Part shown: positions 1 through 64,000 of the stretch, piece by piece
Position numbering within the stretch: the first letter of the stretch is position 1
Layout: each line of letters begins with the position of its first letter
NCBI RefSeq assembly: GCF_040675855.1
Contig: NZ_JBEGIK010000001.1
Coordinates: forward strand, 1,116,001 to 1,180,000
DNA from: Microbacterium sp. LWH3-1.2
GTDB lineage: Bacteria; Actinomycetota; Actinomycetes; Actinomycetales; Microbacteriaceae
Length of the DNA stretch: 64,000 nt
Direction: 5' to 3'
The notes under the pieces: generated by a model
Told to the model about the DNA's origin: nothing
The model's input: only the letters and a program-made list of their open reading frames with translations
Database searches by the model: none
Made by a program: the position numbers and the translations under genes

Positions 1-1134
1 GTCGCCTGGGTGCTCATCGCCGGTGCGCTCACGCTGTGGATCGCGGGCCAGGCGCTCGGCTGGTGGGAGCTCACCGTGGCGGCGATCTCGATCACCGGCG
101 TGCTGGCGCTGTGCCTGCTGTTCCTCATCGGGCGCACCGCGTACGACGTGTCGCTCGACCTCAACCGCACGCGCGTCGTCGTGGGGGAGCGGGCCGTGGG
201 TGCGCTCACCCTCGCGAACACCGGCCTGCGCGCCATCCTGCCCTCGCGGGTGCTGCTGCCGGTCGGAAACGGCCGTGGCGTGTTCGACGTGAACCGGCTG
301 GCGGCCGGCGACTCGGCCGAGGAGCTCTTCGCCATCCCCACATCGAGGCGCGCGGTCGTCAAGGTCGGCCCGGTGAGCGTCGTGCGCGGCGATCCGCTCG
401 GCCTCTTCGAGCGTGTGCACCGCCGCGACGAGCCCGTCGACCTCTTCGTGCACCCGCGCACCGTCCTGTTCGACGGACAGTCGCTCGGGTTCCTGCGCGA
501 CCTCGAGGGGCTTCCGGCGACCGACCTGTCGCCCGACGACGTCTCGTTCCACGCGCTGCGCGAGTACCAGCCGGGCGACGACCTGCGTCACGTGCACTGG
601 AAGTCGACCGCGCGCACCGGACACATGATGGTGCGCCAGTACGAGGAGACGCGCCGCTCGCACTTCGTGATCGGCCTGTCGACGAGCCCCGCCGACTACC
701 GCGACGACGACGAGTTCGAACTCGCGATCTCGGCCGCGGGCTCCCTCGGCCTCCGCGCCCTGCGCGACTCGCAGCGGGTCGAGGTGCGGGTGCAGGAGCG
801 CGCTCTGCCGTCAGGCTCGGGCAAGCAGTTCCTCGACTCCCTGTCGGCGCTCGGCCACTCGAAGCCGAAGGCGGGCTCGGTCGTCGAGCTCGCCGGCGTC
901 GTCGCCGCGACGCTGCCCCTCGCGAGCGTGGTCGTGCTCGTGTGCGGCAGCAAGGTCGACCGGGGCGACCTGCGCACGGCCTGCAGCCGCCTGCCGTTCG
1001 GCGCGCGCGTGCTCGCGGTCGTCGCGTCGGCGGACCACGCCGCGCCGTCGCTTCGGAGGATCGGAGAAGCGGATGTCGTGACCCTCGGCGCGCTCGAACA
1101 GCTCCCGAACGCCCTCCGGAAGGTGCTCGCATGA
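1..1134 (+). CDS. DUF58 domain-containing protein (5' end outside window)
   Basis: The reading frame is open from the first base, so the gene probably begins upstream; the first possible start inside the window is a GTG at 10. Two hydrophobic segments at the visible N-terminus anchor it in the membrane. The DUF58 signature around residues 185-215 reads GDDLRHVHWKSTARTGHMMV, preceded by ALREYQPGDD. The domain is related to the von Willebrand A fold. DUF58 proteins usually sit next to a MoxR AAA ATPase and a transglutaminase-like membrane protein; here the next gene is the latter, and a moxR gene is expected just upstream. The stop overlaps the next start as ATGA at 1131-1134, indicating translational coupling. 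Confidence 0.9.
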   Translation, partial: VAWVLIAGALTLWIAGQALGWWELTVAAISITGVLALCLLFLIGRTAYDVSLDLNRTRVVVGERAVGALTLANTGLRAILPSRVLLPVGNGRGVFDVNRLAAGDSAEELFAIPTSRRAVVKVGPVSVVRGDPLGLFERVHRRDEPVDLFVHPRTVLFDGQSLGFLRDLEGLPATDLSPDDVSFHALREYQPGDDLRHVHWKSTARTGHMMVRQYEETRRSHFVIGLSTSPADYRDDDEFELAISAAGSLGLRALRDSQRVEVRVQERALPSGSGKQFLDSLSALGHSKPKAGSVVELAGVVAATLPLASVVVLVCGSKVDRGDLRTACSRLPFGARVLAVVASADHAAPSLRRIGEADVVTLGALEQLPNALRKVLA

Positions 1135-3689
1135 CCGCGCCGGTCACCCCGCTCCCGACGCGCGCCGGGGCTTCCGCGTCACCGCAGGCGGCAGCATCCG
1201 TCTCCCGTACTCCGCGTGCCGACGCCCTGCCGACCCGTCGCTGGATCCTCGACCTCGGCGCGGTCGCACTGCTGCTGCTCATCCCCCTCATCGGTTTCGC
1301 GCCCACGTTCGACGGCGCGAGCTACCTCGTCGCCGCGCTCGGCGGCCTCGTACTCGGCATGGGACTGGCCGTGCTCGGCCGGCTGTACCGCTGGGGCATC
1401 CTGCTCCTCACCGCCGCGACGACCGCCGTCTACTTCCTCCTCGGCGGGACCCTCGCCCTGCCGCACACCACCGTCGCGGGCGTGATCCCGACGCTCGAGA
1501 CGCTGCGTCAGCTCGCCCTCGGCGTCGTCATGTCGTGGAAGCAGCTCCTCACCACGATCGCCCCCGTCGCGACCGACGACGGCCATCTCATCGTCCCCCT
1601 CATCCTGTCGCTCGTCGCGGCGGTGCTGACGACATCCCTCGCGCTGCGCCTGCGCAGCGCCGGATGGGCGCTGATCCCGGCCGCGGGGTTCCTCGCGATC
1701 GAGATCGCGCTGGGCACCTCCGAGCCGTTCGTGCCCGTGATTCAGGGCGTCGTGTTCGGACTCGCCGGCGCGGTCTGGCTCGCCCTGCGCCAGGCATGGC
1801 AGCCGCAGGCCGCGGCGATCTCGGTCGGCGAGGGGCCGGCGAAGTCGGGTGCCGGCGTGCGCCGCGTGCTCACGGGCGGTGCCGTCGTCGCGATCGCCGC
1901 GGTCGTCGGCGTCGCCACGAGCGGGTTCGCGGCGCCGTCGTCGCCGCGCTACGTGCTGCGCGACGTCGTGATCCCACCGTTCGACATCCGTGAGTTCGCC
2001 AGCCCCCTGCAGTCGTTCCGCGCCTACGTGCGGGACCACCCCGACGACCCGCTCTTCACCGTCAGCGGCCTGCCCGAGGGCGCGCGCATGCGCCTGGCAA
2101 CGATGGATGCCTACAACGGCACGGTCTACAACGTGTCGGACGACGGCAGCGGCTCGTCGAGTGCCTTCGCCCCCGCGCGCACCAACATGTCGGCCGGCGC
2201 GGACGGCACGCCGGCGACGGTGCACGTCGAGATCGGCGAGCTCGAGAGCGTGTGGATGCCGGACGCCGGCGCCGTCCGAAGCGTCACGTTCGACGGCGCC
2301 CGTGCCGACGACCTGCGCCGCACCGCCCACTACAACGAGGCGACCGACACCGGCGTCGTCACCCTCGGCCTCGAGAAGGGCGACGAGTACACCCTCGACG
2401 CCGTGATCCCCGAAGTGCCGAGCGACGAGGCGCTCGCAGACCAGAACTTCGCGCCGCTGAAGATGCCGAAGCAGGTCGGCGTCCCCGAGTCTCTGGCCGA
2501 CATCGCGTCGAAGACGGTGGCCGAGGCCGAGACACCCGTCGAGCAGGTGCGAGCCCTGCAGCAGATGCTGTCGGAGGGCGGCTACTTCAGCCACGGGCTC
2601 GCCGGACAGCCGCTTTCGCGCGCCGGCCACGGCGCCGAGCGCATCGCGACGCTGCTCGGCTCGGAGCAGATGGTGGGTGACGACGAGCAGTACGCGACGG
2701 CAATGGCGCTGCTCGCGGCCCAGGTCGGCATCCCCGCGCGGGTCGTCATGGGGTTCTACCCTGACGAGGACCAGGCCGGCCAGCCCGTCTACACCGCGAC
2801 GGGCGACACGCTCCACGCGTGGGTGGAGGTCGCCTTCGACGACGCCGGGTGGGTCCCGTTCGACCCGACGCCGCCCGAGGACCAGGTTCCGAGCGACCAG
2901 ACGACGAAGCCCAAGGCCGACCCCAAGCCGCAGGTGCTGCAGCCCCCGCCCCCGCCGACGGAGCCCGTCGACCTGCCGCCGACCGTCGCCGACGACCGTG
3001 GCTCGGAAGACGAGAACGCCTTCGACGCGGGCCTGCTGTGGACGATCGTGTCGATCGGCGTCGGCGCGCTGGGTCTGCTCGCCGTGCTGCTGGCCCCGTT
3101 CATCGTCATCGGCGCCCTGAAGGCCGCGCGCCGCCGCAAGCGCCGCGAGGCCGAGCGCGCCTCCGACCGCATCAGCGGAGGATGGGACGAACTCGTCGAC
3201 CGCGCCTCGGACTTCGGCGCGCCCGTGCGCGCCGGCGCTACGCGCCAGGAGGACGCCGGCGTGCTCACGGCGGCGTTCTCCGAGCCGCGGGTCGCGACGC
3301 TCGCCTCGCGGGCCGACCTGGAGGTGTTCGGGCCGACCGAGCCGTCGCCCGACGACATCGAGGCCTTCTGGACGCAGGTCGACGAGATCGTCGGCGGCAT
3401 GGCGAAGGGACGCTCGGTGTGGCAGCGTCTGGGCGCGAGACTCAGCATCCGCACCCTCCTCGAGGGCACGCGGCTCGCGCTGCCGGCACGTCCGGCGCCG
3501 CCGGGGCGCCCGGCGTCCGCTGCGCACCCGGCGCCCGCAACAGACCCGGCGCGCGCGACAGAGCAGCCCGCCGCCACCCCGGCGCACGACCCCGACACGC
3601 CGAACAGCTCGACCCGGCGCTCGCGCCGTGGCAGCACGACCCGGAGCGCACCCGAGGCCTCCGCCCACCCCGCACAGGAGAACGAATGA
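1131..3689 (+). CDS. TgpA-like membrane protein with transglutaminase-fold domain
   Basis: 852 aa. Several hydrophobic helices lie between about residues 35 and 290, followed by an extracytoplasmic transglutaminase-like domain (about 460-585), a proline-rich stretch, one more membrane helix near 640 and a cytoplasmic tail. This matches the DUF3488/TgpA plus transglutaminase architecture. The catalytic His (H562 in TLHAWVEV) and Asp (D578 in FDPTPP) are visible. However, the segment that normally reads GxCEQFA here reads GDDEQYA, so D518 occupies the cysteine position. The domain is therefore probably not a working transamidase or protease and may bind peptides or glycans instead. It starts on the ATG that overlaps the DUF58 stop. 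Confidence 0.9.
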   Translation: MTAPVTPLPTRAGASASPQAAASVSRTPRADALPTRRWILDLGAVALLLLIPLIGFAPTFDGASYLVAALGGLVLGMGLAVLGRLYRWGILLLTAATTAVYFLLGGTLALPHTTVAGVIPTLETLRQLALGVVMSWKQLLTTIAPVATDDGHLIVPLILSLVAAVLTTSLALRLRSAGWALIPAAGFLAIEIALGTSEPFVPVIQGVVFGLAGAVWLALRQAWQPQAAAISVGEGPAKSGAGVRRVLTGGAVVAIAAVVGVATSGFAAPSSPRYVLRDVVIPPFDIREFASPLQSFRAYVRDHPDDPLFTVSGLPEGARMRLATMDAYNGTVYNVSDDGSGSSSAFAPARTNMSAGADGTPATVHVEIGELESVWMPDAGAVRSVTFDGARADDLRRTAHYNEATDTGVVTLGLEKGDEYTLDAVIPEVPSDEALADQNFAPLKMPKQVGVPESLADIASKTVAEAETPVEQVRALQQMLSEGGYFSHGLAGQPLSRAGHGAERIATLLGSEQMVGDDEQYATAMALLAAQVGIPARVVMGFYPDEDQAGQPVYTATGDTLHAWVEVAFDDAGWVPFDPTPPEDQVPSDQTTKPKADPKPQVLQPPPPPTEPVDLPPTVADDRGSEDENAFDAGLLWTIVSIGVGALGLLAVLLAPFIVIGALKAARRRKRREAERASDRISGGWDELVDRASDFGAPVRAGATRQEDAGVLTAAFSEPRVATLASRADLEVFGPTEPSPDDIEAFWTQVDEIVGGMAKGRSVWQRLGARLSIRTLLEGTRLALPARPAPPGRPASAAHPAPATDPARATEQPAATPAHDPDTPNSSTRRSRRGSTTRSAPEASAHPAQENE

Positions 3690-4942
3690 CCGTGAGCCCC
3701 CCTGGCGCCGCTCCTGCGGCGACCATCGGACGCCGAGTGGGGGCGTTCGCGATCGACATCGGCGTCGCCTGCGTGATCGGCGCGGTGCTGGTCGGCATCG
3801 TCCTGGGCATCATCTTCGGTGTGGGCCCCGCGTGGGGGCGCGACAGCCTGGCGGTCATGATGCTGCTCGGCTCCGTCGGGATCGGCTTGCTGCTGCTCGT
3901 CTGGTGGCTCCTCTACTCCGCCATGCAGGGCAGCCTCGGTGGCTCGATCGGGCAGCGGATCCTCGGCCTGCGCCTGCACGACGCCGCCTCCGGCGGTCCG
4001 ATCGGATTCTGGCGCGCGATCCTGCGCAACCTCGTGTTCAGCCTCGCCGCGTCGATCGTGGTCGGATGCTTCACGCCGCTCTTCGACGCGAGCGGCCGCC
4101 GGCAGGGCTGGCACGACATGGCCGCGCGTGCGGTCGTCGTAGACATCCGGAACACGGATGCTGCGCCCCCGGCGCCCCCGGCGCCCGCGGCGACCGCCAC
4201 GGCGAACCCGTACCTCCCGCCGCCGCCGAGCGCCGCACCACTGCCGCCGGCGCCATCGCCGCGGCCCGCGGCCCCGGTGCCCGCCGCGGGATTCATGCCC
4301 GAGGCAAACCGGGCCGCGACGCGTCCGGCCCTTCCCGTGCCGACCGGAGTGATCCACGACATCCCCTGGGGCGCGCACGAGCCGACGGTCGCGCATCCGC
4401 CGCAGTCGGAGTCCTTTCCCAGCGTCACCATGCCGTTCCCCGCGGCGACGACGACCGAGCCGCTCGGCGCGACCGCCCTCGCGACCGCGGCGCCGGCCGT
4501 GCCTGTCGCGAACGCTGCAGTCGCAGCATCCGTGATCCCCGCCGTCGAAGAAGAGGACGTCGAGTCCACGCGCATCGTCGTGCCGCCGCCGGCCCAGCGG
4601 GCCGCGCTGTACGACGGCGCGCCGGTGCTCGCGGTGCTCACGTGGGACGACGGGACGCGCATGGCCGTGTACGGCCGCACCCTGTACGGCCGCAACCCCG
4701 CGGGCGAAGACGGCGCGGTCGCGATCCCGGTGCGCGACGAGACGCTGTCGCTGTCGAAGACGCATTTCGAGGTCGGCGGCGGCGCCGTGGGGGCGTGGAT
4801 CGCCGACCGCCACTCGACCAACGGCACGACGCTGGTCCGCGACGGCGGGCGGATCCCGCTCACCCCTGGCGTCCGCACGAACCTGCGCGACGGCGACACG
4901 CTGGAGTTCGGAGACCGGCGAGTAATGGTGGGCCTGGCGTGA
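3686..4942 (+). CDS. RDD family membrane protein with C-terminal FHA domain
   Basis: 418 aa. Residues about 10-155 form an RDD domain with three hydrophobic helices and the typical RxxGxxxDxxxx and GxxxGxRxLGLR patterns (SIGQRILGLRL). A long Pro/Ala-rich linker follows (about 160-300). The C-terminus (about 320-418) is an FHA domain with the phosphothreonine-binding features GRxLYGRNP, LSKTHFEV and RHSTNGT. It is probably a membrane protein whose cytoplasmic FHA head reads threonine phosphorylation by the kinase encoded downstream. It starts at the ATG in the ATGA overlap with the previous gene; the next gene starts inside its stop codon. Confidence 0.88.
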   Translation: MTVSPPGAAPAATIGRRVGAFAIDIGVACVIGAVLVGIVLGIIFGVGPAWGRDSLAVMMLLGSVGIGLLLLVWWLLYSAMQGSLGGSIGQRILGLRLHDAASGGPIGFWRAILRNLVFSLAASIVVGCFTPLFDASGRRQGWHDMAARAVVVDIRNTDAAPPAPPAPAATATANPYLPPPPSAAPLPPAPSPRPAAPVPAAGFMPEANRAATRPALPVPTGVIHDIPWGAHEPTVAHPPQSESFPSVTMPFPAATTTEPLGATALATAAPAVPVANAAVAASVIPAVEEEDVESTRIVVPPPAQRAALYDGAPVLAVLTWDDGTRMAVYGRTLYGRNPAGEDGAVAIPVRDETLSLSKTHFEVGGGAVGAWIADRHSTNGTTLVRDGGRIPLTPGVRTNLRDGDTLEFGDRRVMVGLA

Positions 4943-5793
4943 TGACAGGATCCCCGCCCATCGCGGTCGCGTTCGGCGCGGCCACGGATGCCGGCCTCCG
5001 CCGCCGCATCAACGAGGACTCGTACCTCGCGGTGTCGCCGCTGTTCCTCGTCGCCGACGGCATGGGCGGCCACAATGCCGGCGAGATCGCGAGCGCCACG
5101 GTGATCCAGGAGTTCTCGGCGCTCATCGGCCGCGAGAGCCTGACGATCGACGACGTGCATGCGGGCGTCGCCGGCGCGCGCCGCCGTGTCGCGGCTCTGC
5201 CGGCCGGGGCCGGTGCGGGTGCCGGCACGACGCTCGCGGGCGTCGTGATCGCCGACGTCGACGGCGAGGGCTATTGGCTGGCCATCAACCTGGGCGACTC
5301 GCGCACGTACCGCCTCAGCGAGGGGCATTTCGAGCAGGTGAGCGTCGACCACTCGGTCGTGCAGGAGCTCGTCGACAGCGGGCAGCTCGCCGCCGACGCG
5401 GCCCAGCGGGATGCCCGCCGCAACGTGATCACGCGGGCCATCGGCGCCGGCAGCGACGCCGAACCCGACTACTGGCTCATCCCCGCCGAGGACGACGACC
5501 GCATCCTGGTGTGCTCCGACGGGCTGTCGGGCGAGCTCGAGCAGGACGCGATCCACGGCATCCTCCTCGCCGAGGCCGACCCGCAGGCGGCAGCGACGCG
5601 GCTGGTGCACGAGGCGATGGTGCGCGGCGGTCGCGACAACATCACCGCGATCGTCGTCGACGCTCTCGCGGTTCGCACCCGGACGAGCCGTGCGTGCGAA
5701 CGCGATACGGTTCCGGTGAGTGCCCCCGCTCAGGAAGACGCCGACATCGACGGCGACACGCTGCCGCGCGCGGTGGTCACGGGAGGATTCTGA
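4942..5793 (+). CDS. PP2C-family Ser/Thr protein phosphatase
   Basis: 283 aa, cytoplasmic. The metal-binding motifs of PP2C (PPM) phosphatases are all present: RRRINEDS near residue 20, VADGMGGHNAGE near 40, INLGDSRTYR near 115, CSDGLSGEL near 193 and GGRDNITAIVVD near 235. It should dephosphorylate proteins modified by the Ser/Thr kinase encoded two genes later, probably including the FHA-bound partners of this operon. The ATG start shares a base with the preceding stop codon. The length is typical of stand-alone actinobacterial PstP-type catalytic domains; there is no membrane segment. Confidence 0.93.
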   Translation: MTGSPPIAVAFGAATDAGLRRRINEDSYLAVSPLFLVADGMGGHNAGEIASATVIQEFSALIGRESLTIDDVHAGVAGARRRVAALPAGAGAGAGTTLAGVVIADVDGEGYWLAINLGDSRTYRLSEGHFEQVSVDHSVVQELVDSGQLAADAAQRDARRNVITRAIGAGSDAEPDYWLIPAEDDDRILVCSDGLSGELEQDAIHGILLAEADPQAAATRLVHEAMVRGGRDNITAIVVDALAVRTRTSRACERDTVPVSAPAQEDADIDGDTLPRAVVTGGF

Positions 5794-7205
5794 TGCCCAC
5801 GCTGTACGCCCCGGGAACCACGCCGGCCGCCGTCACCCCGCGCGGATTCGCGGTGCTCGAGCCCGGCACCTCCGCCGCGCTGCTCACCCGCATCAGGTCG
5901 GTGCTCGCTGACGGCCGCGGCCTCGGCGGGGTGATCGAGGCGCTCACCGGAGCGTACGGCGCGTCGCTGACCGCGATCCCGGCGTTCGCGGTGGCGCTCG
6001 CCGAGGGTGACGGCGTGCGCGTCGCCGTCCGCGGTGACTTCGCTTTCGACATCGACGCGACGGCCGCCGAGCGCGTGTCGGGCGCCGGGGTCACGACCTG
6101 GACCGAGCGCGTGATCCCGGGCGTGGCGCGCGTGGCGCTCACGACGGCGGGCTCCGATGCCCCGGCCGAGTTCCCGATCGCCGACGGCATCGTGCTGGCG
6201 AGCAGGATCGACTGGGATGCTGCGCCCACCGGTGCCTCGACGGCTGCCGGCGACGCCTCCGCCGAGGTCGCGCCGGGTCCGCGCCGGCGCGAGGTCCCGG
6301 TGGCGCCCGCGGTGTCGGAGCCGCCATCCGCGCCTCCCGTCCTTGCCGAAACACGGGTCGATGATGGCGACACGCCGGAGACGGATGCCGCGGCCCGGCG
6401 TGTCGGGCAACCTGCCCGTGTCTCGGCGCCTGAGGCGGGGACGGAGCCGGCACCGGGGACGGCCGCCTCGGGGCTCATCGACTCGAACTCCGTGCCGTCG
6501 GTCGTCGACGCCGAGACCCTGCTTCCCCTCGACTCGGCCCTCGCCGCACCCGCCGCGACCGTCGTGCCGCTGCCTTCCACCGGCCCGGCGCCGACCGGTG
6601 AAGACGAGTCCGCCACGGGATTCGACGACCTGTGGGGCGCCACGGTGATCCGCTCCGTGGAGGACGCCGCCGTCCGCCCCGAGGGCGAGGACGAGCACCG
6701 CGCCCCGGCCGCGCCGCCCGCACCCGCCGGCGACCACGACGGTGCGACGATCTCGATCGCCCAGGCCCGCGCACTGCGCGAGGCGGCGGGCGGCGTCGGG
6801 GGCGCAGCATCCGTCTTCCCCATCGATTCGACCCCCGCGCCGCTCGCGCCGCCGCGCCCGCCGGCACCGGGTCGCATCCGCGTCTCGACCGGGCAGGTGC
6901 TGCCGCTCGACCGCACCGTCGTGATCGGCCGGCGCCCGCGCTCGACCCGCGTGAGCGGCACCGACCTGCCGCACCTGGTCGCCGTCGACAGCCCCCAGCA
7001 GGACATCTCGCGCAGCCACGTCGAGCTGCGGGTCGAGGGCGAGAGCATCGTCGCGACCGACCTGCGCACCACGAACGGCACGACCCTCCTCCGCCAGGGC
7101 GCCGAGCCGGTGCGACTGCACCCCGGCGAGGGCACGGTCGTGATCCCGGGCGACGTGCTGGATCTGGGCGACGGCATCACCGTCGCGATCGAGGGGCTGA
7201 CGTGA
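5793..7205 (+). CDS. FHA domain-containing protein
   Basis: 470 aa. The C-terminal 105 residues are an FHA domain, with the phosphopeptide-binding signatures VVIGRRPRS, DISRSHVELRV and DLRTTNGTTL. The N-terminal about 140 residues form a compact unassigned domain. The central region is a long low-complexity Pro/Ala/Asp/Glu linker containing several threonines that could be kinase targets. No membrane helix is visible, so it is probably a cytoplasmic phospho-dependent scaffold. It starts on an ATG sharing a base with the phosphatase stop and ends overlapping the kinase GTG start. Confidence 0.86.
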   Translation: MPTLYAPGTTPAAVTPRGFAVLEPGTSAALLTRIRSVLADGRGLGGVIEALTGAYGASLTAIPAFAVALAEGDGVRVAVRGDFAFDIDATAAERVSGAGVTTWTERVIPGVARVALTTAGSDAPAEFPIADGIVLASRIDWDAAPTGASTAAGDASAEVAPGPRRREVPVAPAVSEPPSAPPVLAETRVDDGDTPETDAAARRVGQPARVSAPEAGTEPAPGTAASGLIDSNSVPSVVDAETLLPLDSALAAPAATVVPLPSTGPAPTGEDESATGFDDLWGATVIRSVEDAAVRPEGEDEHRAPAAPPAPAGDHDGATISIAQARALREAAGGVGGAASVFPIDSTPAPLAPPRPPAPGRIRVSTGQVLPLDRTVVIGRRPRSTRVSGTDLPHLVAVDSPQQDISRSHVELRVEGESIVATDLRTTNGTTLLRQGAEPVRLHPGEGTVVIPGDVLDLGDGITVAIEGLT

Positions 7206-8833
7206 GCGGCAAGCGCGCGCCTATGGCGCCGCCGGACCTCCCCGGCTTCACCTATGTCGACCTGCTCGGTTCGGGCGGCTTCGCCGACGTCTACCTCTAC
7301 GAGCAGCAGCTGCCCAAGCGCCGCGTCGCGGTCAAGGTGCTGCTCACGGAGCGCATGTCGAGCGGCTCGGTCGAGGAGTTCACCGCCGAGGCGAACGTCA
7401 TGGCGATGCTGTCGACGCACCCGGCGATCGTCACGATCTACCAGGCGGGGGTTGCCAAGGACGGCCGCCCGTACCTCGTGATGGAGTACTGCCCGCGGCC
7501 GAACCTGCAGGTGCGGTATCGGCGCGAGCCCTTCTCGATCGCGGAGTCGCTGCGCGTCGGCGTGCAAGTCGCGGCGGCCGTCGAGACGGCGCACCGCGCG
7601 GGTGTCCTGCACCGCGACATCAAACCCGCGAACATCCTCGTCACCGAGTACAACCGCCCGGCGCTCACCGACTTCGGCATCGCGTCGACGACGAACGCGG
7701 CCGCCGAGTCGGCGGGCCTGTCGATCCCCTGGTCGCCGCCGGAGTCCTTCGCCGACGTGCCGCGCAGCGACCCGCGCTCCGACGTGTACGCGCTGGGCGC
7801 GACCGTGTACACGCTCCTCGCCGGACGCTCGCCGTTCGAGCTGCCCGGCCAGCGCAACGGTGCGGCCGAGCTCATCCACCGCATCGAGACGCTGCCGCTC
7901 CCCGCCCTCGCCCGCGCCGACCTGCCCCCGTCACTGCAGCGCGTGCTCGAGCGCGCGATGGCCAAGGCGCCCGTCGACCGGTACGAGAGCGCCCTGGCCT
8001 TCGCCCGCGCGCTGCAGACCGCCCAGATCGAGCTGTCGCACTCCGTCACCCCGATCGACATCCTCGACGATCACGCGCCGGAAGACGTCGAGGAGGACGA
8101 GGACGACGGCCTCACCCGCGTCCGCGGTGTCGTCAGCATCAACCCTGAGACGACGCCGGCGGCCGGCATGACCCGTCCGTCGGCCGCGACCGCGCCGAGC
8201 CGGGCCAACGCGCCGCGGTTCGATCCGGCCCCCGTCGAGACCGCGACGGTAGCCCGGCACGCGCCCATGACCCCGGCGTCGGCGTACGAGCAGACGGTCC
8301 GGCGCGACCAGGTCGGGCTGCCGGTGTCGCTCGACGAGACGATCGTCCGTGCACCCGCCTTCGACGCGGCCCCTCCACAGGAGGAGGTGGATGCTGCGCC
8401 CCCGCGTCGCCGTCGCACAGGACTGTGGATCGGGCTCGGTGCTGCCGCGCTCGTGATGGTCGCGGTCATCGTCGGGGTATCTCTGCCGGGCATCCTGTCG
8501 GGCGACGCGCAGGAGCAGCCGGCGCCGTCGGAATCGTCGAAGCCGCAGGACCCGCTCTCGACGGTCGTGCCGGCCGTGACGGACGTCGTCGGAGCACCCG
8601 CCGAGGGCGGTATGAAGTTCACCTGGAAGAACCCCGACCCGCAGGACGGCGACTTCTACATCGTCGAGACCGTGTCGCTGACCGACACCACCGGCGAGAC
8701 GGAGTCGGTCGACGAGCCCGAGATCGTGGTCGCGGCCGCCGCCACGGGGCAGACCTGCGTCGACGTCACGCTGGTCCGCGCGAACGGCACGCAGCAGCAG
8801 GATCCCGAGAAGACCCGGGGGTGCACACCGTGA
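7202..8833 (+). CDS. Transmembrane Ser/Thr protein kinase (PknB-like)
   Basis: 543 aa. The kinase domain spans about residues 13-285. It has a glycine loop (GSGGFADVY), catalytic lysine K45 in VAVKVLL, HRDIKPAN with D139, TDFG with D157, and an SPPE in place of the usual APE. A low-complexity juxtamembrane region follows (about 290-405), then one membrane helix (GLWIGLGAAALVMVAVIVGV) and an extracellular domain of about 110 residues. The ectodomain has a beta-sandwich, Fn3-like pattern and two cysteines, rather than PASTA repeats. The GTG start at 7202 overlaps the previous stop (GTGA). It pairs with the PP2C and FHA proteins of this operon. Confidence 0.95.
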   Translation: MSGKRAPMAPPDLPGFTYVDLLGSGGFADVYLYEQQLPKRRVAVKVLLTERMSSGSVEEFTAEANVMAMLSTHPAIVTIYQAGVAKDGRPYLVMEYCPRPNLQVRYRREPFSIAESLRVGVQVAAAVETAHRAGVLHRDIKPANILVTEYNRPALTDFGIASTTNAAAESAGLSIPWSPPESFADVPRSDPRSDVYALGATVYTLLAGRSPFELPGQRNGAAELIHRIETLPLPALARADLPPSLQRVLERAMAKAPVDRYESALAFARALQTAQIELSHSVTPIDILDDHAPEDVEEDEDDGLTRVRGVVSINPETTPAAGMTRPSAATAPSRANAPRFDPAPVETATVARHAPMTPASAYEQTVRRDQVGLPVSLDETIVRAPAFDAAPPQEEVDAAPPRRRRTGLWIGLGAAALVMVAVIVGVSLPGILSGDAQEQPAPSESSKPQDPLSTVVPAVTDVVGAPAEGGMKFTWKNPDPQDGDFYIVETVSLTDTTGETESVDEPEIVVAAAATGQTCVDVTLVRANGTQQQDPEKTRGCTP

Positions 8834-9582
8834 CAGCCGCAGAGGTCGACGAACTCAGGGTCGAGTTCGCGGGCGAGGAGTTCTCGGTCGCGCCCGGCAC
8901 CGTCTTCACGGTGGGCCGCGAGGGCGACCTCGCGATCGACGACAACCTCTTCCTGCACCGCAACTTCCTCACGATCCAGAGCGTCGAGGGGCTCTGGCTG
9001 CTCTCGAACGTGGGCTCGCGCCTGTCGGCGACGGTCACGGACTCGGGCGGACGCGTGCAGGCGTGGCTGGCACCGGGTGCACGGCTGCCGCTCGTCTTCG
9101 CTGCGACGTCCGTCATCTTCAGCGCCGGCCCCACGACGTACGAGCTCACGATCCACGCGGCCGAGCCGACCTTCCGCGACACGCAGCCGCCCGCCGACGA
9201 CGACGGGCTGTCGACGATCGGAGAGGTGCCGCTGACCCACAGCCAGCGCGTCATGATCCTCGCGCTCGCCGAGCCCGTGCTGCGGCGCGAGGGCACGGGC
9301 ATGAGCGAGCTGCCGACATCGGCGCAGGCCGCCGAGCGCCTCGGCTGGACGCTCACCCGCTTCAACCGCAAGCTCGACAACGTCTGCGACAAGCTCGACC
9401 GGGTCGGTGTTCCGGGCATGCGGGGCGGGGTGCGCTCCTACGCGACCAACCGCCGCGTGCGGCTCGTCGAGCACGCGATCGCGGCACGCCTGGTGACGCG
9501 CGATGACCTTCCCCTCCTGGACGTCGAGCGCGGGAACGCGCTCAGCGGCGAGAACGACGCGTATGGAGAGGACGACGCGTGA
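8830..9582 (+). CDS. FHA protein with C-terminal helix-turn-helix-like region
   Basis: 250 aa. Residues about 10-100 form an FHA-like domain (VFTVGREGDLAIDD, then LFLHRNFLTI), although the usual S-x-x-H is weakened to HRNF. Residues about 140-230 are predicted helical and include a segment with the spacing of a helix-turn-helix (TSAQAAERLGWTLTRFNRKL). That suggests a DNA-binding output for kinase signalling, by analogy with FHA-containing regulators such as EmbR. The GTG start at 8830 overlaps the kinase stop. It is the last gene of the operon and converges on the recombinase-like gene 13 bases away. Confidence 0.8.
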   Translation: MTAAEVDELRVEFAGEEFSVAPGTVFTVGREGDLAIDDNLFLHRNFLTIQSVEGLWLLSNVGSRLSATVTDSGGRVQAWLAPGARLPLVFAATSVIFSAGPTTYELTIHAAEPTFRDTQPPADDDGLSTIGEVPLTHSQRVMILALAEPVLRREGTGMSELPTSAQAAERLGWTLTRFNRKLDNVCDKLDRVGVPGMRGGVRSYATNRRVRLVEHAIAARLVTRDDLPLLDVERGNALSGENDAYGEDDA

Positions 9583-9595
9583 AGCGGGCGCCGCG

Positions 9596-10087
9596 TCAGC
9601 GGCCGGCGTCGTACAGGTGACGGCCGCCGTGGCTGACGACCTTCACCACGACACCGCGGCGGTGCAGCTCCGTGACGGTGCGCGTCTCCTCGTCGATGTC
9701 ACGGCCGAGGGCGTGCACGTTCGCCACCACGAGCACGTCGCCGCGGACGAGCGTGCCGAGCAGGCGGACGAGGCGCTCCTCCCACGACTCGAGGGTCTCA
9801 GGGGCGGGGTGGCGGAAGCCTTCGATCGGCACACCGAAGCGCGTGAGGTCGCCCCGCTGCTCCACCACGGAGGGCATGTCGTCGCGGGCGATCACGAGAC
9901 CGACGAGGCGTGAGCCGGCGGGCCGGGCGAGCCACCAGTTGCGGTTCTGCTGCAGCTCGGTGAAGCACTTGGGGCACTCGGCCGCCGGGTGCGGCAGATG
10001 CAATGGCGCAGTGTCGGCCGCGACGGACCCCGGTGTCGCAGCCGCGTGCGTGTGCGCCGCATCGGGCGTCTGCGTCGTCTCGCTCAT
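9596..10087 (-). CDS. Degenerate stand-alone serine-recombinase N-terminal-like protein
   Basis: 163 aa. Residues about 60-155 resemble the catalytic domain of small serine recombinases (resolvases): a first strand SRLVGLVIARDDM, then RGDVLVVANVHALGRD and ELHRRGVVVKVV. In gamma-delta resolvase these are YARVS, KLDRLGRD and FDAQGVSIRF. The nucleophilic serine is replaced (YARVS to VIARDDM), the first arginine of the DRLGR motif is an alanine, and there is no DNA-binding tail, so recombination is unlikely. The N-terminus carries a CPKC pair that could bind metal. GAGGGGG just upstream of the ATG is a good ribosome site. Function unknown. Confidence 0.72.
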   Translation of the reverse strand: MSETTQTPDAAHTHAAATPGSVAADTAPLHLPHPAAECPKCFTELQQNRNWWLARPAGSRLVGLVIARDDMPSVVEQRGDLTRFGVPIEGFRHPAPETLESWEERLVRLLGTLVRGDVLVVANVHALGRDIDEETRTVTELHRRGVVVKVVSHGGRHLYDAGR

Positions 10088-10135
10088 GTGAGGCCCCCTC
10101 GCTCGTTCCCCATTCTCTCACCCGGTTTTCCGCTC

Positions 10136-10180
10136 GTTGGGCGAGCCTGCGAGTCGAAACGCTCGAGCGGGGCGCCCAAC
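10136..10180 (-). repeat. Inverted repeat with dispersed Microbacterium-type repeat, 3' of antiporter gene
   Basis: GTTGGGCG at 10136-10143 is perfectly inverted as CGCCCAAC at 10173-10180. The left part reads GTTGGGCGAGC...CGAGTCGAAACGC and resembles a second copy at 15268-15301. The element lies 8 bases past the antiporter stop and may end its transcription, but there is no T-run. Confidence 0.5.
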
Positions 10181-10187
10181 CCCGGGC

Positions 10188-11960
10188 TCAGTCCTCTTCG
10201 TCGTCCAGCCGCAGCTCGAGGCTCAACTGGTCGGCGTCGAGCTCGGCCAGGGCGTGCCGCAGGGCGGGCGTGCTGTACTCGCCTCCCGACGACAGCTCGT
10301 TCAGGCGCCCGCGCATCGCCTCGATCATCGCGAGCCGGAGCTCGAGCAGATCGCGGTTCGGGAGTCCCTCCGCGTCGTCGGGCGGGTCGACCATGCGGCT
10401 GCCGACGAGCGAGACGAGGTCCTCGGCGAACTCCGAGCCGTCTCGCCGGCGCAGCGCGGGATCCGACAGCGCGCCGATCGCCGCGTCGCGCAGCTCATCG
10501 TCCAGCGCCGACTGCTCGGCCTTGTCGAGGCTGTCGTCGCCCGCCCTCTCGATCCGCAGCGCTCTGACCACCCACGGCAGCGTGAAGCCCTGCAGCATGA
10601 GGCTGCCGACCGCGACGGCGAACGCGATGAACACCAGCAGCGCGCGGTCATCCGTGACGTCGCTCGAGATCGTCTGCGCCGCGGCGAGCGTCACCACGCC
10701 GCGCATGCCGGCCCACACGATGATGGCGCCATGCTTCCAGCCGAGCGGCGAAGCCTGGTAGTAGTCGAGGTCGCTGAGCGCCCGCGACACCCGCGTCCGC
10801 ATGGACGAGAGCCGCCGCTGCGCGCGCGGGTCGTCGAACGACACCTCGCCGCGCCGGCCGCGGTATCGCGGGGCGGGCACGGCCGAGCCGTCCGCGATCT
10901 GGTCGAGCCGCGAGTTCATCGCCTCGAGGCGGGTGCGCTGCCGCCCGCGGGCGCGCCGGCTCTGCAGCCAGACCAGCAGCGACACGTACGCCGCGCGCGC
11001 GGCGATGATGATCGCCAGCGCTCCGAGCGCGATCCCGAGACCGGTGCCGAGGCCGTTGTGCTGCTCGACGTTCTGCGTGACGATGTCACGCAGCTCGAGA
11101 CCCATGATGAGGAAGACGGCGCCCTCGAGCACGAGCTCGATCGTGTGCCAGTTGTGCTCGTCCGATCGGCGCTGCTCGGGGGTGAACCACCGTGCGGCAC
11201 CCTGGCCGGTCACGATCCCTGCGACCACCGCCGCCACGAGGCCGGACCCGCCGAGTTCCTCGGTGGGGATGTAGGCGATGAACGGCACGACGAAGCCGAT
11301 CGCCGTGTTCGCCGCCGAGTTCTTGATGAGTGCCCGCAGCCTCAGGTTGAGCCAGCCCACGATCGCGCCGACGACCACCGCCACCACGACACCCCACGCG
11401 AACGCGGGGATGAACCCGAAGCCGATGCGGGTGTCGCCACTGACGCTGGTCGCGATCCCGACCGACGCGATCATCGTGCGCAGCAGCACGAGCGCCGTCG
11501 CATCGTTCAACAGGCTCTCGCCTTCGAGCATCGTCACCACACGGCGCGACACGCCCAGGCGCTTGACGATCGAGGTGGCCACCGCATCCGTGGGACTGAG
11601 GATCGCCCCGAGCGCCACCGCCACGGCCGGATGGATGCCCGGGATCACGGCCATGAAGAAGAACCCGAGCAGCACCGAGCTGATGATGACGAGCAGGAAC
11701 GACAGGCCCGCGATCGGGCCGAAGTCCCGGCGGAACTCGATCGCGGGGAGTGAGACGGCCGCCGAGTAGAGCAGCGGCGGCAGCACGCCGACGAGGATGA
11801 ACTCGGGGTTGATCTCGGGGATCTCGACGAACGGCAGCAGGCTGACCGCGCCGCCGACGAGCACGAGGATCAGCGGCCCCGCGATCCCGAGTCTCGGGGC
11901 GACCGCCGTCGCGAGCGCGATGACCACGATCGCGATGATGACGACGATCAGGGCTTCCAC
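10188..11960 (-). CDS. CPA1-family Na+/H+ antiporter
   Basis: 590 aa. About 12 membrane helices occupy the first 400 residues, with the CPA1 ion-binding core ILSPTDAVATSIVKR and LEGESLLNDATALVL. A cytoplasmic C-terminal tail of about 190 charged residues follows, longer than in minimal NhaP proteins and typical of actinobacterial members. It exchanges Na+ (or K+) for H+ across the plasma membrane for pH and salt balance. The GTG start at 11960 lies 7 bases after a TAGGCT box, so the message is probably leaderless. Confidence 0.92.
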   Translation of the reverse strand: MEALIVVIIAIVVIALATAVAPRLGIAGPLILVLVGGAVSLLPFVEIPEINPEFILVGVLPPLLYSAAVSLPAIEFRRDFGPIAGLSFLLVIISSVLLGFFFMAVIPGIHPAVAVALGAILSPTDAVATSIVKRLGVSRRVVTMLEGESLLNDATALVLLRTMIASVGIATSVSGDTRIGFGFIPAFAWGVVVAVVVGAIVGWLNLRLRALIKNSAANTAIGFVVPFIAYIPTEELGGSGLVAAVVAGIVTGQGAARWFTPEQRRSDEHNWHTIELVLEGAVFLIMGLELRDIVTQNVEQHNGLGTGLGIALGALAIIIAARAAYVSLLVWLQSRRARGRQRTRLEAMNSRLDQIADGSAVPAPRYRGRRGEVSFDDPRAQRRLSSMRTRVSRALSDLDYYQASPLGWKHGAIIVWAGMRGVVTLAAAQTISSDVTDDRALLVFIAFAVAVGSLMLQGFTLPWVVRALRIERAGDDSLDKAEQSALDDELRDAAIGALSDPALRRRDGSEFAEDLVSLVGSRMVDPPDDAEGLPNRDLLELRLAMIEAMRGRLNELSSGGEYSTPALRHALAELDADQLSLELRLDDEED

Positions 11961-11973
11961 GACTCAGAGCCTA
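11961..11973 (-). promoter_or_regulatory. Leaderless -10 box of antiporter gene
   Basis: On the - strand TAGGCT (11973-11968) is followed by 7 bases and the GTG start, the spacing of a leaderless actinobacterial transcript. Confidence 0.55.
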
Positions 11974-11978
11974 TTGCC

Positions 11979-11993
11979 GGGCCGCTTCGGCCC
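11979..11993 (-). terminator. Short hairpin 3' of mdh
   Basis: GGGCCG-CTT-CGGCCC forms a 6-bp stem with a 3-base loop, 25 bases past the mdh stop. There is no T-run. It could be a weak terminator before the antiporter gene, though it also sits just upstream of that gene's -10 box. Confidence 0.4.
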
Positions 11994-12017
11994 TTCGCCG
12001 GGCGATCGGTCGATGGG

Positions 12018-13043
12018 TCAGAGCACGCCGAGCGCACGCACCGCGTCGCGCTCCGCGGCGAGTTCGTCGACGGATGCGGCGACCCGCGCACGTGCGCGAT
12101 CGTCGAGGTCGAGTCCCTCGACGACCTCGTACCCGTCACGGCCGCCCTTCGAGCGGACGGGGAACGAGCACACCAGTCCCTCGGGGACGCCGTACTCGCC
12201 GCGCGACACGACCGCCGCCGACGTCCAGGTGCGGCGGGGCGTGCCGAGCTGCTCGTCGCGCACATGGTCGATCGCCGCGTTCGCCGCCGAGGCGACCGAC
12301 GACGAGCCGCGCACCTCGATGATCTCGGCCCCGCGCTTCGCCACGCGCGGGATGAAGACGTCGTCGAGCCATGCTCTCGCTGCGGCCTCGCCGCCGAGGC
12401 GCTCGGCCAGGGCGTCGAGCACGTATGTCGCATCCGGCAGGGTCGCATGCGAGACATCGGGGAACTGGGTCGCGGAGTGGTTGCCCCAGATCACGACGTC
12501 GGCGATGTCGCCCGCTGCGATCCCGAGCGCCCCCGCGAGCTGGCCGAGGGCGCGGTTGTGGTCGAGGCGCGTGAGGGCGGTGAAGCGCCCTGACGGGATG
12601 TCGGGCGAAGCGGATGCCGCAGCGATGAGCGCGTTCGTGTTCGCGGGGTTTCCCACCACGACGACGCGCACGTCGTCGTCGGCGACCGCGCCGATCGCCT
12701 TGCCCTGCGGCCCGAAGATCCCCGCGTTCGCAGCGAGCAGGTCGCCGCGCTCCATGCCCGCCGCTCGCGGCCGCGCGCCGACCAGCATCGCGATGCGGGT
12801 GCCGTTGAATGCGGTGAGAGGGTCGTCGGTGAGGTCCACGTCGGCGAGCAGCGGGAACGCGCAGTCCTGCAGCTCGAGCGCCGCACCCTCGGCCGCGCGC
12901 ATGCCCTGCGGGATCTCGAGCAGCCGCAGCCTGACCGGACGATCCGGGCCCAGCATGTCTCCCGCGGCGATGCGGAACATCAGGGCGTAGCCGATCTGGC
13001 CTCCGCCGCCGGTGATGGTCACGGTCGTGGGTTCGATCGCCAT
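12018..13043 (-). CDS. mdh: Malate dehydrogenase
   Basis: 341 aa, cytoplasmic TCA-cycle enzyme interconverting malate and oxaloacetate with NAD(H). The Rossmann glycine motif is [16 protein letters not shown], with a glycine where GAAGQIGY is usual. Other signatures are [43 protein letters not shown] (substrate arginine region) and [15 protein letters not shown] with the catalytic histidine. The length is slightly above the family norm of about 329. The ATG start is 7 bases after TAGGCT, and the gene is divergent from the metallopeptidase gene. Confidence 0.95.
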
Positions 13044-13056
13044 GTTCCCGAGCCTA
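13044..13056 (-). promoter_or_regulatory. Leaderless -10 box of mdh
   Basis: TAGGCT (13056-13051 on the - strand) plus 7 bases leads directly to the mdh ATG. This is the same arrangement as at the antiporter and kynA genes. Confidence 0.55.
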
Positions 13057-13074
13057 GACCGGCGGCATTGTACT

Positions 13075-13096
13075 CATTCCCGGTGATTCGGGAATG
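13075..13096. promoter_or_regulatory. Palindrome between divergent mdh and metallopeptidase genes
   Basis: CATTCCCG-GTGATT-CGGGAATG is a perfect 8-bp inverted repeat with a 6-base spacer. It is centred about 40 bases upstream of the start-proximal -10 boxes of both divergent genes, a good position for an operator controlling one or both. Confidence 0.45.
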
Positions 13097-13124
13097 GTTC
13101 CTGCTGCGCAGAGGGCTGTCGGGG

Positions 13125-13130
13125 TACCGT
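13125..13130 (+). promoter_or_regulatory. -10 box TACCGT of metallopeptidase gene
   Basis: TACCGT is followed by 7 bases and the ATG at 13138. This fits leaderless transcription and argues against the in-frame GTG at 13129, which overlaps the box. Confidence 0.5.
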
Positions 13131-13137
13131 GACTGGC

Positions 13138-14007
13138 ATGACGTTCAATGAGAACGCCAACGTCGGGGGGAACACGGCGCGGCGTCGAGGTGGAGGCGTG
13201 GCGGTGGCGGGTGGCGGCATCGCCGGCCTCGGTGCGATCGCGGTGATCCTGTTCCAGCTGTTCACCGGACAAGACCTGTCGAGCGTCATCCCCTCGCAGC
13301 CGCAGGTCGGGTCCGGGGAGGAGTCCGAGATCCAGCAGTGCGAGACGGGCGCCGACGCGAACGCCGACGACGATTGCCGTCTCGCCGCCGGGAGCGTCGT
13401 GCTCGACCAGTACTGGCAGACGCAGGTGCAGGGTTACCGGCAGCCTCAGCTGATCATCGTCGATCAGCAGACGGGCACTGCCTGCGGCACGGCTTCCCAC
13501 CAGACCGGCCCGTTCTACTGCCCTCCCGAAGAGACCGTGTACATCGATCCCACGTTCTTCGGCCTCCTGCGCCAGCAGTTCGACGCGTCCGCCGGCGACC
13601 TCGCCCAGCTCTACGTCCTCGCCCACGAGTACGGCCATCACGTCCAGTACATCGCCGGGATCATGGATCAGCACCCCAATAACGGCACCGGTCCCGACAG
13701 CAACGGCGTGAGGGCCGAGCTGCAGGCGGACTGCTTCGCCGGCGCGTGGGTCGGCGACATGACCGGGCAGCGCGACGAGAACGGCGTACCGTATCTGAAG
13801 GAGCCCACCCAGCAGCAGGTCGCCGACGCGATCAACGCGGCCGGCGCGGTGGGCGACGACCACATCCAGCAGGAGTCGGGGGGCTTTGTGAACCCCGAAT
13901 CCTGGACCCACGGTTCGAGCGAGCAGCGCCAGCGCTGGTTCGAGACCGGCTACCGGAACGGGCCATCCGCGTGCGACACCTTCGCGGTCTCGGGGGGAAG
14001 CCTATGA
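13138..14007 (+). CDS. YpfJ-family neutral zinc metallopeptidase
   Basis: 289 aa. A short basic N-terminus and one membrane helix (about residues 20-45) are followed by an extracytoplasmic catalytic domain. The zinc site is LAHEYGHHVQ (HExxH) near residue 165, with a conserved ELQADCFAGAWV downstream that supplies the third ligand region. It belongs to the putative neutral zinc metallopeptidase family (YpfJ); substrates are unknown. I chose ATG 13138 over GTG 13129 because a -10 box covers the GTG. Its stop overlaps the next start (ATGA). Confidence 0.9.
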   Translation: MTFNENANVGGNTARRRGGGVAVAGGGIAGLGAIAVILFQLFTGQDLSSVIPSQPQVGSGEESEIQQCETGADANADDDCRLAAGSVVLDQYWQTQVQGYRQPQLIIVDQQTGTACGTASHQTGPFYCPPEETVYIDPTFFGLLRQQFDASAGDLAQLYVLAHEYGHHVQYIAGIMDQHPNNGTGPDSNGVRAELQADCFAGAWVGDMTGQRDENGVPYLKEPTQQQVADAINAAGAVGDDHIQQESGGFVNPESWTHGSSEQRQRWFETGYRNGPSACDTFAVSGGSL

Positions 14008-15239
14008 ACGAACACCTCGACGACATCCTCTATCCGCCCATCGAGCCCTACGACACCGGCACGCTCATCGCCGGCGAGGGCAACCGCATCGCGTACGAGC
14101 AGAGCGGAAACCCCGAGGGAAAGCCGGTGGTGTTCCTCCACGGCGGACCGGGCGCCGCAACGTCGCCCTGGCACCGCCGCTTCTTCGACCCCGAGCGGTA
14201 CCGCATCATCCTGCTCGACCAGCGCGGCTGCGGACGCTCCACCCCGCACGCGAGCGAGCCCGATGCCGACCTGCGCCACAACACCACATGGCACCTCGTC
14301 GCCGACATCGAACTCCTGCGCAAGAACCTCGGCATCGAGAGATGGCAGGTCTTCGGCGGCTCGTGGGGGAGTGCGCTCGCCCTCGCCTACGCCGAGTCCC
14401 ACCCGCAGGCCGTCACCGAGATCGTGCTCCGCGGCATCTTCACGCTGCGCCGCCACGAGCTGGAGTGGTTCTACGAGGGGGGCGCAGCATCCATCGTCCC
14501 GGATCTGTGGGAGGACTTCATCGCCCCCATCCCGATCCTCGAGCGCTCGCAGCTCATGGAGGCGTACCACCGCCGGCTCTCCGACCCCGATCCGGACGTG
14601 CACGTGCCGGCCGCCGTCGCCTGGTCGCGCTGGGAAGCCGCGAACCTCACGCTGCTGCCCGATCCCGCGCTCATCGAGGCGATGACCGAGCCGCGCGCGG
14701 CCGTCGCGTTCGCCCGCATCGAGAACCACTACTTCCTGCACGGCGGCTGGTTCGAGCCCGAGCAGCTGATCGCGAACGTGGGTCGGATCCGCGACATCCC
14801 GGCCGTCATCGTGCAAGGCCGCTACGACGTCTGCACCCCCGCCATGACCGCGTGGGACCTGCATCGCGCCTGGCCGGAGGCGGACTTCGTCATGATCACG
14901 GATGCTGCGCACGCGGCGTCCGAGCCGGGCATCGCGTCCGCGCTGCGCGCTGCGACCGACCGCTTCGCGGAGGCCCCCGTCCAGGACTCCGCCGACGCCG
15001 AGGCGACCGGCGAGCCAGAAGCGACCGAGGAACCCGGGGCCGGCGAGGAGCACGAGGAATCCGACGCGGAGGCCGAACCGGAGCCCGAGGAGGAGTCCGG
15101 CGCGGAGGCGTCCGACAAGACCGGAGCCGACTCCGAGGGTGCGACCGACCCCGAGGACCTGTCGTCCACCGAGCCCGAACTCCGCGGAGAGCGCGTCCGC
15201 AAGCGGTCGAAGAAGAGTAAGGACACCGCCGGTCTCTGA
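14004..15239 (+). CDS. pip: Proline iminopeptidase with acidic C-terminal extension
   Basis: 411 aa. The alpha/beta-hydrolase core (about residues 1-315) matches prolyl aminopeptidases: HGGPGAATSPWHRRFFDPERY, LLDQRGCGRSTPHA, and the nucleophile elbow VFGGSWGSALALAYA with the catalytic serine. It releases N-terminal proline from peptides. The family normally ends near 315 residues; here about 95 extra residues rich in Glu, Asp and Ala follow, ending in a basic RKRSKKSK patch. The extension is in frame, low in complexity and probably disordered. The gene is translationally coupled to the metallopeptidase, so both may act in peptide turnover. Confidence 0.92.
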   Translation: MNEHLDDILYPPIEPYDTGTLIAGEGNRIAYEQSGNPEGKPVVFLHGGPGAATSPWHRRFFDPERYRIILLDQRGCGRSTPHASEPDADLRHNTTWHLVADIELLRKNLGIERWQVFGGSWGSALALAYAESHPQAVTEIVLRGIFTLRRHELEWFYEGGAASIVPDLWEDFIAPIPILERSQLMEAYHRRLSDPDPDVHVPAAVAWSRWEAANLTLLPDPALIEAMTEPRAAVAFARIENHYFLHGGWFEPEQLIANVGRIRDIPAVIVQGRYDVCTPAMTAWDLHRAWPEADFVMITDAAHAASEPGIASALRAATDRFAEAPVQDSADAEATGEPEATEEPGAGEEHEESDAEAEPEPEEESGAEASDKTGADSEGATDPEDLSSTEPELRGERVRKRSKKSKDTAGL

Positions 15240-15241
15240 CC

Positions 15242-15301
15242 CAGGGCGCGGAACCCTGTTCGCGGTCGTCGAGCGAGCGAGGAACGAGCGTGTGGAAACG
15301 C
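15242..15301 (+). repeat. Small hairpin and second copy of dispersed repeat
   Basis: CAGGG-7 nt-CCCTG directly follows the pip stop. Then GTCGAGCGAGCGAGGAACGAGCG...GAAACGC (15268-15301) resembles the repeat at 10136-10162. The rest of the gap up to 15531 holds a possible TAGGGT -10 box near 15358 and the helicase leader. Confidence 0.4.
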
Positions 15302-15501
15302 CCAAGCGCGGGCGCACAGCCGAGCACACCGCGGCGGAACGCACAGCCGTCCACTGGTAGGGTGGGAACCCTTGCAGCGCTTCGTGCGCTTCTCGCGTCG
15401 TAGAACGCTTCCCTCGCCGGCATCCGGACCCCGATCCGAAGAACCGCGCTGACATCTTTCGTACGGCGACCCGCGGGCGAGATACGCCCCGGCCACCGAC
15501 A

Positions 15502-15517
15502 GGGCACTTGCGTGCCC
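15502..15517 (+). promoter_or_regulatory. Hairpin in helicase 5' leader
   Basis: GGGCAC-TTGC-GTGCCC is a perfect 6-bp stem with a 4-base loop, ending next to the GGAG ribosome site of the helicase gene (ATG at 15532). If transcription starts near 15365 the leader is about 165 bases long. Long structured leaders are common on cold-induced helicase messages, so control at translation is plausible. Confidence 0.4.
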
Positions 15518-15531
15518 GGAGAACACCCCTC

Positions 15532-17103
15532 ATGACCGAAACCTCGTTCGGCGCGCTCGGCGTGCCGCAGCCCCTTGTCGACGCGCTCGCCGCGGGCGGC
15601 AAGACCACCGCGTTCCCGATCCAGGTCGACACGCTCCCCGACACGCTCGCCGGCCGCGACGTGCTGGGCCGTGGCAAGACCGGCTCGGGCAAGACCCTCG
15701 CCTTCTCGATCCCGATGGCCGCGCGCCTCGGCGGCAAGCTCGCCGGCGGAAACCGCCGCAAGGGCCGTCCGCTCGGCCTCGTGCTCGCGCCGACGCGCGA
15801 GCTCGCAACCCAGATCGATGCGACCCTCGCCCCCCTCGCGAAGGCCTACGGCCTCACCACCACGACGATCTTCGGTGGCGTGAACCAGAATCGTCAGGTG
15901 AACGCGCTCAACGCCGGCGTCGACATCGTCGTGGCGTGCCCGGGCCGCCTCGAGGACCTCATGAAGCAGGGCTTCGTGCACCTCGACGCGGTGGAGATCA
16001 CCGTCATCGACGAGGCCGACCACATGGCCGACCTCGGCTTCCTGCCGGGTGTCACGCGCATCCTGAACGCGACGCCGTCCGGCGGCCAGCGCCTGCTGTT
16101 CAGCGCGACCCTCGACAACGGGGTCGACAAGCTCGTGGGCCGCTTCCTGCAGAACGAGGTGCTGCACTCCGTCGACGAGGCGCACTCACCCGTCGCCGCG
16201 ATGACGCACCACGTCTTCACCCTCGCCGACGCCGACGCCAAGAAGGATGTCGTCAAGGCTCTCGCGTCGGGAGCAGGTCGCCGCATCCTGTTCATGCGCA
16301 CCAAGCACCAGGCCAAGAAGCTCGCGAAGCAGCTGACCGGCCAGGGCATCCCTGCCGTCGATCTGCACGGCAACCTGTCGCAGGCCGCCCGCGACCGCAA
16401 CCTCGCGGCGTTCTCGTCGGGTTCCGTCAAGGTGCTCGTGGCGACGGATGTCGCGGCCCGCGGCGTGCACGTCGACGACGTCGAGCTCGTCATCCACGTC
16501 GACCCGCCGATGGAGCACAAGGCGTACCTGCACCGCTCGGGCCGCACCGCTCGCGCGGGCGCGGAGGGTGCCGTGGTGACGCTCGTGCTGCCCGAGCAGA
16601 AGCGCGACGTGTCGCAGCTGCTGCGCAAGGCCGCCATCTCGGTCGAGCCGGTCGCCGTCACCGCGACCTCGCCCGAGGTCGTCGCGCTCGTCGGCCAGGT
16701 CGCCCCGTACGTGAAGCCCGTCCCGGTCGCCGAGACCCCGCGCGGCACCAGCCAGGGTGCGAACGCGCAGCGCAAGCGCGCCGCGCGCGAGGCGCGCGAG
16801 ACGGATGCCGCCACCGCCGGCCGCTCCGGGGGCGGCCGTCGCCGTCGCGGTTCCGGCCAGGGTGATTCGGCCCAGGGCACCGGCCGTCAGCAGGCCGCGG
16901 GCGGTCAGCGCCGCGACGCCGCCGCCGCGCACGACAAGGCCTCGCACCAGCGCCACGACCAGAGTGCCGGCCACTCGCGTTCGGCCCAGGCCGCCGGCAA
17001 CCCCCGCACCCCGGGCCGGCGCGCCTCGTCCGGCGGCAGCGGCAAGCTCATGGTGGGCTCGGTCGTCCGCCCCAACGGCACCAACCGCCGCGGCGGCCGC
17101 TGA
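15532..17103 (+). CDS. DEAD-box RNA helicase
   Basis: 523 aa. The Q-motif/N-terminus (FGALGVPQPLVDAL...TAFPIQ) is followed by Walker A (GKTGSGKT), PTRELA, DEAD in VIDEADHMADLGF, SAT in LLFSATLDN, and the helicase-C motifs ATDVAARGVHVDDV and HRSGRTARAG. The last 120 residues are basic and rich in Gly, Arg and Gln, a typical RNA-binding tail. Likely roles are ribosome assembly or RNA decay, especially in the cold. The start is the ATG behind GGAG; a long untranslated leader precedes it. Confidence 0.95.
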   Translation: MTETSFGALGVPQPLVDALAAGGKTTAFPIQVDTLPDTLAGRDVLGRGKTGSGKTLAFSIPMAARLGGKLAGGNRRKGRPLGLVLAPTRELATQIDATLAPLAKAYGLTTTTIFGGVNQNRQVNALNAGVDIVVACPGRLEDLMKQGFVHLDAVEITVIDEADHMADLGFLPGVTRILNATPSGGQRLLFSATLDNGVDKLVGRFLQNEVLHSVDEAHSPVAAMTHHVFTLADADAKKDVVKALASGAGRRILFMRTKHQAKKLAKQLTGQGIPAVDLHGNLSQAARDRNLAAFSSGSVKVLVATDVAARGVHVDDVELVIHVDPPMEHKAYLHRSGRTARAGAEGAVVTLVLPEQKRDVSQLLRKAAISVEPVAVTATSPEVVALVGQVAPYVKPVPVAETPRGTSQGANAQRKRAAREARETDAATAGRSGGGRRRRGSGQGDSAQGTGRQQAAGGQRRDAAAAHDKASHQRHDQSAGHSRSAQAAGNPRTPGRRASSGGSGKLMVGSVVRPNGTNRRGGR

Positions 17104-17122
17104 CCCCCGCATCCCTCCGCAT

Positions 17123-17249
17123 CGTTCGCCTGTCACGATCTGCTGCCCACCGCAGCACTTCGTGCCAGGCGAACGTTCGTCTGTGGCGGTGCCCCTCAGC
17201 TCGCCTGTCACGATGTGCCGGATGAGGCAGCACTCTGTGACAGGTGAGC
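17123..17249. repeat. Two tandem nested-stem hairpins between convergent genes
   Basis: Copy 1 (17123-17175): CGTTCGCCTGTCACGA pairs with TCGTGCCAGGCGAACG (15 of 16 positions) and encloses a second stem TGCTGC/GCAGCA around CCACC. Copy 2 (17199-17249): GCTCGCCTGTCAC pairs with GTGACAGGTGAGC (12 of 13), with an inner GTGCC/GGCAGCAC region. Both copies contain CGCCTGTCACGAT, so they are two diverged copies of one element. They lie between the 3' ends of the helicase and GMC genes and may act as a two-way terminator or a REP-like element. Confidence 0.7.
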
Positions 17250-17316
17250 GACGGGCGAGCAGGACGGATGCTGCGGAGCCGGAGCCGCGGGCGGCGGGGG
17301 CCGACCTCGAGAAGGG

Positions 17317-18963
17317 TCAGACGCGGCGGCCGAGGATGAGGTCGGCGGCGACCTCGCCGATCACTATCGCGGGCGCGTTCGTGTGGCCGCGGATCACTGT
17401 GGGCATGACGGATGCGTCCGCCACGCGCAGGCCGCTGACCCCGCGGACGCGGAGGTCGGGGTCGACGACGGATGCGGCATCCGTCCCCATCCGTGCCGTG
17501 CCGACGGGGTGGTAGAGCGTGTGAGAGTAGCGGCGGAGCGACAGCTCGGCGCGTTCGGCCGGCGTCATGCGCTCGCCGTGCTCGGGGACCACCCACCCGC
17601 CGGTCGTGATCGCCTGCAGTGCCTCGGTGTCGATGAGGCGCTCGCACTCGGCGATGCCGGCGCGCAGCGTCGCGGCGTCGACGCCGTCGGCGTCGGAGAG
17701 GTACGCGGGGTCGATGAGCGGCGCCTCGGCGGGGTTCGATGACGCGAGACGGATCGTGCCACGGCTGACGGGACGGAGCAGGATCGCGGCGACCGTGAGT
17801 CCGTGCGCAGGCATCGGAACGAGGCCCTCGCCGATGTAGGGACCGGGCACGAAGATGATCTCGATGTCGGGGAGACCCTCGGGCACGCCGACAGCATCGG
17901 CGACGGGGGTGCGTACGAACCCGTATGCCTCGGCCGCGTTGGACGTCAGCATCCCCTTGCGCGTGGCCAGGTACCTGACCAGCTCGGCGGGCTTCGTCGC
18001 GTCGTAGAGCGTGCCGCCGTGAGCCGCGGGAGCGAGTCCGGCGACGAGGTGGTCCTGCAGGTTGGCGCCGACGCCGGGCGCATCGACCACGACCTCGATG
18101 CCGTGCTCTGCGAGGTGGTCCGCCCGGCCGATGCCGCTCAGCATGAGCAACTGGGGGGTGTTGACGGCCCCTCCCGACAGCACGACCTCGCGACGCGCCC
18201 GCACATGACGGGTGATGCCGTCGATCTCGACGTACGCGCCGGTGGCGCGGGGCCCCGACCCTTCACTGCCGACGGCGAACGTCACGCGCCGGGCGAGCGC
18301 CTGGGTCAGGACGCGCAGGTTGCGCCGCTTCTTCGCCGGACGCAGGTACGCATCGGCGGTCGAGACACGGGCGCCGCGGCGCTGACTCACCATCGTCTGC
18401 GAGAAGCCCTGTCCGGTCGGCAGATTCGGCGGTGTCAACGGATGCCCCGCCTCTTGCGCCGCCGCCAGGAACGCGGTCGTGTGGTGCCGGGGGTCGCGCT
18501 GGTGCTCGACCGATTGCGGGCCGTGGACGCCCTGCGTCGGGTCGGCCGGATCGGAAGTGCGCTCCACCCGCCGGAAGTAGGGGACCAGGGCGTTCCACGA
18601 CCAGGTCGGGCCCGCAGCATCCGCCCACTCGTCGTAATCGGCGGCGAAGCCGCGGATCCACATCAGCGCGTTGAGTGACGACGACCCGCCCAGCGTCTTG
18701 CCGCGCGGCCAGTAGACCGTGCGGCCTTCGAGGCGCGGCTGCGGCACCGTGTCGTAGTTCCAGTCGTACGCGCCGCGGAACAGCTTCGAGAAGGCGGCCG
18801 GCACGTGCAGTTCGAGCGCCTTGTCGGGCCCACCCGCCTCGAGCAGCAGCACCGAGACGTTCGCGTCTTCGCTCAGTCGCGCGGCAAGCGCCGCCCCCGC
18901 TGATCCCGCGCCGACGACGACGTAGTCGGCCTCGAGGCCATCGCCGCCGAACCCGGCGGTCAC
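17317..18963 (-). CDS. GMC-family flavin oxidoreductase (choline dehydrogenase-like)
   Basis: 548 aa. The N-terminal FAD-binding motif is DYVVVGAGSAGAALAARL; the GMC signature 1 region is WPRGKTLGGSSSLNALMWIRG, signature 2 is near GAVNTPQLLMLSGIG. The C-terminal active-site histidine/asparagine pair lies in YHPVGTARMG and GHTNAPAIVIGE. It oxidises an alcohol to an aldehyde; the natural alcohol is unknown. The GTG start at 18963 overlaps the aldehyde dehydrogenase stop (GTGA), so the two enzymes probably work in sequence, alcohol to aldehyde to acid. Confidence 0.92.
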   Translation of the reverse strand: MTAGFGGDGLEADYVVVGAGSAGAALAARLSEDANVSVLLLEAGGPDKALELHVPAAFSKLFRGAYDWNYDTVPQPRLEGRTVYWPRGKTLGGSSSLNALMWIRGFAADYDEWADAAGPTWSWNALVPYFRRVERTSDPADPTQGVHGPQSVEHQRDPRHHTTAFLAAAQEAGHPLTPPNLPTGQGFSQTMVSQRRGARVSTADAYLRPAKKRRNLRVLTQALARRVTFAVGSEGSGPRATGAYVEIDGITRHVRARREVVLSGGAVNTPQLLMLSGIGRADHLAEHGIEVVVDAPGVGANLQDHLVAGLAPAAHGGTLYDATKPAELVRYLATRKGMLTSNAAEAYGFVRTPVADAVGVPEGLPDIEIIFVPGPYIGEGLVPMPAHGLTVAAILLRPVSRGTIRLASSNPAEAPLIDPAYLSDADGVDAATLRAGIAECERLIDTEALQAITTGGWVVPEHGERMTPAERAELSLRRYSHTLYHPVGTARMGTDAASVVDPDLRVRGVSGLRVADASVMPTVIRGHTNAPAIVIGEVAADLILGRRV

Positions 18964-20747
18964 GCCTGCATGGCCTTCGTCAGCGTCTTCACGAGCCCGG
19001 GCAGCTTGCCGTCGACGAGGTACCTCGTGAGTCCGGCGCTGACCTCGGCGCCGGTGCGCGAGCTCAGGAACCACGGCGGCGTCGGCAGGATCGTGAACAC
19101 GCCCTTGCCGACCGACCGCGGGAAGGGACGGAACGGGCCGCGCGCGACAGACCGCTCGACGCGGTCGAGCAGCAGCGCATTGTGCACGACGCCGAGCCCG
19201 CTCGACACGTCGGCGAGCGTCGATCCCGGGAAGCCGCCCCACGTGAGGCGTGCGGTGAGGAAGTTGAAGGCCGTCCACGTGTTGATCGCGATGTCGCCGT
19301 AGCGGAGCTCGGCGATCGCGCGCTCGAACCCGTCGCCGAGCGCCTCCTCGGTGACCGGGTCGATGAGCACGTTCGCGCCGAGCGTGCCGGTGAGCTTGTC
19401 GTTGGCGTGGGCCACCGCCGCGTCGAGGAACTCCTGACCGGTGCCGCCCACCTCGACGACCCCGAGGATCGGTGCGAAATACTCGATCGTCTCGACGGGG
19501 TCGGCGCCCTCACCCGCGCCGACCTCGACGATCGCGCGTGTGCGGTCGGCACTCCAGACGGCATCAGGATAATCGGATGCCGCGGCCTCCAGCCGCTCGT
19601 CGGCCCGAGGGTACCAGACCGGGCGCGCAGGGGCCGCGGCGTACGCGGCGTGCAGTTCGCGCAGGAACTCCTCGCGCTGGGGCCAGTCGGAGCTCACGAT
19701 CACGACCTGGCCCGCGATGCAGTTGTGTCCGGCGTTCACCAGGCGCATCGTCGCGACGTGCTCGGCCTGGTACTTCAGGTCCGCTGCCGTCCAGCGGCCC
19801 GGCACCACGATGATCGGCGAGACGCCGCCGAGCTCCGCCGTGATGGGCACCCGCAGCTTCGGGGTTCCGGACCCGCGTGCGGTCGCAGCATCCGTTCCCG
19901 TTCCCCACACGATCGCGTCGAACGTGAGCGCCGAGCCCGTGATGTGCACGTGGGCGAAGCGAGGGTGCGACGTGAGGTACGCGCCGGTCGCGGCATCGCC
20001 GCGGACGATGCGCACGAAGCCGGGTTCGATCAGCGGGGCGAGGGCCCGCTCGAACACCGGGACGAGGGCGTTCTGCGTCGGGTTGACTTTGAGGAGAGCA
20101 ACGCGGTTGTGCGCGAACAGCTCGTACAGCACGTCGGCGACGGGGATCGAGGTGACGTTGCCCGCACCGAGCACGAGGCCGACGCCGCCGGACCGGGTCG
20201 GCGTCAGCTGGGCCAGGCCCGCCGCGCGTGTCGCCTCGACCGCGGAGACGCCCGGCTCGAACCACACCTCGCCGGTGAAGCCCGACAGCAGGAACTTCTC
20301 GGTGCCGTTGAGGGGGAAGGTGCGCGCCCGCAGACGCCCGCCCGGCGCCTCGTCGAGCGTCACGCCGTCGAGGGGACTCCGGCCCTTCGCGAGCGCCTCG
20401 AGCGTCTCGCGCAGCGCGTCGAGCAATCCGACGACGGCATAGGGTCCGCCGAGCCATTCCTCTCCGGACAACGGATGCCCAGGCGTCAGGCCCTTCGACA
20501 TCGTCGCGGCGTCGGCCCACTCCTGGGCCACGGTGCCGACGGCGTCGCGGATGCGGCCGAGCAGGCGCGCCCGTTGGTCGAGGGTGAGAGCGACCCACAC
20601 CCGCGCGCCCGCTTCAAGCCGATCGATGTCCGCATCGAGGGCCGAACGCACGTCGGCGGGGAGGGCATGCGCCGCGGCAGGGGAGGCGGACTTCTTCGCG
20701 CGCGGCTTCGCGGCGGCCTTCGCCGAGGGCGACGACGGGGGTGCCAT
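18960..20747 (-). CDS. Aldehyde dehydrogenase family protein
   Basis: 595 aa, about 100 longer than the common NAD(P)-dependent family. The first 25 residues are a Lys/Ala/Pro-rich tail. Catalytic glutamate is in ITAELGGVSPIIV and the nucleophilic cysteine in NAGHNCIAGQVV; the dinucleotide site is around LVLGAGNVTSIP. C-terminal membrane-like helices are absent. I chose the ATG at 20747 because GAAGGAG sits 6 bases upstream; a GTG 20 codons earlier lacks this. It is co-transcribed with the GMC oxidoreductase and probably oxidises its product. Confidence 0.9.
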   Translation of the reverse strand: MAPPSSPSAKAAAKPRAKKSASPAAAHALPADVRSALDADIDRLEAGARVWVALTLDQRARLLGRIRDAVGTVAQEWADAATMSKGLTPGHPLSGEEWLGGPYAVVGLLDALRETLEALAKGRSPLDGVTLDEAPGGRLRARTFPLNGTEKFLLSGFTGEVWFEPGVSAVEATRAAGLAQLTPTRSGGVGLVLGAGNVTSIPVADVLYELFAHNRVALLKVNPTQNALVPVFERALAPLIEPGFVRIVRGDAATGAYLTSHPRFAHVHITGSALTFDAIVWGTGTDAATARGSGTPKLRVPITAELGGVSPIIVVPGRWTAADLKYQAEHVATMRLVNAGHNCIAGQVVIVSSDWPQREEFLRELHAAYAAAPARPVWYPRADERLEAAASDYPDAVWSADRTRAIVEVGAGEGADPVETIEYFAPILGVVEVGGTGQEFLDAAVAHANDKLTGTLGANVLIDPVTEEALGDGFERAIAELRYGDIAINTWTAFNFLTARLTWGGFPGSTLADVSSGLGVVHNALLLDRVERSVARGPFRPFPRSVGKGVFTILPTPPWFLSSRTGAEVSAGLTRYLVDGKLPGLVKTLTKAMQA

Positions 20748-20890
20748 GCTGCTCTCCTTCGCACTCGCGTCCCGGGACCCGGCTCGGGCGAGTCTGTCAG
20801 GGGGCATCCTATGTCACGCCAGGCGGGACTCGATGTCAGCGTTCGTGCGACCCGATGTCACCGTGGCGTGCACGGAGGGTCAGCTCAGGG
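20748..20890. other. Gap between kynU and aldehyde dehydrogenase genes
   Basis: 143 bases holding three short ATGTCA repeats (TATGTCACGCC, GATGTCAGCG and GATGTCACCG), the last near GGCGTG, the inverse of CACGCC. It must contain the promoter of the aldehyde dehydrogenase operon, but no clear -10/-35 pair stands out. Confidence 0.35.
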
Positions 20891-22249
20891 TCAGGACTCG
20901 GCGCGCACCGCGGTCTCGACCGCCCGCAAGCCCTCCAGCGTCTCGGTGAACGACGTCGAGAGCGGGGAGAGCCCGATGCGGAGACCGCCGGGGTCACGGT
21001 AGTCGGGGATGACGTCCTGCGCCCACAGCCGCGCGGTGACCGCGCGCATCGACGGATGCGACAGTGTCACGTGGCCGCCCCGCTCGGCGGGATCGCGAGG
21101 CGACGCCACCGCGACCCCGAGCGGGGCGAGGAGTTCGTCGGCCACGCGGACGGCGAACCCGGTGAGAGCGACCGACTTGGCCCGCACGGCCTCGATCCCG
21201 ACCTCCTCGAGCAGGGCGAGCGTGTCCTGCATCGCGAGCATGCCGACGATCGGGGGCGTGCCCGAGAGGAAGCGCCGCATGCCGTCGGCCGGCCGGTACG
21301 ACGGGCCCATCGCGAAGACGTCCGCGGAGCCCATCCACCCCTGGATGGGCTGTGCCAGCCGATCCTGCAATCGCGATGCGACGTACGCGAACGCCGGCGA
21401 GCCCGGCCCGCCGTTGAGGTACTTGTAGGTGCAGCCGACTGCGAGGTCGAAGTCCCATGCGTCAGCCTCGACCGGCACGGACCCGGCTGAGTGGCAGAGG
21501 TCCCACAGGATCAGCGCGCCGGCGTCGTGCGCGATCCGGGTGAGGGTCGCCGCATCCGTCAGATATCCCGACCGGTACGCGACGTGCGACAGCAGCACGA
21601 CCCCCGTCTGGGGTCCCACGGCCTCGCGCAGCGCCGAGGCGGAGACCCCGCCCGCGAGGTTCACGTCGATCCAGCGCACGCGCCCGCCCCGCTCGGCGGC
21701 GATGCCCTCGACGACGTAGCGGTCGGTGGGGAAGTTGTCGCGGTCCACGACGAGCTCGACGCGCGCCGGATCCGCGGCGACGGCGGCGTCGAACGCCGCC
21801 CGCAGCAGCTTGTACAGCAGCACGGTCGTCGAGTCCCCGATGACGGTCTGTCCGGGCGCGGCGCCGAGCGCCGTGCGGCCGACGGCGTCGCCGATGTCGA
21901 AGGGCAGCTGCATCCACGACTCGTCCCAGCCCCGGATGAGGCGCCCGCCCCACTCGTCGCGGGCGAATGCGGCGAGCCGCTCGACGCTCGCGCGCAGCGG
22001 ACGGCCCAGCGAGTTCCCGTCGAAGTACACGAGCGACGTCTCGGCTCCGACGAACGCGTCGCGGTGGCGGCGCAGCGGGTCGCTCTGGTCGAGAACGGAT
22101 GCCGCGTCCTCGAGCGGCTCGGTCGCCGATGCCGCAGCGGGTTCCACGCCGGCTTGGGGCGCGTCGCGAACGTTCGGGGCGTGCCTCGCGCGCCCCGAAC
22201 GTTCGTCGTGCGCCCCGAACCCGGCGGGTGCGGGGTCAGTGGTCGTCAT
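20891..22249 (-). CDS. kynU: Kynureninase
   Basis: 452 aa, PLP-dependent enzyme cleaving kynurenine to anthranilate and alanine. Recognisable segments are YFDGNSLGRPL, the PLP region around VIGDSTTVLLYKLL, ILWDLCHSAGSVPV, the Schiff-base lysine in VGCTYKYLNGGPGSPAF, and GWMGSADVFAM. The ATG overlaps the amidohydrolase stop by 14 bases. The first 50 residues are low-complexity, unlike the family, and their codons include a perfect 15-bp inverted repeat at 22167-22205; the conserved core begins near residue 52. It is the last gene of the kynurenine operon. Confidence 0.94.
   Translation of the reverse strand: MTTTDPAPAGFGAHDERSGRARHAPNVRDAPQAGVEPAAASATEPLEDAASVLDQSDPLRRHRDAFVGAETSLVYFDGNSLGRPLRASVERLAAFARDEWGGRLIRGWDESWMQLPFDIGDAVGRTALGAAPGQTVIGDSTTVLLYKLLRAAFDAAVAADPARVELVVDRDNFPTDRYVVEGIAAERGGRVRWIDVNLAGGVSASALREAVGPQTGVVLLSHVAYRSGYLTDAATLTRIAHDAGALILWDLCHSAGSVPVEADAWDFDLAVGCTYKYLNGGPGSPAFAYVASRLQDRLAQPIQGWMGSADVFAMGPSYRPADGMRRFLSGTPPIVGMLAMQDTLALLEEVGIEAVRAKSVALTGFAVRVADELLAPLGVAVASPRDPAERGGHVTLSHPSMRAVTARLWAQDVIPDYRDPGGLRIGLSPLSTSFTETLEGLRAVETAVRAES
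22167..22205. repeat. Perfect 15-bp inverted repeat inside the kynU 5' coding region
   Basis: CGAACGTTCGGGGCG (22167-22181) and CGCCCCGAACGTTCG (22191-22205) are perfect inverse copies separated by 9 bases. A further CGCCCCGAAC follows at 22211-22220. The arms themselves contain the palindrome CGAACGTTCG. Confidence 0.75.
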
Positions 22250-23216
22250 GGATGAGCTCCTCGCTGGGTACCACCGTCGCGCCGCGCAGCCACTCGGCGA
22301 CTTCGTCGAGCCCGGTCGGAGGCGACCCCGGAATGAACGTCGCGACGCCCGAGGGCGGGTCGGCCAGTGGCCACGGGTCGGCCAGCGCCGCGACGAGCGC
22401 CGCACCGCGGATGCCCGCCCGGTCGAGCGCGGCGACCTCGGCGGGGTTCACGCCCACCGGCTGCTCGCCGTTGCCGAGGTCCGTGCCGTAGAGCACCCGC
22501 CCGCCTGCGGCCGCGAAGCCCGCGAGGTTCACGCGGGCGAACTCGGCCGCCTCCTCGTCGTCCTCGTGGATCGCGAGCGTCGAGATCCACACCTGGCCGG
22601 CTTTGACCGCGTGCGCGGTGAAGGCGCGACCGACGAACTCGGTGAACGGGGTGTGCGCGAAGCCGTCGACCCCCGCGTCGAGGGCGAGCCGCGGCATCCC
22701 GTCGCCCTCCGCATGCGCGACGACCGGGAGCCCGCGCTCGCGCGCGACCTCGACGATCGCGGCCAGCGCCGCCGGGTCGAGCACCGGTCCCGCGACGCTG
22801 TTGAGGGAGGCCTTGATCACGGATGCCCCGAACGACGCCTGCTCGTCGACCGCCGTGGCCGCGCCGCCGGCGACGCCGGGGTGCGTCGACGCGTCGGCGA
22901 TCTCGCGGGCGATCTCGGCCGGTGCCCACGGACGCCCGACCGGGTATCCGCCGACGGCGGTGAGGAACGCGCCGGCATATGCCACGCGCGGAATGCTGTG
23001 GTCCTTGCGCCGCGCCAGCGCCACCGGATCGCCGCCGAGATCGACCACGCCGGCGATGCCGCCCGCAGCCAGCGCGCTCTCATCGATGAGGTGCAAGTGC
23101 ACGTGATGGTCGATGAACGGGGGAAGCGAGACGCCGTGGTCGCCGGTGATGGCGCGGTGGCAGAGCGCGGCACCCGGGCCGAGGAGTTCGCGCAGCGCGT
23201 CGGGATCGTGCGACAT
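22236..23216 (-). CDS. Amidohydrolase family protein in kynurenine operon
   Basis: 326 aa. Metal-dependent hydrolase features are FIDHHVHLHL (HxH), a conserved lysine region (SVIKASL), VVAHAEGD, and GTDLGN near the C-terminus, consistent with a TIM-barrel amidohydrolase. It lies between tryptophan 2,3-dioxygenase and kynureninase and overlaps both. The step expected between them is hydrolysis of N-formylkynurenine, and no known formamidase (KynB cyclase type or alpha/beta hydrolase type) is encoded here. The context suggests it may be that formamidase; this is inference only. It starts at the ATG of the ATGA overlap with kynA. Confidence 0.85.
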   Translation of the reverse strand: MSHDPDALRELLGPGAALCHRAITGDHGVSLPPFIDHHVHLHLIDESALAAGGIAGVVDLGGDPVALARRKDHSIPRVAYAGAFLTAVGGYPVGRPWAPAEIAREIADASTHPGVAGGAATAVDEQASFGASVIKASLNSVAGPVLDPAALAAIVEVARERGLPVVAHAEGDGMPRLALDAGVDGFAHTPFTEFVGRAFTAHAVKAGQVWISTLAIHEDDEEAAEFARVNLAGFAAAGGRVLYGTDLGNGEQPVGVNPAEVAALDRAGIRGAALVAALADPWPLADPPSGVATFIPGSPPTGLDEVAEWLRGATVVPSEELIHDDH

Positions 23217-24064
23217 CACAGCTCCGTCCGCACGGCGTACAGCTCGGGGAAGAAGGTGAGGTCGAGCGCCCGCTGCAGGAACGGCACACCGCTCGAGCCG
23301 CCGGTGCCGGTCTTGAAGCCGATGATGCGCTCGACCGTCTTGAGATGACGGAAGCGCCACAGCTGGAAGTTGTCCTCGAGGTCGACGAGTTCCTCACACG
23401 TCTCGTAGGCCGCCCAGTGGGCCTCGGGGTCGCGGTAGATCTCGGTGAACACCGGCACCAGCTCCGGCGTGTAGGTCCACGCCTTCGTGACATCGCGCTC
23501 GAGCACCTCGGCGGGGACCGGGTAGCCCGAGCGGGCGAGCATCCCGAGGAATTCGTCGTAGAGACTCGGTGCCTCGAGTGCCGCCCCGACGAGCGCGTGG
23601 GCGGCGGCATCCGAGGCGAACACCCGCAGCATCGCCGCGTTCTTGTTGCCGAGGGTGAACTCGACGGCGCGGTACTGCGCGGACTGGAAGCCGCTGGCGT
23701 TGCCCAGCACGCCGCGGAACTGCCCGTACTCGGCGGGGGTGAGGGTCGCGAGCACGGACCACTGCTCGGTGAGGGTCTTCTGGATGTGCTTGACGCGTGC
23801 GATGCACTTGAGCGCTGGCGCCAGCTGGTCCTCGCGCAGCAGCCGGCAGGCGGAGCCGAGCTCGTGCAGCACGAGCTTCAGCCACAGCTCCGTGGTCTGG
23901 TGCTGCACGATGAACAGCAGCTCATCGTGGTGCTCAGGGTCGCTGAGCGGTCGCTGGGCCGACAGCAGGGTCGCGAGATCGAGGTAGCCGCCGTAGCTCA
24001 TGCGGTCCTCGAAGTCGGTGACGACGGATCCCTCGATCGCCCGGGTATTGCGTTCGACGCTCAC
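23216..24064 (-). CDS. kynA: Tryptophan 2,3-dioxygenase
   Basis: 282 aa, haem enzyme opening tryptophan to N-formylkynurenine. Family signatures are YGGYLDLATLL near the N-terminus, FIVQHQTTELWLKL with the distal histidine, and NASGFQSAQYRAVEF. The length matches the bacterial enzyme. It is the first gene of the operon kynA, amidohydrolase, kynU, joined by stop-start overlaps. The GTG start lies 6 bases after a TAGGCT box, so the operon is probably leaderless. Confidence 0.96.
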   Translation of the reverse strand: MSVERNTRAIEGSVVTDFEDRMSYGGYLDLATLLSAQRPLSDPEHHDELLFIVQHQTTELWLKLVLHELGSACRLLREDQLAPALKCIARVKHIQKTLTEQWSVLATLTPAEYGQFRGVLGNASGFQSAQYRAVEFTLGNKNAAMLRVFASDAAAHALVGAALEAPSLYDEFLGMLARSGYPVPAEVLERDVTKAWTYTPELVPVFTEIYRDPEAHWAAYETCEELVDLEDNFQLWRFRHLKTVERIIGFKTGTGGSSGVPFLQRALDLTFFPELYAVRTEL

Positions 24065-24076
24065 GGCCTCAGCCTA
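24065..24076 (-). promoter_or_regulatory. Leaderless -10 box of the kyn operon
   Basis: TAGGCT (24076-24071 on the - strand) followed by 6 bases and the kynA GTG. A CTGACG about 19 bases further upstream could serve as -35. Confidence 0.5.
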
Positions 24077-24167
24077 ATTCGGACGGATGCCGCGGCGTCA
24101 GGGTGTCGCGATGGTCCGAATGGTTTTCAACTCGCGAGCCCGCTCGACGAGCGCGAAGCCGGGGGCC

Positions 24168-24437
24168 TCAGATGAGCGAGAGCTCGCGCAGCTTCGCCTC
24201 GACGTCGGCGTTGGACGGCTCGACGTGGTGCGAGGCATCCGGGTACACGACGACCGGGATGTTGGTGCGGCCCGAGATGTCGCGGGCGACGTCCGCGGCG
24301 GCGGGGTCGGCGACGAGGTCGACGTAGGTGTACGAGATGCCGAGCTCTTCGAGCTGCTTCTTGGTGCGGATGCAGTCGCGGCACCAGTCGGCGCCGAACA
24401 TCGTGAGGGAAGAGGGGGAGGACGCGGGGGAAGTCAC
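24168..24437 (-). CDS. Glutaredoxin/mycoredoxin-like protein
   Basis: About 89 aa. The thioredoxin-fold pattern is TMFGADWCRDCIRTKKQLEE with a CxxC active site (CRDC), then SYTYVDLVADPAAAD, and the cis-proline motif NIPVVVYPD. It resembles actinobacterial mycoredoxins, which reduce mycothiol-mixed disulphides, though their usual site is CGYC. Either of two adjacent GTG codons (24440 or 24437) could be the start; I list the second by comparison with family length. It is separate from kynA by about 100 bases. Confidence 0.78.
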   Translation of the reverse strand: MTSPASSPSSLTMFGADWCRDCIRTKKQLEELGISYTYVDLVADPAAADVARDISGRTNIPVVVYPDASHHVEPSNADVEAKLRELSLI

Positions 24438-24576
24438 CACTCCATTCTCAGGGATAGATCCTGGGTGGGCGCCGTGCACGACGTCGGATCACGCACCGTG
24501 CGCAGACCGAGGGTCTCCCCTGCGTGTGCTGAACCCCGATGGGACGTGGCGTCCCCGCGTGGGAGGATGGCCAGCG

Positions 24577-25725
24577 ATGCAGTTGTCGATCGTGGTTCCG
24601 ACGTACAACGAGGCTCCCAACATCGCGGAGCTCGTCCGGCGTGTCACCGCCGCGGTGCAGGACCGCCTCGACGCCGAGATCATCTTCGTCGACGACAGCA
24701 CGGACGCCACCCCCGCCGTGATCCGGGAAGTCGCGGCATCCGCATCCCTGCCTGTCCGGCTGATCCATCGCGATCGTCCCGTCGGCGGGCTCGGCGGAGC
24801 CGTGATGGAGGGCTTCGCGGCGGCCGAGGCGGACGCCTGTCTCGTCATGGACGCCGATCTGCAGCATCCGCCCGAAGAGATCCCCGAGCTCTGGCACCGC
24901 TTCTCGCGCGGCGACGTGGATCTCGTGATCGCCTCGCGCTACGCCGGCGGCGGCACCGCCGGCGGGCTCGCCGACCGTACTCGTGTGATGGTGTCGAAGG
25001 GGTCGACCGCGGTGACGCGCGCGATGTTCCCCATCCGGCTGAAGGACGTCTCCGACCCGATGACCGGGTTCTTCCTCATCGACCGGCGCACGATCGACTC
25101 CGAGCAGCTGCGGCCCCGCGGCTTCAAGATCCTGCTCGAGATCCTCGCGCGCCGTCCCATGCGCGTGGCCGAGATCCCGTTCGACTTCGCCGATCGTCAC
25201 GGGGGCGAATCGAAGGCGTCGGTGCGGCAGGGGCTGCGTTTCCTCACGCAGCTGACCGCGCTGCGCTTCGGGAAGATGTCCTTGTTCGCCGTGATCGGCG
25301 GCCTCGGTGCCGTCGCCAACGTCGCGATCGTCTGGGCGCTCACCCACTGGGGCGTGGACTACATCGTGGCCGCGATCGTCGCCGCCGAGGTCACGATCAT
25401 CGGCAATTTCCTGCTGCAGGAGCGCTTCGTCTTCCAGGACATGCGCGAGAGCGCCTCCGGTGTCTGGCTGCGCTTCGCGAAGTCGTTCACCTTCAACAAC
25501 GCCGAGGCCGTGATCCGCATCCCGATCGTCGCGATGATGGTCTCGACCGGACACATCTCGGCGGTCGTCGCGACGGCGATCACTCTCGTGGTCGCGTTCT
25601 TCCTGCGCTTCCTCTTCCACTCTCTCGTGGTCTACGCGCCCCGCAAGGCGGGCGTGGAGCCGAGCCCTGCCCGCCGCTTCGTCGAGGAGCTGGACCACGA
25701 GGCCATGCAGCCTGGCGAGCTTTAG
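24577..25725 (+). CDS. Polyprenol-phosphate glycosyltransferase (GT2) fused to GtrA-like membrane domain
   Basis: 382 aa. Residues 1-235 form a GT2 domain of the dolichol-phosphate-mannose synthase type: IVVPTYNEAPNIAEL, VDDSTDATP, MDADLQHPPEEIPEL (DxD) and SDPMTGFFLIDR. Residues about 240-365 contain four membrane helices of the GtrA type with GNFLLQERFVF. It should charge polyprenyl phosphate with a sugar on the cytoplasmic face and help present it outside. GGGAGG lies 10 bases before the ATG. It marks the left end of the polysaccharide locus. Confidence 0.9.
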   Translation: MQLSIVVPTYNEAPNIAELVRRVTAAVQDRLDAEIIFVDDSTDATPAVIREVAASASLPVRLIHRDRPVGGLGGAVMEGFAAAEADACLVMDADLQHPPEEIPELWHRFSRGDVDLVIASRYAGGGTAGGLADRTRVMVSKGSTAVTRAMFPIRLKDVSDPMTGFFLIDRRTIDSEQLRPRGFKILLEILARRPMRVAEIPFDFADRHGGESKASVRQGLRFLTQLTALRFGKMSLFAVIGGLGAVANVAIVWALTHWGVDYIVAAIVAAEVTIIGNFLLQERFVFQDMRESASGVWLRFAKSFTFNNAEAVIRIPIVAMMVSTGHISAVVATAITLVVAFFLRFLFHSLVVYAPRKAGVEPSPARRFVEELDHEAMQPGEL

Positions 25726-25782
25726 ACCAACGGATGCCTCGGCCCGCGGCATTCGTTCTCCACAGGCCTCTCGGCATGTCAC

Positions 25783-26253
25783 TCAGCCGTTCGCGATGAG
25801 GCCCTCGGTGAGCGCTTCATCGCGCGGGTGCGATGCCGCCATCGCTTCGAGCGCGTGCCGCAGGGCGCTGCTGGACGTGTGCACGGTGTAGGGGAAGTAG
25901 ACGACCTCGACGCCCACCGCCGCGAACTCCCGTTCGAGTCGCGCGCCCTTCTCTGTGCCGCGCCAGTCGTCACCTTTGAAGAAGTGCGTGAAATGGAGCT
26001 GCCGCCACGTCTCGAGCTTGTCAGGAACGTCCTCGATGTGGACATCGTCGACGTAGCTGATGCTCCGGACGATCTCGACGCGCTCCACCGTCGGGATGAC
26101 AGGCTCCACGTGTTTCGTGAGCCGCAGCATCTCGTCGCTGACGACACCGGCGATCAGGAAGTCGCAGTTCTCCTTGGCGTGTCGAAGGATGTTGAGATGT
26201 CCGACGTGGAACAAGTCGAAAGCCCCAGCGGCGTAGCCGATGCGTACAGCCAT
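25783..26253 (-). CDS. TagD-like nucleotidyltransferase (glycerol-3-phosphate cytidylyltransferase family)
   Basis: 156 aa. Nucleotidyltransferase signatures: GAFDLFHVGHLNILRHAK (HxGH), RSISYVDDV, FKGDDWRGTEKG and TSSSALR, the last replacing the usual RTxGISTT. The family joins CTP to glycerol phosphate, or less often another polyol phosphate, to give a CDP-alcohol. With the CDP-alcohol phosphotransferase at 37388-38104 and the glycerophosphodiesterase at 50251, it suggests polyol-phosphate decoration of the surface glycan. ATG 26253 is preceded by GGGGGAA. Confidence 0.85.
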   Translation of the reverse strand: MAVRIGYAAGAFDLFHVGHLNILRHAKENCDFLIAGVVSDEMLRLTKHVEPVIPTVERVEIVRSISYVDDVHIEDVPDKLETWRQLHFTHFFKGDDWRGTEKGARLEREFAAVGVEVVYFPYTVHTSSSALRHALEAMAASHPRDEALTEGLIANG

Positions 26254-26364
26254 GATTCCCCCATGTGAATCCCTCGGTGTCCCACACACCGGGTCTGTTG
26301 GCGGCACCTTACAGCAGTCCCGACCGCTCGGACAGAGGGGCGTCGTCGCAACTCGATCGCCGAC
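26254..26364 (-). promoter_or_regulatory. Intergenic region upstream of the cytidylyltransferase gene
   Basis: On the - strand TAAGGT (26311-26306) is a possible -10 box about 50 bases before the start, and CGGTGT-CCCAC-ACACCG can form a small hairpin in the leader. No clear -35 is visible. Confidence 0.35.
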
Positions 26365-27102
26365 CTATTGCTGGAGCTGAGGGTCGAGCACCGCGGCGAC
26401 GGCGGCAGCGATGGCCTGGTAGCCGGCTGCGTTGGGGTGCAGACCGTCCTCTGCGACGAGGTCAGGTCGTCCGAAGAGCGGCTGACCGGCATCGAGGAAG
26501 GTGACGTCGTGATTCAGTGCCGCCGTCTGGATCGCCTGCGTGAACTCTGCGGGATCGGACGGGGGCGGGTCGTCGTCGAACCACGGGCTGATCGCGAAGA
26601 TCTCGGCGTGCGGGTAGCGAGTGCGGAGCTCGCCGAACGCCGCGTCGGCGGCCGCCGCAATGTCGGTCGCCGGCAGCCCGAAGTCGTTGCGGCCTCCGGA
26701 CACGACGACGTACGTCGGTGAGCCGACGATCTCGTCGATCGCCTCTCCATAGTTCCCGCAGTACGCACGACCGCAGCCGTTGACGTCGGAGGTCCGGACG
26801 TATCCCGTCCCCCCGAGGCCCAGGTTGTCGACATCCCACCCGTGTGCCTCGCCCAGCAGTGCCGGCCACTGCACGCCGCCACCGCCCACGCCCTGTGTGT
26901 AGGAGTCGCCGATGAAGACGGCAAGCGGCATGGGCTCGGGGATCGTCGGCGTGGTGGCATCGCTGGGAGCGGTGTACCGGGGGGCCTTTCCGTCTGCGGC
27001 TGACGCGTTGCCCAGCAGGACGGCGATCACGATCACCGCGACGGCGACAAGCGCGATCGCCCACAGCGGCATGCCGCCGATGTCTCTACGGAGCATTCGC
27101 AT
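26365..27102 (-). CDS. Secreted SGNH/GDSL-type hydrolase
   Basis: 245 aa. An N-terminal membrane helix (about residues 12-34) acts as an uncleaved anchor or signal peptide. SGNH blocks are visible: VFIGDSYTQGVG (block I serine), GLGGTGYV (glycine), SGGRNDFG (asparagine) and EDGLHPNAAGY with the Asp-His pair. It probably removes acyl groups, for example acetyl, from extracellular glycans, which fits the acetyltransferase and deacetylase in the same locus. The first ATG (27102) and one two codons later (27096) are both possible starts. Confidence 0.87.
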   Translation of the reverse strand: MRMLRRDIGGMPLWAIALVAVAVIVIAVLLGNASAADGKAPRYTAPSDATTPTIPEPMPLAVFIGDSYTQGVGGGGVQWPALLGEAHGWDVDNLGLGGTGYVRTSDVNGCGRAYCGNYGEAIDEIVGSPTYVVVSGGRNDFGLPATDIAAAADAAFGELRTRYPHAEIFAISPWFDDDPPPSDPAEFTQAIQTAALNHDVTFLDAGQPLFGRPDLVAEDGLHPNAAGYQAIAAAVAAVLDPQLQQ

Positions 27103-27360
27103 GGTCGTCCCCAGCAGACAGACCCGGCCTGGTTCGGGTCCCGGGCCGACGAGGCAATGCTAGCGACAAGGAGCCGAGATGTCTCGGGTCACGCTGTGTG
27201 GCACACTCGTGAATCCTGAGAATCGTCTAATATACCCATCCTCGATTAGGAGAGGGAATTGCTCTCCGGCTAACGTGACCTGATCGTTAGGAACACCGTT
27301 CGCCGATGGGGGTCGTCGCGCGGCCAGGCCGAACAATCGGAACAAGGACAAGACTGACTC
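27103..27360 (+). promoter_or_regulatory. AT-richer control region upstream of the GH71 gene
   Basis: 258 bases between divergent genes. It contains TAATAT (27228-27233), a possible -10 box, and a hairpin GGAGAG-7 nt-CTCTCC (27249-27267). TTAGGA-like words repeat three times (CTAATAT, ATTAGGA, GTTAGGA). Local composition is clearly lower in GC than the flanking genes. Confidence 0.4.
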
Positions 27361-29364
27361 GTGACATCTCCCCACACTGAACAACTCAAATCATCCTCCC
27401 CCCTTCCCCGGTTCACAGCCCCTCGCCGTGCGAAAGCACTCGGGGCATTCATCGTCGCCGCCGTCGTGGCAGGCGTACTGTTCCCGCTCAGCACCGGCGC
27501 GGATCGTGCCGCCGCTGACGACTCGGCGGTCCTGACCGCCACGGACAGCGCCTGGACGACGACACGCCAGCCGACCGTGCCGCAAACAGGCCTCTTGAGC
27601 GCCACCGCTTCGGCCGATCGCACCTACCTCAAGTTCGACGGCGACTCGCTCGCCGGGCGCGAGGTGACAGCGGCGACGCTCGTCGTCAAGGTGAACAGCA
27701 CGACGGCCACGACACCCGGCCTCGTCGCGTACCCGACGTCCGCCTCGTGGAAGTCGTCCTCGCTGACGCACGAGAACCAGCCTGGACCGACCGGCGCGGC
27801 GGTGTCGCAGCCCAGCGCGACCGCCGTCAAGGGACAGACCCTCCGCATCCCGCTCGACATCCGATCCATCTCGACGACCGGTGACTTCGCCGTGGCTCTG
27901 AACTACAGTCAGCGCTACATCCAGCTGCGCATGGAGCGCTTCAACGCCGATGTGCCCCGGATCGAGGTGAGCACGGCGCCGGTCTCGACGACACCCACAC
28001 CGACACCGACGCCGACACCGACGCCGACGCCCACGCCGCCGGCCGCAACCCCCGGCGATGGCCCGCTCGTCTTCGCGCACTACTTCGTGCCGTACCCGCT
28101 GTCGATCGACAACAAGACCGAGTCGACCGACTACTACACGCGCAACTACCTGAGCCCGGATGGTGAGGGCGGCAAGTTCGCATCCGTGGGTGGCCTCCTG
28201 CGCGACCGTCCCATCTCTCCCGGAGTATCGACCGCGACCGAGTGGCGCGTGGACAACTTCGCGACCGAGGTCCGTCAGGCGAAGTCCGCGGGCATCGACG
28301 GCTTCACGCTCAACCTCATGAGCACGGGCGGCCAGAACTGGGACGCCTCGGTCAACCTCACGAAGGCAGCGGCTCAGGTCGGCGGGTTCGCCGTCGTGCC
28401 CATGGTCGACGGTTCCTCCGGGTTCACCTCTGCCACCCCCGAGACGGCGGCTTCCCTGCTCAGCCAGCTCTACAAGTCCGGCTCCGCCTACAAGGAGGAC
28501 GGCGAGTACGTGCTGTCCAGCTTCAAGGCGGAAGGCGCCTCGGTCTCCTGGTGGACCCAGGTCATCAACCTGCTCGAGACCAAGTACGCGCTGCCCATCT
28601 CGTTCCAGGCCGTCTTCAACAACGCGAGCGACGCGAACCTCAAGGCCTTCGCTCCGATCGCGGACGGCTTCGGCAACTGGGGGACGCGCACCGAGCGCAC
28701 CACGCTGAACAGCGCCAACAACGTGGCCCGTGCGCATGCGCTCGGCAAGACGTGGATGGCACCCGTCGCGGTTCAGGACGTTCGCTTCAACTCGCTGTCG
28801 TGGGCTGAAGCCAACAACACCGCCTCCGTGCGGGCGCAGTGGAACAAGGCGATCGCCGAGAAGGCCGACTACGTCCAGCTCGTGACCTGGAACGACTACA
28901 GCGAGTCCACCCAGATCGCGCCGTCGCAGGACCACGGCTCGGCCTTCCTCGACCTGACGCGGTACTACACCTCGTGGTTCCACACGGGCACGCAGCCGGC
29001 GGTCACCTCGGACGCCATCGTTCTCACCCATCGCACCCAGTTCGTCAGCGCCAAGCCGTCGTACCCCCAGTCGCTGATGGGCGCCCCTGCGCTCGACGGC
29101 ACGTCGACCCCCGCGCGCGACATGGTGGAGGCACTGGTGTGGCTGCCGTCGCCGGCGACCGTGCAGATCACCGTCGGCGGGACGACCACGAGCTTCTCCG
29201 CTCCGGCGGGAGTCTCCGCCTACACGGTGCCGCTCAAGCTGGGCAGTGTCTCGGCGAAGATCGTCCGTTCGGGCGCGACGGCGGAGTCGGTCACGTCTCC
29301 CTACGCCGTCGTCTCGACACCGTACGTGCAGGACCTGCAGTACTACGCGGTCAGCAGCTGGTAG
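27361..29364 (+). CDS. Secreted GH71-like glycoside hydrolase with N-terminal DNRLRE-like domain
   Basis: 667 aa. A signal peptide (about residues 20-55) leads into a DNRLRE-type beta-sandwich (about 55-205). Next is a TPTPTP linker (about 209-225) and a catalytic domain (about 230-560) with FAHYFVPYPLSIDN, KSAGIDGFTLNL, and LVTWNDYSES near the end, as in GH71 alpha-1,3-glucanases. A C-terminal beta domain follows. The likely role is trimming or cleaving the locus's own glycan or a competitor's. Translation starts at a GTG with a weak AAGGA upstream. A strong hairpin terminator follows the stop. Confidence 0.82.
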   Translation: MTSPHTEQLKSSSPLPRFTAPRRAKALGAFIVAAVVAGVLFPLSTGADRAAADDSAVLTATDSAWTTTRQPTVPQTGLLSATASADRTYLKFDGDSLAGREVTAATLVVKVNSTTATTPGLVAYPTSASWKSSSLTHENQPGPTGAAVSQPSATAVKGQTLRIPLDIRSISTTGDFAVALNYSQRYIQLRMERFNADVPRIEVSTAPVSTTPTPTPTPTPTPTPTPPAATPGDGPLVFAHYFVPYPLSIDNKTESTDYYTRNYLSPDGEGGKFASVGGLLRDRPISPGVSTATEWRVDNFATEVRQAKSAGIDGFTLNLMSTGGQNWDASVNLTKAAAQVGGFAVVPMVDGSSGFTSATPETAASLLSQLYKSGSAYKEDGEYVLSSFKAEGASVSWWTQVINLLETKYALPISFQAVFNNASDANLKAFAPIADGFGNWGTRTERTTLNSANNVARAHALGKTWMAPVAVQDVRFNSLSWAEANNTASVRAQWNKAIAEKADYVQLVTWNDYSESTQIAPSQDHGSAFLDLTRYYTSWFHTGTQPAVTSDAIVLTHRTQFVSAKPSYPQSLMGAPALDGTSTPARDMVEALVWLPSPATVQITVGGTTTSFSAPAGVSAYTVPLKLGSVSAKIVRSGATAESVTSPYAVVSTPYVQDLQYYAVSSW

Positions 29365-29373
29365 GCCAGGGGC

Positions 29374-29937
29374 TCATCGCAGGATGAGGTGCTCGAGGAC
29401 ACCCTCGAGCACCTCATCCATTTTTCGTGCGCTCCGTGCGTAGACGCGACGCGACCGCTTCCACGGATCCTCGATATCGTCATGCGGGGTCGACGCGCCG
29501 GCCATGCCCCGCGCCTGGTGGGCGAGCCGTGCCAGCGTCGGAAGGTCGGCGACCGCACCCTCTCGCCCCGGAAGCGCCCTCAAGAGACGCGCGAACTGCA
29601 GCACCGTGAATGTCCGTGTCGCCGCGGCAGGGAGCTGACGCACGATGAACTGCCGATGCCCTCGCGCCGCGGTGAGCACGATGTCGGCTCGGGTGACCAT
29701 CGCCTCCGTCAGACCGCGAGCTCTGAACTCCGATGCGTCGATTCCGCGATCCCGCAGTCGTTCGAGAAGCGGACTGCTCATCGGGTGACCGGTGAGCGGG
29801 GCCAGACCGGCCGATGCCAATCGGATGGCCGGTCCTCCTGCGGACTCGAGCGCGCCCCTCAGTCCCCACTCCAGGTAGGGCGACCGACAGACGTTGCCTG
29901 TGCAGACGAAGAGAATCGAGCCCAGACCGTCGCTCAC
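29374..29937 (-). CDS. Low-molecular-weight protein tyrosine phosphatase (Wzb-like)
   Basis: 187 aa. The N-terminal P-loop is FVCTGNVCRSP (CX5R-S) and the general-acid region is DDIEDPWKRS. This is the partner phosphatase type for bacterial tyrosine kinases in polysaccharide export. The kinase gene ends 10 bases upstream on the same strand, so the two form a Wzb/Wzc-type pair. The start is a GTG. The last 15 codons coincide with the terminator hairpin of the convergent GH71 gene, which explains the repetitive EVLEGVLEHL at the C-terminus. Confidence 0.93.
   Translation of the reverse strand: MSDGLGSILFVCTGNVCRSPYLEWGLRGALESAGGPAIRLASAGLAPLTGHPMSSPLLERLRDRGIDASEFRARGLTEAMVTRADIVLTAARGHRQFIVRQLPAAATRTFTVLQFARLLRALPGREGAVADLPTLARLAHQARGMAGASTPHDDIEDPWKRSRRVYARSARKMDEVLEGVLEHLILR
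29382..29425 (+). terminator. Rho-independent terminator of the GH71 gene, inside the convergent phosphatase CDS
   Basis: GGATGAGGTGCTCGAGG (29382-29398) and CCTCGAGCACCTCATCC (29403-29419) form a perfect 17-bp stem with a 4-base ACAC loop, followed by A and five T (29421-29425). It begins 18 bases after the GH71 stop and lies wholly within the 3' coding end of the phosphatase. Confidence 0.85.
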
Positions 29938-29946
29938 GATGAATCG

Positions 29947-31587
29947 CTAGGCGTCGCGCGACGAGTCGACCCCACGGATGGGCGGGACGCTGGCGCGTCG
30001 CGCCGAGCGGCGTCGGGGCGACCGGGCATCGGAGCCTTCGTCGGTCGTCCACTCGATATCGTCGATGTCGTCCTCGTCGTCGGCGAAGCTGTCCGCGACA
30101 CCGCTCCGCTCGTACTCGTCCGCCAGCGGATCGCGCTCACCCCGGCTGGCGGACGTATCGGCGTCGAGAATCGCGTCGGCCTCTCGGTCGCTTTCACCGG
30201 AGGTCGCCGTGGGCACGGCGTCGGTCTCCGATTCGGTGGGGCGGGCGGGCGCCTTGGCCGGTGAGTAGCTGTAGCGGTGGTCTTCTCGCGCTCGGGACAG
30301 GTTGAAGACGGCGCCCTCGACGGAGGCGCCGATCGCTGCGAGCCGGTCCATGGCCCGCCGCAGTTCGCGCACGCGGAGCACGCGGGCGCCGATCACCAGG
30401 ATGACGCCGCCGAGCAGCCGGGCCAGCACGGCGCCGTCCGGTACGGGGTTCAGCGGTGGGCAGTCGATGATGGTGACGTCGAAGCGTTCGCGGATCCGCC
30501 GCAGGACCTCGCTGGCGGCGGCGGACTCGAGCAGCTCGCTGGGATTGGGTGGCCGCGAGCCGGCGAGGACGACCTTGAGGTCGTCGGGTCCCCAGCTGAC
30601 GATCGCTTCGTCGAGGGTGATGTCCCCAGTGAGCACGTCGGTGAAGCCGGTGTACTCCGGAAGGTCCAGAACATCGCTGAGGGTGGGGCGGCGCAGGTCG
30701 GCTTCCACGAGGCACACCTCGAGGCCCGAAGCTGCCAGTGCGGCGGCGATGTTCGCCGCGGTCGCGCTCTTGCCCTCCCCGGGGCGCGAGGACGTCACGG
30801 AGAACGCCTTGTGGGGGTCCCCGGGCTGCAGGAACCGGAGATTGGCTCGCAGCTGCCGGTACTCCTCGCCGCGCCGGGACCCGCTCTTCACGACCGCGAT
30901 GGGATCGCGTTGCGCGCGCCGGTCGAAGGAGACGACCCCCAGCACCGGCAGCCCGGTGATCTCCGCGACCTGCTCCTTGTCGCGGACGCGGGCGTCGACG
31001 ACCCCGCGCAGCACGACGACGACAGCCGCCGCGACGAGCCCGGCGAGCACTCCCGTGAGCAGCAGAAGCGGCACATTCGGGGACGAGGGCGCCGACGGCG
31101 CAGTCGCGGACTCGATGACCTGCAGGCGGACGGGCGACTGGCCGTCCACGCGGGGTGTGAGAGAGGGGACGACTTCGGCGAGGTACGTGGACACCGAGTT
31201 GGCGATGGCCGCCGCGCGCTCGGGCGACTCGTCGGTCGCGGAGATGGTGATGACGCTGGTATTCAGGGGAACGGATGTCGAGACCTGACGTCGCAGCTGG
31301 GAGATGGTGACATCGAGCTCCAGCGACTCGATGACAGGTTCCAGCACCACCTCGCGGGTGGCGACCGCGCTGAAGTTGCGGGCCTGCAGCTGCGAGAAGT
31401 TGGACGACTGCGCGAGCTCCCCGGTACTGGCCCCGCCCGTGACGGTGACGAACACGTCGGCGCTTGCCGTGTACTCACGCGGCGCGGCGACGACGAGCGC
31501 CCACCCCCCGAGGACGCCGAGCATCAGACAGGCCACAACGACCGCCCAGTGATGCCGGACGAGCCGCAGCATGCTTCTGGTCTCCAT
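29947..31587 (-). CDS. Polysaccharide-biosynthesis tyrosine autokinase (Wzz/BY-kinase fusion)
   Basis: 546 aa. The Wzz chain-length domain is flanked by two membrane helices (about residues 14-35 and 172-194). The cytoplasmic kinase has Walker A RPGEGKS (269-274), Walker A' VCLVEADLRRP (291-301) and Walker B VTIIDCPP (371-378). Instead of a classic tyrosine cluster, the last 120 residues are acidic and Ser/Asp/Arg-rich with only a few tyrosines (HRYSYSP, DEYERS). It controls chain length and export with the neighbouring phosphatase and the Wzy-like protein encoded divergently. Confidence 0.92.
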   Translation of the reverse strand: METRSMLRLVRHHWAVVVACLMLGVLGGWALVVAAPREYTASADVFVTVTGGASTGELAQSSNFSQLQARNFSAVATREVVLEPVIESLELDVTISQLRRQVSTSVPLNTSVITISATDESPERAAAIANSVSTYLAEVVPSLTPRVDGQSPVRLQVIESATAPSAPSSPNVPLLLLTGVLAGLVAAAVVVVLRGVVDARVRDKEQVAEITGLPVLGVVSFDRRAQRDPIAVVKSGSRRGEEYRQLRANLRFLQPGDPHKAFSVTSSRPGEGKSATAANIAAALAASGLEVCLVEADLRRPTLSDVLDLPEYTGFTDVLTGDITLDEAIVSWGPDDLKVVLAGSRPPNPSELLESAAASEVLRRIRERFDVTIIDCPPLNPVPDGAVLARLLGGVILVIGARVLRVRELRRAMDRLAAIGASVEGAVFNLSRAREDHRYSYSPAKAPARPTESETDAVPTATSGESDREADAILDADTSASRGERDPLADEYERSGVADSFADDEDDIDDIEWTTDEGSDARSPRRRSARRASVPPIRGVDSSRDA

Positions 31588-31725
31588 ACCCTCGCCCCAT
31601 CACGTCGAGGGGTATGACCCAACCACAATTTCCCCCATCCCCATATAATTCCCCCCAACCGCAGAGAAATCTACAACCCCGGACTGAGCGCTCAGCCCCT
31701 GCCAACACCCTGTGGACGGCGCCCG
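31588..31725. promoter_or_regulatory. Divergent promoter region, kinase / polymerase
   Basis: 138 bases with an unusually AT-rich core (CCCCATATAATTCCCC). A perfect TATAAT lies at 31644-31649 on the + strand. No convincing -35 hexamer accompanies it, so activation by a regulator is possible. Confidence 0.45.
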
Positions 31726-33270
31726 ATGACGCGAACCGATCAGTTCCCGCAACCCAGCCCGCGGCCCGGGCGCCCTGTCTCCGGGCGAGCGGCCTCCCGC
31801 GCGGCCCACGCCGCTGGTGACGAGTTGCGCCGAGGCTTGCGCATCCTGTTCCTCGTGACCTCTCTCGCGGTCCTGTCAGTGGGGATCCCCGCGTTCCTCG
31901 TCGCCGACGTCGCCGACCTGCCGCGCAGCGACGCCTGGATCATGACGCTCGCGCTCGTGGTGTGGGCCGGAGTCCGGCTCTCCTTCCTCTGGGTGCGGGG
32001 AACCCCGAGGCTGTTCGATTTCTTCTTCTGGCTGTTCGTCTACATCTTCATGGGCATCGCTCCGACCGCCCAGATCCTGTCCGGGCTGACGTCGACGACG
32101 ACGCCGGGGGTGGACACGGGTCTCGATATGCCGACGGCGGGAGTCGTCCTGCTCGGAGTCCTCTGCTACGAGATCGGGCGTCTGCTGTGGATGCTGCGTG
32201 AAAGCCGTCGCCATGGGGAGGGACGACGAGTCGCGGTCCGCTCGGTCAGCAGCTGGGGCACCGTCGTGCTCTCCCTCATATCGCTGGCCCTGAGCGGCTA
32301 CGTCCTGTCGCGGCTCGGGGCGGTCGCCCTGCTCGGCAGCCGGGACGCGGCCGCCGCGGCGCGCGCGGCGGTGTGGCCCGACCCCGCGGTGCGCAGCGTG
32401 GTCTTCGCGAGCGGGATCTACCCCCTGCTCGTCTCGGTCGGCGCCCTGGCCCAGCTTCGTCGCACCGCCAGCAACGACCAGAGCCGTCGCATCGCTCTGA
32501 TCGGCGCTGTCGCAGGTGCGGCGATCCTCTTGCTCATCGTCAATCCCGTCACGAGCGCGAGGTATTCGTTCGGTACGGTCGCCTTCGCCCTCGCCGTCTT
32601 CGCGGGTGCCGTCGCCACGCGCCGACGAGCGCGGATCACCATGCTGGCGGCGATCGCCGGGTTCCTGTTCGTCTTCCCGATCGCCGACGCGTTCCGCCGC
32701 GCGGACGGGGAGGTGAGCACGCGATCCGGATTCTTCGCCGAGTACCTGTCCAACCCGGATTACGACGCGTTCTGGCAGGTGGCCAACGCCCTGTCGTACT
32801 GGCTGGATGGTCTCGTCACACCGTTGAGTCAGTTCGCCGGGAGCGTCCTGTTCTGGGTCCCTCGCGCTCTGTGGGCGAACAAGCCGACGGATACCGGCAT
32901 CCTGCTGGCAGAGTACCGAGGATATGCATTCGACAACCTCTCAGCACCGACGTGGGCCGAGGCGCTCGTGAACGGCGGCATCATCGCGGTCGTGATCGCC
33001 TTCCTGCTCATCGGAGTCGTCCTGCGCGCAATGGACAGCCGGACGGTGCCCGCCTTCCGTGCCGGCGGGGTATGGGCCATCGTCGGAGGAATCCTGCCGG
33101 TGTTCATGACGATCCTCCTGCGCGGATCGCTCCTGCAGGCGACCGGAGCGCTGTTCCTCACCATCGTCTGCATCATCGTGGTCCGCGGCCCCAGGACGGC
33201 GCAGCCCGGTGCGAAGCCGGATCCGTTACCACCGCCCGACCCCGATGCAGCGCATGTGCGGTCGGGCTAG
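31726..33270 (+). CDS. Wzy-like polysaccharide polymerase (O-antigen polymerase type)
   Basis: 514 aa integral membrane protein with about 11-12 hydrophobic helices, a Pro-rich cytoplasmic N-terminus and a larger extracytoplasmic loop near residues 330-400 (RADGEVSTRSGFFAEYLSNPDYDAFWQV, then a WVPRALWANKP stretch). The WxPRxLWxxKP motif and topology are typical of O-antigen/oligosaccharide repeat polymerases. It probably joins exported repeat units. It is divergent from the chain-length kinase that would control it. Confidence 0.8.
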   Translation: MTRTDQFPQPSPRPGRPVSGRAASRAAHAAGDELRRGLRILFLVTSLAVLSVGIPAFLVADVADLPRSDAWIMTLALVVWAGVRLSFLWVRGTPRLFDFFFWLFVYIFMGIAPTAQILSGLTSTTTPGVDTGLDMPTAGVVLLGVLCYEIGRLLWMLRESRRHGEGRRVAVRSVSSWGTVVLSLISLALSGYVLSRLGAVALLGSRDAAAAARAAVWPDPAVRSVVFASGIYPLLVSVGALAQLRRTASNDQSRRIALIGAVAGAAILLLIVNPVTSARYSFGTVAFALAVFAGAVATRRRARITMLAAIAGFLFVFPIADAFRRADGEVSTRSGFFAEYLSNPDYDAFWQVANALSYWLDGLVTPLSQFAGSVLFWVPRALWANKPTDTGILLAEYRGYAFDNLSAPTWAEALVNGGIIAVVIAFLLIGVVLRAMDSRTVPAFRAGGVWAIVGGILPVFMTILLRGSLLQATGALFLTIVCIIVVRGPRTAQPGAKPDPLPPPDPDAAHVRSG

Positions 33271-34370
33271 CGGTAGAACGTCTCCAGGCGCTGGGCGATG
33301 GCGGCCATGCTGCGCTCAGATCGCACGGCAATCCCGCCCCGAGCGCCCATCGCGGCGGCTCGGTCCGGGTCGGCGAGCAGGGTGCGGACGGCGTCCGCGA
33401 GGCTCTCGACCGTGTCGTCCGTCACGAGGCCCGCGTCATGGTCCCGCACGAACGACGCGAGGCCGCAGGTGTCGGTGACGACGACGGGCAGCCCGACCGA
33501 CATCGCCTCCAGCACCGACATCGGGTAGGGCTCGTCCACACTGGGCAGTACGTACACCGTGGCCCTCCGCATCCGCTCCACCGCCCCGCTCATGCCGACG
33601 GGACCTTCCCAGCGGATGCGATCGGCGTGTCCCGAGGAGGAGATCGCGGCGAGGACGGACGCGCCTTCACCTTCGTCGGGCCCGACCAGCGCGAAGGCGG
33701 CTTCGGGGAACTCCGGCGCGACTCGCGCAGCCGCCTCGACGAAAGCGACCGGGTGCTTGCGGGCGGCGAGGCGAGCCAGATACAGCACGCCGGCGGGGCC
33801 GGTGATGGTTCCCTGGGTCGCGAGCGGGACCCCGTTGGGAAGCTCTTCCAGTCTCGCCCCGCCGCGGGAGACGACCTCCAGCGATGCCCGCTCGCGGGAC
33901 GTCAGATACGCGACGATCTTGGCGCGCGCGAGGACGGGGCGTGTCAGCGCGAGATCGAGGGGGATGGCGAGAGGATGGCTCGTCTCGTCGATCATGCCGT
34001 GCGTCTGCACCACGATGGGGACCCTGCGTGCGAGCGCGATGAGCGCCGATGGGAGCGTGACGAGGTCGCGCGCGGCATGCACGTGGATCACATCGAACTC
34101 CCGCGCGTGGCGGTGGACCGCTCTCCACAGCTCGGGTGAGCCGAGCCCGGCGAATCCGCTCGCGGGCAGGATCGTGCGGGCGGGGAACAGCTTCGCCGGC
34201 ACGCCTTCGAGCTCCGTGGGGACGTTTCCATCGAAGCCTCGCTGCGTCCCGGCGAGCACGACCTGGTGCCCCCGCTCCTGAAGCGCGAGCAGCTGGTTGA
34301 TCGCGACCCGGGTCGGTCCGCCGTACTCGCCCAGCGGGCTGACGAGCGTGACGATGGCGAGGATCTTCAT
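33267..34370 (-). CDS. GT4-family glycosyltransferase
   Basis: 367 aa, GT-B fold. The N-terminus has LVSPLGEYGGPTRVAINQL, then VIHVHAARDLVTLPS and VVQTHGM. The donor-binding half has VLYLARLAARKHP and the EX7E-type segment VDEPYPMSVLEAMSVGLPVVVTDTCG. It adds a sugar from a nucleotide donor to the lipid-linked repeat unit on the cytoplasmic face. The ATG at 34370 overlaps the acetyltransferase stop (ATGA), so the two form an operon. The gene converges on the polymerase gene with a 4-base overlap of stops. Confidence 0.92.
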   Translation of the reverse strand: MKILAIVTLVSPLGEYGGPTRVAINQLLALQERGHQVVLAGTQRGFDGNVPTELEGVPAKLFPARTILPASGFAGLGSPELWRAVHRHAREFDVIHVHAARDLVTLPSALIALARRVPIVVQTHGMIDETSHPLAIPLDLALTRPVLARAKIVAYLTSRERASLEVVSRGGARLEELPNGVPLATQGTITGPAGVLYLARLAARKHPVAFVEAAARVAPEFPEAAFALVGPDEGEGASVLAAISSSGHADRIRWEGPVGMSGAVERMRRATVYVLPSVDEPYPMSVLEAMSVGLPVVVTDTCGLASFVRDHDAGLVTDDTVESLADAVRTLLADPDRAAAMGARGGIAVRSERSMAAIAQRLETFYR

Positions 34371-34921
34371 CTGGCCGATTCCACGCCACCGCGAACGGAC
34401 GCCCGCGGGGCCAGGACGACGGACCCCGGCGCGACGTCCGACGTGACCAGCGCCGTGGCTCCCACGACGGCATCCCTGCCCACCGTCACGCCCCGCAGCA
34501 CGGTTGCGCGCGCTGCGACCCACGCGCCGTCCTCGATGGTGATCGGGCCGTTGTCGAACTCGAAGGTGGGCGAGTGCCGATCGTGGCTGCCGGTGCAGAG
34601 GAACACGCCCTGTGAGATGCAGACGTCGCTGCCGATCATCACCGGTTCGAGATTGAGGATCCACGCGCGTTCGCCGATCCACGTATCGTCGCCGATCGTG
34701 AGCTTCCAGGGCCAGTGGACGCGGACGCCGGAACGGAAGTTGACTCCGTCGCCGATCCTCGCGCCGAACGCTCGGAGAACCTTGACGCGGAGCCTGGCAG
34801 GCACGAACCAGGGCATGACGAGAAGGCTGGAGGCCAGCTGCCACGTCGCCTGCCAGGCGATGCCGCGTCCCCTGTCATAACCGGCGCCGGTGAAGCCGGC
34901 AAGACTCCGTCGTCCGCCCAT
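34367..34921 (-). CDS. WcaF-like acyltransferase (hexapeptide repeat)
   Basis: 184 aa. A left-handed beta-helix of hexapeptide repeats (IGDGVNF, VRVHWPWKLTIGDDTWIG, VMIGSDVCISQGVFL, ATVLRGVTVGRDAVVG) with the conserved TGSHDRHSPTFEF loop, as in WcaF/colanic-acid acetyltransferases and NodL-type enzymes. It O-acetylates a sugar of the polymer. A GTG six codons and an ATG three codons earlier are possible starts, but a -10 box TAGGAT lies 7 bases before the ATG at 34921, favouring that one. Confidence 0.88.
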   Translation of the reverse strand: MGGRRSLAGFTGAGYDRGRGIAWQATWQLASSLLVMPWFVPARLRVKVLRAFGARIGDGVNFRSGVRVHWPWKLTIGDDTWIGERAWILNLEPVMIGSDVCISQGVFLCTGSHDRHSPTFEFDNGPITIEDGAWVAARATVLRGVTVGRDAVVGATALVTSDVAPGSVVLAPRASVRGGVESAR

Positions 34922-34957
34922 GGGCCACATCCTAGCCACGAGTTTTTCGCTGGTCAG
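34922..34957 (-). promoter_or_regulatory. Promoter of acetyltransferase-GT4 operon
   Basis: On the - strand CTGACC (34957-34952), 17 bases, TAGGAT (34934-34929), 7 bases, ATG. Both hexamers and the spacing are near ideal for a leaderless promoter. On the + strand a TATGAT at 34962-34967 may serve the divergent glycosyltransferase. Confidence 0.6.
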
Positions 34958-35038
34958 CGGTTATGATCCACTCGAGCGCGCCTCGCCGACCGCCGATTGC
35001 CGTCGCGCTCGATCAACACGGGGTCGAGGGAGGGCCGG

Positions 35039-36178
35039 GTGACAGCGTCCGATCACCTGCGAGCGGTGTGGGTGAGCGGCGCGTTCGGGTTCGGGGACGA
35101 TCTGGCCTACTTCCGCGAGGTCCTCGGGCAGTTCGCCGCGAGGTTTCCGGGTGCCGCCGTTCTCGTGAGGGAGGACTATCCCGTCGACCGGTACCCTGAG
35201 CTTCCGCTCGCCCCCGACCTGCGCTTCTGGATGCGGCGACGAGACCGGCTGGTGGGAGAGTTCACTTACACGGGAAACCTCCGGGTCCCGACGCCGGGCA
35301 CGGCGTGGCGGATGCTGAGGCGTCCGACCGATGTCGTCGTCATCGTCGAGTTCACCCCCACGGCGCTTGTCTCGGCGACCGTGGCGCACCTACGACGACG
35401 TCGAGTCGTCCAGCTGATCGAATCCGACCCCTCGTTCCGCGGCGGTCGTGACGGCAGACTCGCGACGGCCGTGAAGAGGGCGTTTGCGCGTCGGTCCCAC
35501 ATCGTGCTGGTGAGCAACGACCGGACGGCACAGTACGCGCGGGCGCGACTCGGCATCCGTGCAGAGCGGCTGCGCGTCGGGCCGTACCTGACATCTCAGC
35601 CGGGCGAGGCCTCAGCCGGTTCGGACGACGGCGGCCCCGTGCGGTTTCTCTTCCTGAACAGCCTTCAGCGCCGGAAAGGGCTCCACCTCCTCCTCGCCGC
35701 CCTGGCTGTGCTTCCCGACCACGCACGCGACTGGACGCTGGATGTCGTCGGAGACGGGCCGGAGCGCGCGGTGCTTCAGCAGCAGGTCGTCGAGCTCGGG
35801 CTCGGCGAGCGGGTCCGTTTCCACGGCGGGAGGTCGCACGACGAGGTGGCCGCCGACTACGCGCGCGCGCATGTCGTGGTCTGCCCGACGCAAGGCGACT
35901 ATCGCTCGCTGGCGGGCTTCGAGGCGGTGAATTCCCGGCGTCCCGTCGTCTTGTCCACGCGCGACGGTGCCGCCGAGGAGATCGTCGATTCGGGCGCTGC
36001 CGCGGTCGCCGTCGACCCTGTCGAGACCCGAGCGCTGGCGGCGGTTCTCGCGAGCTTCCTCCGCGACGACGCGCATCTCGCGAGGCAACTGGCGATGGCG
36101 TCCGCACCGCCGGACCGGTTCGGCGTCGAGGCCGTCGGCGCCAACCTGGAGGCCGCGATCCGAGCGGCGGCGAAATGA
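35039..36178 (+). CDS. GT4-family glycosyltransferase
   Basis: 379 aa, GT-B fold. The N-terminal half includes VVVIVEFTPTALVSATVAHLRRRRVVQLIESDPSF. The C-terminal half has the donor-site motifs VRFLFLNSLQRRKGL, VVGDGPERAVLQQQV and the acidic SLAGFEAVNSRRPVVLSTRDGAAEEIV. I chose GTG 35039 because GAGGGAGGG lies 6-14 bases upstream. Its stop overlaps the flippase start (ATGA), so transfer and export genes are coupled. Confidence 0.9.
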   Translation: MTASDHLRAVWVSGAFGFGDDLAYFREVLGQFAARFPGAAVLVREDYPVDRYPELPLAPDLRFWMRRRDRLVGEFTYTGNLRVPTPGTAWRMLRRPTDVVVIVEFTPTALVSATVAHLRRRRVVQLIESDPSFRGGRDGRLATAVKRAFARRSHIVLVSNDRTAQYARARLGIRAERLRVGPYLTSQPGEASAGSDDGGPVRFLFLNSLQRRKGLHLLLAALAVLPDHARDWTLDVVGDGPERAVLQQQVVELGLGERVRFHGGRSHDEVAADYARAHVVVCPTQGDYRSLAGFEAVNSRRPVVLSTRDGAAEEIVDSGAAAVAVDPVETRALAAVLASFLRDDAHLARQLAMASAPPDRFGVEAVGANLEAAIRAAAK

Positions 36179-37377
36179 GCCGGCGTCGTCTGCGGCTTCC
36201 CCGCCCGCTGACGATCGCGCAGATCCTCTCCAGCGCTGCGGGGGCGGTGCCCATGCTGATCGCCGCGGTCCGGATGGATCCTCCGGCCTTCACGTCGTTC
36301 TCGATCATCACGCTGGCCGGCGTGCTCGCGGTCGGAGCATCCCGGGCCGCCCTCTACCAGCCCGCACTGATCTTCCAGCGAACGGACTCCGCGTCGCTGG
36401 TGCCGGCGCGATACATGTTGGTCGTCTCGTCGCTGTCCGCCCTCGCGGTGGCCGCGATCGCGATCAGTTCGACCGGGGCCGCTCCCACCGAGGCGGGGCT
36501 CATCGGCATCGCCGGTGCCGTTCCGGTGTTCTACGACTGGGTGCGCTACCGTGCCATCGGCTCGGGCCGGCGCTGGGCCGTCGCCGCGGGCGACGGCATC
36601 CGGTTGACGCTCGTCTCGGCGACGGCGCTGCCCCTTCTCGCCGCCACGCCGCTGTCGTTCATGCTCGTCATCGGCGTCTCGTGCGCGATCGCGGCTGCTG
36701 TGGTCCTTCCGCAGGTTCCGTTGCGCGTCGGCACGTATCCGTACCGCCGTTACCGCTCGTCGGCAGCATGGCAGACGCTCGACTTCGTCGTCGGCCAGTT
36801 CATCGTCTCCCTGCCGCTCTTCGTGCTCGCCGGCTCCGGCGCGAACGATCTGATCGGGGGAGTGCGGCTTGCACAGACCCTTCTCGGACCTCTGAATCTG
36901 GCCTTCGCGGCGACGACGACGAACATCATCGCCGACGGGGCCACGCACGTCGACTATCGGCAGGCGTCGGCGGTCATCGCTCGCGGCTGGCGCGCCAGCA
37001 TCCGGCTCGGTCTCCTGGCGACCGCCGTCGTCGCGATCCTCACCGGCGTCATCTGGTCCACGGGGTGGGCGCCGGCCGGCGTCGAGCGCGCTGACCTTCT
37101 CCTCGGCATGGTGCTGGTCGGGGCGTCGACCATCCTGACCGGCTGGTCGGGCATCCACGGCATCGTGCTCCGAGTGCTCGATCATCAGTCCGCGGTCACT
37201 GTGGTCCGCATCGTCATCGCATCGGTCACGACGGCGGGGTTCCTCATCGGCTACGCCCTCGGCGGTGACGAGTGGAGCCTCATCCTCGGATTCGGCGCGA
37301 ACGCGATCTCCGCTCCGCTCCTGTTCATCCCCGTCGCGCTGTTCCACTACCGACGCGACACGCGTGAGACGCCCTGA
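36175..37377 (+). CDS. Wzx-like polysaccharide flippase (MOP superfamily)
   Basis: 400 aa with about 10-12 hydrophobic helices and little else. Topology and length fit the Wzx/PST group of the MOP superfamily, which moves undecaprenyl-linked repeat units across the membrane. There is no strong sequence motif, so the assignment leans on context: it is coupled to a GT4 gene and near Wzy- and Wzz-like genes. It converges on the CDP-alcohol phosphotransferase gene with only 10 bases between stops. Confidence 0.72.
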   Translation: MSRRRLRLPRPLTIAQILSSAAGAVPMLIAAVRMDPPAFTSFSIITLAGVLAVGASRAALYQPALIFQRTDSASLVPARYMLVVSSLSALAVAAIAISSTGAAPTEAGLIGIAGAVPVFYDWVRYRAIGSGRRWAVAAGDGIRLTLVSATALPLLAATPLSFMLVIGVSCAIAAAVVLPQVPLRVGTYPYRRYRSSAAWQTLDFVVGQFIVSLPLFVLAGSGANDLIGGVRLAQTLLGPLNLAFAATTTNIIADGATHVDYRQASAVIARGWRASIRLGLLATAVVAILTGVIWSTGWAPAGVERADLLLGMVLVGASTILTGWSGIHGIVLRVLDHQSAVTVVRIVIASVTTAGFLIGYALGGDEWSLILGFGANAISAPLLFIPVALFHYRRDTRETP

Positions 37378-37387
37378 TCTCGATCGG

Positions 37388-38104
37388 TCAGCCGCTCCGT
37401 TGCAGGACCCGGAACCATTTGATGAGCAGCGCGATCGTGATGAGGGCGGTCAAGGCCCCCAGCGCGGCGTAGACGGCGAAGAAGATCTGCGATGAGCCCC
37501 ACAGAAGGAAGGCGAGAGCGAGGACGCCATAGTCCGCCGGCAGGAGCCCGAGCGCACGGATCGTCGACGGGGACCGGGGTGGATCGGCCTGATGCGGCCG
37601 AGTGCGGCGGAGCAGCTCGAAGATCGTCATTCCAGAGAACAGCACGACCGCGACGAGCATGTAGGCGAGGGGAAGCAGCAGCCACGCCCCGGCCAAGAGC
37701 CCCTGAGCCGCCGCCGCGATCAGCACCGCGGCGTGGACCGCGACCATCTTTCCCGCATCCACGACGTGGTCGAGCCACTCTCCGGCGAGGCTGCCGCGTC
37801 CGGTCAGTCGCGCGACCTGACCGTCCGCGGAGTCCAGGGCGAACCCGAGCGCCAGGAGGATCGCGACGGCCAGACCGGTGACCCAGCCGGCTGGGCTGAG
37901 GACGAGCACGATCAAGCCCAGTGCGGTGCAGAGCGCGGAGACGGCGGTCACGCCGTTCGGCGATACCCCGGCGGAGGCGGCTGCCGCCGCGAAGACGCGA
38001 CCGACGGGACGGTTGATGTACCGCGAATACAGCGAGACGCCCGCTCGAGTCTTCTGGGAGCTCGACAAGGAACCCAGGGCTTCGCGAAAGGTCAGGCCGG
38101 ACAT
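37388..38104 (-). CDS. CDP-alcohol phosphatidyltransferase family protein
   Basis: 238 aa membrane enzyme with about six helices. The full family signature DG-x2-AR-x8-G-x3-D-x3-D is present as DSADGQVARLTGRG, followed by GEWLDHVVD. It transfers a phospho-alcohol from a CDP-alcohol to an acceptor. With the TagD-like cytidylyltransferase in the same locus it could form a glycerol- or polyol-phosphate transfer pathway onto lipid or glycan; a phospholipid or phosphoinositol role is the alternative. GGGGGG precedes the ATG. Confidence 0.9.
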   Translation of the reverse strand: MSGLTFREALGSLSSSQKTRAGVSLYSRYINRPVGRVFAAAAASAGVSPNGVTAVSALCTALGLIVLVLSPAGWVTGLAVAILLALGFALDSADGQVARLTGRGSLAGEWLDHVVDAGKMVAVHAAVLIAAAAQGLLAGAWLLLPLAYMLVAVVLFSGMTIFELLRRTRPHQADPPRSPSTIRALGLLPADYGVLALAFLLWGSSQIFFAVYAALGALTALITIALLIKWFRVLQRSG

Positions 38105-38334
38105 GTCCCCCCATGCCTCCGCACCTCGTGGTGCGAGTGTTGGAATCCACCCTGGCGTCTGGCGCCCTGTCGTGTAAACTCCGCGTCAAGCGTACTGGCA
38201 AGTTGCACCCGACGACGATGATGCCGAAGCGCAGCGACAGCACGTGTGCCCGCGGACGGGGAGCCTGTGGGCGACCGGTGATCCACGGGGGAAGTGCGAC
38301 GACCGGTCTCGAATATCTGGGAACGGGGTTTCAC
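38105..38334. promoter_or_regulatory. Divergent control region before the first giant surface protein gene
   Basis: 230 bases. CGCACC-TCGT-GGTGCG (38120-38135) is a perfect hairpin in the leader of the phosphotransferase. TAAACT (38175-38180) is a plausible + strand -10 box, leaving a leader of about 150 bases before the GTG at 38335. Confidence 0.4.
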
Positions 38335-41300
38335 GTGCGTACTCGCATTTTCGCGAGCGTCGCCGCTGTTGCGGCGCTCGCCATCGGACTGATCGCTCTA
38401 CCACCGGCGGAAGAGGCGAAAGCACTCTCACCTGATCTGCCGTTCAGCGCCGATGCGCTGCCCACGTGGCAGACCAACGGCGTGGTCTGGCAGGTGGCCA
38501 TCTCCCGCGGCAGGGCAGTCGTCGGCGGAACCTTCAGCCAGATCCGGCCTGGCGCAGGGCAGTCGGGGACTGCGCGAAACCTGACGAGTCTCGCCATTCT
38601 CAACGCCGCGACGGGCGAGCCGGACGCGTGTCAGCTGCCCGTCGCGTTCAGCGGCGGCACGGCAGCGGTATACGCCGTGAAAGCCGCACCCGACGGCAAT
38701 ACGGTCTTCGTCGGCGGCCAGTTCACGAGCATCGGCGGCGTGGCGGTGAGCCGGCTCGCCGAGATCAATGTCGCGACCTGCACTGTCACGCCGTTCCGTG
38801 TGACAGGCATCTCGAACTACGTGCTCGAGATCGAGCCCTCCAACGACTTCGTCTACTTCGGCGGCGTGTTCCAGACGGTCGCCGGACAGACCAGGCGCAG
38901 CTTCGCGAAGGTGAACCGCGCAGGCGCACTGCAGACCGCATTCGTCGCCAATGCGTCCGGGGCGACAGAGGAGCTCTACAGCACCACCGTCGTACCCGGC
39001 AAGAACGCCCGTGGCGATGCGCTCCAGCTGTCCCCGGACGGCACCCGGCTGGCGATCGGCGGTGACTGGTTCGACATCAACGGATCGGCATCCCACAGCT
39101 TCGCCGTCGTGGATTCGACGACGGGAGCGGTGTTGCGCACCTGGCCTGCCAACACCGTCGGGAACACGTCCCGCACGAAGATGATCAGCTCCGACGGCAC
39201 GCGGTTCTTCGTGGCGCAAGAAGGGTTCGCCGGTTTCGATGGCGCGCTCGCGTACAACTGGTCCGACTACAGCCAGGCATGGCGCGACAACTGCGCCGGT
39301 GCCTTCCAGGCGATCCTGCCCTACCAGGGGCTGCTGTTCGAGGCCCACCACCACCATGACTGCGGAGCGATGGGGATGTTCCCGGACGGGCGGCGCACGT
39401 TCCTGTCCGTGACCCACGCTGCTGATCCCACCCAGCTGCACATCGGCTGGCTTCCCGAGCTGAACGACGGGACGGGCGAAGGCATCGGCCCGCGCTCGAT
39501 CGCGATCGGGCCGGGGACGAACGGCACTGCGTACCTGTGGGTCGGCGGCGAGTTCACTCGCGTCAACGGCGCGAACCAGCAGGGACTCACGCGGTTCAGT
39601 CCCACCGACACGGGCGCACCACCGGTGCCGACAGTCGCGGCGCGCGCCATCACACCGAATGCGATCCAGGTCAACATCCGGGGCGTCTACGATCCGGACG
39701 ACTCCGACATCACGTATGCCGTGTACCGCGGGACCAACACGACGACACCGGTATGGACCGGCGTGGCCCAGTCGAAGCACTGGTACCGCTACCAGGCCAC
39801 ATTCGTCGATACGGACGTCGCACCCGGTACGAGCTACACATATCGCGTGCGGGCGATCGACCGGGCGAACAACCAGAGCGCCTTGACGGGGACGGTGACG
39901 GCCACAGCGTCGTCGACGGGATCGGTCTATGCATCGACCGTCGTCGCGGATCAGCCGCGGCTCTACTACCGCTACGACGACACGACGAACGCGCAGTGGA
40001 TCATCGACAGCGCCGGTCAGACGGTCGTCGGCCTCAACGGTCTGGCGCAGAACGGCGTCGACCGCAATGCGGCCGGTGCGATCCCCAACGACGCAAGTCG
40101 GAGCGCGACCTTCACCGATACGCAGGCGAGTGGCCTGCCGCAGTACATCTGGAATGACGTCATCGCGCCCGGGCCCACCGTGTACTCGGTCGAGACCTGG
40201 TTCCGCACGACCTCCACCACCGGCGGAGCGCTCGCGAACTACGGATCCTCGAACGGGCGTCCTCGCTCCGACAACGGGACGGACCGCACCAGCGGGACCG
40301 TCGACCGCGTCGTGTACATGGAGAACGGGACCGGTTTCCTCCGCTTCGGCGTACGCGCCGGCTTCGGCACGACGACGCTGCGCAGCCTGACCGCGTTCAA
40401 CGACGGGCAGTGGCATCACGTGGTCGGCACGCAGGGTCCCGGCGGCATGCGCCTGTACGTCGACGGGGCGCTGCAGGCGCAGAACGCCACGACCGGCAGC
40501 GGCACGTACACGGGCACGTGGCACGTCGGCGGTGACAGCCTCAACGGCTACCCGACCACGGGAAACAACCTCGTGAACCGTTACTTCGACGGGCAGCTGG
40601 ACGAGACAGCGGTGTACTACCAGGCGCTCTCCCAGCAGCAGGTCCAGAACCACTTCAACGTGGGAACGGGATTCGTCGACACCGTCGTGCCGAGCACGCC
40701 CCAGGGCGTCGGGGCCTCGTTCGACGGTGCCAACGTGGACGTGGCATGGTCCGCGTCGACCGACAACGTCGGCGTGGCTGGGTACCGGGTCTATCGAGGC
40801 ACGACGGCCGGGTTCACTCCCGCCGCCGACACGCTCCGCGGCACGGCAAGCGGGACGACGTTCGAAGACGTGGCGCCGCCTCCGGGCACCTTCTACTACA
40901 AGGTCGTGGCCTTCGACGGCGCGAACAACGCGAGCGCCGCCTCTGCAGCATCCGCTCCCGTCACCGTCGTCGACGGCGTCCCGCCGAGCACGCCGACCGG
41001 CGTGAACGCGGTGGCGGCGGGGCAGGCGGCGGATGTCTCGTGGACCGCCTCGACCGACAACGCAGGGGTGACGGGGTACGCGCTCTACCGAGGCTCGGAC
41101 GCCGGCTTCGTACCGAGTACGGATACCCTCATCCAGGCCGATGTCGTCGGCACCTCGTATCATGACGCGCCGCTCTCCGAGGGGACGTGGTACTACAAGG
41201 TGACCGCCCGCGACGCCGCCGGAAACGTCTCAGGCGCGTCGAGCGCGGCCTCCGTCGTCATCGTCGCCCCCGACAACACCGCTCCGAGCGTGCCCACGGG

Positions 41301-42090
41301 ATTGACGGCGACCGTCGAAGGTGGAAACAACGTCGAGCTGAACTGGAATGCCTCGACCGACAACGTCGGCGTCACCGGTTACATCGTCTATCGGGGCACG
41401 GCGGCCGGGTTCACCGCGAACGACGCTTCTCGTATCGGCAACGCGATGGAGACGACCTTCACCGACAGTGCCCGACCACAGGGAACCTGGTACTACAAGG
41501 TGGCCGCCACCGACGCGTCGTCGAACGTGAGCGCGGCGTCGGCTGCGGCGAACGCAGTGGTGACCAGTCCGCCGGCTCCACCCACGACGCAGACGATCGT
41601 GACGTCCGCCGACTCGATGGCCGCAGCGGTCAACCCGACGTTCGCGTACGGGGCGACGAACCAGCTCTCGTCGCGGTTCAACACCACGATCGAGTCCTTC
41701 CTGCGGTTCGACCTCCCGGCCGCGCCGGCCGGGCAGGTCCTCACGTCGGCGACGATCTCGCTGCGGACGTCGACCGATCCGACCGCCGGATCGACCGACA
41801 TCCATGAGTTCCGGCTGAGCAGCGGCACGTGGCAGGAGGGCACGATCACGTGGAACAACCGCCCGACCACGGTGAGTGCCGCCGTTCTGGGGCAGCTCAC
41901 GGGGGCGACCGCCGTCAATACGCCGTACGCCGCGACGCTGTCGGCGAGCGATCTCGCACCGCTGGCCGGCACGTCGGTCACTCTCCGGTTGTCGAGTGCG
42001 GCGGGCAGTGACAACGTGCGGCTGTGGTCGAGGGAGGCCACGGCAGCGGACTATCGTCCCACCCTCACCCTCGTCTACACGACACCCTGA
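38335..42090 (+). CDS. Giant secreted protein: DUF5122-like propeller, Fn3, LamG, Fn3, DNRLRE
   Basis: 1251 aa. A signal peptide (about residues 1-28) ends near AEEAKA. Residues about 30-430 carry repeats of the type GGxFxxxxGxxxxxxAxxN (VFVGGQFTSIGGVAVSRLAEIN), matching DUF5122/delta-60 beta-propellers, and include a histidine cluster HHHHDC. Then come an Fn3-like module (about 435-525), a LamG/concanavalin-like domain (about 530-780; YSVETWFRTTS, MRLYVDGAL, DGQLDETAVYY), three Fn3 modules with DNVGVxGYxVYRGT (about 785-1080) and a C-terminal DNRLRE domain (about 1085-1250). There is no sortase signal. It is a short paralogue of the protein at 44155-50172. GAACGGGG precedes the GTG start. 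Probable glycan-binding matrix protein. Confidence 0.85.
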   Translation: MRTRIFASVAAVAALAIGLIALPPAEEAKALSPDLPFSADALPTWQTNGVVWQVAISRGRAVVGGTFSQIRPGAGQSGTARNLTSLAILNAATGEPDACQLPVAFSGGTAAVYAVKAAPDGNTVFVGGQFTSIGGVAVSRLAEINVATCTVTPFRVTGISNYVLEIEPSNDFVYFGGVFQTVAGQTRRSFAKVNRAGALQTAFVANASGATEELYSTTVVPGKNARGDALQLSPDGTRLAIGGDWFDINGSASHSFAVVDSTTGAVLRTWPANTVGNTSRTKMISSDGTRFFVAQEGFAGFDGALAYNWSDYSQAWRDNCAGAFQAILPYQGLLFEAHHHHDCGAMGMFPDGRRTFLSVTHAADPTQLHIGWLPELNDGTGEGIGPRSIAIGPGTNGTAYLWVGGEFTRVNGANQQGLTRFSPTDTGAPPVPTVAARAITPNAIQVNIRGVYDPDDSDITYAVYRGTNTTTPVWTGVAQSKHWYRYQATFVDTDVAPGTSYTYRVRAIDRANNQSALTGTVTATASSTGSVYASTVVADQPRLYYRYDDTTNAQWIIDSAGQTVVGLNGLAQNGVDRNAAGAIPNDASRSATFTDTQASGLPQYIWNDVIAPGPTVYSVETWFRTTSTTGGALANYGSSNGRPRSDNGTDRTSGTVDRVVYMENGTGFLRFGVRAGFGTTTLRSLTAFNDGQWHHVVGTQGPGGMRLYVDGALQAQNATTGSGTYTGTWHVGGDSLNGYPTTGNNLVNRYFDGQLDETAVYYQALSQQQVQNHFNVGTGFVDTVVPSTPQGVGASFDGANVDVAWSASTDNVGVAGYRVYRGTTAGFTPAADTLRGTASGTTFEDVAPPPGTFYYKVVAFDGANNASAASAASAPVTVVDGVPPSTPTGVNAVAAGQAADVSWTASTDNAGVTGYALYRGSDAGFVPSTDTLIQADVVGTSYHDAPLSEGTWYYKVTARDAAGNVSGASSAASVVIVAPDNTAPSVPTGLTATVEGGNNVELNWNASTDNVGVTGYIVYRGTAAGFTANDASRIGNAMETTFTDSARPQGTWYYKVAATDASSNVSAASAAANAVVTSPPAPPTTQTIVTSADSMAAAVNPTFAYGATNQLSSRFNTTIESFLRFDLPAAPAGQVLTSATISLRTSTDPTAGSTDIHEFRLSSGTWQEGTITWNNRPTTVSAAVLGQLTGATAVNTPYAATLSASDLAPLAGTSVTLRLSSAAGSDNVRLWSREATAADYRPTLTLVYTTP

Positions 42091-42159
42091 CGCAGTGAAG
42101 GCCCGGTGGGGGGCGAGCGGATCGGTGAGCCGCGAGTCCCGCCGCCGGGCTGGTCCGTC

Positions 42160-42270
42160 CGCCACCGGCAGAGCGCGCTCGCCACCGGGAGGGTGCGCCC
42201 GCCGACCGGCAGGGTGCGCCCGCCGCCGGCAGAGCGCGCTCGCCACCGGGAGGGTGCGCCCGCCGACCGG
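42160..42270. repeat. GC-rich tandem repeats between convergent genes
   Basis: Degenerate units of about 20-21 bases (consensus CGCCACCGGGAGGGTGCGCCC) repeat five to six times. A higher-order copy is exact: 43 bases at 42167-42209 recur at 42228-42270, a period of 61. They lie between the stops of the giant gene and the convergent GT4 gene; the rest of the 195-base gap shows nothing else. Confidence 0.8.
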
Positions 42271-42285
42271 AATGCCGTGGCCCGC

Positions 42286-43653
42286 TCAGGGATGGCGGTG
42301 CCGGCCGGTGAGAGGCCGATCGCCACCACCCGCGCCGGCCGATGCGTGGCGCGCGATGGTGCCCAGTCCCCTGCCCATCGAACCGGCCAGCGCGCTGACC
42401 GGCGCGCGACGGCCGGAGGCGATCGCCCTCGTCAGGCTCCCCTCGAATGCCGTGACCGCTGCCTCGACATCCAGATGACGATCCCGGAACATTCGCGCCG
42501 ACTCGCCGAACATCCGTGCGGCGGCGGGATCCGTCGCCAACCGTTCCGCCGCATCGACCAGCGCACCAGGGTCGCCGGCGGGAACGCAGGGGCCGGCGCC
42601 CGCGGCGGAGATCTCATCGTGCGTGATGCTCGACGAATCGACGGCCCCGATCACCGGAAGCCCGGTCGCGAAGTACGTCGTCAGCTTGCTGGGGACGGCC
42701 ATCTCGGTGAGCCCTGGAAGCTCGTTGACGAGAAGGATGTCGGCGGATGCCAGGGCGCGCTCGAACAGGCCGTCGGGCAGAGGATCGAGGAACTGCAGTC
42801 GCGAGCACGCGCCCATGGCCTCGAGTGCCGGACGCTGGTTCCCATCGCCCAGGAGGACGAATCTCACGCGGGATCCACGGCGCTCGGCCTCGCGCGACGC
42901 CAGGACGACGTTCTCCAGCCCTTGCTTGGCGCCGATGTTCCCGGCGTGCAGGACGACGACGTCGTCTCCCCAGCCGAGCTCTCGGCGCAGCGCGCGGTCG
43001 CGCCCGGCGTCATCGGTCGTCACGTGCGACCAGTTCCGCACGACGTCGACGGGAGTGTCGACGGAGAGCTCCTCCCGGAGAACACGGCGGAACCGGTCGT
43101 GGATCACCACGACACGGTCGGCCGATCTCACCAGTCCGCGCTCCAGCGCCGCGATCGTCTCCGCCCGACGGGACACGGCACCCGTCTCACGGGCGCCGAG
43201 CGTGTAGATGTCCTGGACCCAGACGATCGTCGGGATCCCTGAGAGCGCGGCCCGGGCGGCGGCCAGCCGCGAGGAGATCATCGCCGGGCTGACCAGGACG
43301 ACGGCGTCCGGATGCCGCCAAGGGGAGAGGTCGGCTCTCACGCCGAACGTCACCTCCGACAGCGCTCGATCCACCATGGTGTGGCGGTGTGGCACGTAGT
43401 GGCTCAGACGCGTGACGTCGACGCCTTCCTGCTGCTCCACACGCTTCCAGCCGCCGAAGCCGTCCTGAACCTTCCACCACGGATAATGCGGGTGGGTCGT
43501 GATCACGCCCACGTGCCATCCGCGCCCTGCGAGCGCCTGAGCCATGCCCGCCGTGTACGGCGCGATGCCGGTCGGTTCGGGCGCGTAGTTGATGCCGATG
43601 AACAGCACACGCGGTGCTCGGCGCTGCGTGACACCGGTCGATCGCCCAGCCAT
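42286..43653 (-). CDS. GT4-family glycosyltransferase (WcaI-like)
   Basis: 455 aa. The N-terminus GINYAPEPTGIAPYTAGMAQAL is characteristic of WcaI/GT4 enzymes, followed by THPHYPWWKV. The donor half has VVLHAGNIGAKQGLENVV, LLGDGNQRPAL and the acidic segment PGLTEMAVPSKLTTYFATGLPVIG. About 40 low-complexity residues at the C-terminus are unusual. GGGAGGA precedes the ATG. It lies alone between the two giant-protein genes, on the opposite strand, and probably adds a sugar to the repeat unit. Confidence 0.92.
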   Translation of the reverse strand: MAGRSTGVTQRRAPRVLFIGINYAPEPTGIAPYTAGMAQALAGRGWHVGVITTHPHYPWWKVQDGFGGWKRVEQQEGVDVTRLSHYVPHRHTMVDRALSEVTFGVRADLSPWRHPDAVVLVSPAMISSRLAAARAALSGIPTIVWVQDIYTLGARETGAVSRRAETIAALERGLVRSADRVVVIHDRFRRVLREELSVDTPVDVVRNWSHVTTDDAGRDRALRRELGWGDDVVVLHAGNIGAKQGLENVVLASREAERRGSRVRFVLLGDGNQRPALEAMGACSRLQFLDPLPDGLFERALASADILLVNELPGLTEMAVPSKLTTYFATGLPVIGAVDSSSITHDEISAAGAGPCVPAGDPGALVDAAERLATDPAAARMFGESARMFRDRHLDVEAAVTAFEGSLTRAIASGRRAPVSALAGSMGRGLGTIARHASAGAGGGDRPLTGRHRHP

Positions 43654-44154
43654 CTGTCCTCCCAGACGCGCCCGACCACTTCGTCGCGACGCATCACCCC
43701 GGAGAGCGCTCTGACGCGCCGTCCGTCCTCCCCCCTCGATCTCGGGCGACGTCCGCCGTGGATCTCGGGTACGCCGGCCGTCGGTTTCGGGTACGACGAC
43801 CGTCGACTAGGCCGGTCGACGGTTTCGGGTTCATCGACCGGCAAGCCCCCCACCTGCCGGCAGGGTGCGTGTCTTCGGGCACACCATACATCGCGGCGGC
43901 GTCACGCGGAATACGCCGCCCGGACGTGCGGCGTTCACCTGCCTCACCAGGGATCCTTGACGCCTAGCGCACGCGGGCACCGGTGCACAAATCGTGGGGA
44001 GACAAAGCGCGGACCGCGATGTACAGTGTGCGTAGCATCGTCCCGAATGCCGAGCGCCGCACTCAGGGGAGAGTGTCCGAGCCCGCGACTGGGAACCCGA
44101 CGGTGCTTCTGGGAGGCCCGCGGACCCGATCGTGGGCATTGGGGAGCGTGACCT
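43654..44154. other. 500-base non-coding region before the larger giant gene
   Basis: No supported gene. It holds a degenerate 23-base repeat array (43738-43845), an inverted repeat ACCGTCGAC-7 nt-GTCGACGGT (43799-43823), and TACAGT (44022-44027), a possible -10 box giving a leader of about 125 bases before the GTG at 44155. Confidence 0.5.
43738..43844. repeat. 23-base degenerate tandem repeat
   Basis: Units at 43738, 43761, 43784 and 43822 begin GATCTCGGGCGAC, GATCTCGGGTACG, GTTTCGGGTACGA and GTTTCGGGTTCAT and end in variants of CCGTCG. The core GGTTTCGGGTAC also occurs near 53668, upstream of the initiating sugar transferase gene. Confidence 0.65.
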
Positions 44155-47100
44155 GTGGTCTCACGTAACTGGGTGGGTGTTGTTGCATCCTTGGCACTCG
44201 TCGTCGGTCTCGTGGCCGTCACACCGTCCGAGCGAGCCTCGGCACTCTCGCCAGGCGTCGGCTTCACCGCCGATGAACTACCCACGTGGCAGACCAACGG
44301 GACGGTATACGCGCTCGCGCAATCGGCCGGCAAGGTCGTGGCCGGTGGGACGTTCAGCGAGCTGCGCCCGCCCGAAGGGGGAGCGGGCTCGTCTATCGCC
44401 ACGAACGGTCTTGCGATCCTCGACGCCGAGACCGGAAACCCCGACAGCTGCCAGCTCAGTCTGTCTCTGGTGGGCGGCACCCCGGCGATCTATGCAGCCG
44501 TCACCGCGCCTGACGGCAACAGCGTCTACATCGGTGGCAACTTCTCCAACGTCGGAGGGGTGTCGACCGGCCGCATCGCCCAGATCGATGTGCGCACGTG
44601 CACGGTGACCAGCCTGCGTCTGCCCAGCATCTCGTCGATCGTGCACACGATCGCGGTGAAGGGGACGACGATGTACTTCGGCGGGATGTTCCTCACCGTG
44701 GGCGGCGAGTCGCGCCAGCGCTTCGCCGCTGTCGACGTGACGACCGGCGCGCTGCTTCCCTGGACGGCGAACGTCGACGACATCGGACGCGGCATCGGCG
44801 TCTCGCCGGACGGCACGAAGGTCGCGGTCGGCGGGGACTTCTTCAACGTCAACGGTGCGTACTCGCACTCGATCGCCGTCGTCGACGCCGTCACGGGTGC
44901 GAATATCCGCACCTACCCGTCCGGGTTCATCGCGAACACATCGGTGACCAAGCACATCTTCAGCGGAGACGACGGCAAGTTCTACATCTCCAACGAGGGC
45001 ACCGGCGGCGGGGTCTTCGACGGGCGTGCGGCGTTCTCGTGGGCCACGGGCGACCAGCTGTGGCGCGACACCTGTCTCGGTGCCACCCAGATGACGCTGC
45101 AGGACCAGACGAGCCTCTACTCGGTGAGCCACGGCCACAACTGCGACGAGATGCACTTCCAGCAGGACGGCATGCGCCACTACTTCCTTGCGCAGAGCAC
45201 CGTCGACGGATCGCATTTCGCCTGGGACCCCAAGTCCAACGACGGGATCGGTGAGGGGATCGGGCCACGCGCCCTGGTCATCGCGACCGGCAAGTCCACC
45301 GGGCAGCGGTACATGTGGAGCGGCGGTGACTTCACGACGATCAACGGCGCGGCACAAGACCACCTCACGCGCTTCGGGACCACCGACACCGGCAACCCGC
45401 CGGCTCCGGCCGTGGCTGCGGTGGCCCAGAGCAGCGGCTCCATCGAAGTCCGGATCCGCACCTCGGTCGACGACGACGACTCCCCGCTGACCTATCAGGT
45501 GTTCCGCAACAACTCGTCCACCCCCATCTGGAGCGGTGCGTCCTCGTCGGTGTGGTGGAACCGCCCGCAGGTGACGTTCGTCGACACCGACGTGGTCGCG
45601 GGGCAGACGTACACCTACCGCGTCCGGGCGACCGACGGCACGAACACCTCTGTTCTCTCCCAGGTCGCGACGGCGACGGCGGTCGCGTCGGTCGCCGATT
45701 ACGCAGCATCCGTCCGCGCGAGCGCGCCGGCCATCTTCTGGCGTGGGGATGCTGCGGCCTCGTGGCTGCAGGATGCCTCCGCCTCCGCCACGAACACCGG
45801 CCGACAAGCCGGCGTCCTCGAGAACGGCACCGCCGGCTCGACCGACACACCGGAACCGAATGACCCCAGCGGTTCGCTCGTCTTCGACGGTGCCGACGAC
45901 TACGTCTGGCATCAGGGTCTGGCTCCGGCGCCGACGACCTACAGCGTCGAGACGTGGATCAAGACGACGACCACCCGCGGAGGGAAGATCGTCGGATTCG
46001 GAAGCGGGCGCCCGCGCACGGACACCGGAGCCACGGTCCTCAGTGGGAGCTACGACCGTCACCTCTACATGACCAATACGGGTCGTGTGCTCTTCGGCGC
46101 GTACACCGGCTCGACCGTCACGCTGACCTCGCCCGGCGCTCTGAACGACGGATCGTGGCACCACATCGTCGGCACGCAGGGCGCCGGCGGCATGGCGCTC
46201 TACATCGACGGGGTCCGCGTCGCTCAGAACACGAACTCCGTCGCTCAGGCGTACTGGGGCGTGTGGCACGTCGGCGGTGACAACCTCTCCGGATGGCCGA
46301 ACCGCCCGACGAGCAACTTCTTCGCGGGCTCGATCGACGAGACGGCCGTCTACGCGACCGCGCTCACCGCGGGCGCGGTGGCCGACCACTATCAGGCGGC
46401 CGGTCGGGACCTGGGCCTCAACCAGGCACCCGCCGATGCGTACGGAACACGCGTCTTCGCTGCCGACCCGACGCTGTACTGGCGTCTCGGCGAGGCGTCG
46501 AGCAACACCGCCGCCGACGCCGCACGCTTCGGCACCTACCCCGGCACGTATCGGACAGGCGTCACGAAGGGTCAGCCGGGCATCATCCCCGGCAACACCG
46601 CGGTGACGACCCCCGGCACTCTCCTCGGCACGGTCGCGACCCAGGCCTCGCTCGCTCCCTCGGCGGCGTTCACCGGCGAGATCTGGTTCAACACGACGAC
46701 CCCCGGCGGCAAGCTGTTCGGATTCGAGAACGTGCAGACCGGCAACGGCACGAGCTACGACAAGCACCTGTACATGACGTCGAACGGCAATCTCGTCTTC
46801 GGCTCGAGGGTCGGCTCGAGCAACGTCGTCGTGACCAGCCCGCTGGGCTACGCCGACGGCAACTGGCACCAGGCGGTCGGGGTCCTGGATTCCTCGGGTC
46901 GCAAGCTCTACGTCGACGGCGCGCTGGTGGCTCAGAGCACCGTCACCGGGGCCGAGACCAGCAACGGATACTGGCGGATCGGCGGAGGCAACCTCACCAG
47001 CTGGCCGTCGGCGCCGTTGAACTCCTATTTCCGGGGGACGCTCGATGAGTTCTCGCTCTACGGCGGTGGGTTGAGCGCCACCGAGATCGCGCGGCACTAT

Positions 47101-50100
47101 GCCCTCGGGGTGCAGGATGTCGCCCCGCCGAGCGTGCCGTCCGGCCTCGCCGCGACGCACGGCTCCGGTGGGGTGGACGTCTCGTGGACGGCGTCGACCG
47201 ACAACACCCGCGTGCTCGAGTACCGGGTCTTCCGGGGTACGACGGTCGATTTCGCCGCTGACGCGGACTCGTTCCTCGCGACCACCGCCACGACCTCGTA
47301 CCACGAGGGATCGCCCGCACTCGGCACGTACTACTACCGGGTGACCGCGGTCGACGGGGCAGACAACGAGAGCGCACCCTCGTCTGCCAGGCAGCTCGAT
47401 GTGACCGACATCGATGCGCCGACCGCGCCCGCCAGCGCGGCCGCGACGCAGACCGGGGCGGACGGCGTGAGCGTCACGTGGGCGCCCTCGGCCGACAACG
47501 TCGATGTGACGGAGTATGCGGTCTACCGAGGCACCACCTCGGGCTTCGCCATCGTCGACGGAACGCTCGTGGGGACGGTCGCCGGCACGTCGTTCAGCGA
47601 GAGCGGACTCTCGGCCGGAGCGAAGTACTACCGCGTCGTGGCACGAGACGCGGCCGGCAACGCCAGTGGGCCCTCCAACACCGCAGCGGTGACCATCGTC
47701 CCACCGGATGTGACCGCCCCGAGCACGCCGGGCAACCTCACGGCGACGCTGTCCAGCGGAACCGATGTGACGCTGTCGTGGGATGCCTCGACCGACGATC
47801 GCGGCGTCACCTCCTACGTCCTGTACCGGAGCCTGAGCGCAGGCTTCACACCGGGTGCGGGCAACCGCATCGCGGAAGTCACGACGCCGGGTCATGTCGA
47901 CACCGGTCGCGCCGCCGGCACGTGGTACTACAAGGTGACGGCGCAGGATGCCGCGGGCAACATCAGCGCCGCAGCATCCGCATCGGTGACCGTCGAGCCG
48001 CCGTCGCAGGCGGTCGAGGTCACGCTGACGCCCACTGAGGATGCGATGGTGGCGCAGTCCGCGCCCACCACGCTGTACGGCTCGTCCAACCAGCTGTCGG
48101 CGCGTGGCACGAGCGGCACGATCGAGTCGTTCATCCGGCTGGAGCTGCCGGCGGCACCCGCGGGGACCGTGCTGACGAGCGCGGTGCTGTCGGTCCGCAC
48201 GTCGAACGACAGCACCGCCGCCACGACGGACTCGCCTCAGTTCCGGCTCGTCACGGGCGCGTGGAGCGAGGACGCCGTCAATTGGAACAACCGCCCGACC
48301 ACGACCGCGAGCGGCGTGCTCGGCACACTCAACGGCGCGACGGCCCTCAACACGCCGTACACCGTTGCTCTGGGCGCGGACGGACTGTCCTCGTTCCTCG
48401 GGCAGACGGTGACCCTGCGCATGTCGGGAACCAACAGCGACAACGTGCGAGTGTGGTCCGCGGAGGCGTCGTCGGCCTCCTACCGCCCATCCCTGCGGCT
48501 GACGTTCACGCCCGTCTCCGGTCCTGACACGCAGGCGCCGACCGTGCCGACCGGGCTCGCGACCTCGGTCGCCAACAATGCGGACGTGACCGTGACCTGG
48601 TCGCCTTCGACGGACAATGTGGGCGTCACCGGCTACAGCGTCCATCGAGGGACGACGGCGGGCTTCACCGCCGACGCCGCCTCGAAGATCGCCGACGTGA
48701 CGGCGCCGACATACAGGGACAACGGGCGCCCACAGGGGATCTGGTACTACAAAGTGACGGCCAGGGACGCCGAGAACAACGTGAGCGCCGCCTCTGCAAG
48801 CACCTACGCGACCATCCTCGCGAACGGCGGCACGCCGGTCGAGATCACCGTGCCGATCACCGACGACGCGATGGTCGCGCAGTCCTCTCCCGCGACGCTC
48901 TACGGTACGTCGAACCAGTTGTCGTCCCGCGGGACCGGCGGAACGATCGAGTCGTTCCTCGCTGTTCCGCTGCCGGCAGCGCCCGCCGGCACCGCGCTGA
49001 CCGGCGCGGTCCTCTCGGTGCGCACGTCGACAGACACCACCGCCGCGTCCGCGGACGCCCATGACTTCCGACTGATGTCCGGAGCCTGGACCGAGGCCGC
49101 GGTGAACTGGAACAACCGCCCGCAGACGACGGTCTCCGGCGTGCTCGGCAGTCTGACGGGTGCAGCGGCGCTCAACACGCCGTACACCGTCGCGCTGAGC
49201 CCCGAGCCGTTCGCGTCGGCCCTGGGGCAGACGGTCACGCTGCGGATGTCGAGCGCGGGCGGCGACAACGTCCGGCTGTGGTCCGCGGAAGCGACGTCGT
49301 CGACGTACCGGCCGTCCGTCAAGCTCACGTTCACCCCCGTGGCCGGCCCCGACACGGAGCCGCCGTCGGTGCCGACGGATCTCTCGGCATCCGTCGTCAA
49401 CAATGCCGACGTCAACCTCACGTGGTCCGCATCCACCGACAACACCGGAGTGACCGGGTACACGGTCTATCGCGGCGCCGCGGGGGACTTCACCGCGGAC
49501 GCATCGTCCCGGCTCGCCGACGTCACCACGACGTCCTATGCCGACAACGGGCGGCCGACGGGCACGTGGCATTACAAGGTGACCGCTCGGGATGCTGCGG
49601 GCAATGTCAGCGCGGCATCGACCGCGGCCACGGCAACCATCACACCGCCGGCGGTGCCGCCCGTCGTGCAGACGGTGGCCACCACCGCCGACACGATGGT
49701 GGCCGCCAGCAACGCTGCCGGGCTGTACGGCACGACCAACCAGCTGTCGTCGCGGTTCAACACGGCGATCGAGTCGTTCATGTCGTTCGCACTGCCGGCG
49801 GCGCCGGCCGGCATGCAGCTGACGGCCGTCTCGCTCGCGGTACGCACGTCGACAGACGCCACTGCCGCATCTGCCGACACCCATGTCTTCCACCTGATGT
49901 CGGGCACGTGGGACGAGTCGACGATGACGTGGAACAACAGGATCACGCAGACGGCGTCCGGTGCCATCGGCCAGCTGTCCGGTGCCGCCGCTGTCAACAC
50001 CGCCTACACGGCGACCCTCAGCGCGGCGGACCTCGCCGGGCGGGCGGGTCAGACGGTGACGGTGCGCATGTCGAGCGTGGCCGGGACGGACAACGTCCGG

Positions 50101-50172
50101 ATCTGGTCCCGGGAGGCGACCACCGCTGCGTACCGCCCCACCCTGACACTCACCTATACAGCGGTGCCGTAA
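44155..50172 (+). CDS. Giant secreted protein: DUF5122-like propeller, Fn3, two LamG, Fn3 and three DNRLRE domains
   Basis: 2005 aa. The signal peptide (about residues 1-31) ends near SERASA. Order: DUF5122/delta-60-like propeller (about 32-425; VAVGGDFFNVNGAYSHSIAVV), Fn3-like (about 430-510), LamG 1 (about 515-755), LamG 2 (about 760-985), Fn3 x3 (about 988-1280), DNRLRE 1 (about 1285-1455), Fn3 (about 1458-1550), DNRLRE 2 (about 1562-1730), Fn3 (about 1733-1825), DNRLRE 3 (about 1838-2003). DNRLRE units share the framework AMVAQS...TLYG.SNQLS, WNNRP and LNTPYTV. The protein ends without an anchor. It matches the 38335 gene in order and in a conserved HxHxC loop (SHGHNCDE), so it arose by duplication and module gain. 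Probable cell-surface adhesive or matrix protein. Confidence 0.86.
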   Translation: MVSRNWVGVVASLALVVGLVAVTPSERASALSPGVGFTADELPTWQTNGTVYALAQSAGKVVAGGTFSELRPPEGGAGSSIATNGLAILDAETGNPDSCQLSLSLVGGTPAIYAAVTAPDGNSVYIGGNFSNVGGVSTGRIAQIDVRTCTVTSLRLPSISSIVHTIAVKGTTMYFGGMFLTVGGESRQRFAAVDVTTGALLPWTANVDDIGRGIGVSPDGTKVAVGGDFFNVNGAYSHSIAVVDAVTGANIRTYPSGFIANTSVTKHIFSGDDGKFYISNEGTGGGVFDGRAAFSWATGDQLWRDTCLGATQMTLQDQTSLYSVSHGHNCDEMHFQQDGMRHYFLAQSTVDGSHFAWDPKSNDGIGEGIGPRALVIATGKSTGQRYMWSGGDFTTINGAAQDHLTRFGTTDTGNPPAPAVAAVAQSSGSIEVRIRTSVDDDDSPLTYQVFRNNSSTPIWSGASSSVWWNRPQVTFVDTDVVAGQTYTYRVRATDGTNTSVLSQVATATAVASVADYAASVRASAPAIFWRGDAAASWLQDASASATNTGRQAGVLENGTAGSTDTPEPNDPSGSLVFDGADDYVWHQGLAPAPTTYSVETWIKTTTTRGGKIVGFGSGRPRTDTGATVLSGSYDRHLYMTNTGRVLFGAYTGSTVTLTSPGALNDGSWHHIVGTQGAGGMALYIDGVRVAQNTNSVAQAYWGVWHVGGDNLSGWPNRPTSNFFAGSIDETAVYATALTAGAVADHYQAAGRDLGLNQAPADAYGTRVFAADPTLYWRLGEASSNTAADAARFGTYPGTYRTGVTKGQPGIIPGNTAVTTPGTLLGTVATQASLAPSAAFTGEIWFNTTTPGGKLFGFENVQTGNGTSYDKHLYMTSNGNLVFGSRVGSSNVVVTSPLGYADGNWHQAVGVLDSSGRKLYVDGALVAQSTVTGAETSNGYWRIGGGNLTSWPSAPLNSYFRGTLDEFSLYGGGLSATEIARHYALGVQDVAPPSVPSGLAATHGSGGVDVSWTASTDNTRVLEYRVFRGTTVDFAADADSFLATTATTSYHEGSPALGTYYYRVTAVDGADNESAPSSARQLDVTDIDAPTAPASAAATQTGADGVSVTWAPSADNVDVTEYAVYRGTTSGFAIVDGTLVGTVAGTSFSESGLSAGAKYYRVVARDAAGNASGPSNTAAVTIVPPDVTAPSTPGNLTATLSSGTDVTLSWDASTDDRGVTSYVLYRSLSAGFTPGAGNRIAEVTTPGHVDTGRAAGTWYYKVTAQDAAGNISAAASASVTVEPPSQAVEVTLTPTEDAMVAQSAPTTLYGSSNQLSARGTSGTIESFIRLELPAAPAGTVLTSAVLSVRTSNDSTAATTDSPQFRLVTGAWSEDAVNWNNRPTTTASGVLGTLNGATALNTPYTVALGADGLSSFLGQTVTLRMSGTNSDNVRVWSAEASSASYRPSLRLTFTPVSGPDTQAPTVPTGLATSVANNADVTVTWSPSTDNVGVTGYSVHRGTTAGFTADAASKIADVTAPTYRDNGRPQGIWYYKVTARDAENNVSAASASTYATILANGGTPVEITVPITDDAMVAQSSPATLYGTSNQLSSRGTGGTIESFLAVPLPAAPAGTALTGAVLSVRTSTDTTAASADAHDFRLMSGAWTEAAVNWNNRPQTTVSGVLGSLTGAAALNTPYTVALSPEPFASALGQTVTLRMSSAGGDNVRLWSAEATSSTYRPSVKLTFTPVAGPDTEPPSVPTDLSASVVNNADVNLTWSASTDNTGVTGYTVYRGAAGDFTADASSRLADVTTTSYADNGRPTGTWHYKVTARDAAGNVSAASTAATATITPPAVPPVVQTVATTADTMVAASNAAGLYGTTNQLSSRFNTAIESFMSFALPAAPAGMQLTAVSLAVRTSTDATAASADTHVFHLMSGTWDESTMTWNNRITQTASGAIGQLSGAAAVNTAYTATLSAADLAGRAGQTVTVRMSSVAGTDNVRIWSREATTAAYRPTLTLTYTAVP

Positions 50173-50223
50173 GTCCGCAGATCGCGGGGTCCGAGGCGCC
50201 TGCTCGCTGAAGGGCTCGGCGGG

Positions 50224-50239
50224 CGTTCCACGAGGAACG
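50224..50239 (+). promoter_or_regulatory. Hairpin before the glycerophosphodiesterase gene
   Basis: CGTTCC-ACGA-GGAACG is a perfect 6-bp stem just ahead of the GGGAGAGAGG ribosome site for the ATG at 50251. It could modulate translation or attenuate read-through from the giant gene 78 bases upstream. Confidence 0.4.
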
Positions 50240-50250
50240 GGAGAGAGGCC

Positions 50251-51741
50251 ATGACACCGTCTCCGATCTCGCGGCGCGGGTTTCTGATCGTAGGACTGTC
50301 GACCGCGCTGCTGGCGGGCTGCACGGCTGTGCCTGGCCCGCGGCCCGCTCCGAACGCGGCGCCTCCGAGCCCCTCGCCGTCTCTCTCGCCCACGCCCACC
50401 CCCTCGCGCCCACCGGCACCATCCTCGGTATCCGAGCTGCTCGCTCGGACGAGGTTCTACGTGGGGCACCGCGGGAGTGGCGACAACTGGCCGGAGCACA
50501 CCCTCGCCGCCTACCGGAACGCGAAAGCTGCCGGTGCGGACGCGATCGAGATCTCGGTCTGCGCGACCTCGGACGGCGTCCTCGTCTGCCATCACGACCT
50601 GTCCGCCCAGCGGGTGCTCGGTGTGGACAGGAAGATCGGCGACATGACGTGGAGGGAGGTGAGTGCCCTCGACGTGGACGCACGGAGCTGGCTCGGCGTC
50701 AACACCCCGCTGGAGCCGGTGACGAGGCTCGAGGACGCGCTCCGGGAACTCGGCCCGGAGGTGCTCATCTTCATCGAGGACAAGCAGGGGACCAACACCA
50801 TGCCGATCCTCGACATCCTGGACGCTCAGGCCCGTCCCACGGAGCGCTTCGTGTGGAAGCAATGGGCGCCGGCCGCACAGGTGCGCGCTGCCAAGGAGAG
50901 GGGCTACCGTACCTGGGGCTACTTCGACGAGGAACAGCTCGATCGCCTGGACGAGTTCGCGGCGACGTTCGACATCCTCGGAGTGCCCACGGGGGCGTCC
51001 GACGAGCTGATCCTGCAGGTTGTCCGTACGGGCCTTCCGGTGATGTGCTGGGAAGTGCGGTTCCATGATCAGGTGGAGCGGCTCGCCGGACTCGGCGTCA
51101 CGGGGATGATGTGCTCCAACGTCCCCTACCTCCTCGGCGGTCGGCCCGCGGATCGCGACGCCTTCGCCACCGGGAGGCGAGCAGCCGGCGACCTGCCCTC
51201 GGCGATCGACACCCTGGGCTGGTCGTCTCAGCCCGCGTTCGTCCCGTCGAGAGAATCCCTGCGCATTCAGAGCGCTCGTGCGACCAGCTACCTGATGGGT
51301 TCGCTCGCCGCCGCCGGGACAGGGCTCCGCCGACTGGAGGCGACCATCGCCTGGCCGGATGCCATCCCGCCGGAGGGGTCCGCCGGCGTGGTGTTCGCCT
51401 TGAGCGGCGACGCGCCGGGAGGGCAGGGCGAGCGTGGAGATGCCACCGGCTGTCAGCTGACGCTCGACGTCGACGGGACGATCGAGATCGCTCCGTACGA
51501 GCGGGGTGTGACCGGGTCCCCGGTGTCCGCCGGCAAGGTGGATGCGCCGACCGCAGGCTCTGCGGTGCGTATCCGGATCGACCTCGACGACGACCGCGTG
51601 CACGTCACGGTGGGTGACCGCACCGCGCTCGAGGCGGTCCTCACGGGCACGACTCTCCGCGGCGCCTGGGTGCGCCTGTTCAAGGATTACAAGACGGACC
51701 AGGCGGTCGAATTCTCGGGACTCCGTGTCGTCTCGGGGTGA
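50251..51741 (+). CDS. Glycerophosphodiester phosphodiesterase-like lipoprotein
   Basis: 496 aa. The N-terminus SRRGFLIVGLSTALLAGC combines a twin-arginine-like start with a lipobox, so it is a membrane-anchored lipoprotein. A Pro/Ser linker leads to a GDPD TIM-barrel (about residues 65-310): GHRGSGDNWPEHTLAAYRNA, GADAIEISV, DGVLVCHHD and LIFIEDKQG. The usual IExDV reads IEISV, a change next to a metal-binding residue. About 170 C-terminal residues form a second, beta-rich domain, perhaps carbohydrate-binding. It could cleave glycerol-phosphate groups from surface polymers. Confidence 0.86.
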   Translation: MTPSPISRRGFLIVGLSTALLAGCTAVPGPRPAPNAAPPSPSPSLSPTPTPSRPPAPSSVSELLARTRFYVGHRGSGDNWPEHTLAAYRNAKAAGADAIEISVCATSDGVLVCHHDLSAQRVLGVDRKIGDMTWREVSALDVDARSWLGVNTPLEPVTRLEDALRELGPEVLIFIEDKQGTNTMPILDILDAQARPTERFVWKQWAPAAQVRAAKERGYRTWGYFDEEQLDRLDEFAATFDILGVPTGASDELILQVVRTGLPVMCWEVRFHDQVERLAGLGVTGMMCSNVPYLLGGRPADRDAFATGRRAAGDLPSAIDTLGWSSQPAFVPSRESLRIQSARATSYLMGSLAAAGTGLRRLEATIAWPDAIPPEGSAGVVFALSGDAPGGQGERGDATGCQLTLDVDGTIEIAPYERGVTGSPVSAGKVDAPTAGSAVRIRIDLDDDRVHVTVGDRTALEAVLTGTTLRGAWVRLFKDYKTDQAVEFSGLRVVSG

Positions 51742-51863
51742 CCGCACCTCAGCAGATGAGCTACCCGGAATGGTGCGGGAGAAGTATTCCTCTGCGGGAA
51801 TGTGACGTGCTCCACGCCACCCCAGGGACCCGCGGCCACGCCCGCTTGGGGGAACGGGCTGTC

Positions 51864-51912
51864 GTCACACGCGATCGCCGGTTTGCACACGGCGGGTATG
51901 GCGGCGTGTGAC
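51864..51912. repeat. Nested inverted repeat
   Basis: GTCACACGC and GCGTGTGAC (9 bp, perfect) flank an inner CGCCG/CGGCG pair. It lies between the convergent glycerophosphodiesterase and sugar transferase genes and may contribute to two-way termination. Confidence 0.45.
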
Positions 51913-51931
51913 CGCGGATCCGGTCGTTGGC

Positions 51932-51957
51932 GGCCGGCGACGCCGTTGTCGCCGGCC
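51932..51957 (-). terminator. Strong hairpin 3' of the sugar transferase gene
   Basis: GGCCGGCGAC-GCCGTT-GTCGCCGGCC is a perfect 10-bp stem starting 18 bases past the sugar transferase stop. No T-run follows, which is common for actinobacterial terminators. Confidence 0.6.
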
Positions 51958-51975
51958 AAGTCGTCCGCGGGAGCA

Positions 51976-53550
51976 TCAGTAGGCCCCCTTCGGCGCGATC
52001 ATCACGTGCGCGGTGCGCCACATGATCATGAGGTCGGTCGCGATGGACCAGTTCTCGACGTAGCGCAGGTCGAGCCGCACGCTGTCGTCCCACGACAGAT
52101 CGCTGCGCCCGCTGATCTGCCAGAGTCCGGTGATTCCGGGCTTGATGTACAGGCGGCGGTACACGGTGCCGTCGTAAGACGTCACTTCGGAAGGCAGCGG
52201 CGGACGGGGTCCGACGATGCTCATGTCGCCGCGCAGCACGTTCACGAACTGCGGCAGCTCGTCGATGGAGAACCTTCGCAGCACGGCCCCCACCCGCGTC
52301 ACGCGAGGGTCGTCCTTCACCTTGAACAGCGGCCCCGCGCCCTCGTCGTGGGGGACCAGCTCGGCGCGCCGTATCTCCGCGTCGGCGACCATCGTCCGGA
52401 ACTTCAGCATCCAGAACTGCCGGCCGTCACGGCCCACTCGCAGCTGGTGGAACAGCACCGGCCCACGCGAATCGAGTTTGATGGCGATCGCCACGAAGGG
52501 TGCGATGAGCGCGATCAGCACGAGGGCGAGCAGCGACAGCACGACGTCCATCCCCCGCTTGATGGCGTGGATGCCCCCCTCGAACTCTGGGATCTTGACC
52601 TGCACGAGGGGCAGTCCGTCGAGCGGTCGAAGTGACAGGCGCGGCCCTGCCACGTCGGTGAGCCTGTTGCACAGCACGAGTTCCGCCGCACTGCCCTCCA
52701 GCTCCCACCCCAGTCGCCGTACGAAGTCGCGGTCGTTCTCAGGCGTGCTGGCGACGACGATGGCGTCGGCGCCGGCCTCACGTCCATACCTCGCGGTGAG
52801 GCGGATCGAGCCGATCACCGGGTAGTGGTGATCCTCGATGTCGATGGGTTCGAACACCCCGTCCGTCGTCGTCGCGCCGATCACCATGTACGCGTGGTGC
52901 GGGTCGTGCATGAGCTTGTCGATGACGTACTCCACCTCGTCGCGGTCGCCGGCGACGATGACCCGGGAGACGCATTCGCCCCTCTCGCGCTCGTGTATCA
53001 GCCACTTGCGCCACAGTCGGCGGGTGAGCACGAGCGCGACCAGCCCGCACGGGAGCGCGATGATGAGCTGCGCGCGCAACCCGGGCAGCTGAGCCAGGAT
53101 GAAAACGGTCGAGAGGATGCCGAAGGCGAATCCCGTCGCATGCCCGAGGCGCATGTACTCGGCGGCTCCCGCGCCGAGCACCGACGCCTCGCGCGTACGG
53201 GCGAGCCACAGCAGCGCCATCCAGGCGCAGACGACGAAGACCCCGATGCGTGCCGGCTGGGCGAGGGCGGCGAGGGAGGGGGTGACCCCCGTCTCGAAGA
53301 CCATCGCGGCGATGGCCGCCGCGGTGACGCAGGCCGCATCGGTCGCGACCAACCGCCGCCGGTAGCGCCGCTCCCAGAGGTGGCGGCGCTCCAGCGACGG
53401 CTGTACGCGAGGGGCGATCGCGTCGGGAAGCACGTCGAAGATCGGGCGCGTCAGGGGTGGACGTCGGAGGAGCGTTCGGGTCACTCCTCCGGCGCCCGTG
53501 GGCGCCGCGTCGATCGCGGTCGGCTTCAGACCGCGGTCCACCGCGCGCAC
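51976..53550 (-). CDS. Initiating polyprenyl glycosylphosphotransferase
   Basis: 524 aa. Four or five N-terminal membrane helices, a Rossmann-like CoA_binding_3 region (about residues 190-310, VIVAGDRDEVEYVIDKLM), and the C-terminal bacterial sugar transferase domain (about 325-524). That domain has KRGMDVVLSLLAL, LKFRTM, RFSIDELPQFVNVLRGDMSIVGPRPP and PGITGLWQISGRSDLSW. It moves a sugar-phosphate from UDP-sugar to undecaprenyl phosphate, the first step of repeat-unit assembly. The GTG at 53550 is the most upstream start. Confidence 0.95.
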   Translation of the reverse strand: MRAVDRGLKPTAIDAAPTGAGGVTRTLLRRPPLTRPIFDVLPDAIAPRVQPSLERRHLWERRYRRRLVATDAACVTAAAIAAMVFETGVTPSLAALAQPARIGVFVVCAWMALLWLARTREASVLGAGAAEYMRLGHATGFAFGILSTVFILAQLPGLRAQLIIALPCGLVALVLTRRLWRKWLIHERERGECVSRVIVAGDRDEVEYVIDKLMHDPHHAYMVIGATTTDGVFEPIDIEDHHYPVIGSIRLTARYGREAGADAIVVASTPENDRDFVRRLGWELEGSAAELVLCNRLTDVAGPRLSLRPLDGLPLVQVKIPEFEGGIHAIKRGMDVVLSLLALVLIALIAPFVAIAIKLDSRGPVLFHQLRVGRDGRQFWMLKFRTMVADAEIRRAELVPHDEGAGPLFKVKDDPRVTRVGAVLRRFSIDELPQFVNVLRGDMSIVGPRPPLPSEVTSYDGTVYRRLYIKPGITGLWQISGRSDLSWDDSVRLDLRYVENWSIATDLMIMWRTAHVMIAPKGAY

Positions 53551-53747
53551 GACGACGCGTCCTTAGCAGACATGTGCTTCCCCAGTCGGACGGCGCGACG
53601 GCAACGTCGAACTGACCAACCCCAGTGCGCAGACCCGGCCGGGTTGTCGGGTCGAAAGGGAACGTTGGTTTCGGGTACCGCGCCCCCCTGCGCGTTGTAA
53701 ATGTACTGCTGTGGGGGCCCGATCGGAAGAGGCTTCTCACGAAAAAC

Positions 53748-53775
53748 TTGACAGCGGTTAATTCGACCCTGTAAT
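53748..53775 (+). promoter_or_regulatory. Near-consensus promoter facing into the deacetylase 3' end
   Basis: TTGACA (53748-53753), 16 bases, TGTAAT (53770-53775). This is the best sigma-70-like match noticed in the window, but it points rightwards into the antisense strand of the deacetylase gene. The remaining gap (53551-53798) also holds GGTTTCGGGTAC and the unlocated promoter of the sugar transferase. Confidence 0.5.
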
Positions 53776-53798
53776 GCGCGGTGTTCCGCTCGCCGCCG

Positions 53799-54962
53799 TC
53801 ACCCGATGAGGTTGATCAGCGCGTCCAGCCCCATGCCGTAGTTGATGCGCACGGTGGGCAGGGCGAGTTTGTCCGTGCCGATCGTGACGTAGCCGGGTTC
53901 GATGGTGCGAGCCATCTCCCATCCAGCCTGGCGCAGGCCCTCTTTCGCGGTGTCGTTGTAGTGCCCGAACGGGTAGGCCACGATCTCCTTGACCCCGAGC
54001 ACGCCGAACGAGGTGTCCATGTCTGCGACGATCTCGGGCACCGAGAGGTTCGTGATGAGTCCGTCGCCGTTCGCGCCCGCGCGGTGCATGTCGTGCGTGT
54101 GCGAACGGCGCAGCACGTAGAGGTTCGGCGGCGGGTCCTGCCGGTAGGCGGTGATCATGAACGACGTGGTGAGCACCTTGTACTCGTCCACGACAGGTGC
54201 GGCGAGGTCGAACCACGTCTGGTCGGCATCGTCGTCTGTGACGATCACCGAGTGGGTCGGCAGGAACAGGCGTCCGTCGATGAACGCGGAGAGCTCGTCC
54301 CACGTCGGCAGGTAGAAGCCCGTCGTCGCGATGTGGTTGATGTGCGCGTCGAAGTCGCCGATGTACGCGTAGTTCCCGCGCAGCCAGCCGCTCTCACCCT
54401 GGGGGTTTGCGGTGAACTGGTGGTACATCAGGATCGGGATGCGGGCGTCCTCGGCCTCGTTCTGCGCGGGGCTCATCCACGCGCCGTGGAGCGTGACGCG
54501 CTGATCGGTGCACACGACGGGCTCGGAGCCGTTGACGCGTGCCGGGATGGCGAAGGCGGCCGCATCCGCCGGCGTCGCATACCAGCCCGCGAACACGAGC
54601 CCATCGCGCGAGGGGATGGGAAGTCCTGCGTACAGCGCCCCCTGCGTCTGCAGCATGGGTGCGTCGGCGATGCCATCGCCCGCGAAGCTCACCGCGCACG
54701 CCGCGGGGTCGGTGGAGGAGGCGAGCAGCTGCTCTTCGGCCGTGGGCGGCGTCGGGGTGGGCGTCGGTGCAGGCGACTCGGTCGCGGAGGGTGCAGCACC
54801 CGTTCCCCGGTCCTCGGCGCCCGCGCGCGCGAAGCCGATCGCGGCGACCGTGCCGCCGATCACGGCGAGCAGCACGACGGCGCCCACGATGCCCGCGAAC
54901 AGGCGCCGGCGTCGCACCCGCGCCGACGGTCGTCGGGCGGGAGGTGTGCCGAAGGTGGCCAT
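53799..54962 (-). CDS. Membrane-anchored polysaccharide deacetylase (CE4-like)
   Basis: 387 aa. A basic N-terminus and one helix (about residues 19-42) anchor it; a TPTPTPTP linker follows. Residues about 150-385 carry the NodB-like catalytic features: IPILMYHQF, VIVTDDDADQT (metal-binding Asp pair, diverged from TFDDG), SHTHDMH (H-x3-H type) and VAYPFGHYND. It probably removes N- or O-acetyl groups from the exported glycan or from peptidoglycan. ATG 54962 is chosen because AGGGGA lies just upstream; a TAGCAT at about 55007-55012 on the - strand could be its -10 box. Confidence 0.88.
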   Translation of the reverse strand: MATFGTPPARRPSARVRRRRLFAGIVGAVVLLAVIGGTVAAIGFARAGAEDRGTGAAPSATESPAPTPTPTPPTAEEQLLASSTDPAACAVSFAGDGIADAPMLQTQGALYAGLPIPSRDGLVFAGWYATPADAAAFAIPARVNGSEPVVCTDQRVTLHGAWMSPAQNEAEDARIPILMYHQFTANPQGESGWLRGNYAYIGDFDAHINHIATTGFYLPTWDELSAFIDGRLFLPTHSVIVTDDDADQTWFDLAAPVVDEYKVLTTSFMITAYRQDPPPNLYVLRRSHTHDMHRAGANGDGLITNLSVPEIVADMDTSFGVLGVKEIVAYPFGHYNDTAKEGLRQAGWEMARTIEPGYVTIGTDKLALPTVRINYGMGLDALINLIG

Positions 54963-55095
54963 ACGAATCCCCTGATCCGGACCGCGCATCCCCACGTGCG
55001 ATCTCTGAGGGGATGCTACCCGGATGCCGCCGCCCGCCGCCCGACCGCGACGCGGGTTGTGCATGATGCGCGTCGCCTCGCGCCGGAGGTGTCGC

Positions 55096-55101
55096 TAGGC
55101 T
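55096..55101 (+). promoter_or_regulatory. -10 box TAGGCT of small hypothetical gene
   Basis: TAGGCT followed by 8 bases and ATG, the same near-leaderless pattern as several neighbours. Confidence 0.45.
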
Positions 55102-55109
55102 CGGGTCTC

Positions 55110-55475
55110 ATGCTGCCTGCCGACTGGATCGAGCACCGTCGCGCCGACGGCGAGATCCTGGGATGGATGCTCGCCTCCGGCGACGGGTTCCGCGTCTTCG
55201 ACCTGCTCGGCCGCGAACGCACCCCGGACGGCGTCGGCGCGGTCGAGTGGCTCGCCGCCGAGGAGCTGCTCGACGAGCTCGGGATCGGCTATCTCGCCGA
55301 CCAGTGGATCCTGCGACTTCCCGACGGCACCGCGCGCCCGGTGCGGATCGCCGAGGCGAGCGCGCGGGGAGTCACCGTCGTGGCTGACGAATACGGCGCC
55401 GCCTCCGCCGTCGGGGCGGACCCCGAGCGCTTCCGACTGCCGTTCCCGGTGACCTCCGAGCTCGCCCCTCGCTGA
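55110..55475 (+). CDS. Small hypothetical protein
   Basis: 121 aa, soluble and acidic, with no membrane segment and no motif I recognise. The sequence is evenly composed (DWIEHRRADGEILGWMLASG, then VFDLLGRERTPDGVG and WLAAEELLDELGIGYLADQW). This looks like a compact folded domain rather than an accidental frame. A TAGGCT box sits 8 bases before the ATG. It stands alone between the divergent deacetylase and the ACT-domain gene. Confidence 0.7.
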   Translation: MLPADWIEHRRADGEILGWMLASGDGFRVFDLLGRERTPDGVGAVEWLAAEELLDELGIGYLADQWILRLPDGTARPVRIAEASARGVTVVADEYGAASAVGADPERFRLPFPVTSELAPR

Positions 55476-55596
55476 ACCACCGCCTGCCGCCCGCGGCGAC
55501 CGGCGCCGGCGGCGCCAAGGACCATCGCATCGAGGTCGCGCGGATGGCGTGCGTACTCGCCGAGCGGCCCCCCTCAACCCGCCGGCGCCCGATGGG

Positions 55597-55602
55597 TACG
55601 CT
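55597..55602 (+). promoter_or_regulatory. -10 box TACGCT of ACT-domain gene
   Basis: TACGCT then 7 bases to ATG 55610: a leaderless arrangement. Confidence 0.45.
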
Positions 55603-55609
55603 GTGAGCC

Positions 55610-56125
55610 ATGACGATCCTCGTGCTCACGCTTGCCGGAGGCGATCGAGCCGGTCTCGTCGCGGCCGTCGCCGATGTGGTCGACCGCCACGGCGGGAACT
55701 GGGAGAACAGCCAGCTCGCCGAGCTGTCGGGCGTGTTCGCCGGGGTCGTCGAGGTCTCGGTCGTCCCGGGGCGCGCGGACGAGCTCCGTGAGTCGCTGTC
55801 GGTGCTCGACGGACTCCTCTCTGTCACGGTCAGCACAGGCTCCGAGCCCTCCGCGGAGGCTGCCGCCATGCGCCCGATCACCCTCCAGGTGATCGGCAAC
55901 GACCATCCGGGGATCGTCCGGGAGATGACGACAGTCCTGCGCTCCCACGACATCAACATCGACCGCATGACCACCGAGACTCGGGAGGCGGCCATGTACG
56001 GCGGCCGGCTGTTCGAGGCCACGGTGAAGGCCAGGGTGCCGGCATCCGTCGATCTGGACGCCCTCACCCGCGAGCTCGAGCGCCTCGCGAGCGAGATCCA
56101 GGTCGACGTCACGCTCGAGCCATGA
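55610..56125 (+). CDS. GcvR-like protein with two ACT domains
   Basis: 171 aa made of two ACT domains (about residues 2-75 and 85-165). Characteristic openings are LTLAGGDRAGLVAAVADVV and QVIGNDHPGIVREMTTVL. This layout matches glycine-cleavage transcriptional repressor-like (GcvR) proteins, which bind amino acids and act through other regulators. No gcv genes are nearby, so the target is unknown. The ATG is 7 bases from a TACGCT box. Confidence 0.85.
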   Translation: MTILVLTLAGGDRAGLVAAVADVVDRHGGNWENSQLAELSGVFAGVVEVSVVPGRADELRESLSVLDGLLSVTVSTGSEPSAEAAAMRPITLQVIGNDHPGIVREMTTVLRSHDINIDRMTTETREAAMYGGRLFEATVKARVPASVDLDALTRELERLASEIQVDVTLEP

Positions 56126-56134
56126 CCCCCGCCG

Positions 56135-56320
56135 TCAGGCGAGGTCGCGGAGCCGGGCAGCGAGCCCGTCGCCGTCGCCGGCCCGCCGCTCGTAGCCGAC
56201 GGCGATGATGAGCAGCACCGCGCCGACCACCGACAGGGTGATCCACCAGGGCATCGCCTCGATGCCGCGCCCGATCTGCACCATGAACGCGAGCACGTTC
56301 TCGACCGGCAGCACGACGAT
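56135..56320 (-). pseudogene. Relic: C-terminal fragment of a membrane protein
   Basis: On the - strand this encodes about 60 residues: FMVQIGRGIEAMPWWITLSV, then VGAVLLIIAVGYERRAGDG and an ending LAARLRDLA. The pattern of a last membrane helix followed by YERR resembles the C-terminus of large actinobacterial multi-helix membrane proteins (SCO7613-like). The rest of such a protein is absent; upstream the frame runs into unrelated sequence. A short intact small membrane protein (ATG near 56386) is the alternative. Confidence 0.45.
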
Positions 56321-56322
56321 CC

Positions 56323-56388
56323 CGATGGCTACATCGCCGGGCCGGACGGCCGCTGGGATTGGGCGACGCCCGACGCCGACGTGCATAC
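56323..56388 (+). pseudogene. Relic: fragment of a RibD/dihydrofolate-reductase-family gene
   Basis: Read on the + strand, this encodes DGYIAGPDGRWDWATPDADVH, matching the N-terminal LDGYIAGPDGxxDWAxPDxxVH motif of RibD-C/DHFR-like proteins. Nothing of the family is visible on either side, so only about 22 codons survive. It abuts the membrane-protein relic on the opposite strand. Confidence 0.55.
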
Positions 56389-56602
56389 GGTAAACATCGG
56401 ATCAATATATGTACGTGCTAGCGGATGCGAACTCCACAGCAGGCGGATGCATGGCGGGACTGCGGTCGATCCTGCGTCTCTCGCGGACGCGTGCGAGCTG
56501 ACGTCACCACCGCGGTGCGAAGGGTGAGGCGGGTTGCCGCGGATGACTCAATGTATGGGCTCACGGGCGCATTGATTGAACGAATCGCGACATGACCGCG
56601 CA

Positions 56603-56614
56603 TACACTGATCGC
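56603..56614 (+). promoter_or_regulatory. Leaderless -10 box of the GntR gene
   Basis: TACACT (56603-56608), 6 bases, GTG at 56615. The preceding 56393-56602 is AT-richer than its surroundings and contains a TGACGTCA palindrome (56499-56506) but no gene. Confidence 0.5.
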
Positions 56615-57376
56615 GTGGCAGCTAAGACTGAAAGCCTTTCACCGGGTCCGGTCTCGAGGTCGAATCACGTCATCGACCAGGTCAAGCGGATGATCGCCTC
56701 CGGCGAACTGCGGGCCGGCGACCGGCTCCCGATCGAGAAGGAACTCGCTGCACAGCTCGGGGTGTCGCGAGGCTCCCTGCGGGAGGCGGTGAGATCGCTC
56801 GCCACCCTCGGAGTGCTCGAGACGCGTCAGGGCGACGGCACGTACGTGACCCAGCTCGACCCCGGTTCGCTGCTGCGCCCCCTGGAATTCTGGGCTGGAC
56901 TGCAGGAGGCGACTCAGTCGGTCGATCTGCTCGCCGTACGACGCGTGCTCGAGACGGAGTCCGCCGGGCTCGCGGCAGTGAGGCTGACGGACGCCGAATT
57001 CGACGACCTCGAGAAGATCCTGTCCGACATCGACTCCGAGTTGGCCTCGGGCAACCTCGAGCCCGAGGCGTTCATCGACGCGGACGCCGCCTTCCATCGG
57101 CACATCGCCGTCGCCAGCGGCAACCCCGCGCTCGCCGCGTTGATCGACAGTCTGATGACACGCACACTTCGCGGCCGCCTCTGGCGCGCCATCACGGAAC
57201 GCGATTCGCTCGGCGAGGCGCATGCCGACCACCGGGCCATCCTCGCCGCGCTCCGCACCCGCGACGCCGAACGAGCGCGCATCCGGATGGCGGCGCACCT
57301 GCTGGGTGTCGAAGTCTTCGCGGCGCAGCATCCGGTCGAGGGCGGCGATCAGCCGCCAGGGTCGTCTAGCGGCTGA
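56615..57376 (+). CDS. FadR-subfamily GntR transcriptional regulator
   Basis: 253 aa. The N-terminal winged helix (about residues 18-85) has RLPIEKELAAQLGVSRGSLREAVRSL and the wing RQGDGTYV. The C-terminal FCD domain (about 100-235) is all-helical, with the metal/ligand histidine regions FIDADAAFHRHIA and EAHADHRAILAAL. It probably represses the adjacent fuconate dehydratase and fucosidase genes until a sugar acid accumulates. A GTG at 56615 follows a TACACT box. Its stop overlaps the 3' end of the convergent dehydratase by 11 bases. Confidence 0.92.
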   Translation: MAAKTESLSPGPVSRSNHVIDQVKRMIASGELRAGDRLPIEKELAAQLGVSRGSLREAVRSLATLGVLETRQGDGTYVTQLDPGSLLRPLEFWAGLQEATQSVDLLAVRRVLETESAGLAAVRLTDAEFDDLEKILSDIDSELASGNLEPEAFIDADAAFHRHIAVASGNPALAALIDSLMTRTLRGRLWRAITERDSLGEAHADHRAILAALRTRDAERARIRMAAHLLGVEVFAAQHPVEGGDQPPGSSSG

Positions 57377-58691
57377 CGAGCACCTCCTTCGCGCTGCGGT
57401 CGAGCCAGTAGCTGCCGGTGGGGAACTCGTACCGCTGGATGCTCTCTTCGTGCAGCTCGGCGCTGTAGCCCGGGTTGGACGGCAGTACGTAGTGCCCGTT
57501 CGAGACGACGACGGGATCGACGAAGTGCTCATGCAGGTGGTCCACGTATTCGGTGAGTCGCTTGTCCAGCGACGCCGACACGGCGACGAAGTCGAAGATC
57601 GACAGGTGCTGCACGAGTTCGCACAGACCGACGCCACCCGCGTGCGGACACACCGGAACCCCGAACTTCTGCGCCATCAGGTAGACGGACAGGATCTCGT
57701 TCACGCTCGCCAGGCGCGCGGAGTCGAGCTGGCAGAAGTCGATCGCCTCGGCCTGGAACATCTGTTTGAACAGCACGCGGTTCATGCCGTGCTCGCCGGT
57801 CGCCACGCCGATCGGGCTGACCGCCCTGCGGATGGCGGCGTGCCCCAGCACATCATCGGGGCTGGTCGGCTCCTCGATCCACAGGGGGCGGAACTCGGCG
57901 AGTTCGTTGACCCAGTCGATCGCCTGAGGGACATCCCACACCTGGTTGGCGTCGATCATGAGTTCGGCGTCCCATCCGACGACCTCGCGAGCGACACGGA
58001 GGCGTCGGCGGTCCTCCTCGAGGTCGGCACCCACCTTGATCTTGAAGTGGCGATAACCCTCGTCCTTCGCCTCCTGGAGGAGTGCCCGGAGCTTGTCGTC
58101 CGAGTATCCGAGCCAGCCCGCGCTGGTGGTGTAGCACGGGTACCCGCCCCGTGCGGTCAGCTCCGCGATCCGGCGCTGTCGCCCGGGCTCCGCCGCGCGG
58201 AGTATCTCGACAGCCTCTTCACGGGTGAGCGCATCCGAGAGATACCTCAGATCCGCCGCATCAGCGAGCTGCTCCGGCGTCATGTCCACGAGAAGTCGCC
58301 AAAGGGGCACTCCGGCACGCCGGGCGGCCATGTCCCAGAGCGCGTTCATCACCGCGGCCATGGCGAGGTGGACGACGCCCTTCTCCGGGCCGAGCCAGCG
58401 AAGCTGCGAGTCGCCGGCGAGCTCACGGTAGACCCCGCCGAGGTCGTCGAGCAGGCAGTCCACATCCCGCCCGATGAGCGGCTCGGCACGTTGCCGGGCG
58501 GCCTCGGCGCAGAGATCGTTTCCGCGACCGATCGTGAAGGTGAAGCCGTGGCCGCGCAGGTCGCTGTCGGTCTCGAGGACGAGATAGGCGGCCGAGTAGT
58601 CGCCGTCCTTGTTCATCGCATCGGAGCCGTCGGCCAGGAGAGACGTGGGGAAGCGTATGTCATGCACACGGATACCGCTGATGATCGCCAT
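57366..58691 (-). CDS. L-fuconate dehydratase (enolase superfamily)
   Basis: 441 aa. Signatures match FucD-type enolase-superfamily enzymes: YTTSAGWLGYSDDKL, acid/base lysine in FKIKVGAD, metal ligand in LMIDANQVWD, second ligand in LWIEEPTSPDD, third in ATGEHGMNR, and the His in CPHAGGVGLCELVQH. It dehydrates L-fuconate to 2-keto-3-deoxy-L-fuconate in the oxidative fucose pathway. GGAGGAA precedes the ATG. A TCATTCGATG element lies 35-44 bases upstream, inside the 3' end of the fucosidase gene. Confidence 0.93.
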   Translation of the reverse strand: MAIISGIRVHDIRFPTSLLADGSDAMNKDGDYSAAYLVLETDSDLRGHGFTFTIGRGNDLCAEAARQRAEPLIGRDVDCLLDDLGGVYRELAGDSQLRWLGPEKGVVHLAMAAVMNALWDMAARRAGVPLWRLLVDMTPEQLADAADLRYLSDALTREEAVEILRAAEPGRQRRIAELTARGGYPCYTTSAGWLGYSDDKLRALLQEAKDEGYRHFKIKVGADLEEDRRRLRVAREVVGWDAELMIDANQVWDVPQAIDWVNELAEFRPLWIEEPTSPDDVLGHAAIRRAVSPIGVATGEHGMNRVLFKQMFQAEAIDFCQLDSARLASVNEILSVYLMAQKFGVPVCPHAGGVGLCELVQHLSIFDFVAVSASLDKRLTEYVDHLHEHFVDPVVVSNGHYVLPSNPGYSAELHEESIQRYEFPTGSYWLDRSAKEVLVSR

Positions 58692-58694
58692 TAA

Positions 58695-61178
58695 TCATTC
58701 CTCCGTCAGGTTGTTGCACCCAATATCATTCGATGTATCGTGGCGTCTCGAGAGTCCGGTTCGCCTGATAGCCCCTCCGGCCGGCAGCACCTGGCGTTCA
58801 TCGCGGTCGAGCTCGCGGTCAGCTGACCTCGCAGGGCGGGGCGGGGTCGATGCAGTGCGGGGGCCGAGCCGGAGGGTGTGCGGGCCACGCGACAGGTCCA
58901 CCGTGAGGGAGGACCCGAGTCCGCTCACGTTCAGAATCTCGCGGGTGCGAGCCGCCTCGGACCCGGGAACCGCCCGGATGACGGCGGTCGCGCCGTCGGC
59001 GTCCCACCGCAACTCCTCGATGAGGACGCCGCCCCGCGCCCGCACGCCGCGGAGTGATCCCGAGGCCCAGGCGGCCGGCAACGCGGGCAGCAGCACGAGC
59101 GATCCCGGCTGCGACTGCACGAGCATCTCGATCACGACGGCCGGCAGCCCACCGCTCGCGTCCACGTTGAAGATCGAGTCGCCGTCGTGCGTCGACACCG
59201 CGTTGGACCGCCAGAAATCGCGTGCGAGGGACTCCACGCAGCGCAGGGCTGCATCCGAGTCTCCCAGGCGCGCGGCCGCCAGCCCGAGTCCGACCAGCCC
59301 GAACGCCATCTCCATGCGCCCGTCTTCACCGGCCCAGGGCCGCTCGTCCCGCCATGCCAGCTTCCTGCGGATGGTCTCGATCGCTGCCCGACGAAGCTCA
59401 GGGGCCTGCGCCGCGTCGTCCTCTTCGTACCAGAACGGATAGAGCTGCGACGCATGCCGGTGCCCGAGCTCCTCGGCGAGGCCGGGGTCGAGCCATTCGG
59501 CGAAGGTGCCGTCGTCGGCGACGCGATACGGAGGAAGGCGTTCCGCGAAGGACTCCCACGCGGCGCGATCGGCGTTCTCGCCGAGGAGATCCGCGATCCG
59601 GATCGCGAGCCGCGCAGCATCGCGGAGGGCGGCGACGTCCATGGTCGCGTCGACGGCGATCGGATTCGTGCGATTGCCCGGCGTGTTCTCGGGCGAGTAC
59701 GACGGCACAAGATGGAGCGTGCCGGTGTCATCGGGCAGGCCGATGGCGGTGGCGAACGCCATGACGTTCTGGGCGAGCGGCCATGCATACTCGCGGAGGG
59801 TCGCGAGGTCGCCGGTCGCGCTGAATTGGTCCCAAGCCAGCCGGAGGATCCATGCGCCACCCGCGATCCAGTAGAGGTGGGGGTAGGACGTGGCGAAGTG
59901 GTTGCTGCGGCCGTGAGAGTCGAAGCGCGCGGGCAGCAGCCAGCCCGGAGCGCCGAAGACGCGTTCGGCGTTCTCCGCGTAGTGGTCGGTGTGACGGAAG
60001 ACGGCGCGGAGGTACGAGGTGAGCAGTTCCGGGGTCCCCGAAGCCACCAGCGATGCGACGCCGCCGTGCTGCACATTGCCGTTCTGGGTCCAGTCGCCCG
60101 ACCAGGCCGGTCGCCGCGTCCCCTGCCAGATCCCCACGAGGGTCGGCGGCAGCACGCCGGTCGCCGACAGGATCGTGTGGCGCCCCGAGGCGAAGGCGAG
60201 CTCGATCGCGGCGAGCACGGACGGAGCATCTCCTTCACGCGCGCGCTCGAGCACCTCGTCATAGGAGTGGTCGTCGCCGATGTCGCTGTCGAGGTCGAGC
60301 GAGCACGCGGCGAACAGTGATGCGTGCGTCACGCCTGACGGTTCGGCTGGTTCCCCGAGCCCGCCGAACACTTCGACGCGGATCGGCAGGCGGGTCGCGG
60401 CGCCTGCAGGAACGCGGATCCGCACACCGCCGTCCACGGGTTGCGGGTCCAGGCCCGCCGGCAGCTCGACGCTGAGCCGGGCGCGGGTCGGCGACCACGG
60501 ACTCGGCGGGTGCTGCCGCACGAACGGGGGCAGGGTCCCGGCGTCGACTTCCACGTCGACGACCCATCGTCCTGGTTCCAGAGCGCTCGTCTCGGTGAGG
60601 AAAACGCCGTAGTCCGTGGAGGGATAGTCGCCGATTCCGCGTGCGCCGTCCCCGGGGTCGAGGGACAGCACACCTCGGATGTCGCGACTCGATGACAACT
60701 CGAGGAACAGGGTGCCGGCAGCGCGATCGGGCACGATCGCGATTCCGCTGCGGTCGGTGTCCGCGGCGGACCACTCGACCTCCACCCGTCCCGTCAGAAA
60801 CTCTCCGGACCTGCGGTAGGTCCACACGCGTGGCGCTTCGTCCGGAACCCACGACAGTGCTGCGACGGGCACGAACGGGTCGGTCCAGATCATCCGTCCC
60901 TCGTACCCGTCGTCCCACGCGACCCGCGAGGTGATCGCGGCTGCCGCGTCGGTGTCGCCGGCGAGGACGGCGGCGCGGACCTCGTCGATCACGGGGCCCG
61001 TGCGAGGCGCGGCGATGGCGGAGTTCACCGGGACGAAGAACTCCTCGTGGCACACATGCACGACGTGACGCTCGGGTGCTCCGGAGAGCACCGCGCCCAG
61101 GCTGCCCGTTCCTGCGATGAGACCGTGCTCCCAGTCCAGGCCGGCCGACGAGCTCCAGAACCCTGTTCTGTGGGGCAC
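58695..61178 (-). CDS. GH95-family alpha-L-fucosidase
   Basis: 827 aa, no signal peptide, so probably cytoplasmic. The N-terminal beta domain is followed by an alpha/alpha-barrel with the GH95 features LPPTLVGIWQG, TQNGNVQHGG (the paired asparagines), PSYSPEN (acid region), GHRHASQLYPFW and IFNVDASGGLPAVVIEMLVQS (aspartate). It removes alpha-L-fucose from glycans. GTG 61178 has GAAGGAG upstream. The last 45 residues are unlike the family and read through the dehydratase promoter region, which suggests a late frameshift or lost stop. Confidence 0.9.
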   Translation of the reverse strand: MPHRTGFWSSSAGLDWEHGLIAGTGSLGAVLSGAPERHVVHVCHEEFFVPVNSAIAAPRTGPVIDEVRAAVLAGDTDAAAAITSRVAWDDGYEGRMIWTDPFVPVAALSWVPDEAPRVWTYRRSGEFLTGRVEVEWSAADTDRSGIAIVPDRAAGTLFLELSSSRDIRGVLSLDPGDGARGIGDYPSTDYGVFLTETSALEPGRWVVDVEVDAGTLPPFVRQHPPSPWSPTRARLSVELPAGLDPQPVDGGVRIRVPAGAATRLPIRVEVFGGLGEPAEPSGVTHASLFAACSLDLDSDIGDDHSYDEVLERAREGDAPSVLAAIELAFASGRHTILSATGVLPPTLVGIWQGTRRPAWSGDWTQNGNVQHGGVASLVASGTPELLTSYLRAVFRHTDHYAENAERVFGAPGWLLPARFDSHGRSNHFATSYPHLYWIAGGAWILRLAWDQFSATGDLATLREYAWPLAQNVMAFATAIGLPDDTGTLHLVPSYSPENTPGNRTNPIAVDATMDVAALRDAARLAIRIADLLGENADRAAWESFAERLPPYRVADDGTFAEWLDPGLAEELGHRHASQLYPFWYEEDDAAQAPELRRAAIETIRRKLAWRDERPWAGEDGRMEMAFGLVGLGLAAARLGDSDAALRCVESLARDFWRSNAVSTHDGDSIFNVDASGGLPAVVIEMLVQSQPGSLVLLPALPAAWASGSLRGVRARGGVLIEELRWDADGATAVIRAVPGSEAARTREILNVSGLGSSLTVDLSRGPHTLRLGPRTASTPPRPARSADRELDRDERQVLPAGGAIRRTGLSRRHDTSNDIGCNNLTEE
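58726..58735. promoter_or_regulatory. Candidate FadR-type operator upstream of fuconate dehydratase
   Basis: TCATTCGATG contains CAT-TCG-ATG. A near-copy, TCATTGGATG, lies on the - strand at 61239-61248 upstream of the fucosidase, and TCATTGAATC at 61366-61375. Confidence 0.35.
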
Positions 61179-61238
61179 GACGCTGTCTCCTTCCCGTGTG
61201 GCCTCTGACGAGCCCACCGCTTCCACGATATCGAGAAT

Positions 61239-61376
61239 CATCCAATGAATAACACGTCGGGACGTCCTCGAGCCGGCACCGTCCCGCGCGACGCGCGCAT
61301 ACTTGCCGAGATAATGCGCCTGTTCTCCTCCACCTTCTGATGTTCACAAGCATGTGGACCCAGATTCATTGAATCT
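61239..61376 (-). promoter_or_regulatory. Fucosidase upstream region with two candidate operators
   Basis: TCATTGGATG (- strand, 61248-61239) sits 61 bases before the GTG. AGATTCA-T-TGAATCT (61362-61376) is a perfect 15-base palindrome further upstream. Both resemble the site before the dehydratase gene and could bind the GntR regulator. Confidence 0.4.
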
Positions 61377-61406
61377 TTATCGAGGATCCGGGATGCGGTC
61401 GAGCGC

Positions 61407-62288
61407 TCACAGTCGTACCTCGCCTCGGCCGAAGGCCTGCAGCTTGGCGAACATGTCCTCGATGAGCCAACGGGTGTCGACGGCCTCGCACACGCGGATG
61501 CGGTGTGAGGTGTCGACGGTGCCGGCCACCTCGCTGTCGGCCCCGAATCGCGGCGGCGGGCGCAGGCTCCAGCGGGCGCCGAGCGGATTCAGCAGAGCGC
61601 CGATGGCCGGGCTGTCGCCGAGCGAGCGGAAGTCCATCGGCCCGTAGTCGATCCGGGCGTTGAAGGCGATCACGCGCTCGACGAGGTACTCCGCGAGCGC
61701 ACCGCTGCCGCCGAGGCGCTCGACGAGTTCCGCGTGCCCGACCCCGATCATCGTGTAGACGGACATCGGAATCTGCCACATCTCGACTCCGGATGCCAGC
61801 ACGACGTTGGCAGCCGCCACGTCGTTCGACAGGTTGAACTCGGGCGAGTATCCGACGACCCCCTCGTACGGAGGGCCGCCGATCCACACGATCAGCGGGT
61901 CGTCGTCGACGATGCCCGGGTCCTCCAGCAGTGCTGACGCGACATCGGTGAGTGGACCCAGCACGGCCACGCGAAGGCGCCGGTCGTCGGATCGCGCCTC
62001 TTGCCGGATCAGAGCCGAAGCCGCCGACGGGCGCGGCGTCTTCTCGTCCGCCAGCGCCCCATCCGCGCCGTCGGCAACGACGCCGCGCCCGGATGCTCCC
62101 AGCATGGACTGCAGGAGTTCGACCTCGGCGCGCGATTCGCCGCGGCTGCCCTGTCGTCCGAAATGGGCGGGGAGGATCCCCCGTACATCGAGGACGGACG
62201 AGAGCAGAGCATGCACGATGGCGAACTGGTCGTCGACCTCGTTCGCGGCATCCGTGCTGATGAGCACCTTGTGCGGCGGGAGCGGCAT
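61407..62288 (-). CDS. Nucleoside-hydrolase-like protein
   Basis: 293 aa. The N-terminal calcium site of inosine-uridine nucleoside hydrolases appears as STDAANEVDDQFAI (D13, D19, D20) rather than the usual DTDPGxDD. GPLTDVA, WIGGPP and EFNLSNDVAAANVV are further family landmarks. The altered motif places it in a divergent branch whose substrates are uncertain; near fucosidase and sugar-uptake genes it may hydrolyse an unusual glycoside. It follows the LacI gene with a 2-base gap. Confidence 0.82.
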   Translation of the reverse strand: MPLPPHKVLISTDAANEVDDQFAIVHALLSSVLDVRGILPAHFGRQGSRGESRAEVELLQSMLGASGRGVVADGADGALADEKTPRPSAASALIRQEARSDDRRLRVAVLGPLTDVASALLEDPGIVDDDPLIVWIGGPPYEGVVGYSPEFNLSNDVAAANVVLASGVEMWQIPMSVYTMIGVGHAELVERLGGSGALAEYLVERVIAFNARIDYGPMDFRSLGDSPAIGALLNPLGARWSLRPPPRFGADSEVAGTVDTSHRIRVCEAVDTRWLIEDMFAKLQAFGRGEVRL

Positions 62289-62290
62289 CG

Positions 62291-63292
62291 TCAGAGTGAC
62301 TCGCGACGGACGAGCGACGTGGGCAGCAGCTGCTCCTTCTCGGCCGGCAATCCGCGGATCGTCGCCAGGAGCGTATCGGCCGCCGCCCTGCCCATCTCCT
62401 CCAGGGGCTGCCGGACGGTCGTCAGCGGCGGGTCGGATGTGCTGGCGATGAGCACATCGTCGAAACCGACCACCGATACGTCCGTGGGCACACGGCGCCC
62501 GGCCGCCTGCAGGACGCGGATCGCCCCGGCGGCCATGAGGTCGGACGACGCGAAGACCCCGTCGAGGTCGGGGGCGCGCTGGAGCAGACGCGCCATGGCC
62601 GCAGTGCCGCTGTCAAGGGTGAAGTCGCCGTGCACGATCGGGCCGGGCGGGATGCCGTGACGGGCGAGTTCGTCCGTCCATCCGCGCGTACGCTCGCGGG
62701 CCTGCTCGAGATCGAGGGGGCCGGTGATGATCCCGATCGAACGCCGTCCGCGCTCGATGAGTGCGCGTGCGGCAAGGACGCCGCCGCCGTAGTTGTCGGA
62801 GTCGATCACGATCGGCTCCCGGCCGATGTCGGCGTGCGGTCTGCCCACCCAGGCGACCGGAATGGGCGAGTCGGCGAGGCTCTCGACGAGGTGGGTGATC
62901 TCGTGCTGCAGGATCACGATCACGCCGTCGAGCGCTCCCGAGCGCAGGAACCGCGGGATCCTGTCGAGATCCTCGTGATCGGCGGGAAGCAGAACCGGCT
63001 GCACCTCGCCGGCGGACAGGCCCTTCGCGGCGCCCTTGAGCACGGCGGTGAAGAACGTGCCACTGAGGCTGCCGAGCTCGTCGAAGGCGATGACCAGTCC
63101 GATCGAGCCTGCTTTCCCCCCTCGCAGCACTCGCGCGGCGAAGTTCGTCTCGTAGCCCAGCCGCCGGGCCTCGCGTACCACGGCCTCGGTCATCGTGGGG
63201 TCGACGTTCGTGGCCCCCGCGAGCACGCGCGCGGCGGTGGCGCGCGAGACGCCCGCCGCCTGGGCGACATCGATGATGGTGGGTCGGGCCAT
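62291..63292 (-). CDS. LacI-family transcriptional regulator
   Basis: 333 aa. The helix-turn-helix is ARPTIIDVAQAAGVSRATAARVLAG, with the hinge and a periplasmic-binding-protein-like effector domain (SIGLVIAFDELGSLSGTFF, IVIDSDNYGGG, GVFASSDLMAAGAIRVL). GGAGGAGAG precedes the ATG. A core AGATCGATCT lies 30 bases upstream of its start and again in a longer palindrome before the solute-binding protein gene, indicating autoregulation and control of the transporter. Confidence 0.95.
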   Translation of the reverse strand: MARPTIIDVAQAAGVSRATAARVLAGATNVDPTMTEAVVREARRLGYETNFAARVLRGGKAGSIGLVIAFDELGSLSGTFFTAVLKGAAKGLSAGEVQPVLLPADHEDLDRIPRFLRSGALDGVIVILQHEITHLVESLADSPIPVAWVGRPHADIGREPIVIDSDNYGGGVLAARALIERGRRSIGIITGPLDLEQARERTRGWTDELARHGIPPGPIVHGDFTLDSGTAAMARLLQRAPDLDGVFASSDLMAAGAIRVLQAAGRRVPTDVSVVGFDDVLIASTSDPPLTTVRQPLEEMGRAAADTLLATIRGLPAEKEQLLPTSLVRRESL

Positions 63293-63322
63293 GGCTCTCC
63301 TCCGAGAATGCGCACTGGCCGT

Positions 63323-63332
63323 AGATCGATCT
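63323..63332. promoter_or_regulatory. LacI operator half-copy upstream of its own gene
   Basis: AGATCGATCT, a perfect 10-base palindrome identical to the core of the operator at 63483-63500. Confidence 0.55.
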
Positions 63333-63442
63333 CACGACCACGTCGATCATTGCACGCGCCGCTCCGCCTGCGTGGCATTCCGATCGGCACATCGTGCCTT
63401 CAATCCCCGGAGTTCTCAAGTCAGGCGCTTTTCGGCAGGGTC

Positions 63443-63472
63443 TTGTGCTTTCGAGCCCTTCATGGCTACTCT
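63443..63472 (+). promoter_or_regulatory. Promoter of the solute-binding protein gene
   Basis: TTGTGC (63443-63448), 18 bases, TACTCT (63467-63472). The expected start point near 63480 lies at the edge of the operator. Confidence 0.5.
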
Positions 63473-63482
63473 GGCTCGCGGA

Positions 63483-63500
63483 TGAGAGATCGATCTCTCA
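63483..63500. promoter_or_regulatory. LacI operator palindrome
   Basis: TGAGAGATCGATCTCTCA is a perfect 18-base palindrome with the central CG typical of LacI/GalR operators, placed just downstream of the promoter at 63443-63472 where it would block transcription. Confidence 0.7.
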
Positions 63501-63558
63501 CGGCGCAAGATTCCGCCATCACCCGCTCTCACATGTCCCCCGAAGAAGAGGAGCAGTT

Positions 63559-64000
63559 GTGAATCGTCGCAAACTGGCCCTGCCCATCGCCGCCCTCGGC
63601 GCTCTCGCGCTGCTGGTCTCCGGATGCTCGGGAGGGTCCGGCTCCGGCTCCGAAGCCGGGGACCCGAACGCCGAATTCGAGTTCTGGTCGTTCACCGGGA
63701 TCGGCCAGAAGGACTCGGTCGACCGGTACCTCGAAAAGAACCCCGACGCGAAGGTCAAGCTTTCGGAGGTCGGCAGCACCACCGAGACGGCGACCGCGCT
63801 GACGGCGGCCCTGGCCGGCGGCCGCGTGCCCGACCTGGTCATGATCCAGAACGACGACCTGCCAAAGTTCGTCGAGAACCCCGGCAACTTCATCGATCTG
63901 CGCACGCTCGGCGGCGACGACATCGGCGACGGGTACCTGGACTGGGCCATCGACGGAGCCACCGCCGAGGACGGATCCATCATCGGCATCCCCACCGACG
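63559..64000 (+). CDS. Sugar ABC transporter solute-binding lipoprotein (3' end outside window)
   Basis: The first 147 codons are visible. The lipoprotein signal NRRKLALPIAALGALALLVSGC has the lipobox LVSGC, then a Gly/Ser linker and the family-1 extracellular binding-protein fold start FEFWSFTGIGQKDSVDRY, with ALTAALAGGRVPDLVMIQND. GAGGAG precedes the GTG start. Permease genes are expected to follow outside the window. It is controlled by the LacI operator and probably imports a fucose-containing or related sugar; that substrate is inference from context. Confidence 0.92.
   Translation, partial: MNRRKLALPIAALGALALLVSGCSGGSGSGSEAGDPNAEFEFWSFTGIGQKDSVDRYLEKNPDAKVKLSEVGSTTETATALTAALAGGRVPDLVMIQNDDLPKFVENPGNFIDLRTLGGDDIGDGYLDWAIDGATAEDGSIIGIPTD

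Follow-up and report, generated by a model that had tools for sequence, protein, structure and literature searches.

GGATGCYGC, an abundant DNA motif of Microbacteriaceae that resembles a DNA-uptake sequence

A short word repeated throughout the genome

Why does one short word recur so often, on both strands, in a 64,000-nt stretch of DNA (the window; C1:1116001-1180000)? An earlier note on these letters had counted 15 forward and 14 reverse copies of GGATGCYGC, where about 3 would be expected by chance. The over-representation and the chance expectation (~2.6 copies predicted from base composition alone, by arithmetic) both stood, but the count was too low: an exact search located 33 copies, 17 on the forward strand and 16 on the reverse (Table 1). 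Many of them read (A/G)CGGATGCYGCG, and the motif, as read from the sequence, is non-palindromic. The genome-wide count that the note had proposed as a check, together with a count of one-base variants, agreed with its claim. Across the whole genome (3.94 Mb), GGATGCYGC occurs 2,374 times (1,164 + 1,210), compared with 165 times (80 + 85) for the reversed pattern (its letters in backward order), which served as a crude control.

Our sample of this genome combined the window with 40 stretches of 20 kb each and came to 864 kb (22%). In an unprompted word count of the first 464 kb of the sample, the motif and its extensions ranked among the top words of 8 to 12 bases. The 12-mer ACGGATGCTGCG occurred 48 times in these 464 kb, as against 0.4 times under a third-order model, and its single-base variants at the GGATGC positions had only 0-1 copies each. 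At position 9, T was replaced by C (38 copies) and less often by G (6). The ends were looser, with G (16) or C (6) at position 1, T (4) at position 2 and C (12) at position 12.

We conclude that GGATGCYGC, with the extended consensus (G)ACGGATGCYGCG, is probably a DNA-uptake-sequence-like self-recognition signal of Microbacteriaceae; preferential uptake and a receptor are what we infer from its pattern. We favour this reading because the motif uses both strands equally, has a sharp core, forms pairs behind genes, is replaced in some relatives by dialects with a common core and is not enriched in phages.

Table 1. Copies of GGATGCYGC in the window and the region poor in them
Feature	Position	Strand	Basis
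Motif copy	1191..1199	-	exact search
Motif copy	4156..4164	+	exact search
Motif copy	4523..4531	-	exact search
Motif copy	6215..6223	+	exact search
Motif copy	6383..6391	+	exact search
Motif copy	6804..6812	-	exact search
Motif copy	8389..8397	+	exact search
Motif copy	12612..12620	+	exact search
Motif copy	14484..14492	-	exact search
Motif copy	14900..14908	+	exact search
Motif copy	16803..16811	+	exact search
Motif copy, outside called genes	17266..17274	+	exact search
Motif copy	17474..17482	-	exact search
Motif copy	18614..18622	-	exact search
Motif copy	19575..19583	+	exact search
Motif copy	19885..19893	-	exact search
Motif copy	22097..22105	+	exact search
Motif copy	22691..22699	-	exact search
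Motif copy	23604..23612	-	exact search
Motif copy, outside called genes	24085..24093	+	exact search
Motif copy	24733..24741	-	exact search
Motif copy within supposedly empty 24742-40944	24861..24869	-	exact search
Motif copy within supposedly empty 24742-40944	32189..32197	+	exact search
Motif copy	40945..40953	-	exact search
Motif copy	43310..43318	+	exact search
Motif copy	45703..45711	-	exact search
Motif copy	45747..45755	+	exact search
Motif copy, first of intragenic head-to-head pair	47946..47954	+	exact search
Motif copy, second of intragenic head-to-head pair	47971..47979	-	exact search
Motif copy	49590..49598	+	exact search
Motif copy, outside called genes	55022..55030	+	exact search
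Motif copy	57325..57333	-	exact search
Motif copy	62245..62253	-	exact search
Motif-poor polysaccharide locus (2 copies vs 9.8 expected)	24742..40944		search + domains

Selection on the DNA itself

The 864-kb sample held 544 copies of the motif; by the calls of a simple custom gene caller, 413 lay within genes, 125 were intergenic and 6 crossed a gene edge, corresponding to densities of 0.55 per kb (genic) and 1.06 per kb (intergenic). When synonymous codons were shuffled within each gene, the 413 genic copies fell to 66 ± 7 (50 shuffles, maximum 84), and the 12-mer fell from 102 copies in genes to 3.0. Such codon shuffles cover seven genomes in all. The 125 intergenic copies compare with 10.6 predicted by a third-order Markov model. 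As the earlier note had claimed, the motif forces rarer codons: GAT makes up 16% of Asp codons, yet it is present at 239 of 454 D-A-A sites, and the motif itself accounts for 177 of these 454 sites.

An amino-acid motif was rejected as the cause of this excess, because the codon shuffles keep the proteins, and D-A-A and A-A-S stand at 1.15 and 1.20 times expectation. Chance combined with codon usage was likewise rejected, on the word counts against the Markov model and on the synonymous-codon shuffles.

The codon-preserving null, the differing motifs of relatives and the lack of enrichment in phages support the view, also put forward in the note, that selection acts on the DNA of the motif itself.

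Balanced strands and head-to-head pairs

The sampled copies are balanced between strands (277 of 544 forward), and those in genes run both along the gene (219) and against it (194). The note had named uptake, segregation and recombination as possible roles, and had proposed looking for strand skew around the origin and terminus. Chi and KOPS are short words, abundant through selection, that follow the direction of replication. GGATGCYGC resembles such recombination or chromosome-segregation signals in being short, very abundant and under selection, but it lacks replication polarity. At the best placement of origin and terminus, the leading-minus-lagging difference was 42 for the 544 sites, compared with a shuffle mean of 48.7, and 67 of 100 shuffles were as high; at no tested placement did strand bias exceed that of the shuffles. 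Because segregation and Chi-type signals both predict polarity, a polar signal of this kind is very unlikely, and uptake fits best of the three roles.

Neighbouring copies are often closely spaced. Of 504 gaps between neighbours, 23 were shorter than 15 bp (5.3 expected), and all 23 joined copies lying head to head. There were 31 head-to-head pairs within 30 bp, 11 in genes and 20 intergenic. Measured from the pair midpoint, 19 of the 20 intergenic pairs sit 15-87 bp past the 3′ end of a gene, a position shared by 33 of 86 single intergenic copies and by 21% of random intergenic positions. Such an arrangement of a pair behind a gene is the one seen in uptake sequences that also serve as terminators, as paired DUS do in Neisseriaceae.

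The position of these pairs just past the gene end, along with an intergenic density twice that in genes, would also suit a binding site for a nucleoid-associated, terminator or other DNA- or RNA-binding factor, with the hairpin pairs serving as terminators. However, most copies (413 of 544) lie in genes and in both orientations, only 62 of the 544 belong to the 31 tight pairs, and such a factor predicts neither the lack of the motif in phages nor a change of word between close species. We therefore consider a binding site of this sort quite unlikely.

One of the pairs in genes lies in the window, in a 1,987-residue reading frame (44212-50172) with CBM96, Laminin-G and fn3 domains, which holds five copies of the motif in total.

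DNA that is poor in the motif

The note had described the stretch 24742-40944 as free of copies and had suggested that it was acquired separately. Copies are in fact present at 24861 and 32189, and the count is low all the same (2 compared with 9.8 expected, P 0.003, for a region chosen after the fact). This stretch is a polysaccharide (EPS) locus, with glycosyltransferases, a hexapeptide-repeat transferase, a ParA-like ATPase and a GH71/CBM96 protein, and its GC content is 68.4% versus 70.6%. Three of 80 overlapping sampled stretches of equal length, from 2 of 40 loci, were equally poor, so the separate acquisition of the locus by transfer is only suggestive.

More generally, copies become fewer as GC content falls: there were none in three 5-kb bins below 64% GC, 0.7 per bin at 64-67% and 4.9 per bin at 73% or above. 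Depletion in foreign-looking DNA does occur, as in a 20-kb stretch of accessory metabolic and transport genes (L032, 66% GC) with no copies. Eight Microbacterium phages (311 kb), five of which belong to one genus and whose main host is M. foliorum, had 20 copies against 17 of the reversed pattern, in a comparison confined to the phage sequences; two Curtobacterium phages had 2 copies against 1. The 465-kb Microbacterium plasmid NZ_CP072877.1 was enriched rather than depleted, with 196 copies against 40 reversed. The tag is thus present in the named genus Microbacterium and extends beyond chromosomes. The first 96 kb of this plasmid contain few forward copies and the remainder is richer in them, as if the replicon were mosaic.

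Distribution across the family and order

The motif is enriched in many genera of Microbacteriaceae and not comparably in other families of the order. In its own genus, which is probably Microbacterium, 40 of 42 genomes had at least three times as many copies as of the reversed pattern, the exceptions being G032 and G220. Across the family, 49 of 85 genera reached at least threefold and 15 of 85 stayed below 1.5-fold, in a tally that takes the first listed member of each genus from 398 genomes and from which other members can differ. In the genus coded g33, for example, the first member had 294 copies against 256 reversed and another member 804 against 247.

Counts of motif and reversed pattern in named genomes were 1,200 and 129 in Cryobacterium glucosi, 671 and 181 in Cryobacterium adonitolivorans, 662 and 232 in Leifsonia virtsii, 231 and 140 in Labedella phragmitis, 158 and 95 in a Microcella genome, 157 and 167 in Curtobacterium oceanosedimentum, and 164 and 218 in Frigoribacterium sp. 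ACAM 257. Two Cellulomonas genomes had 191 and 188, and 242 and 249, and Nocardioides psychrotolerans had 233 and 545.

Among 111 genomes of other families in the order, the highest count was 444 (in 8.3 Mb, with 478 reversed), and only three exceeded threefold, each with fewer than 200 copies. One genome of another family, G039, had 11 copies in genes compared with 5.8 after shuffling (maximum 10 in 20 shuffles), and word counts gave no dialect-like word there.

Dialects in relatives

Unprompted word counts in genomes without GGATGCYGC turned up other abundant words: AGGAGGCGCGG in G166 (genus code g57, Frigoribacterium), GGCGCAGGAKCCG in G144 (g26), CGGATGGCC in G032, which belongs to the genus of the window, and CGGCCTGGAGGCGCGG in G162 (g53). 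All the dialect words that we found have GGAK in common. In genes, AGGAGGCGCGG occurred 30 times in G166 (2.4 after codon shuffling), GCGCAGGAKCC 30 times in G144 (1.8) and CGGATGGCC 48 times in G032 (11.3). Each of the genomes G000, G032, G166 and G144 was enriched for its own word, and the other words tested were near the level of the shuffles. Over whole genomes, CGGATGGCC occurred 1,052 times in G032 compared with 44-150 times in each of its 41 congeners.

In whole-genome counts, GGAGGCGCGG outnumbered its reversed form by 936 to 106 in G166, 673 to 118 in G162, 842 to 116 in Frigoribacterium sp. ACAM 257 and 317 to 57 in Curtobacterium oceanosedimentum. Across 71 family genomes with 64 genus codes, its enrichment was clear only in g57 and g53, and weak in g77 (399 versus 142). 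Word counts over about 100 kb each gave no clear dialect in g36, g38, g55, g72 or G220 (own genus); in 100 kb each, g36, g38, g55, g67 and g72 had neither GGATGCYGC nor a similar dialect. Mild word excesses only were seen in g73 and G091.

These dialects bear on whether the motif could be a word like HIP1, kept by a DNA methyltransferase, by a repair bias or by some genome function unrelated to uptake. Cyanobacterial genomes likewise contain HIP1 as a very abundant word, whose internal sequences are recognised by orphan methyltransferases (PMC4390886, excerpt). HIP1 is a palindrome tied to these enzymes, whereas GGATGCYGC is non-palindromic, is conserved over 9-12 bases, with few single-base variants, and occurs as head-to-head pairs past the ends of genes. 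In addition, a switch of word inside one genus would require a matching change of enzyme. On balance, a HIP1-like element is unlikely. No rival explains both the dialects and the lack of polarity as simply as an uptake sequence does.

Turnover of copies

The region around comEC contains 9 copies of the motif in G000 (20 kb), 17 in G010 (19 kb), 11 in G028 (19 kb) and 1 in G026 (19 kb); in G032 it contains 1 copy, along with 17 of CGGATGGC. Among the 15 copies of G010 that could be aligned, 3 are shared with G000 and 12 are absent from it, and for 8 of these 12 the aligned stretch shown is ungapped against G000. Conversely, of the G000 copies that could be aligned, 3 of 5 recur in G010 and 2 of 4 in G028, and G000 has none of the six CGGATGGC sites of G032 that could be aligned with it. 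From these small numbers, substitution seems to be the main way in which copies are gained and lost.

A dispersed repeat of the REP or MITE type would spread through insertion, and longer dispersed repeats do exist in the relatives G102 and G162. In G162, 10 of 13 sampled CGGCCTGGAGGCGCGG copies lie between genes and conservation extends over more than a 12-mer, so that this element may itself be a repeat element. The motif in its own genome, on the other hand, is little conserved beyond ~12-13 bases, and its copies in genes seem to change mostly by substitution within aligned sequence. A mobile repeat was rejected on these grounds; the observations already contradict it, and we regard it as extremely improbable.

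Competence genes and a proposed mechanism

The genome of the window has comEA and comEC next to a DNA polymerase III delta-like gene and leuS; both com genes score above the Pfam cut-offs and below the stricter NCBIfam cut-offs. It also has PilB and two tad clusters with TadA-type ATPases, T2SSF proteins and a DUF4244 protein that is Flp-like in appearance. One of its TadE-type minor pilins is above the Pfam cut-off and two are just under it; one falls in the Rv3655c subfamily and one is just under the Rv3654c cut-off.

The presence of this machinery does not track the motif, since ComEC was found in all 38 family genomes checked, among them genomes without the motif, and T2SSE ATPases in all 55 examined; having these genes therefore fails to prove the link. 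Another ComEC tally stood at 56 of 58, missing G030 (77% complete) and G044. ComEC was rejected as a correlate of the motif because of its presence in motif-less genomes, and the type IVa pilus because the pattern of PilB does not match that of the motif: no PilB-strength match was found in the motif-rich genomes G010, G198, G336 and G427, and such matches do occur in genomes that are poor in the motif or carry a dialect, among them G061, G090, G107 and G166. PilB-strength type IV pilus ATPases are patchy both among and inside the genera of Microbacteriaceae.

If the motif is an uptake sequence, a receptor for DNA at the cell surface, possibly one of the TadE-type minor pilins in a Tad/Flp competence pilus, would prefer tagged DNA, which would enter through ComEA and ComEC and then recombine. 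Tagged alleles would spread and copies would accumulate by molecular drive, and a change in the receptor would shift the dialect and reduce gene flow between species.

Transformation of the competent actinobacterium Micrococcus luteus depends on tad genes located in two clusters (PMC4322843, excerpt). A Microbacterium population of activated sludge gained a synthetic plasmid that had been supplied as extracellular DNA, as detected by Hi-C (PMC10257627, excerpt). The available excerpt of PMC5177630 contains no report of transformation for Microbacteriaceae. If the sludge plasmid was untagged, the tag is no absolute requirement. Together with the control on hairpin pairs, the sludge report slightly strengthens the case for uptake.

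Comparison with known uptake sequences

The hosts of USS, Pasteurellaceae, are AT-rich diderms, unlike Microbacteriaceae. Their USS resembles GGATGCYGC in having an abundant 9-mer core with dialects, two in number (PMC12616744, excerpt); its receptor is a predicted one. The DUS of Neisseriaceae is also alike, as a 10-12-mer in thousands of copies whose eight dialects share a trinucleotide core (CTG there, GGA here), and both families have members without any tag (PMC3630211, excerpt). It differs in that the host here is a high-GC monoderm family and the sequence is unrelated. The receptor is ComP in Neisseriaceae and perhaps a TadE-type minor pilin here, the uptake bias here is one that we infer, and the pili are type IVa there and likely Tad here.

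Our full-text literature search, which took in few subscription papers and no bioRxiv preprints, found no uptake sequence in Actinobacteria; within that scope, the excerpts retrieved described uptake sequences for Neisseriaceae and Pasteurellaceae only. The claim of an uptake tag would be new, because a 2025 paper describes uptake in monoderms as lacking sequence specificity (PMC12153270, excerpt). We propose, tentatively, that this could be the first sequence-specific DNA uptake of a monoderm phylum, with a Tad minor pilin independent of ComP and with receptor shifts that turn dialects into barriers to exchange.

If true, this would be a third, independent origin of uptake tags, in a large soil- and plant-associated family, and would point to widespread natural transformation in Microbacteriaceae, for which we found one community-level report (PMC10257627, excerpt). 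The dialects would then be natural replicates of how a tag originates, spreads and switches, and could guide genetics in the family.

Other repeated words

Several repeats of other kinds were seen. In the genome of the window, 14 copies of GTTCGGGGCGCA lie at ~14421-15104 of stretch L012 (C1 ~554421-555104), many of them at a spacing of 20 bp or its multiples, forming a tandem array. The genus coded g67 (G102, L123-L127) contains a dispersed repeat of greater length, with arms of GGCGTATCGAGACCC and CATGCTGGTCGAGTAGCC, which is a different kind of repeat. In G177 (g73, L143-L147), AAAGCAGGGTGTTT is repeated and GCGGATCG is in mild excess (38 versus 9.6), the latter possibly a weak dialect with a GGAT core. 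Finally, the palindrome CGGATCCG is in mild excess in two genomes from which the tag is absent, G220 (L153-L157; 59 versus 29) and G091 (g56, L098-L107; 204 versus 92), where it is perhaps a remnant.
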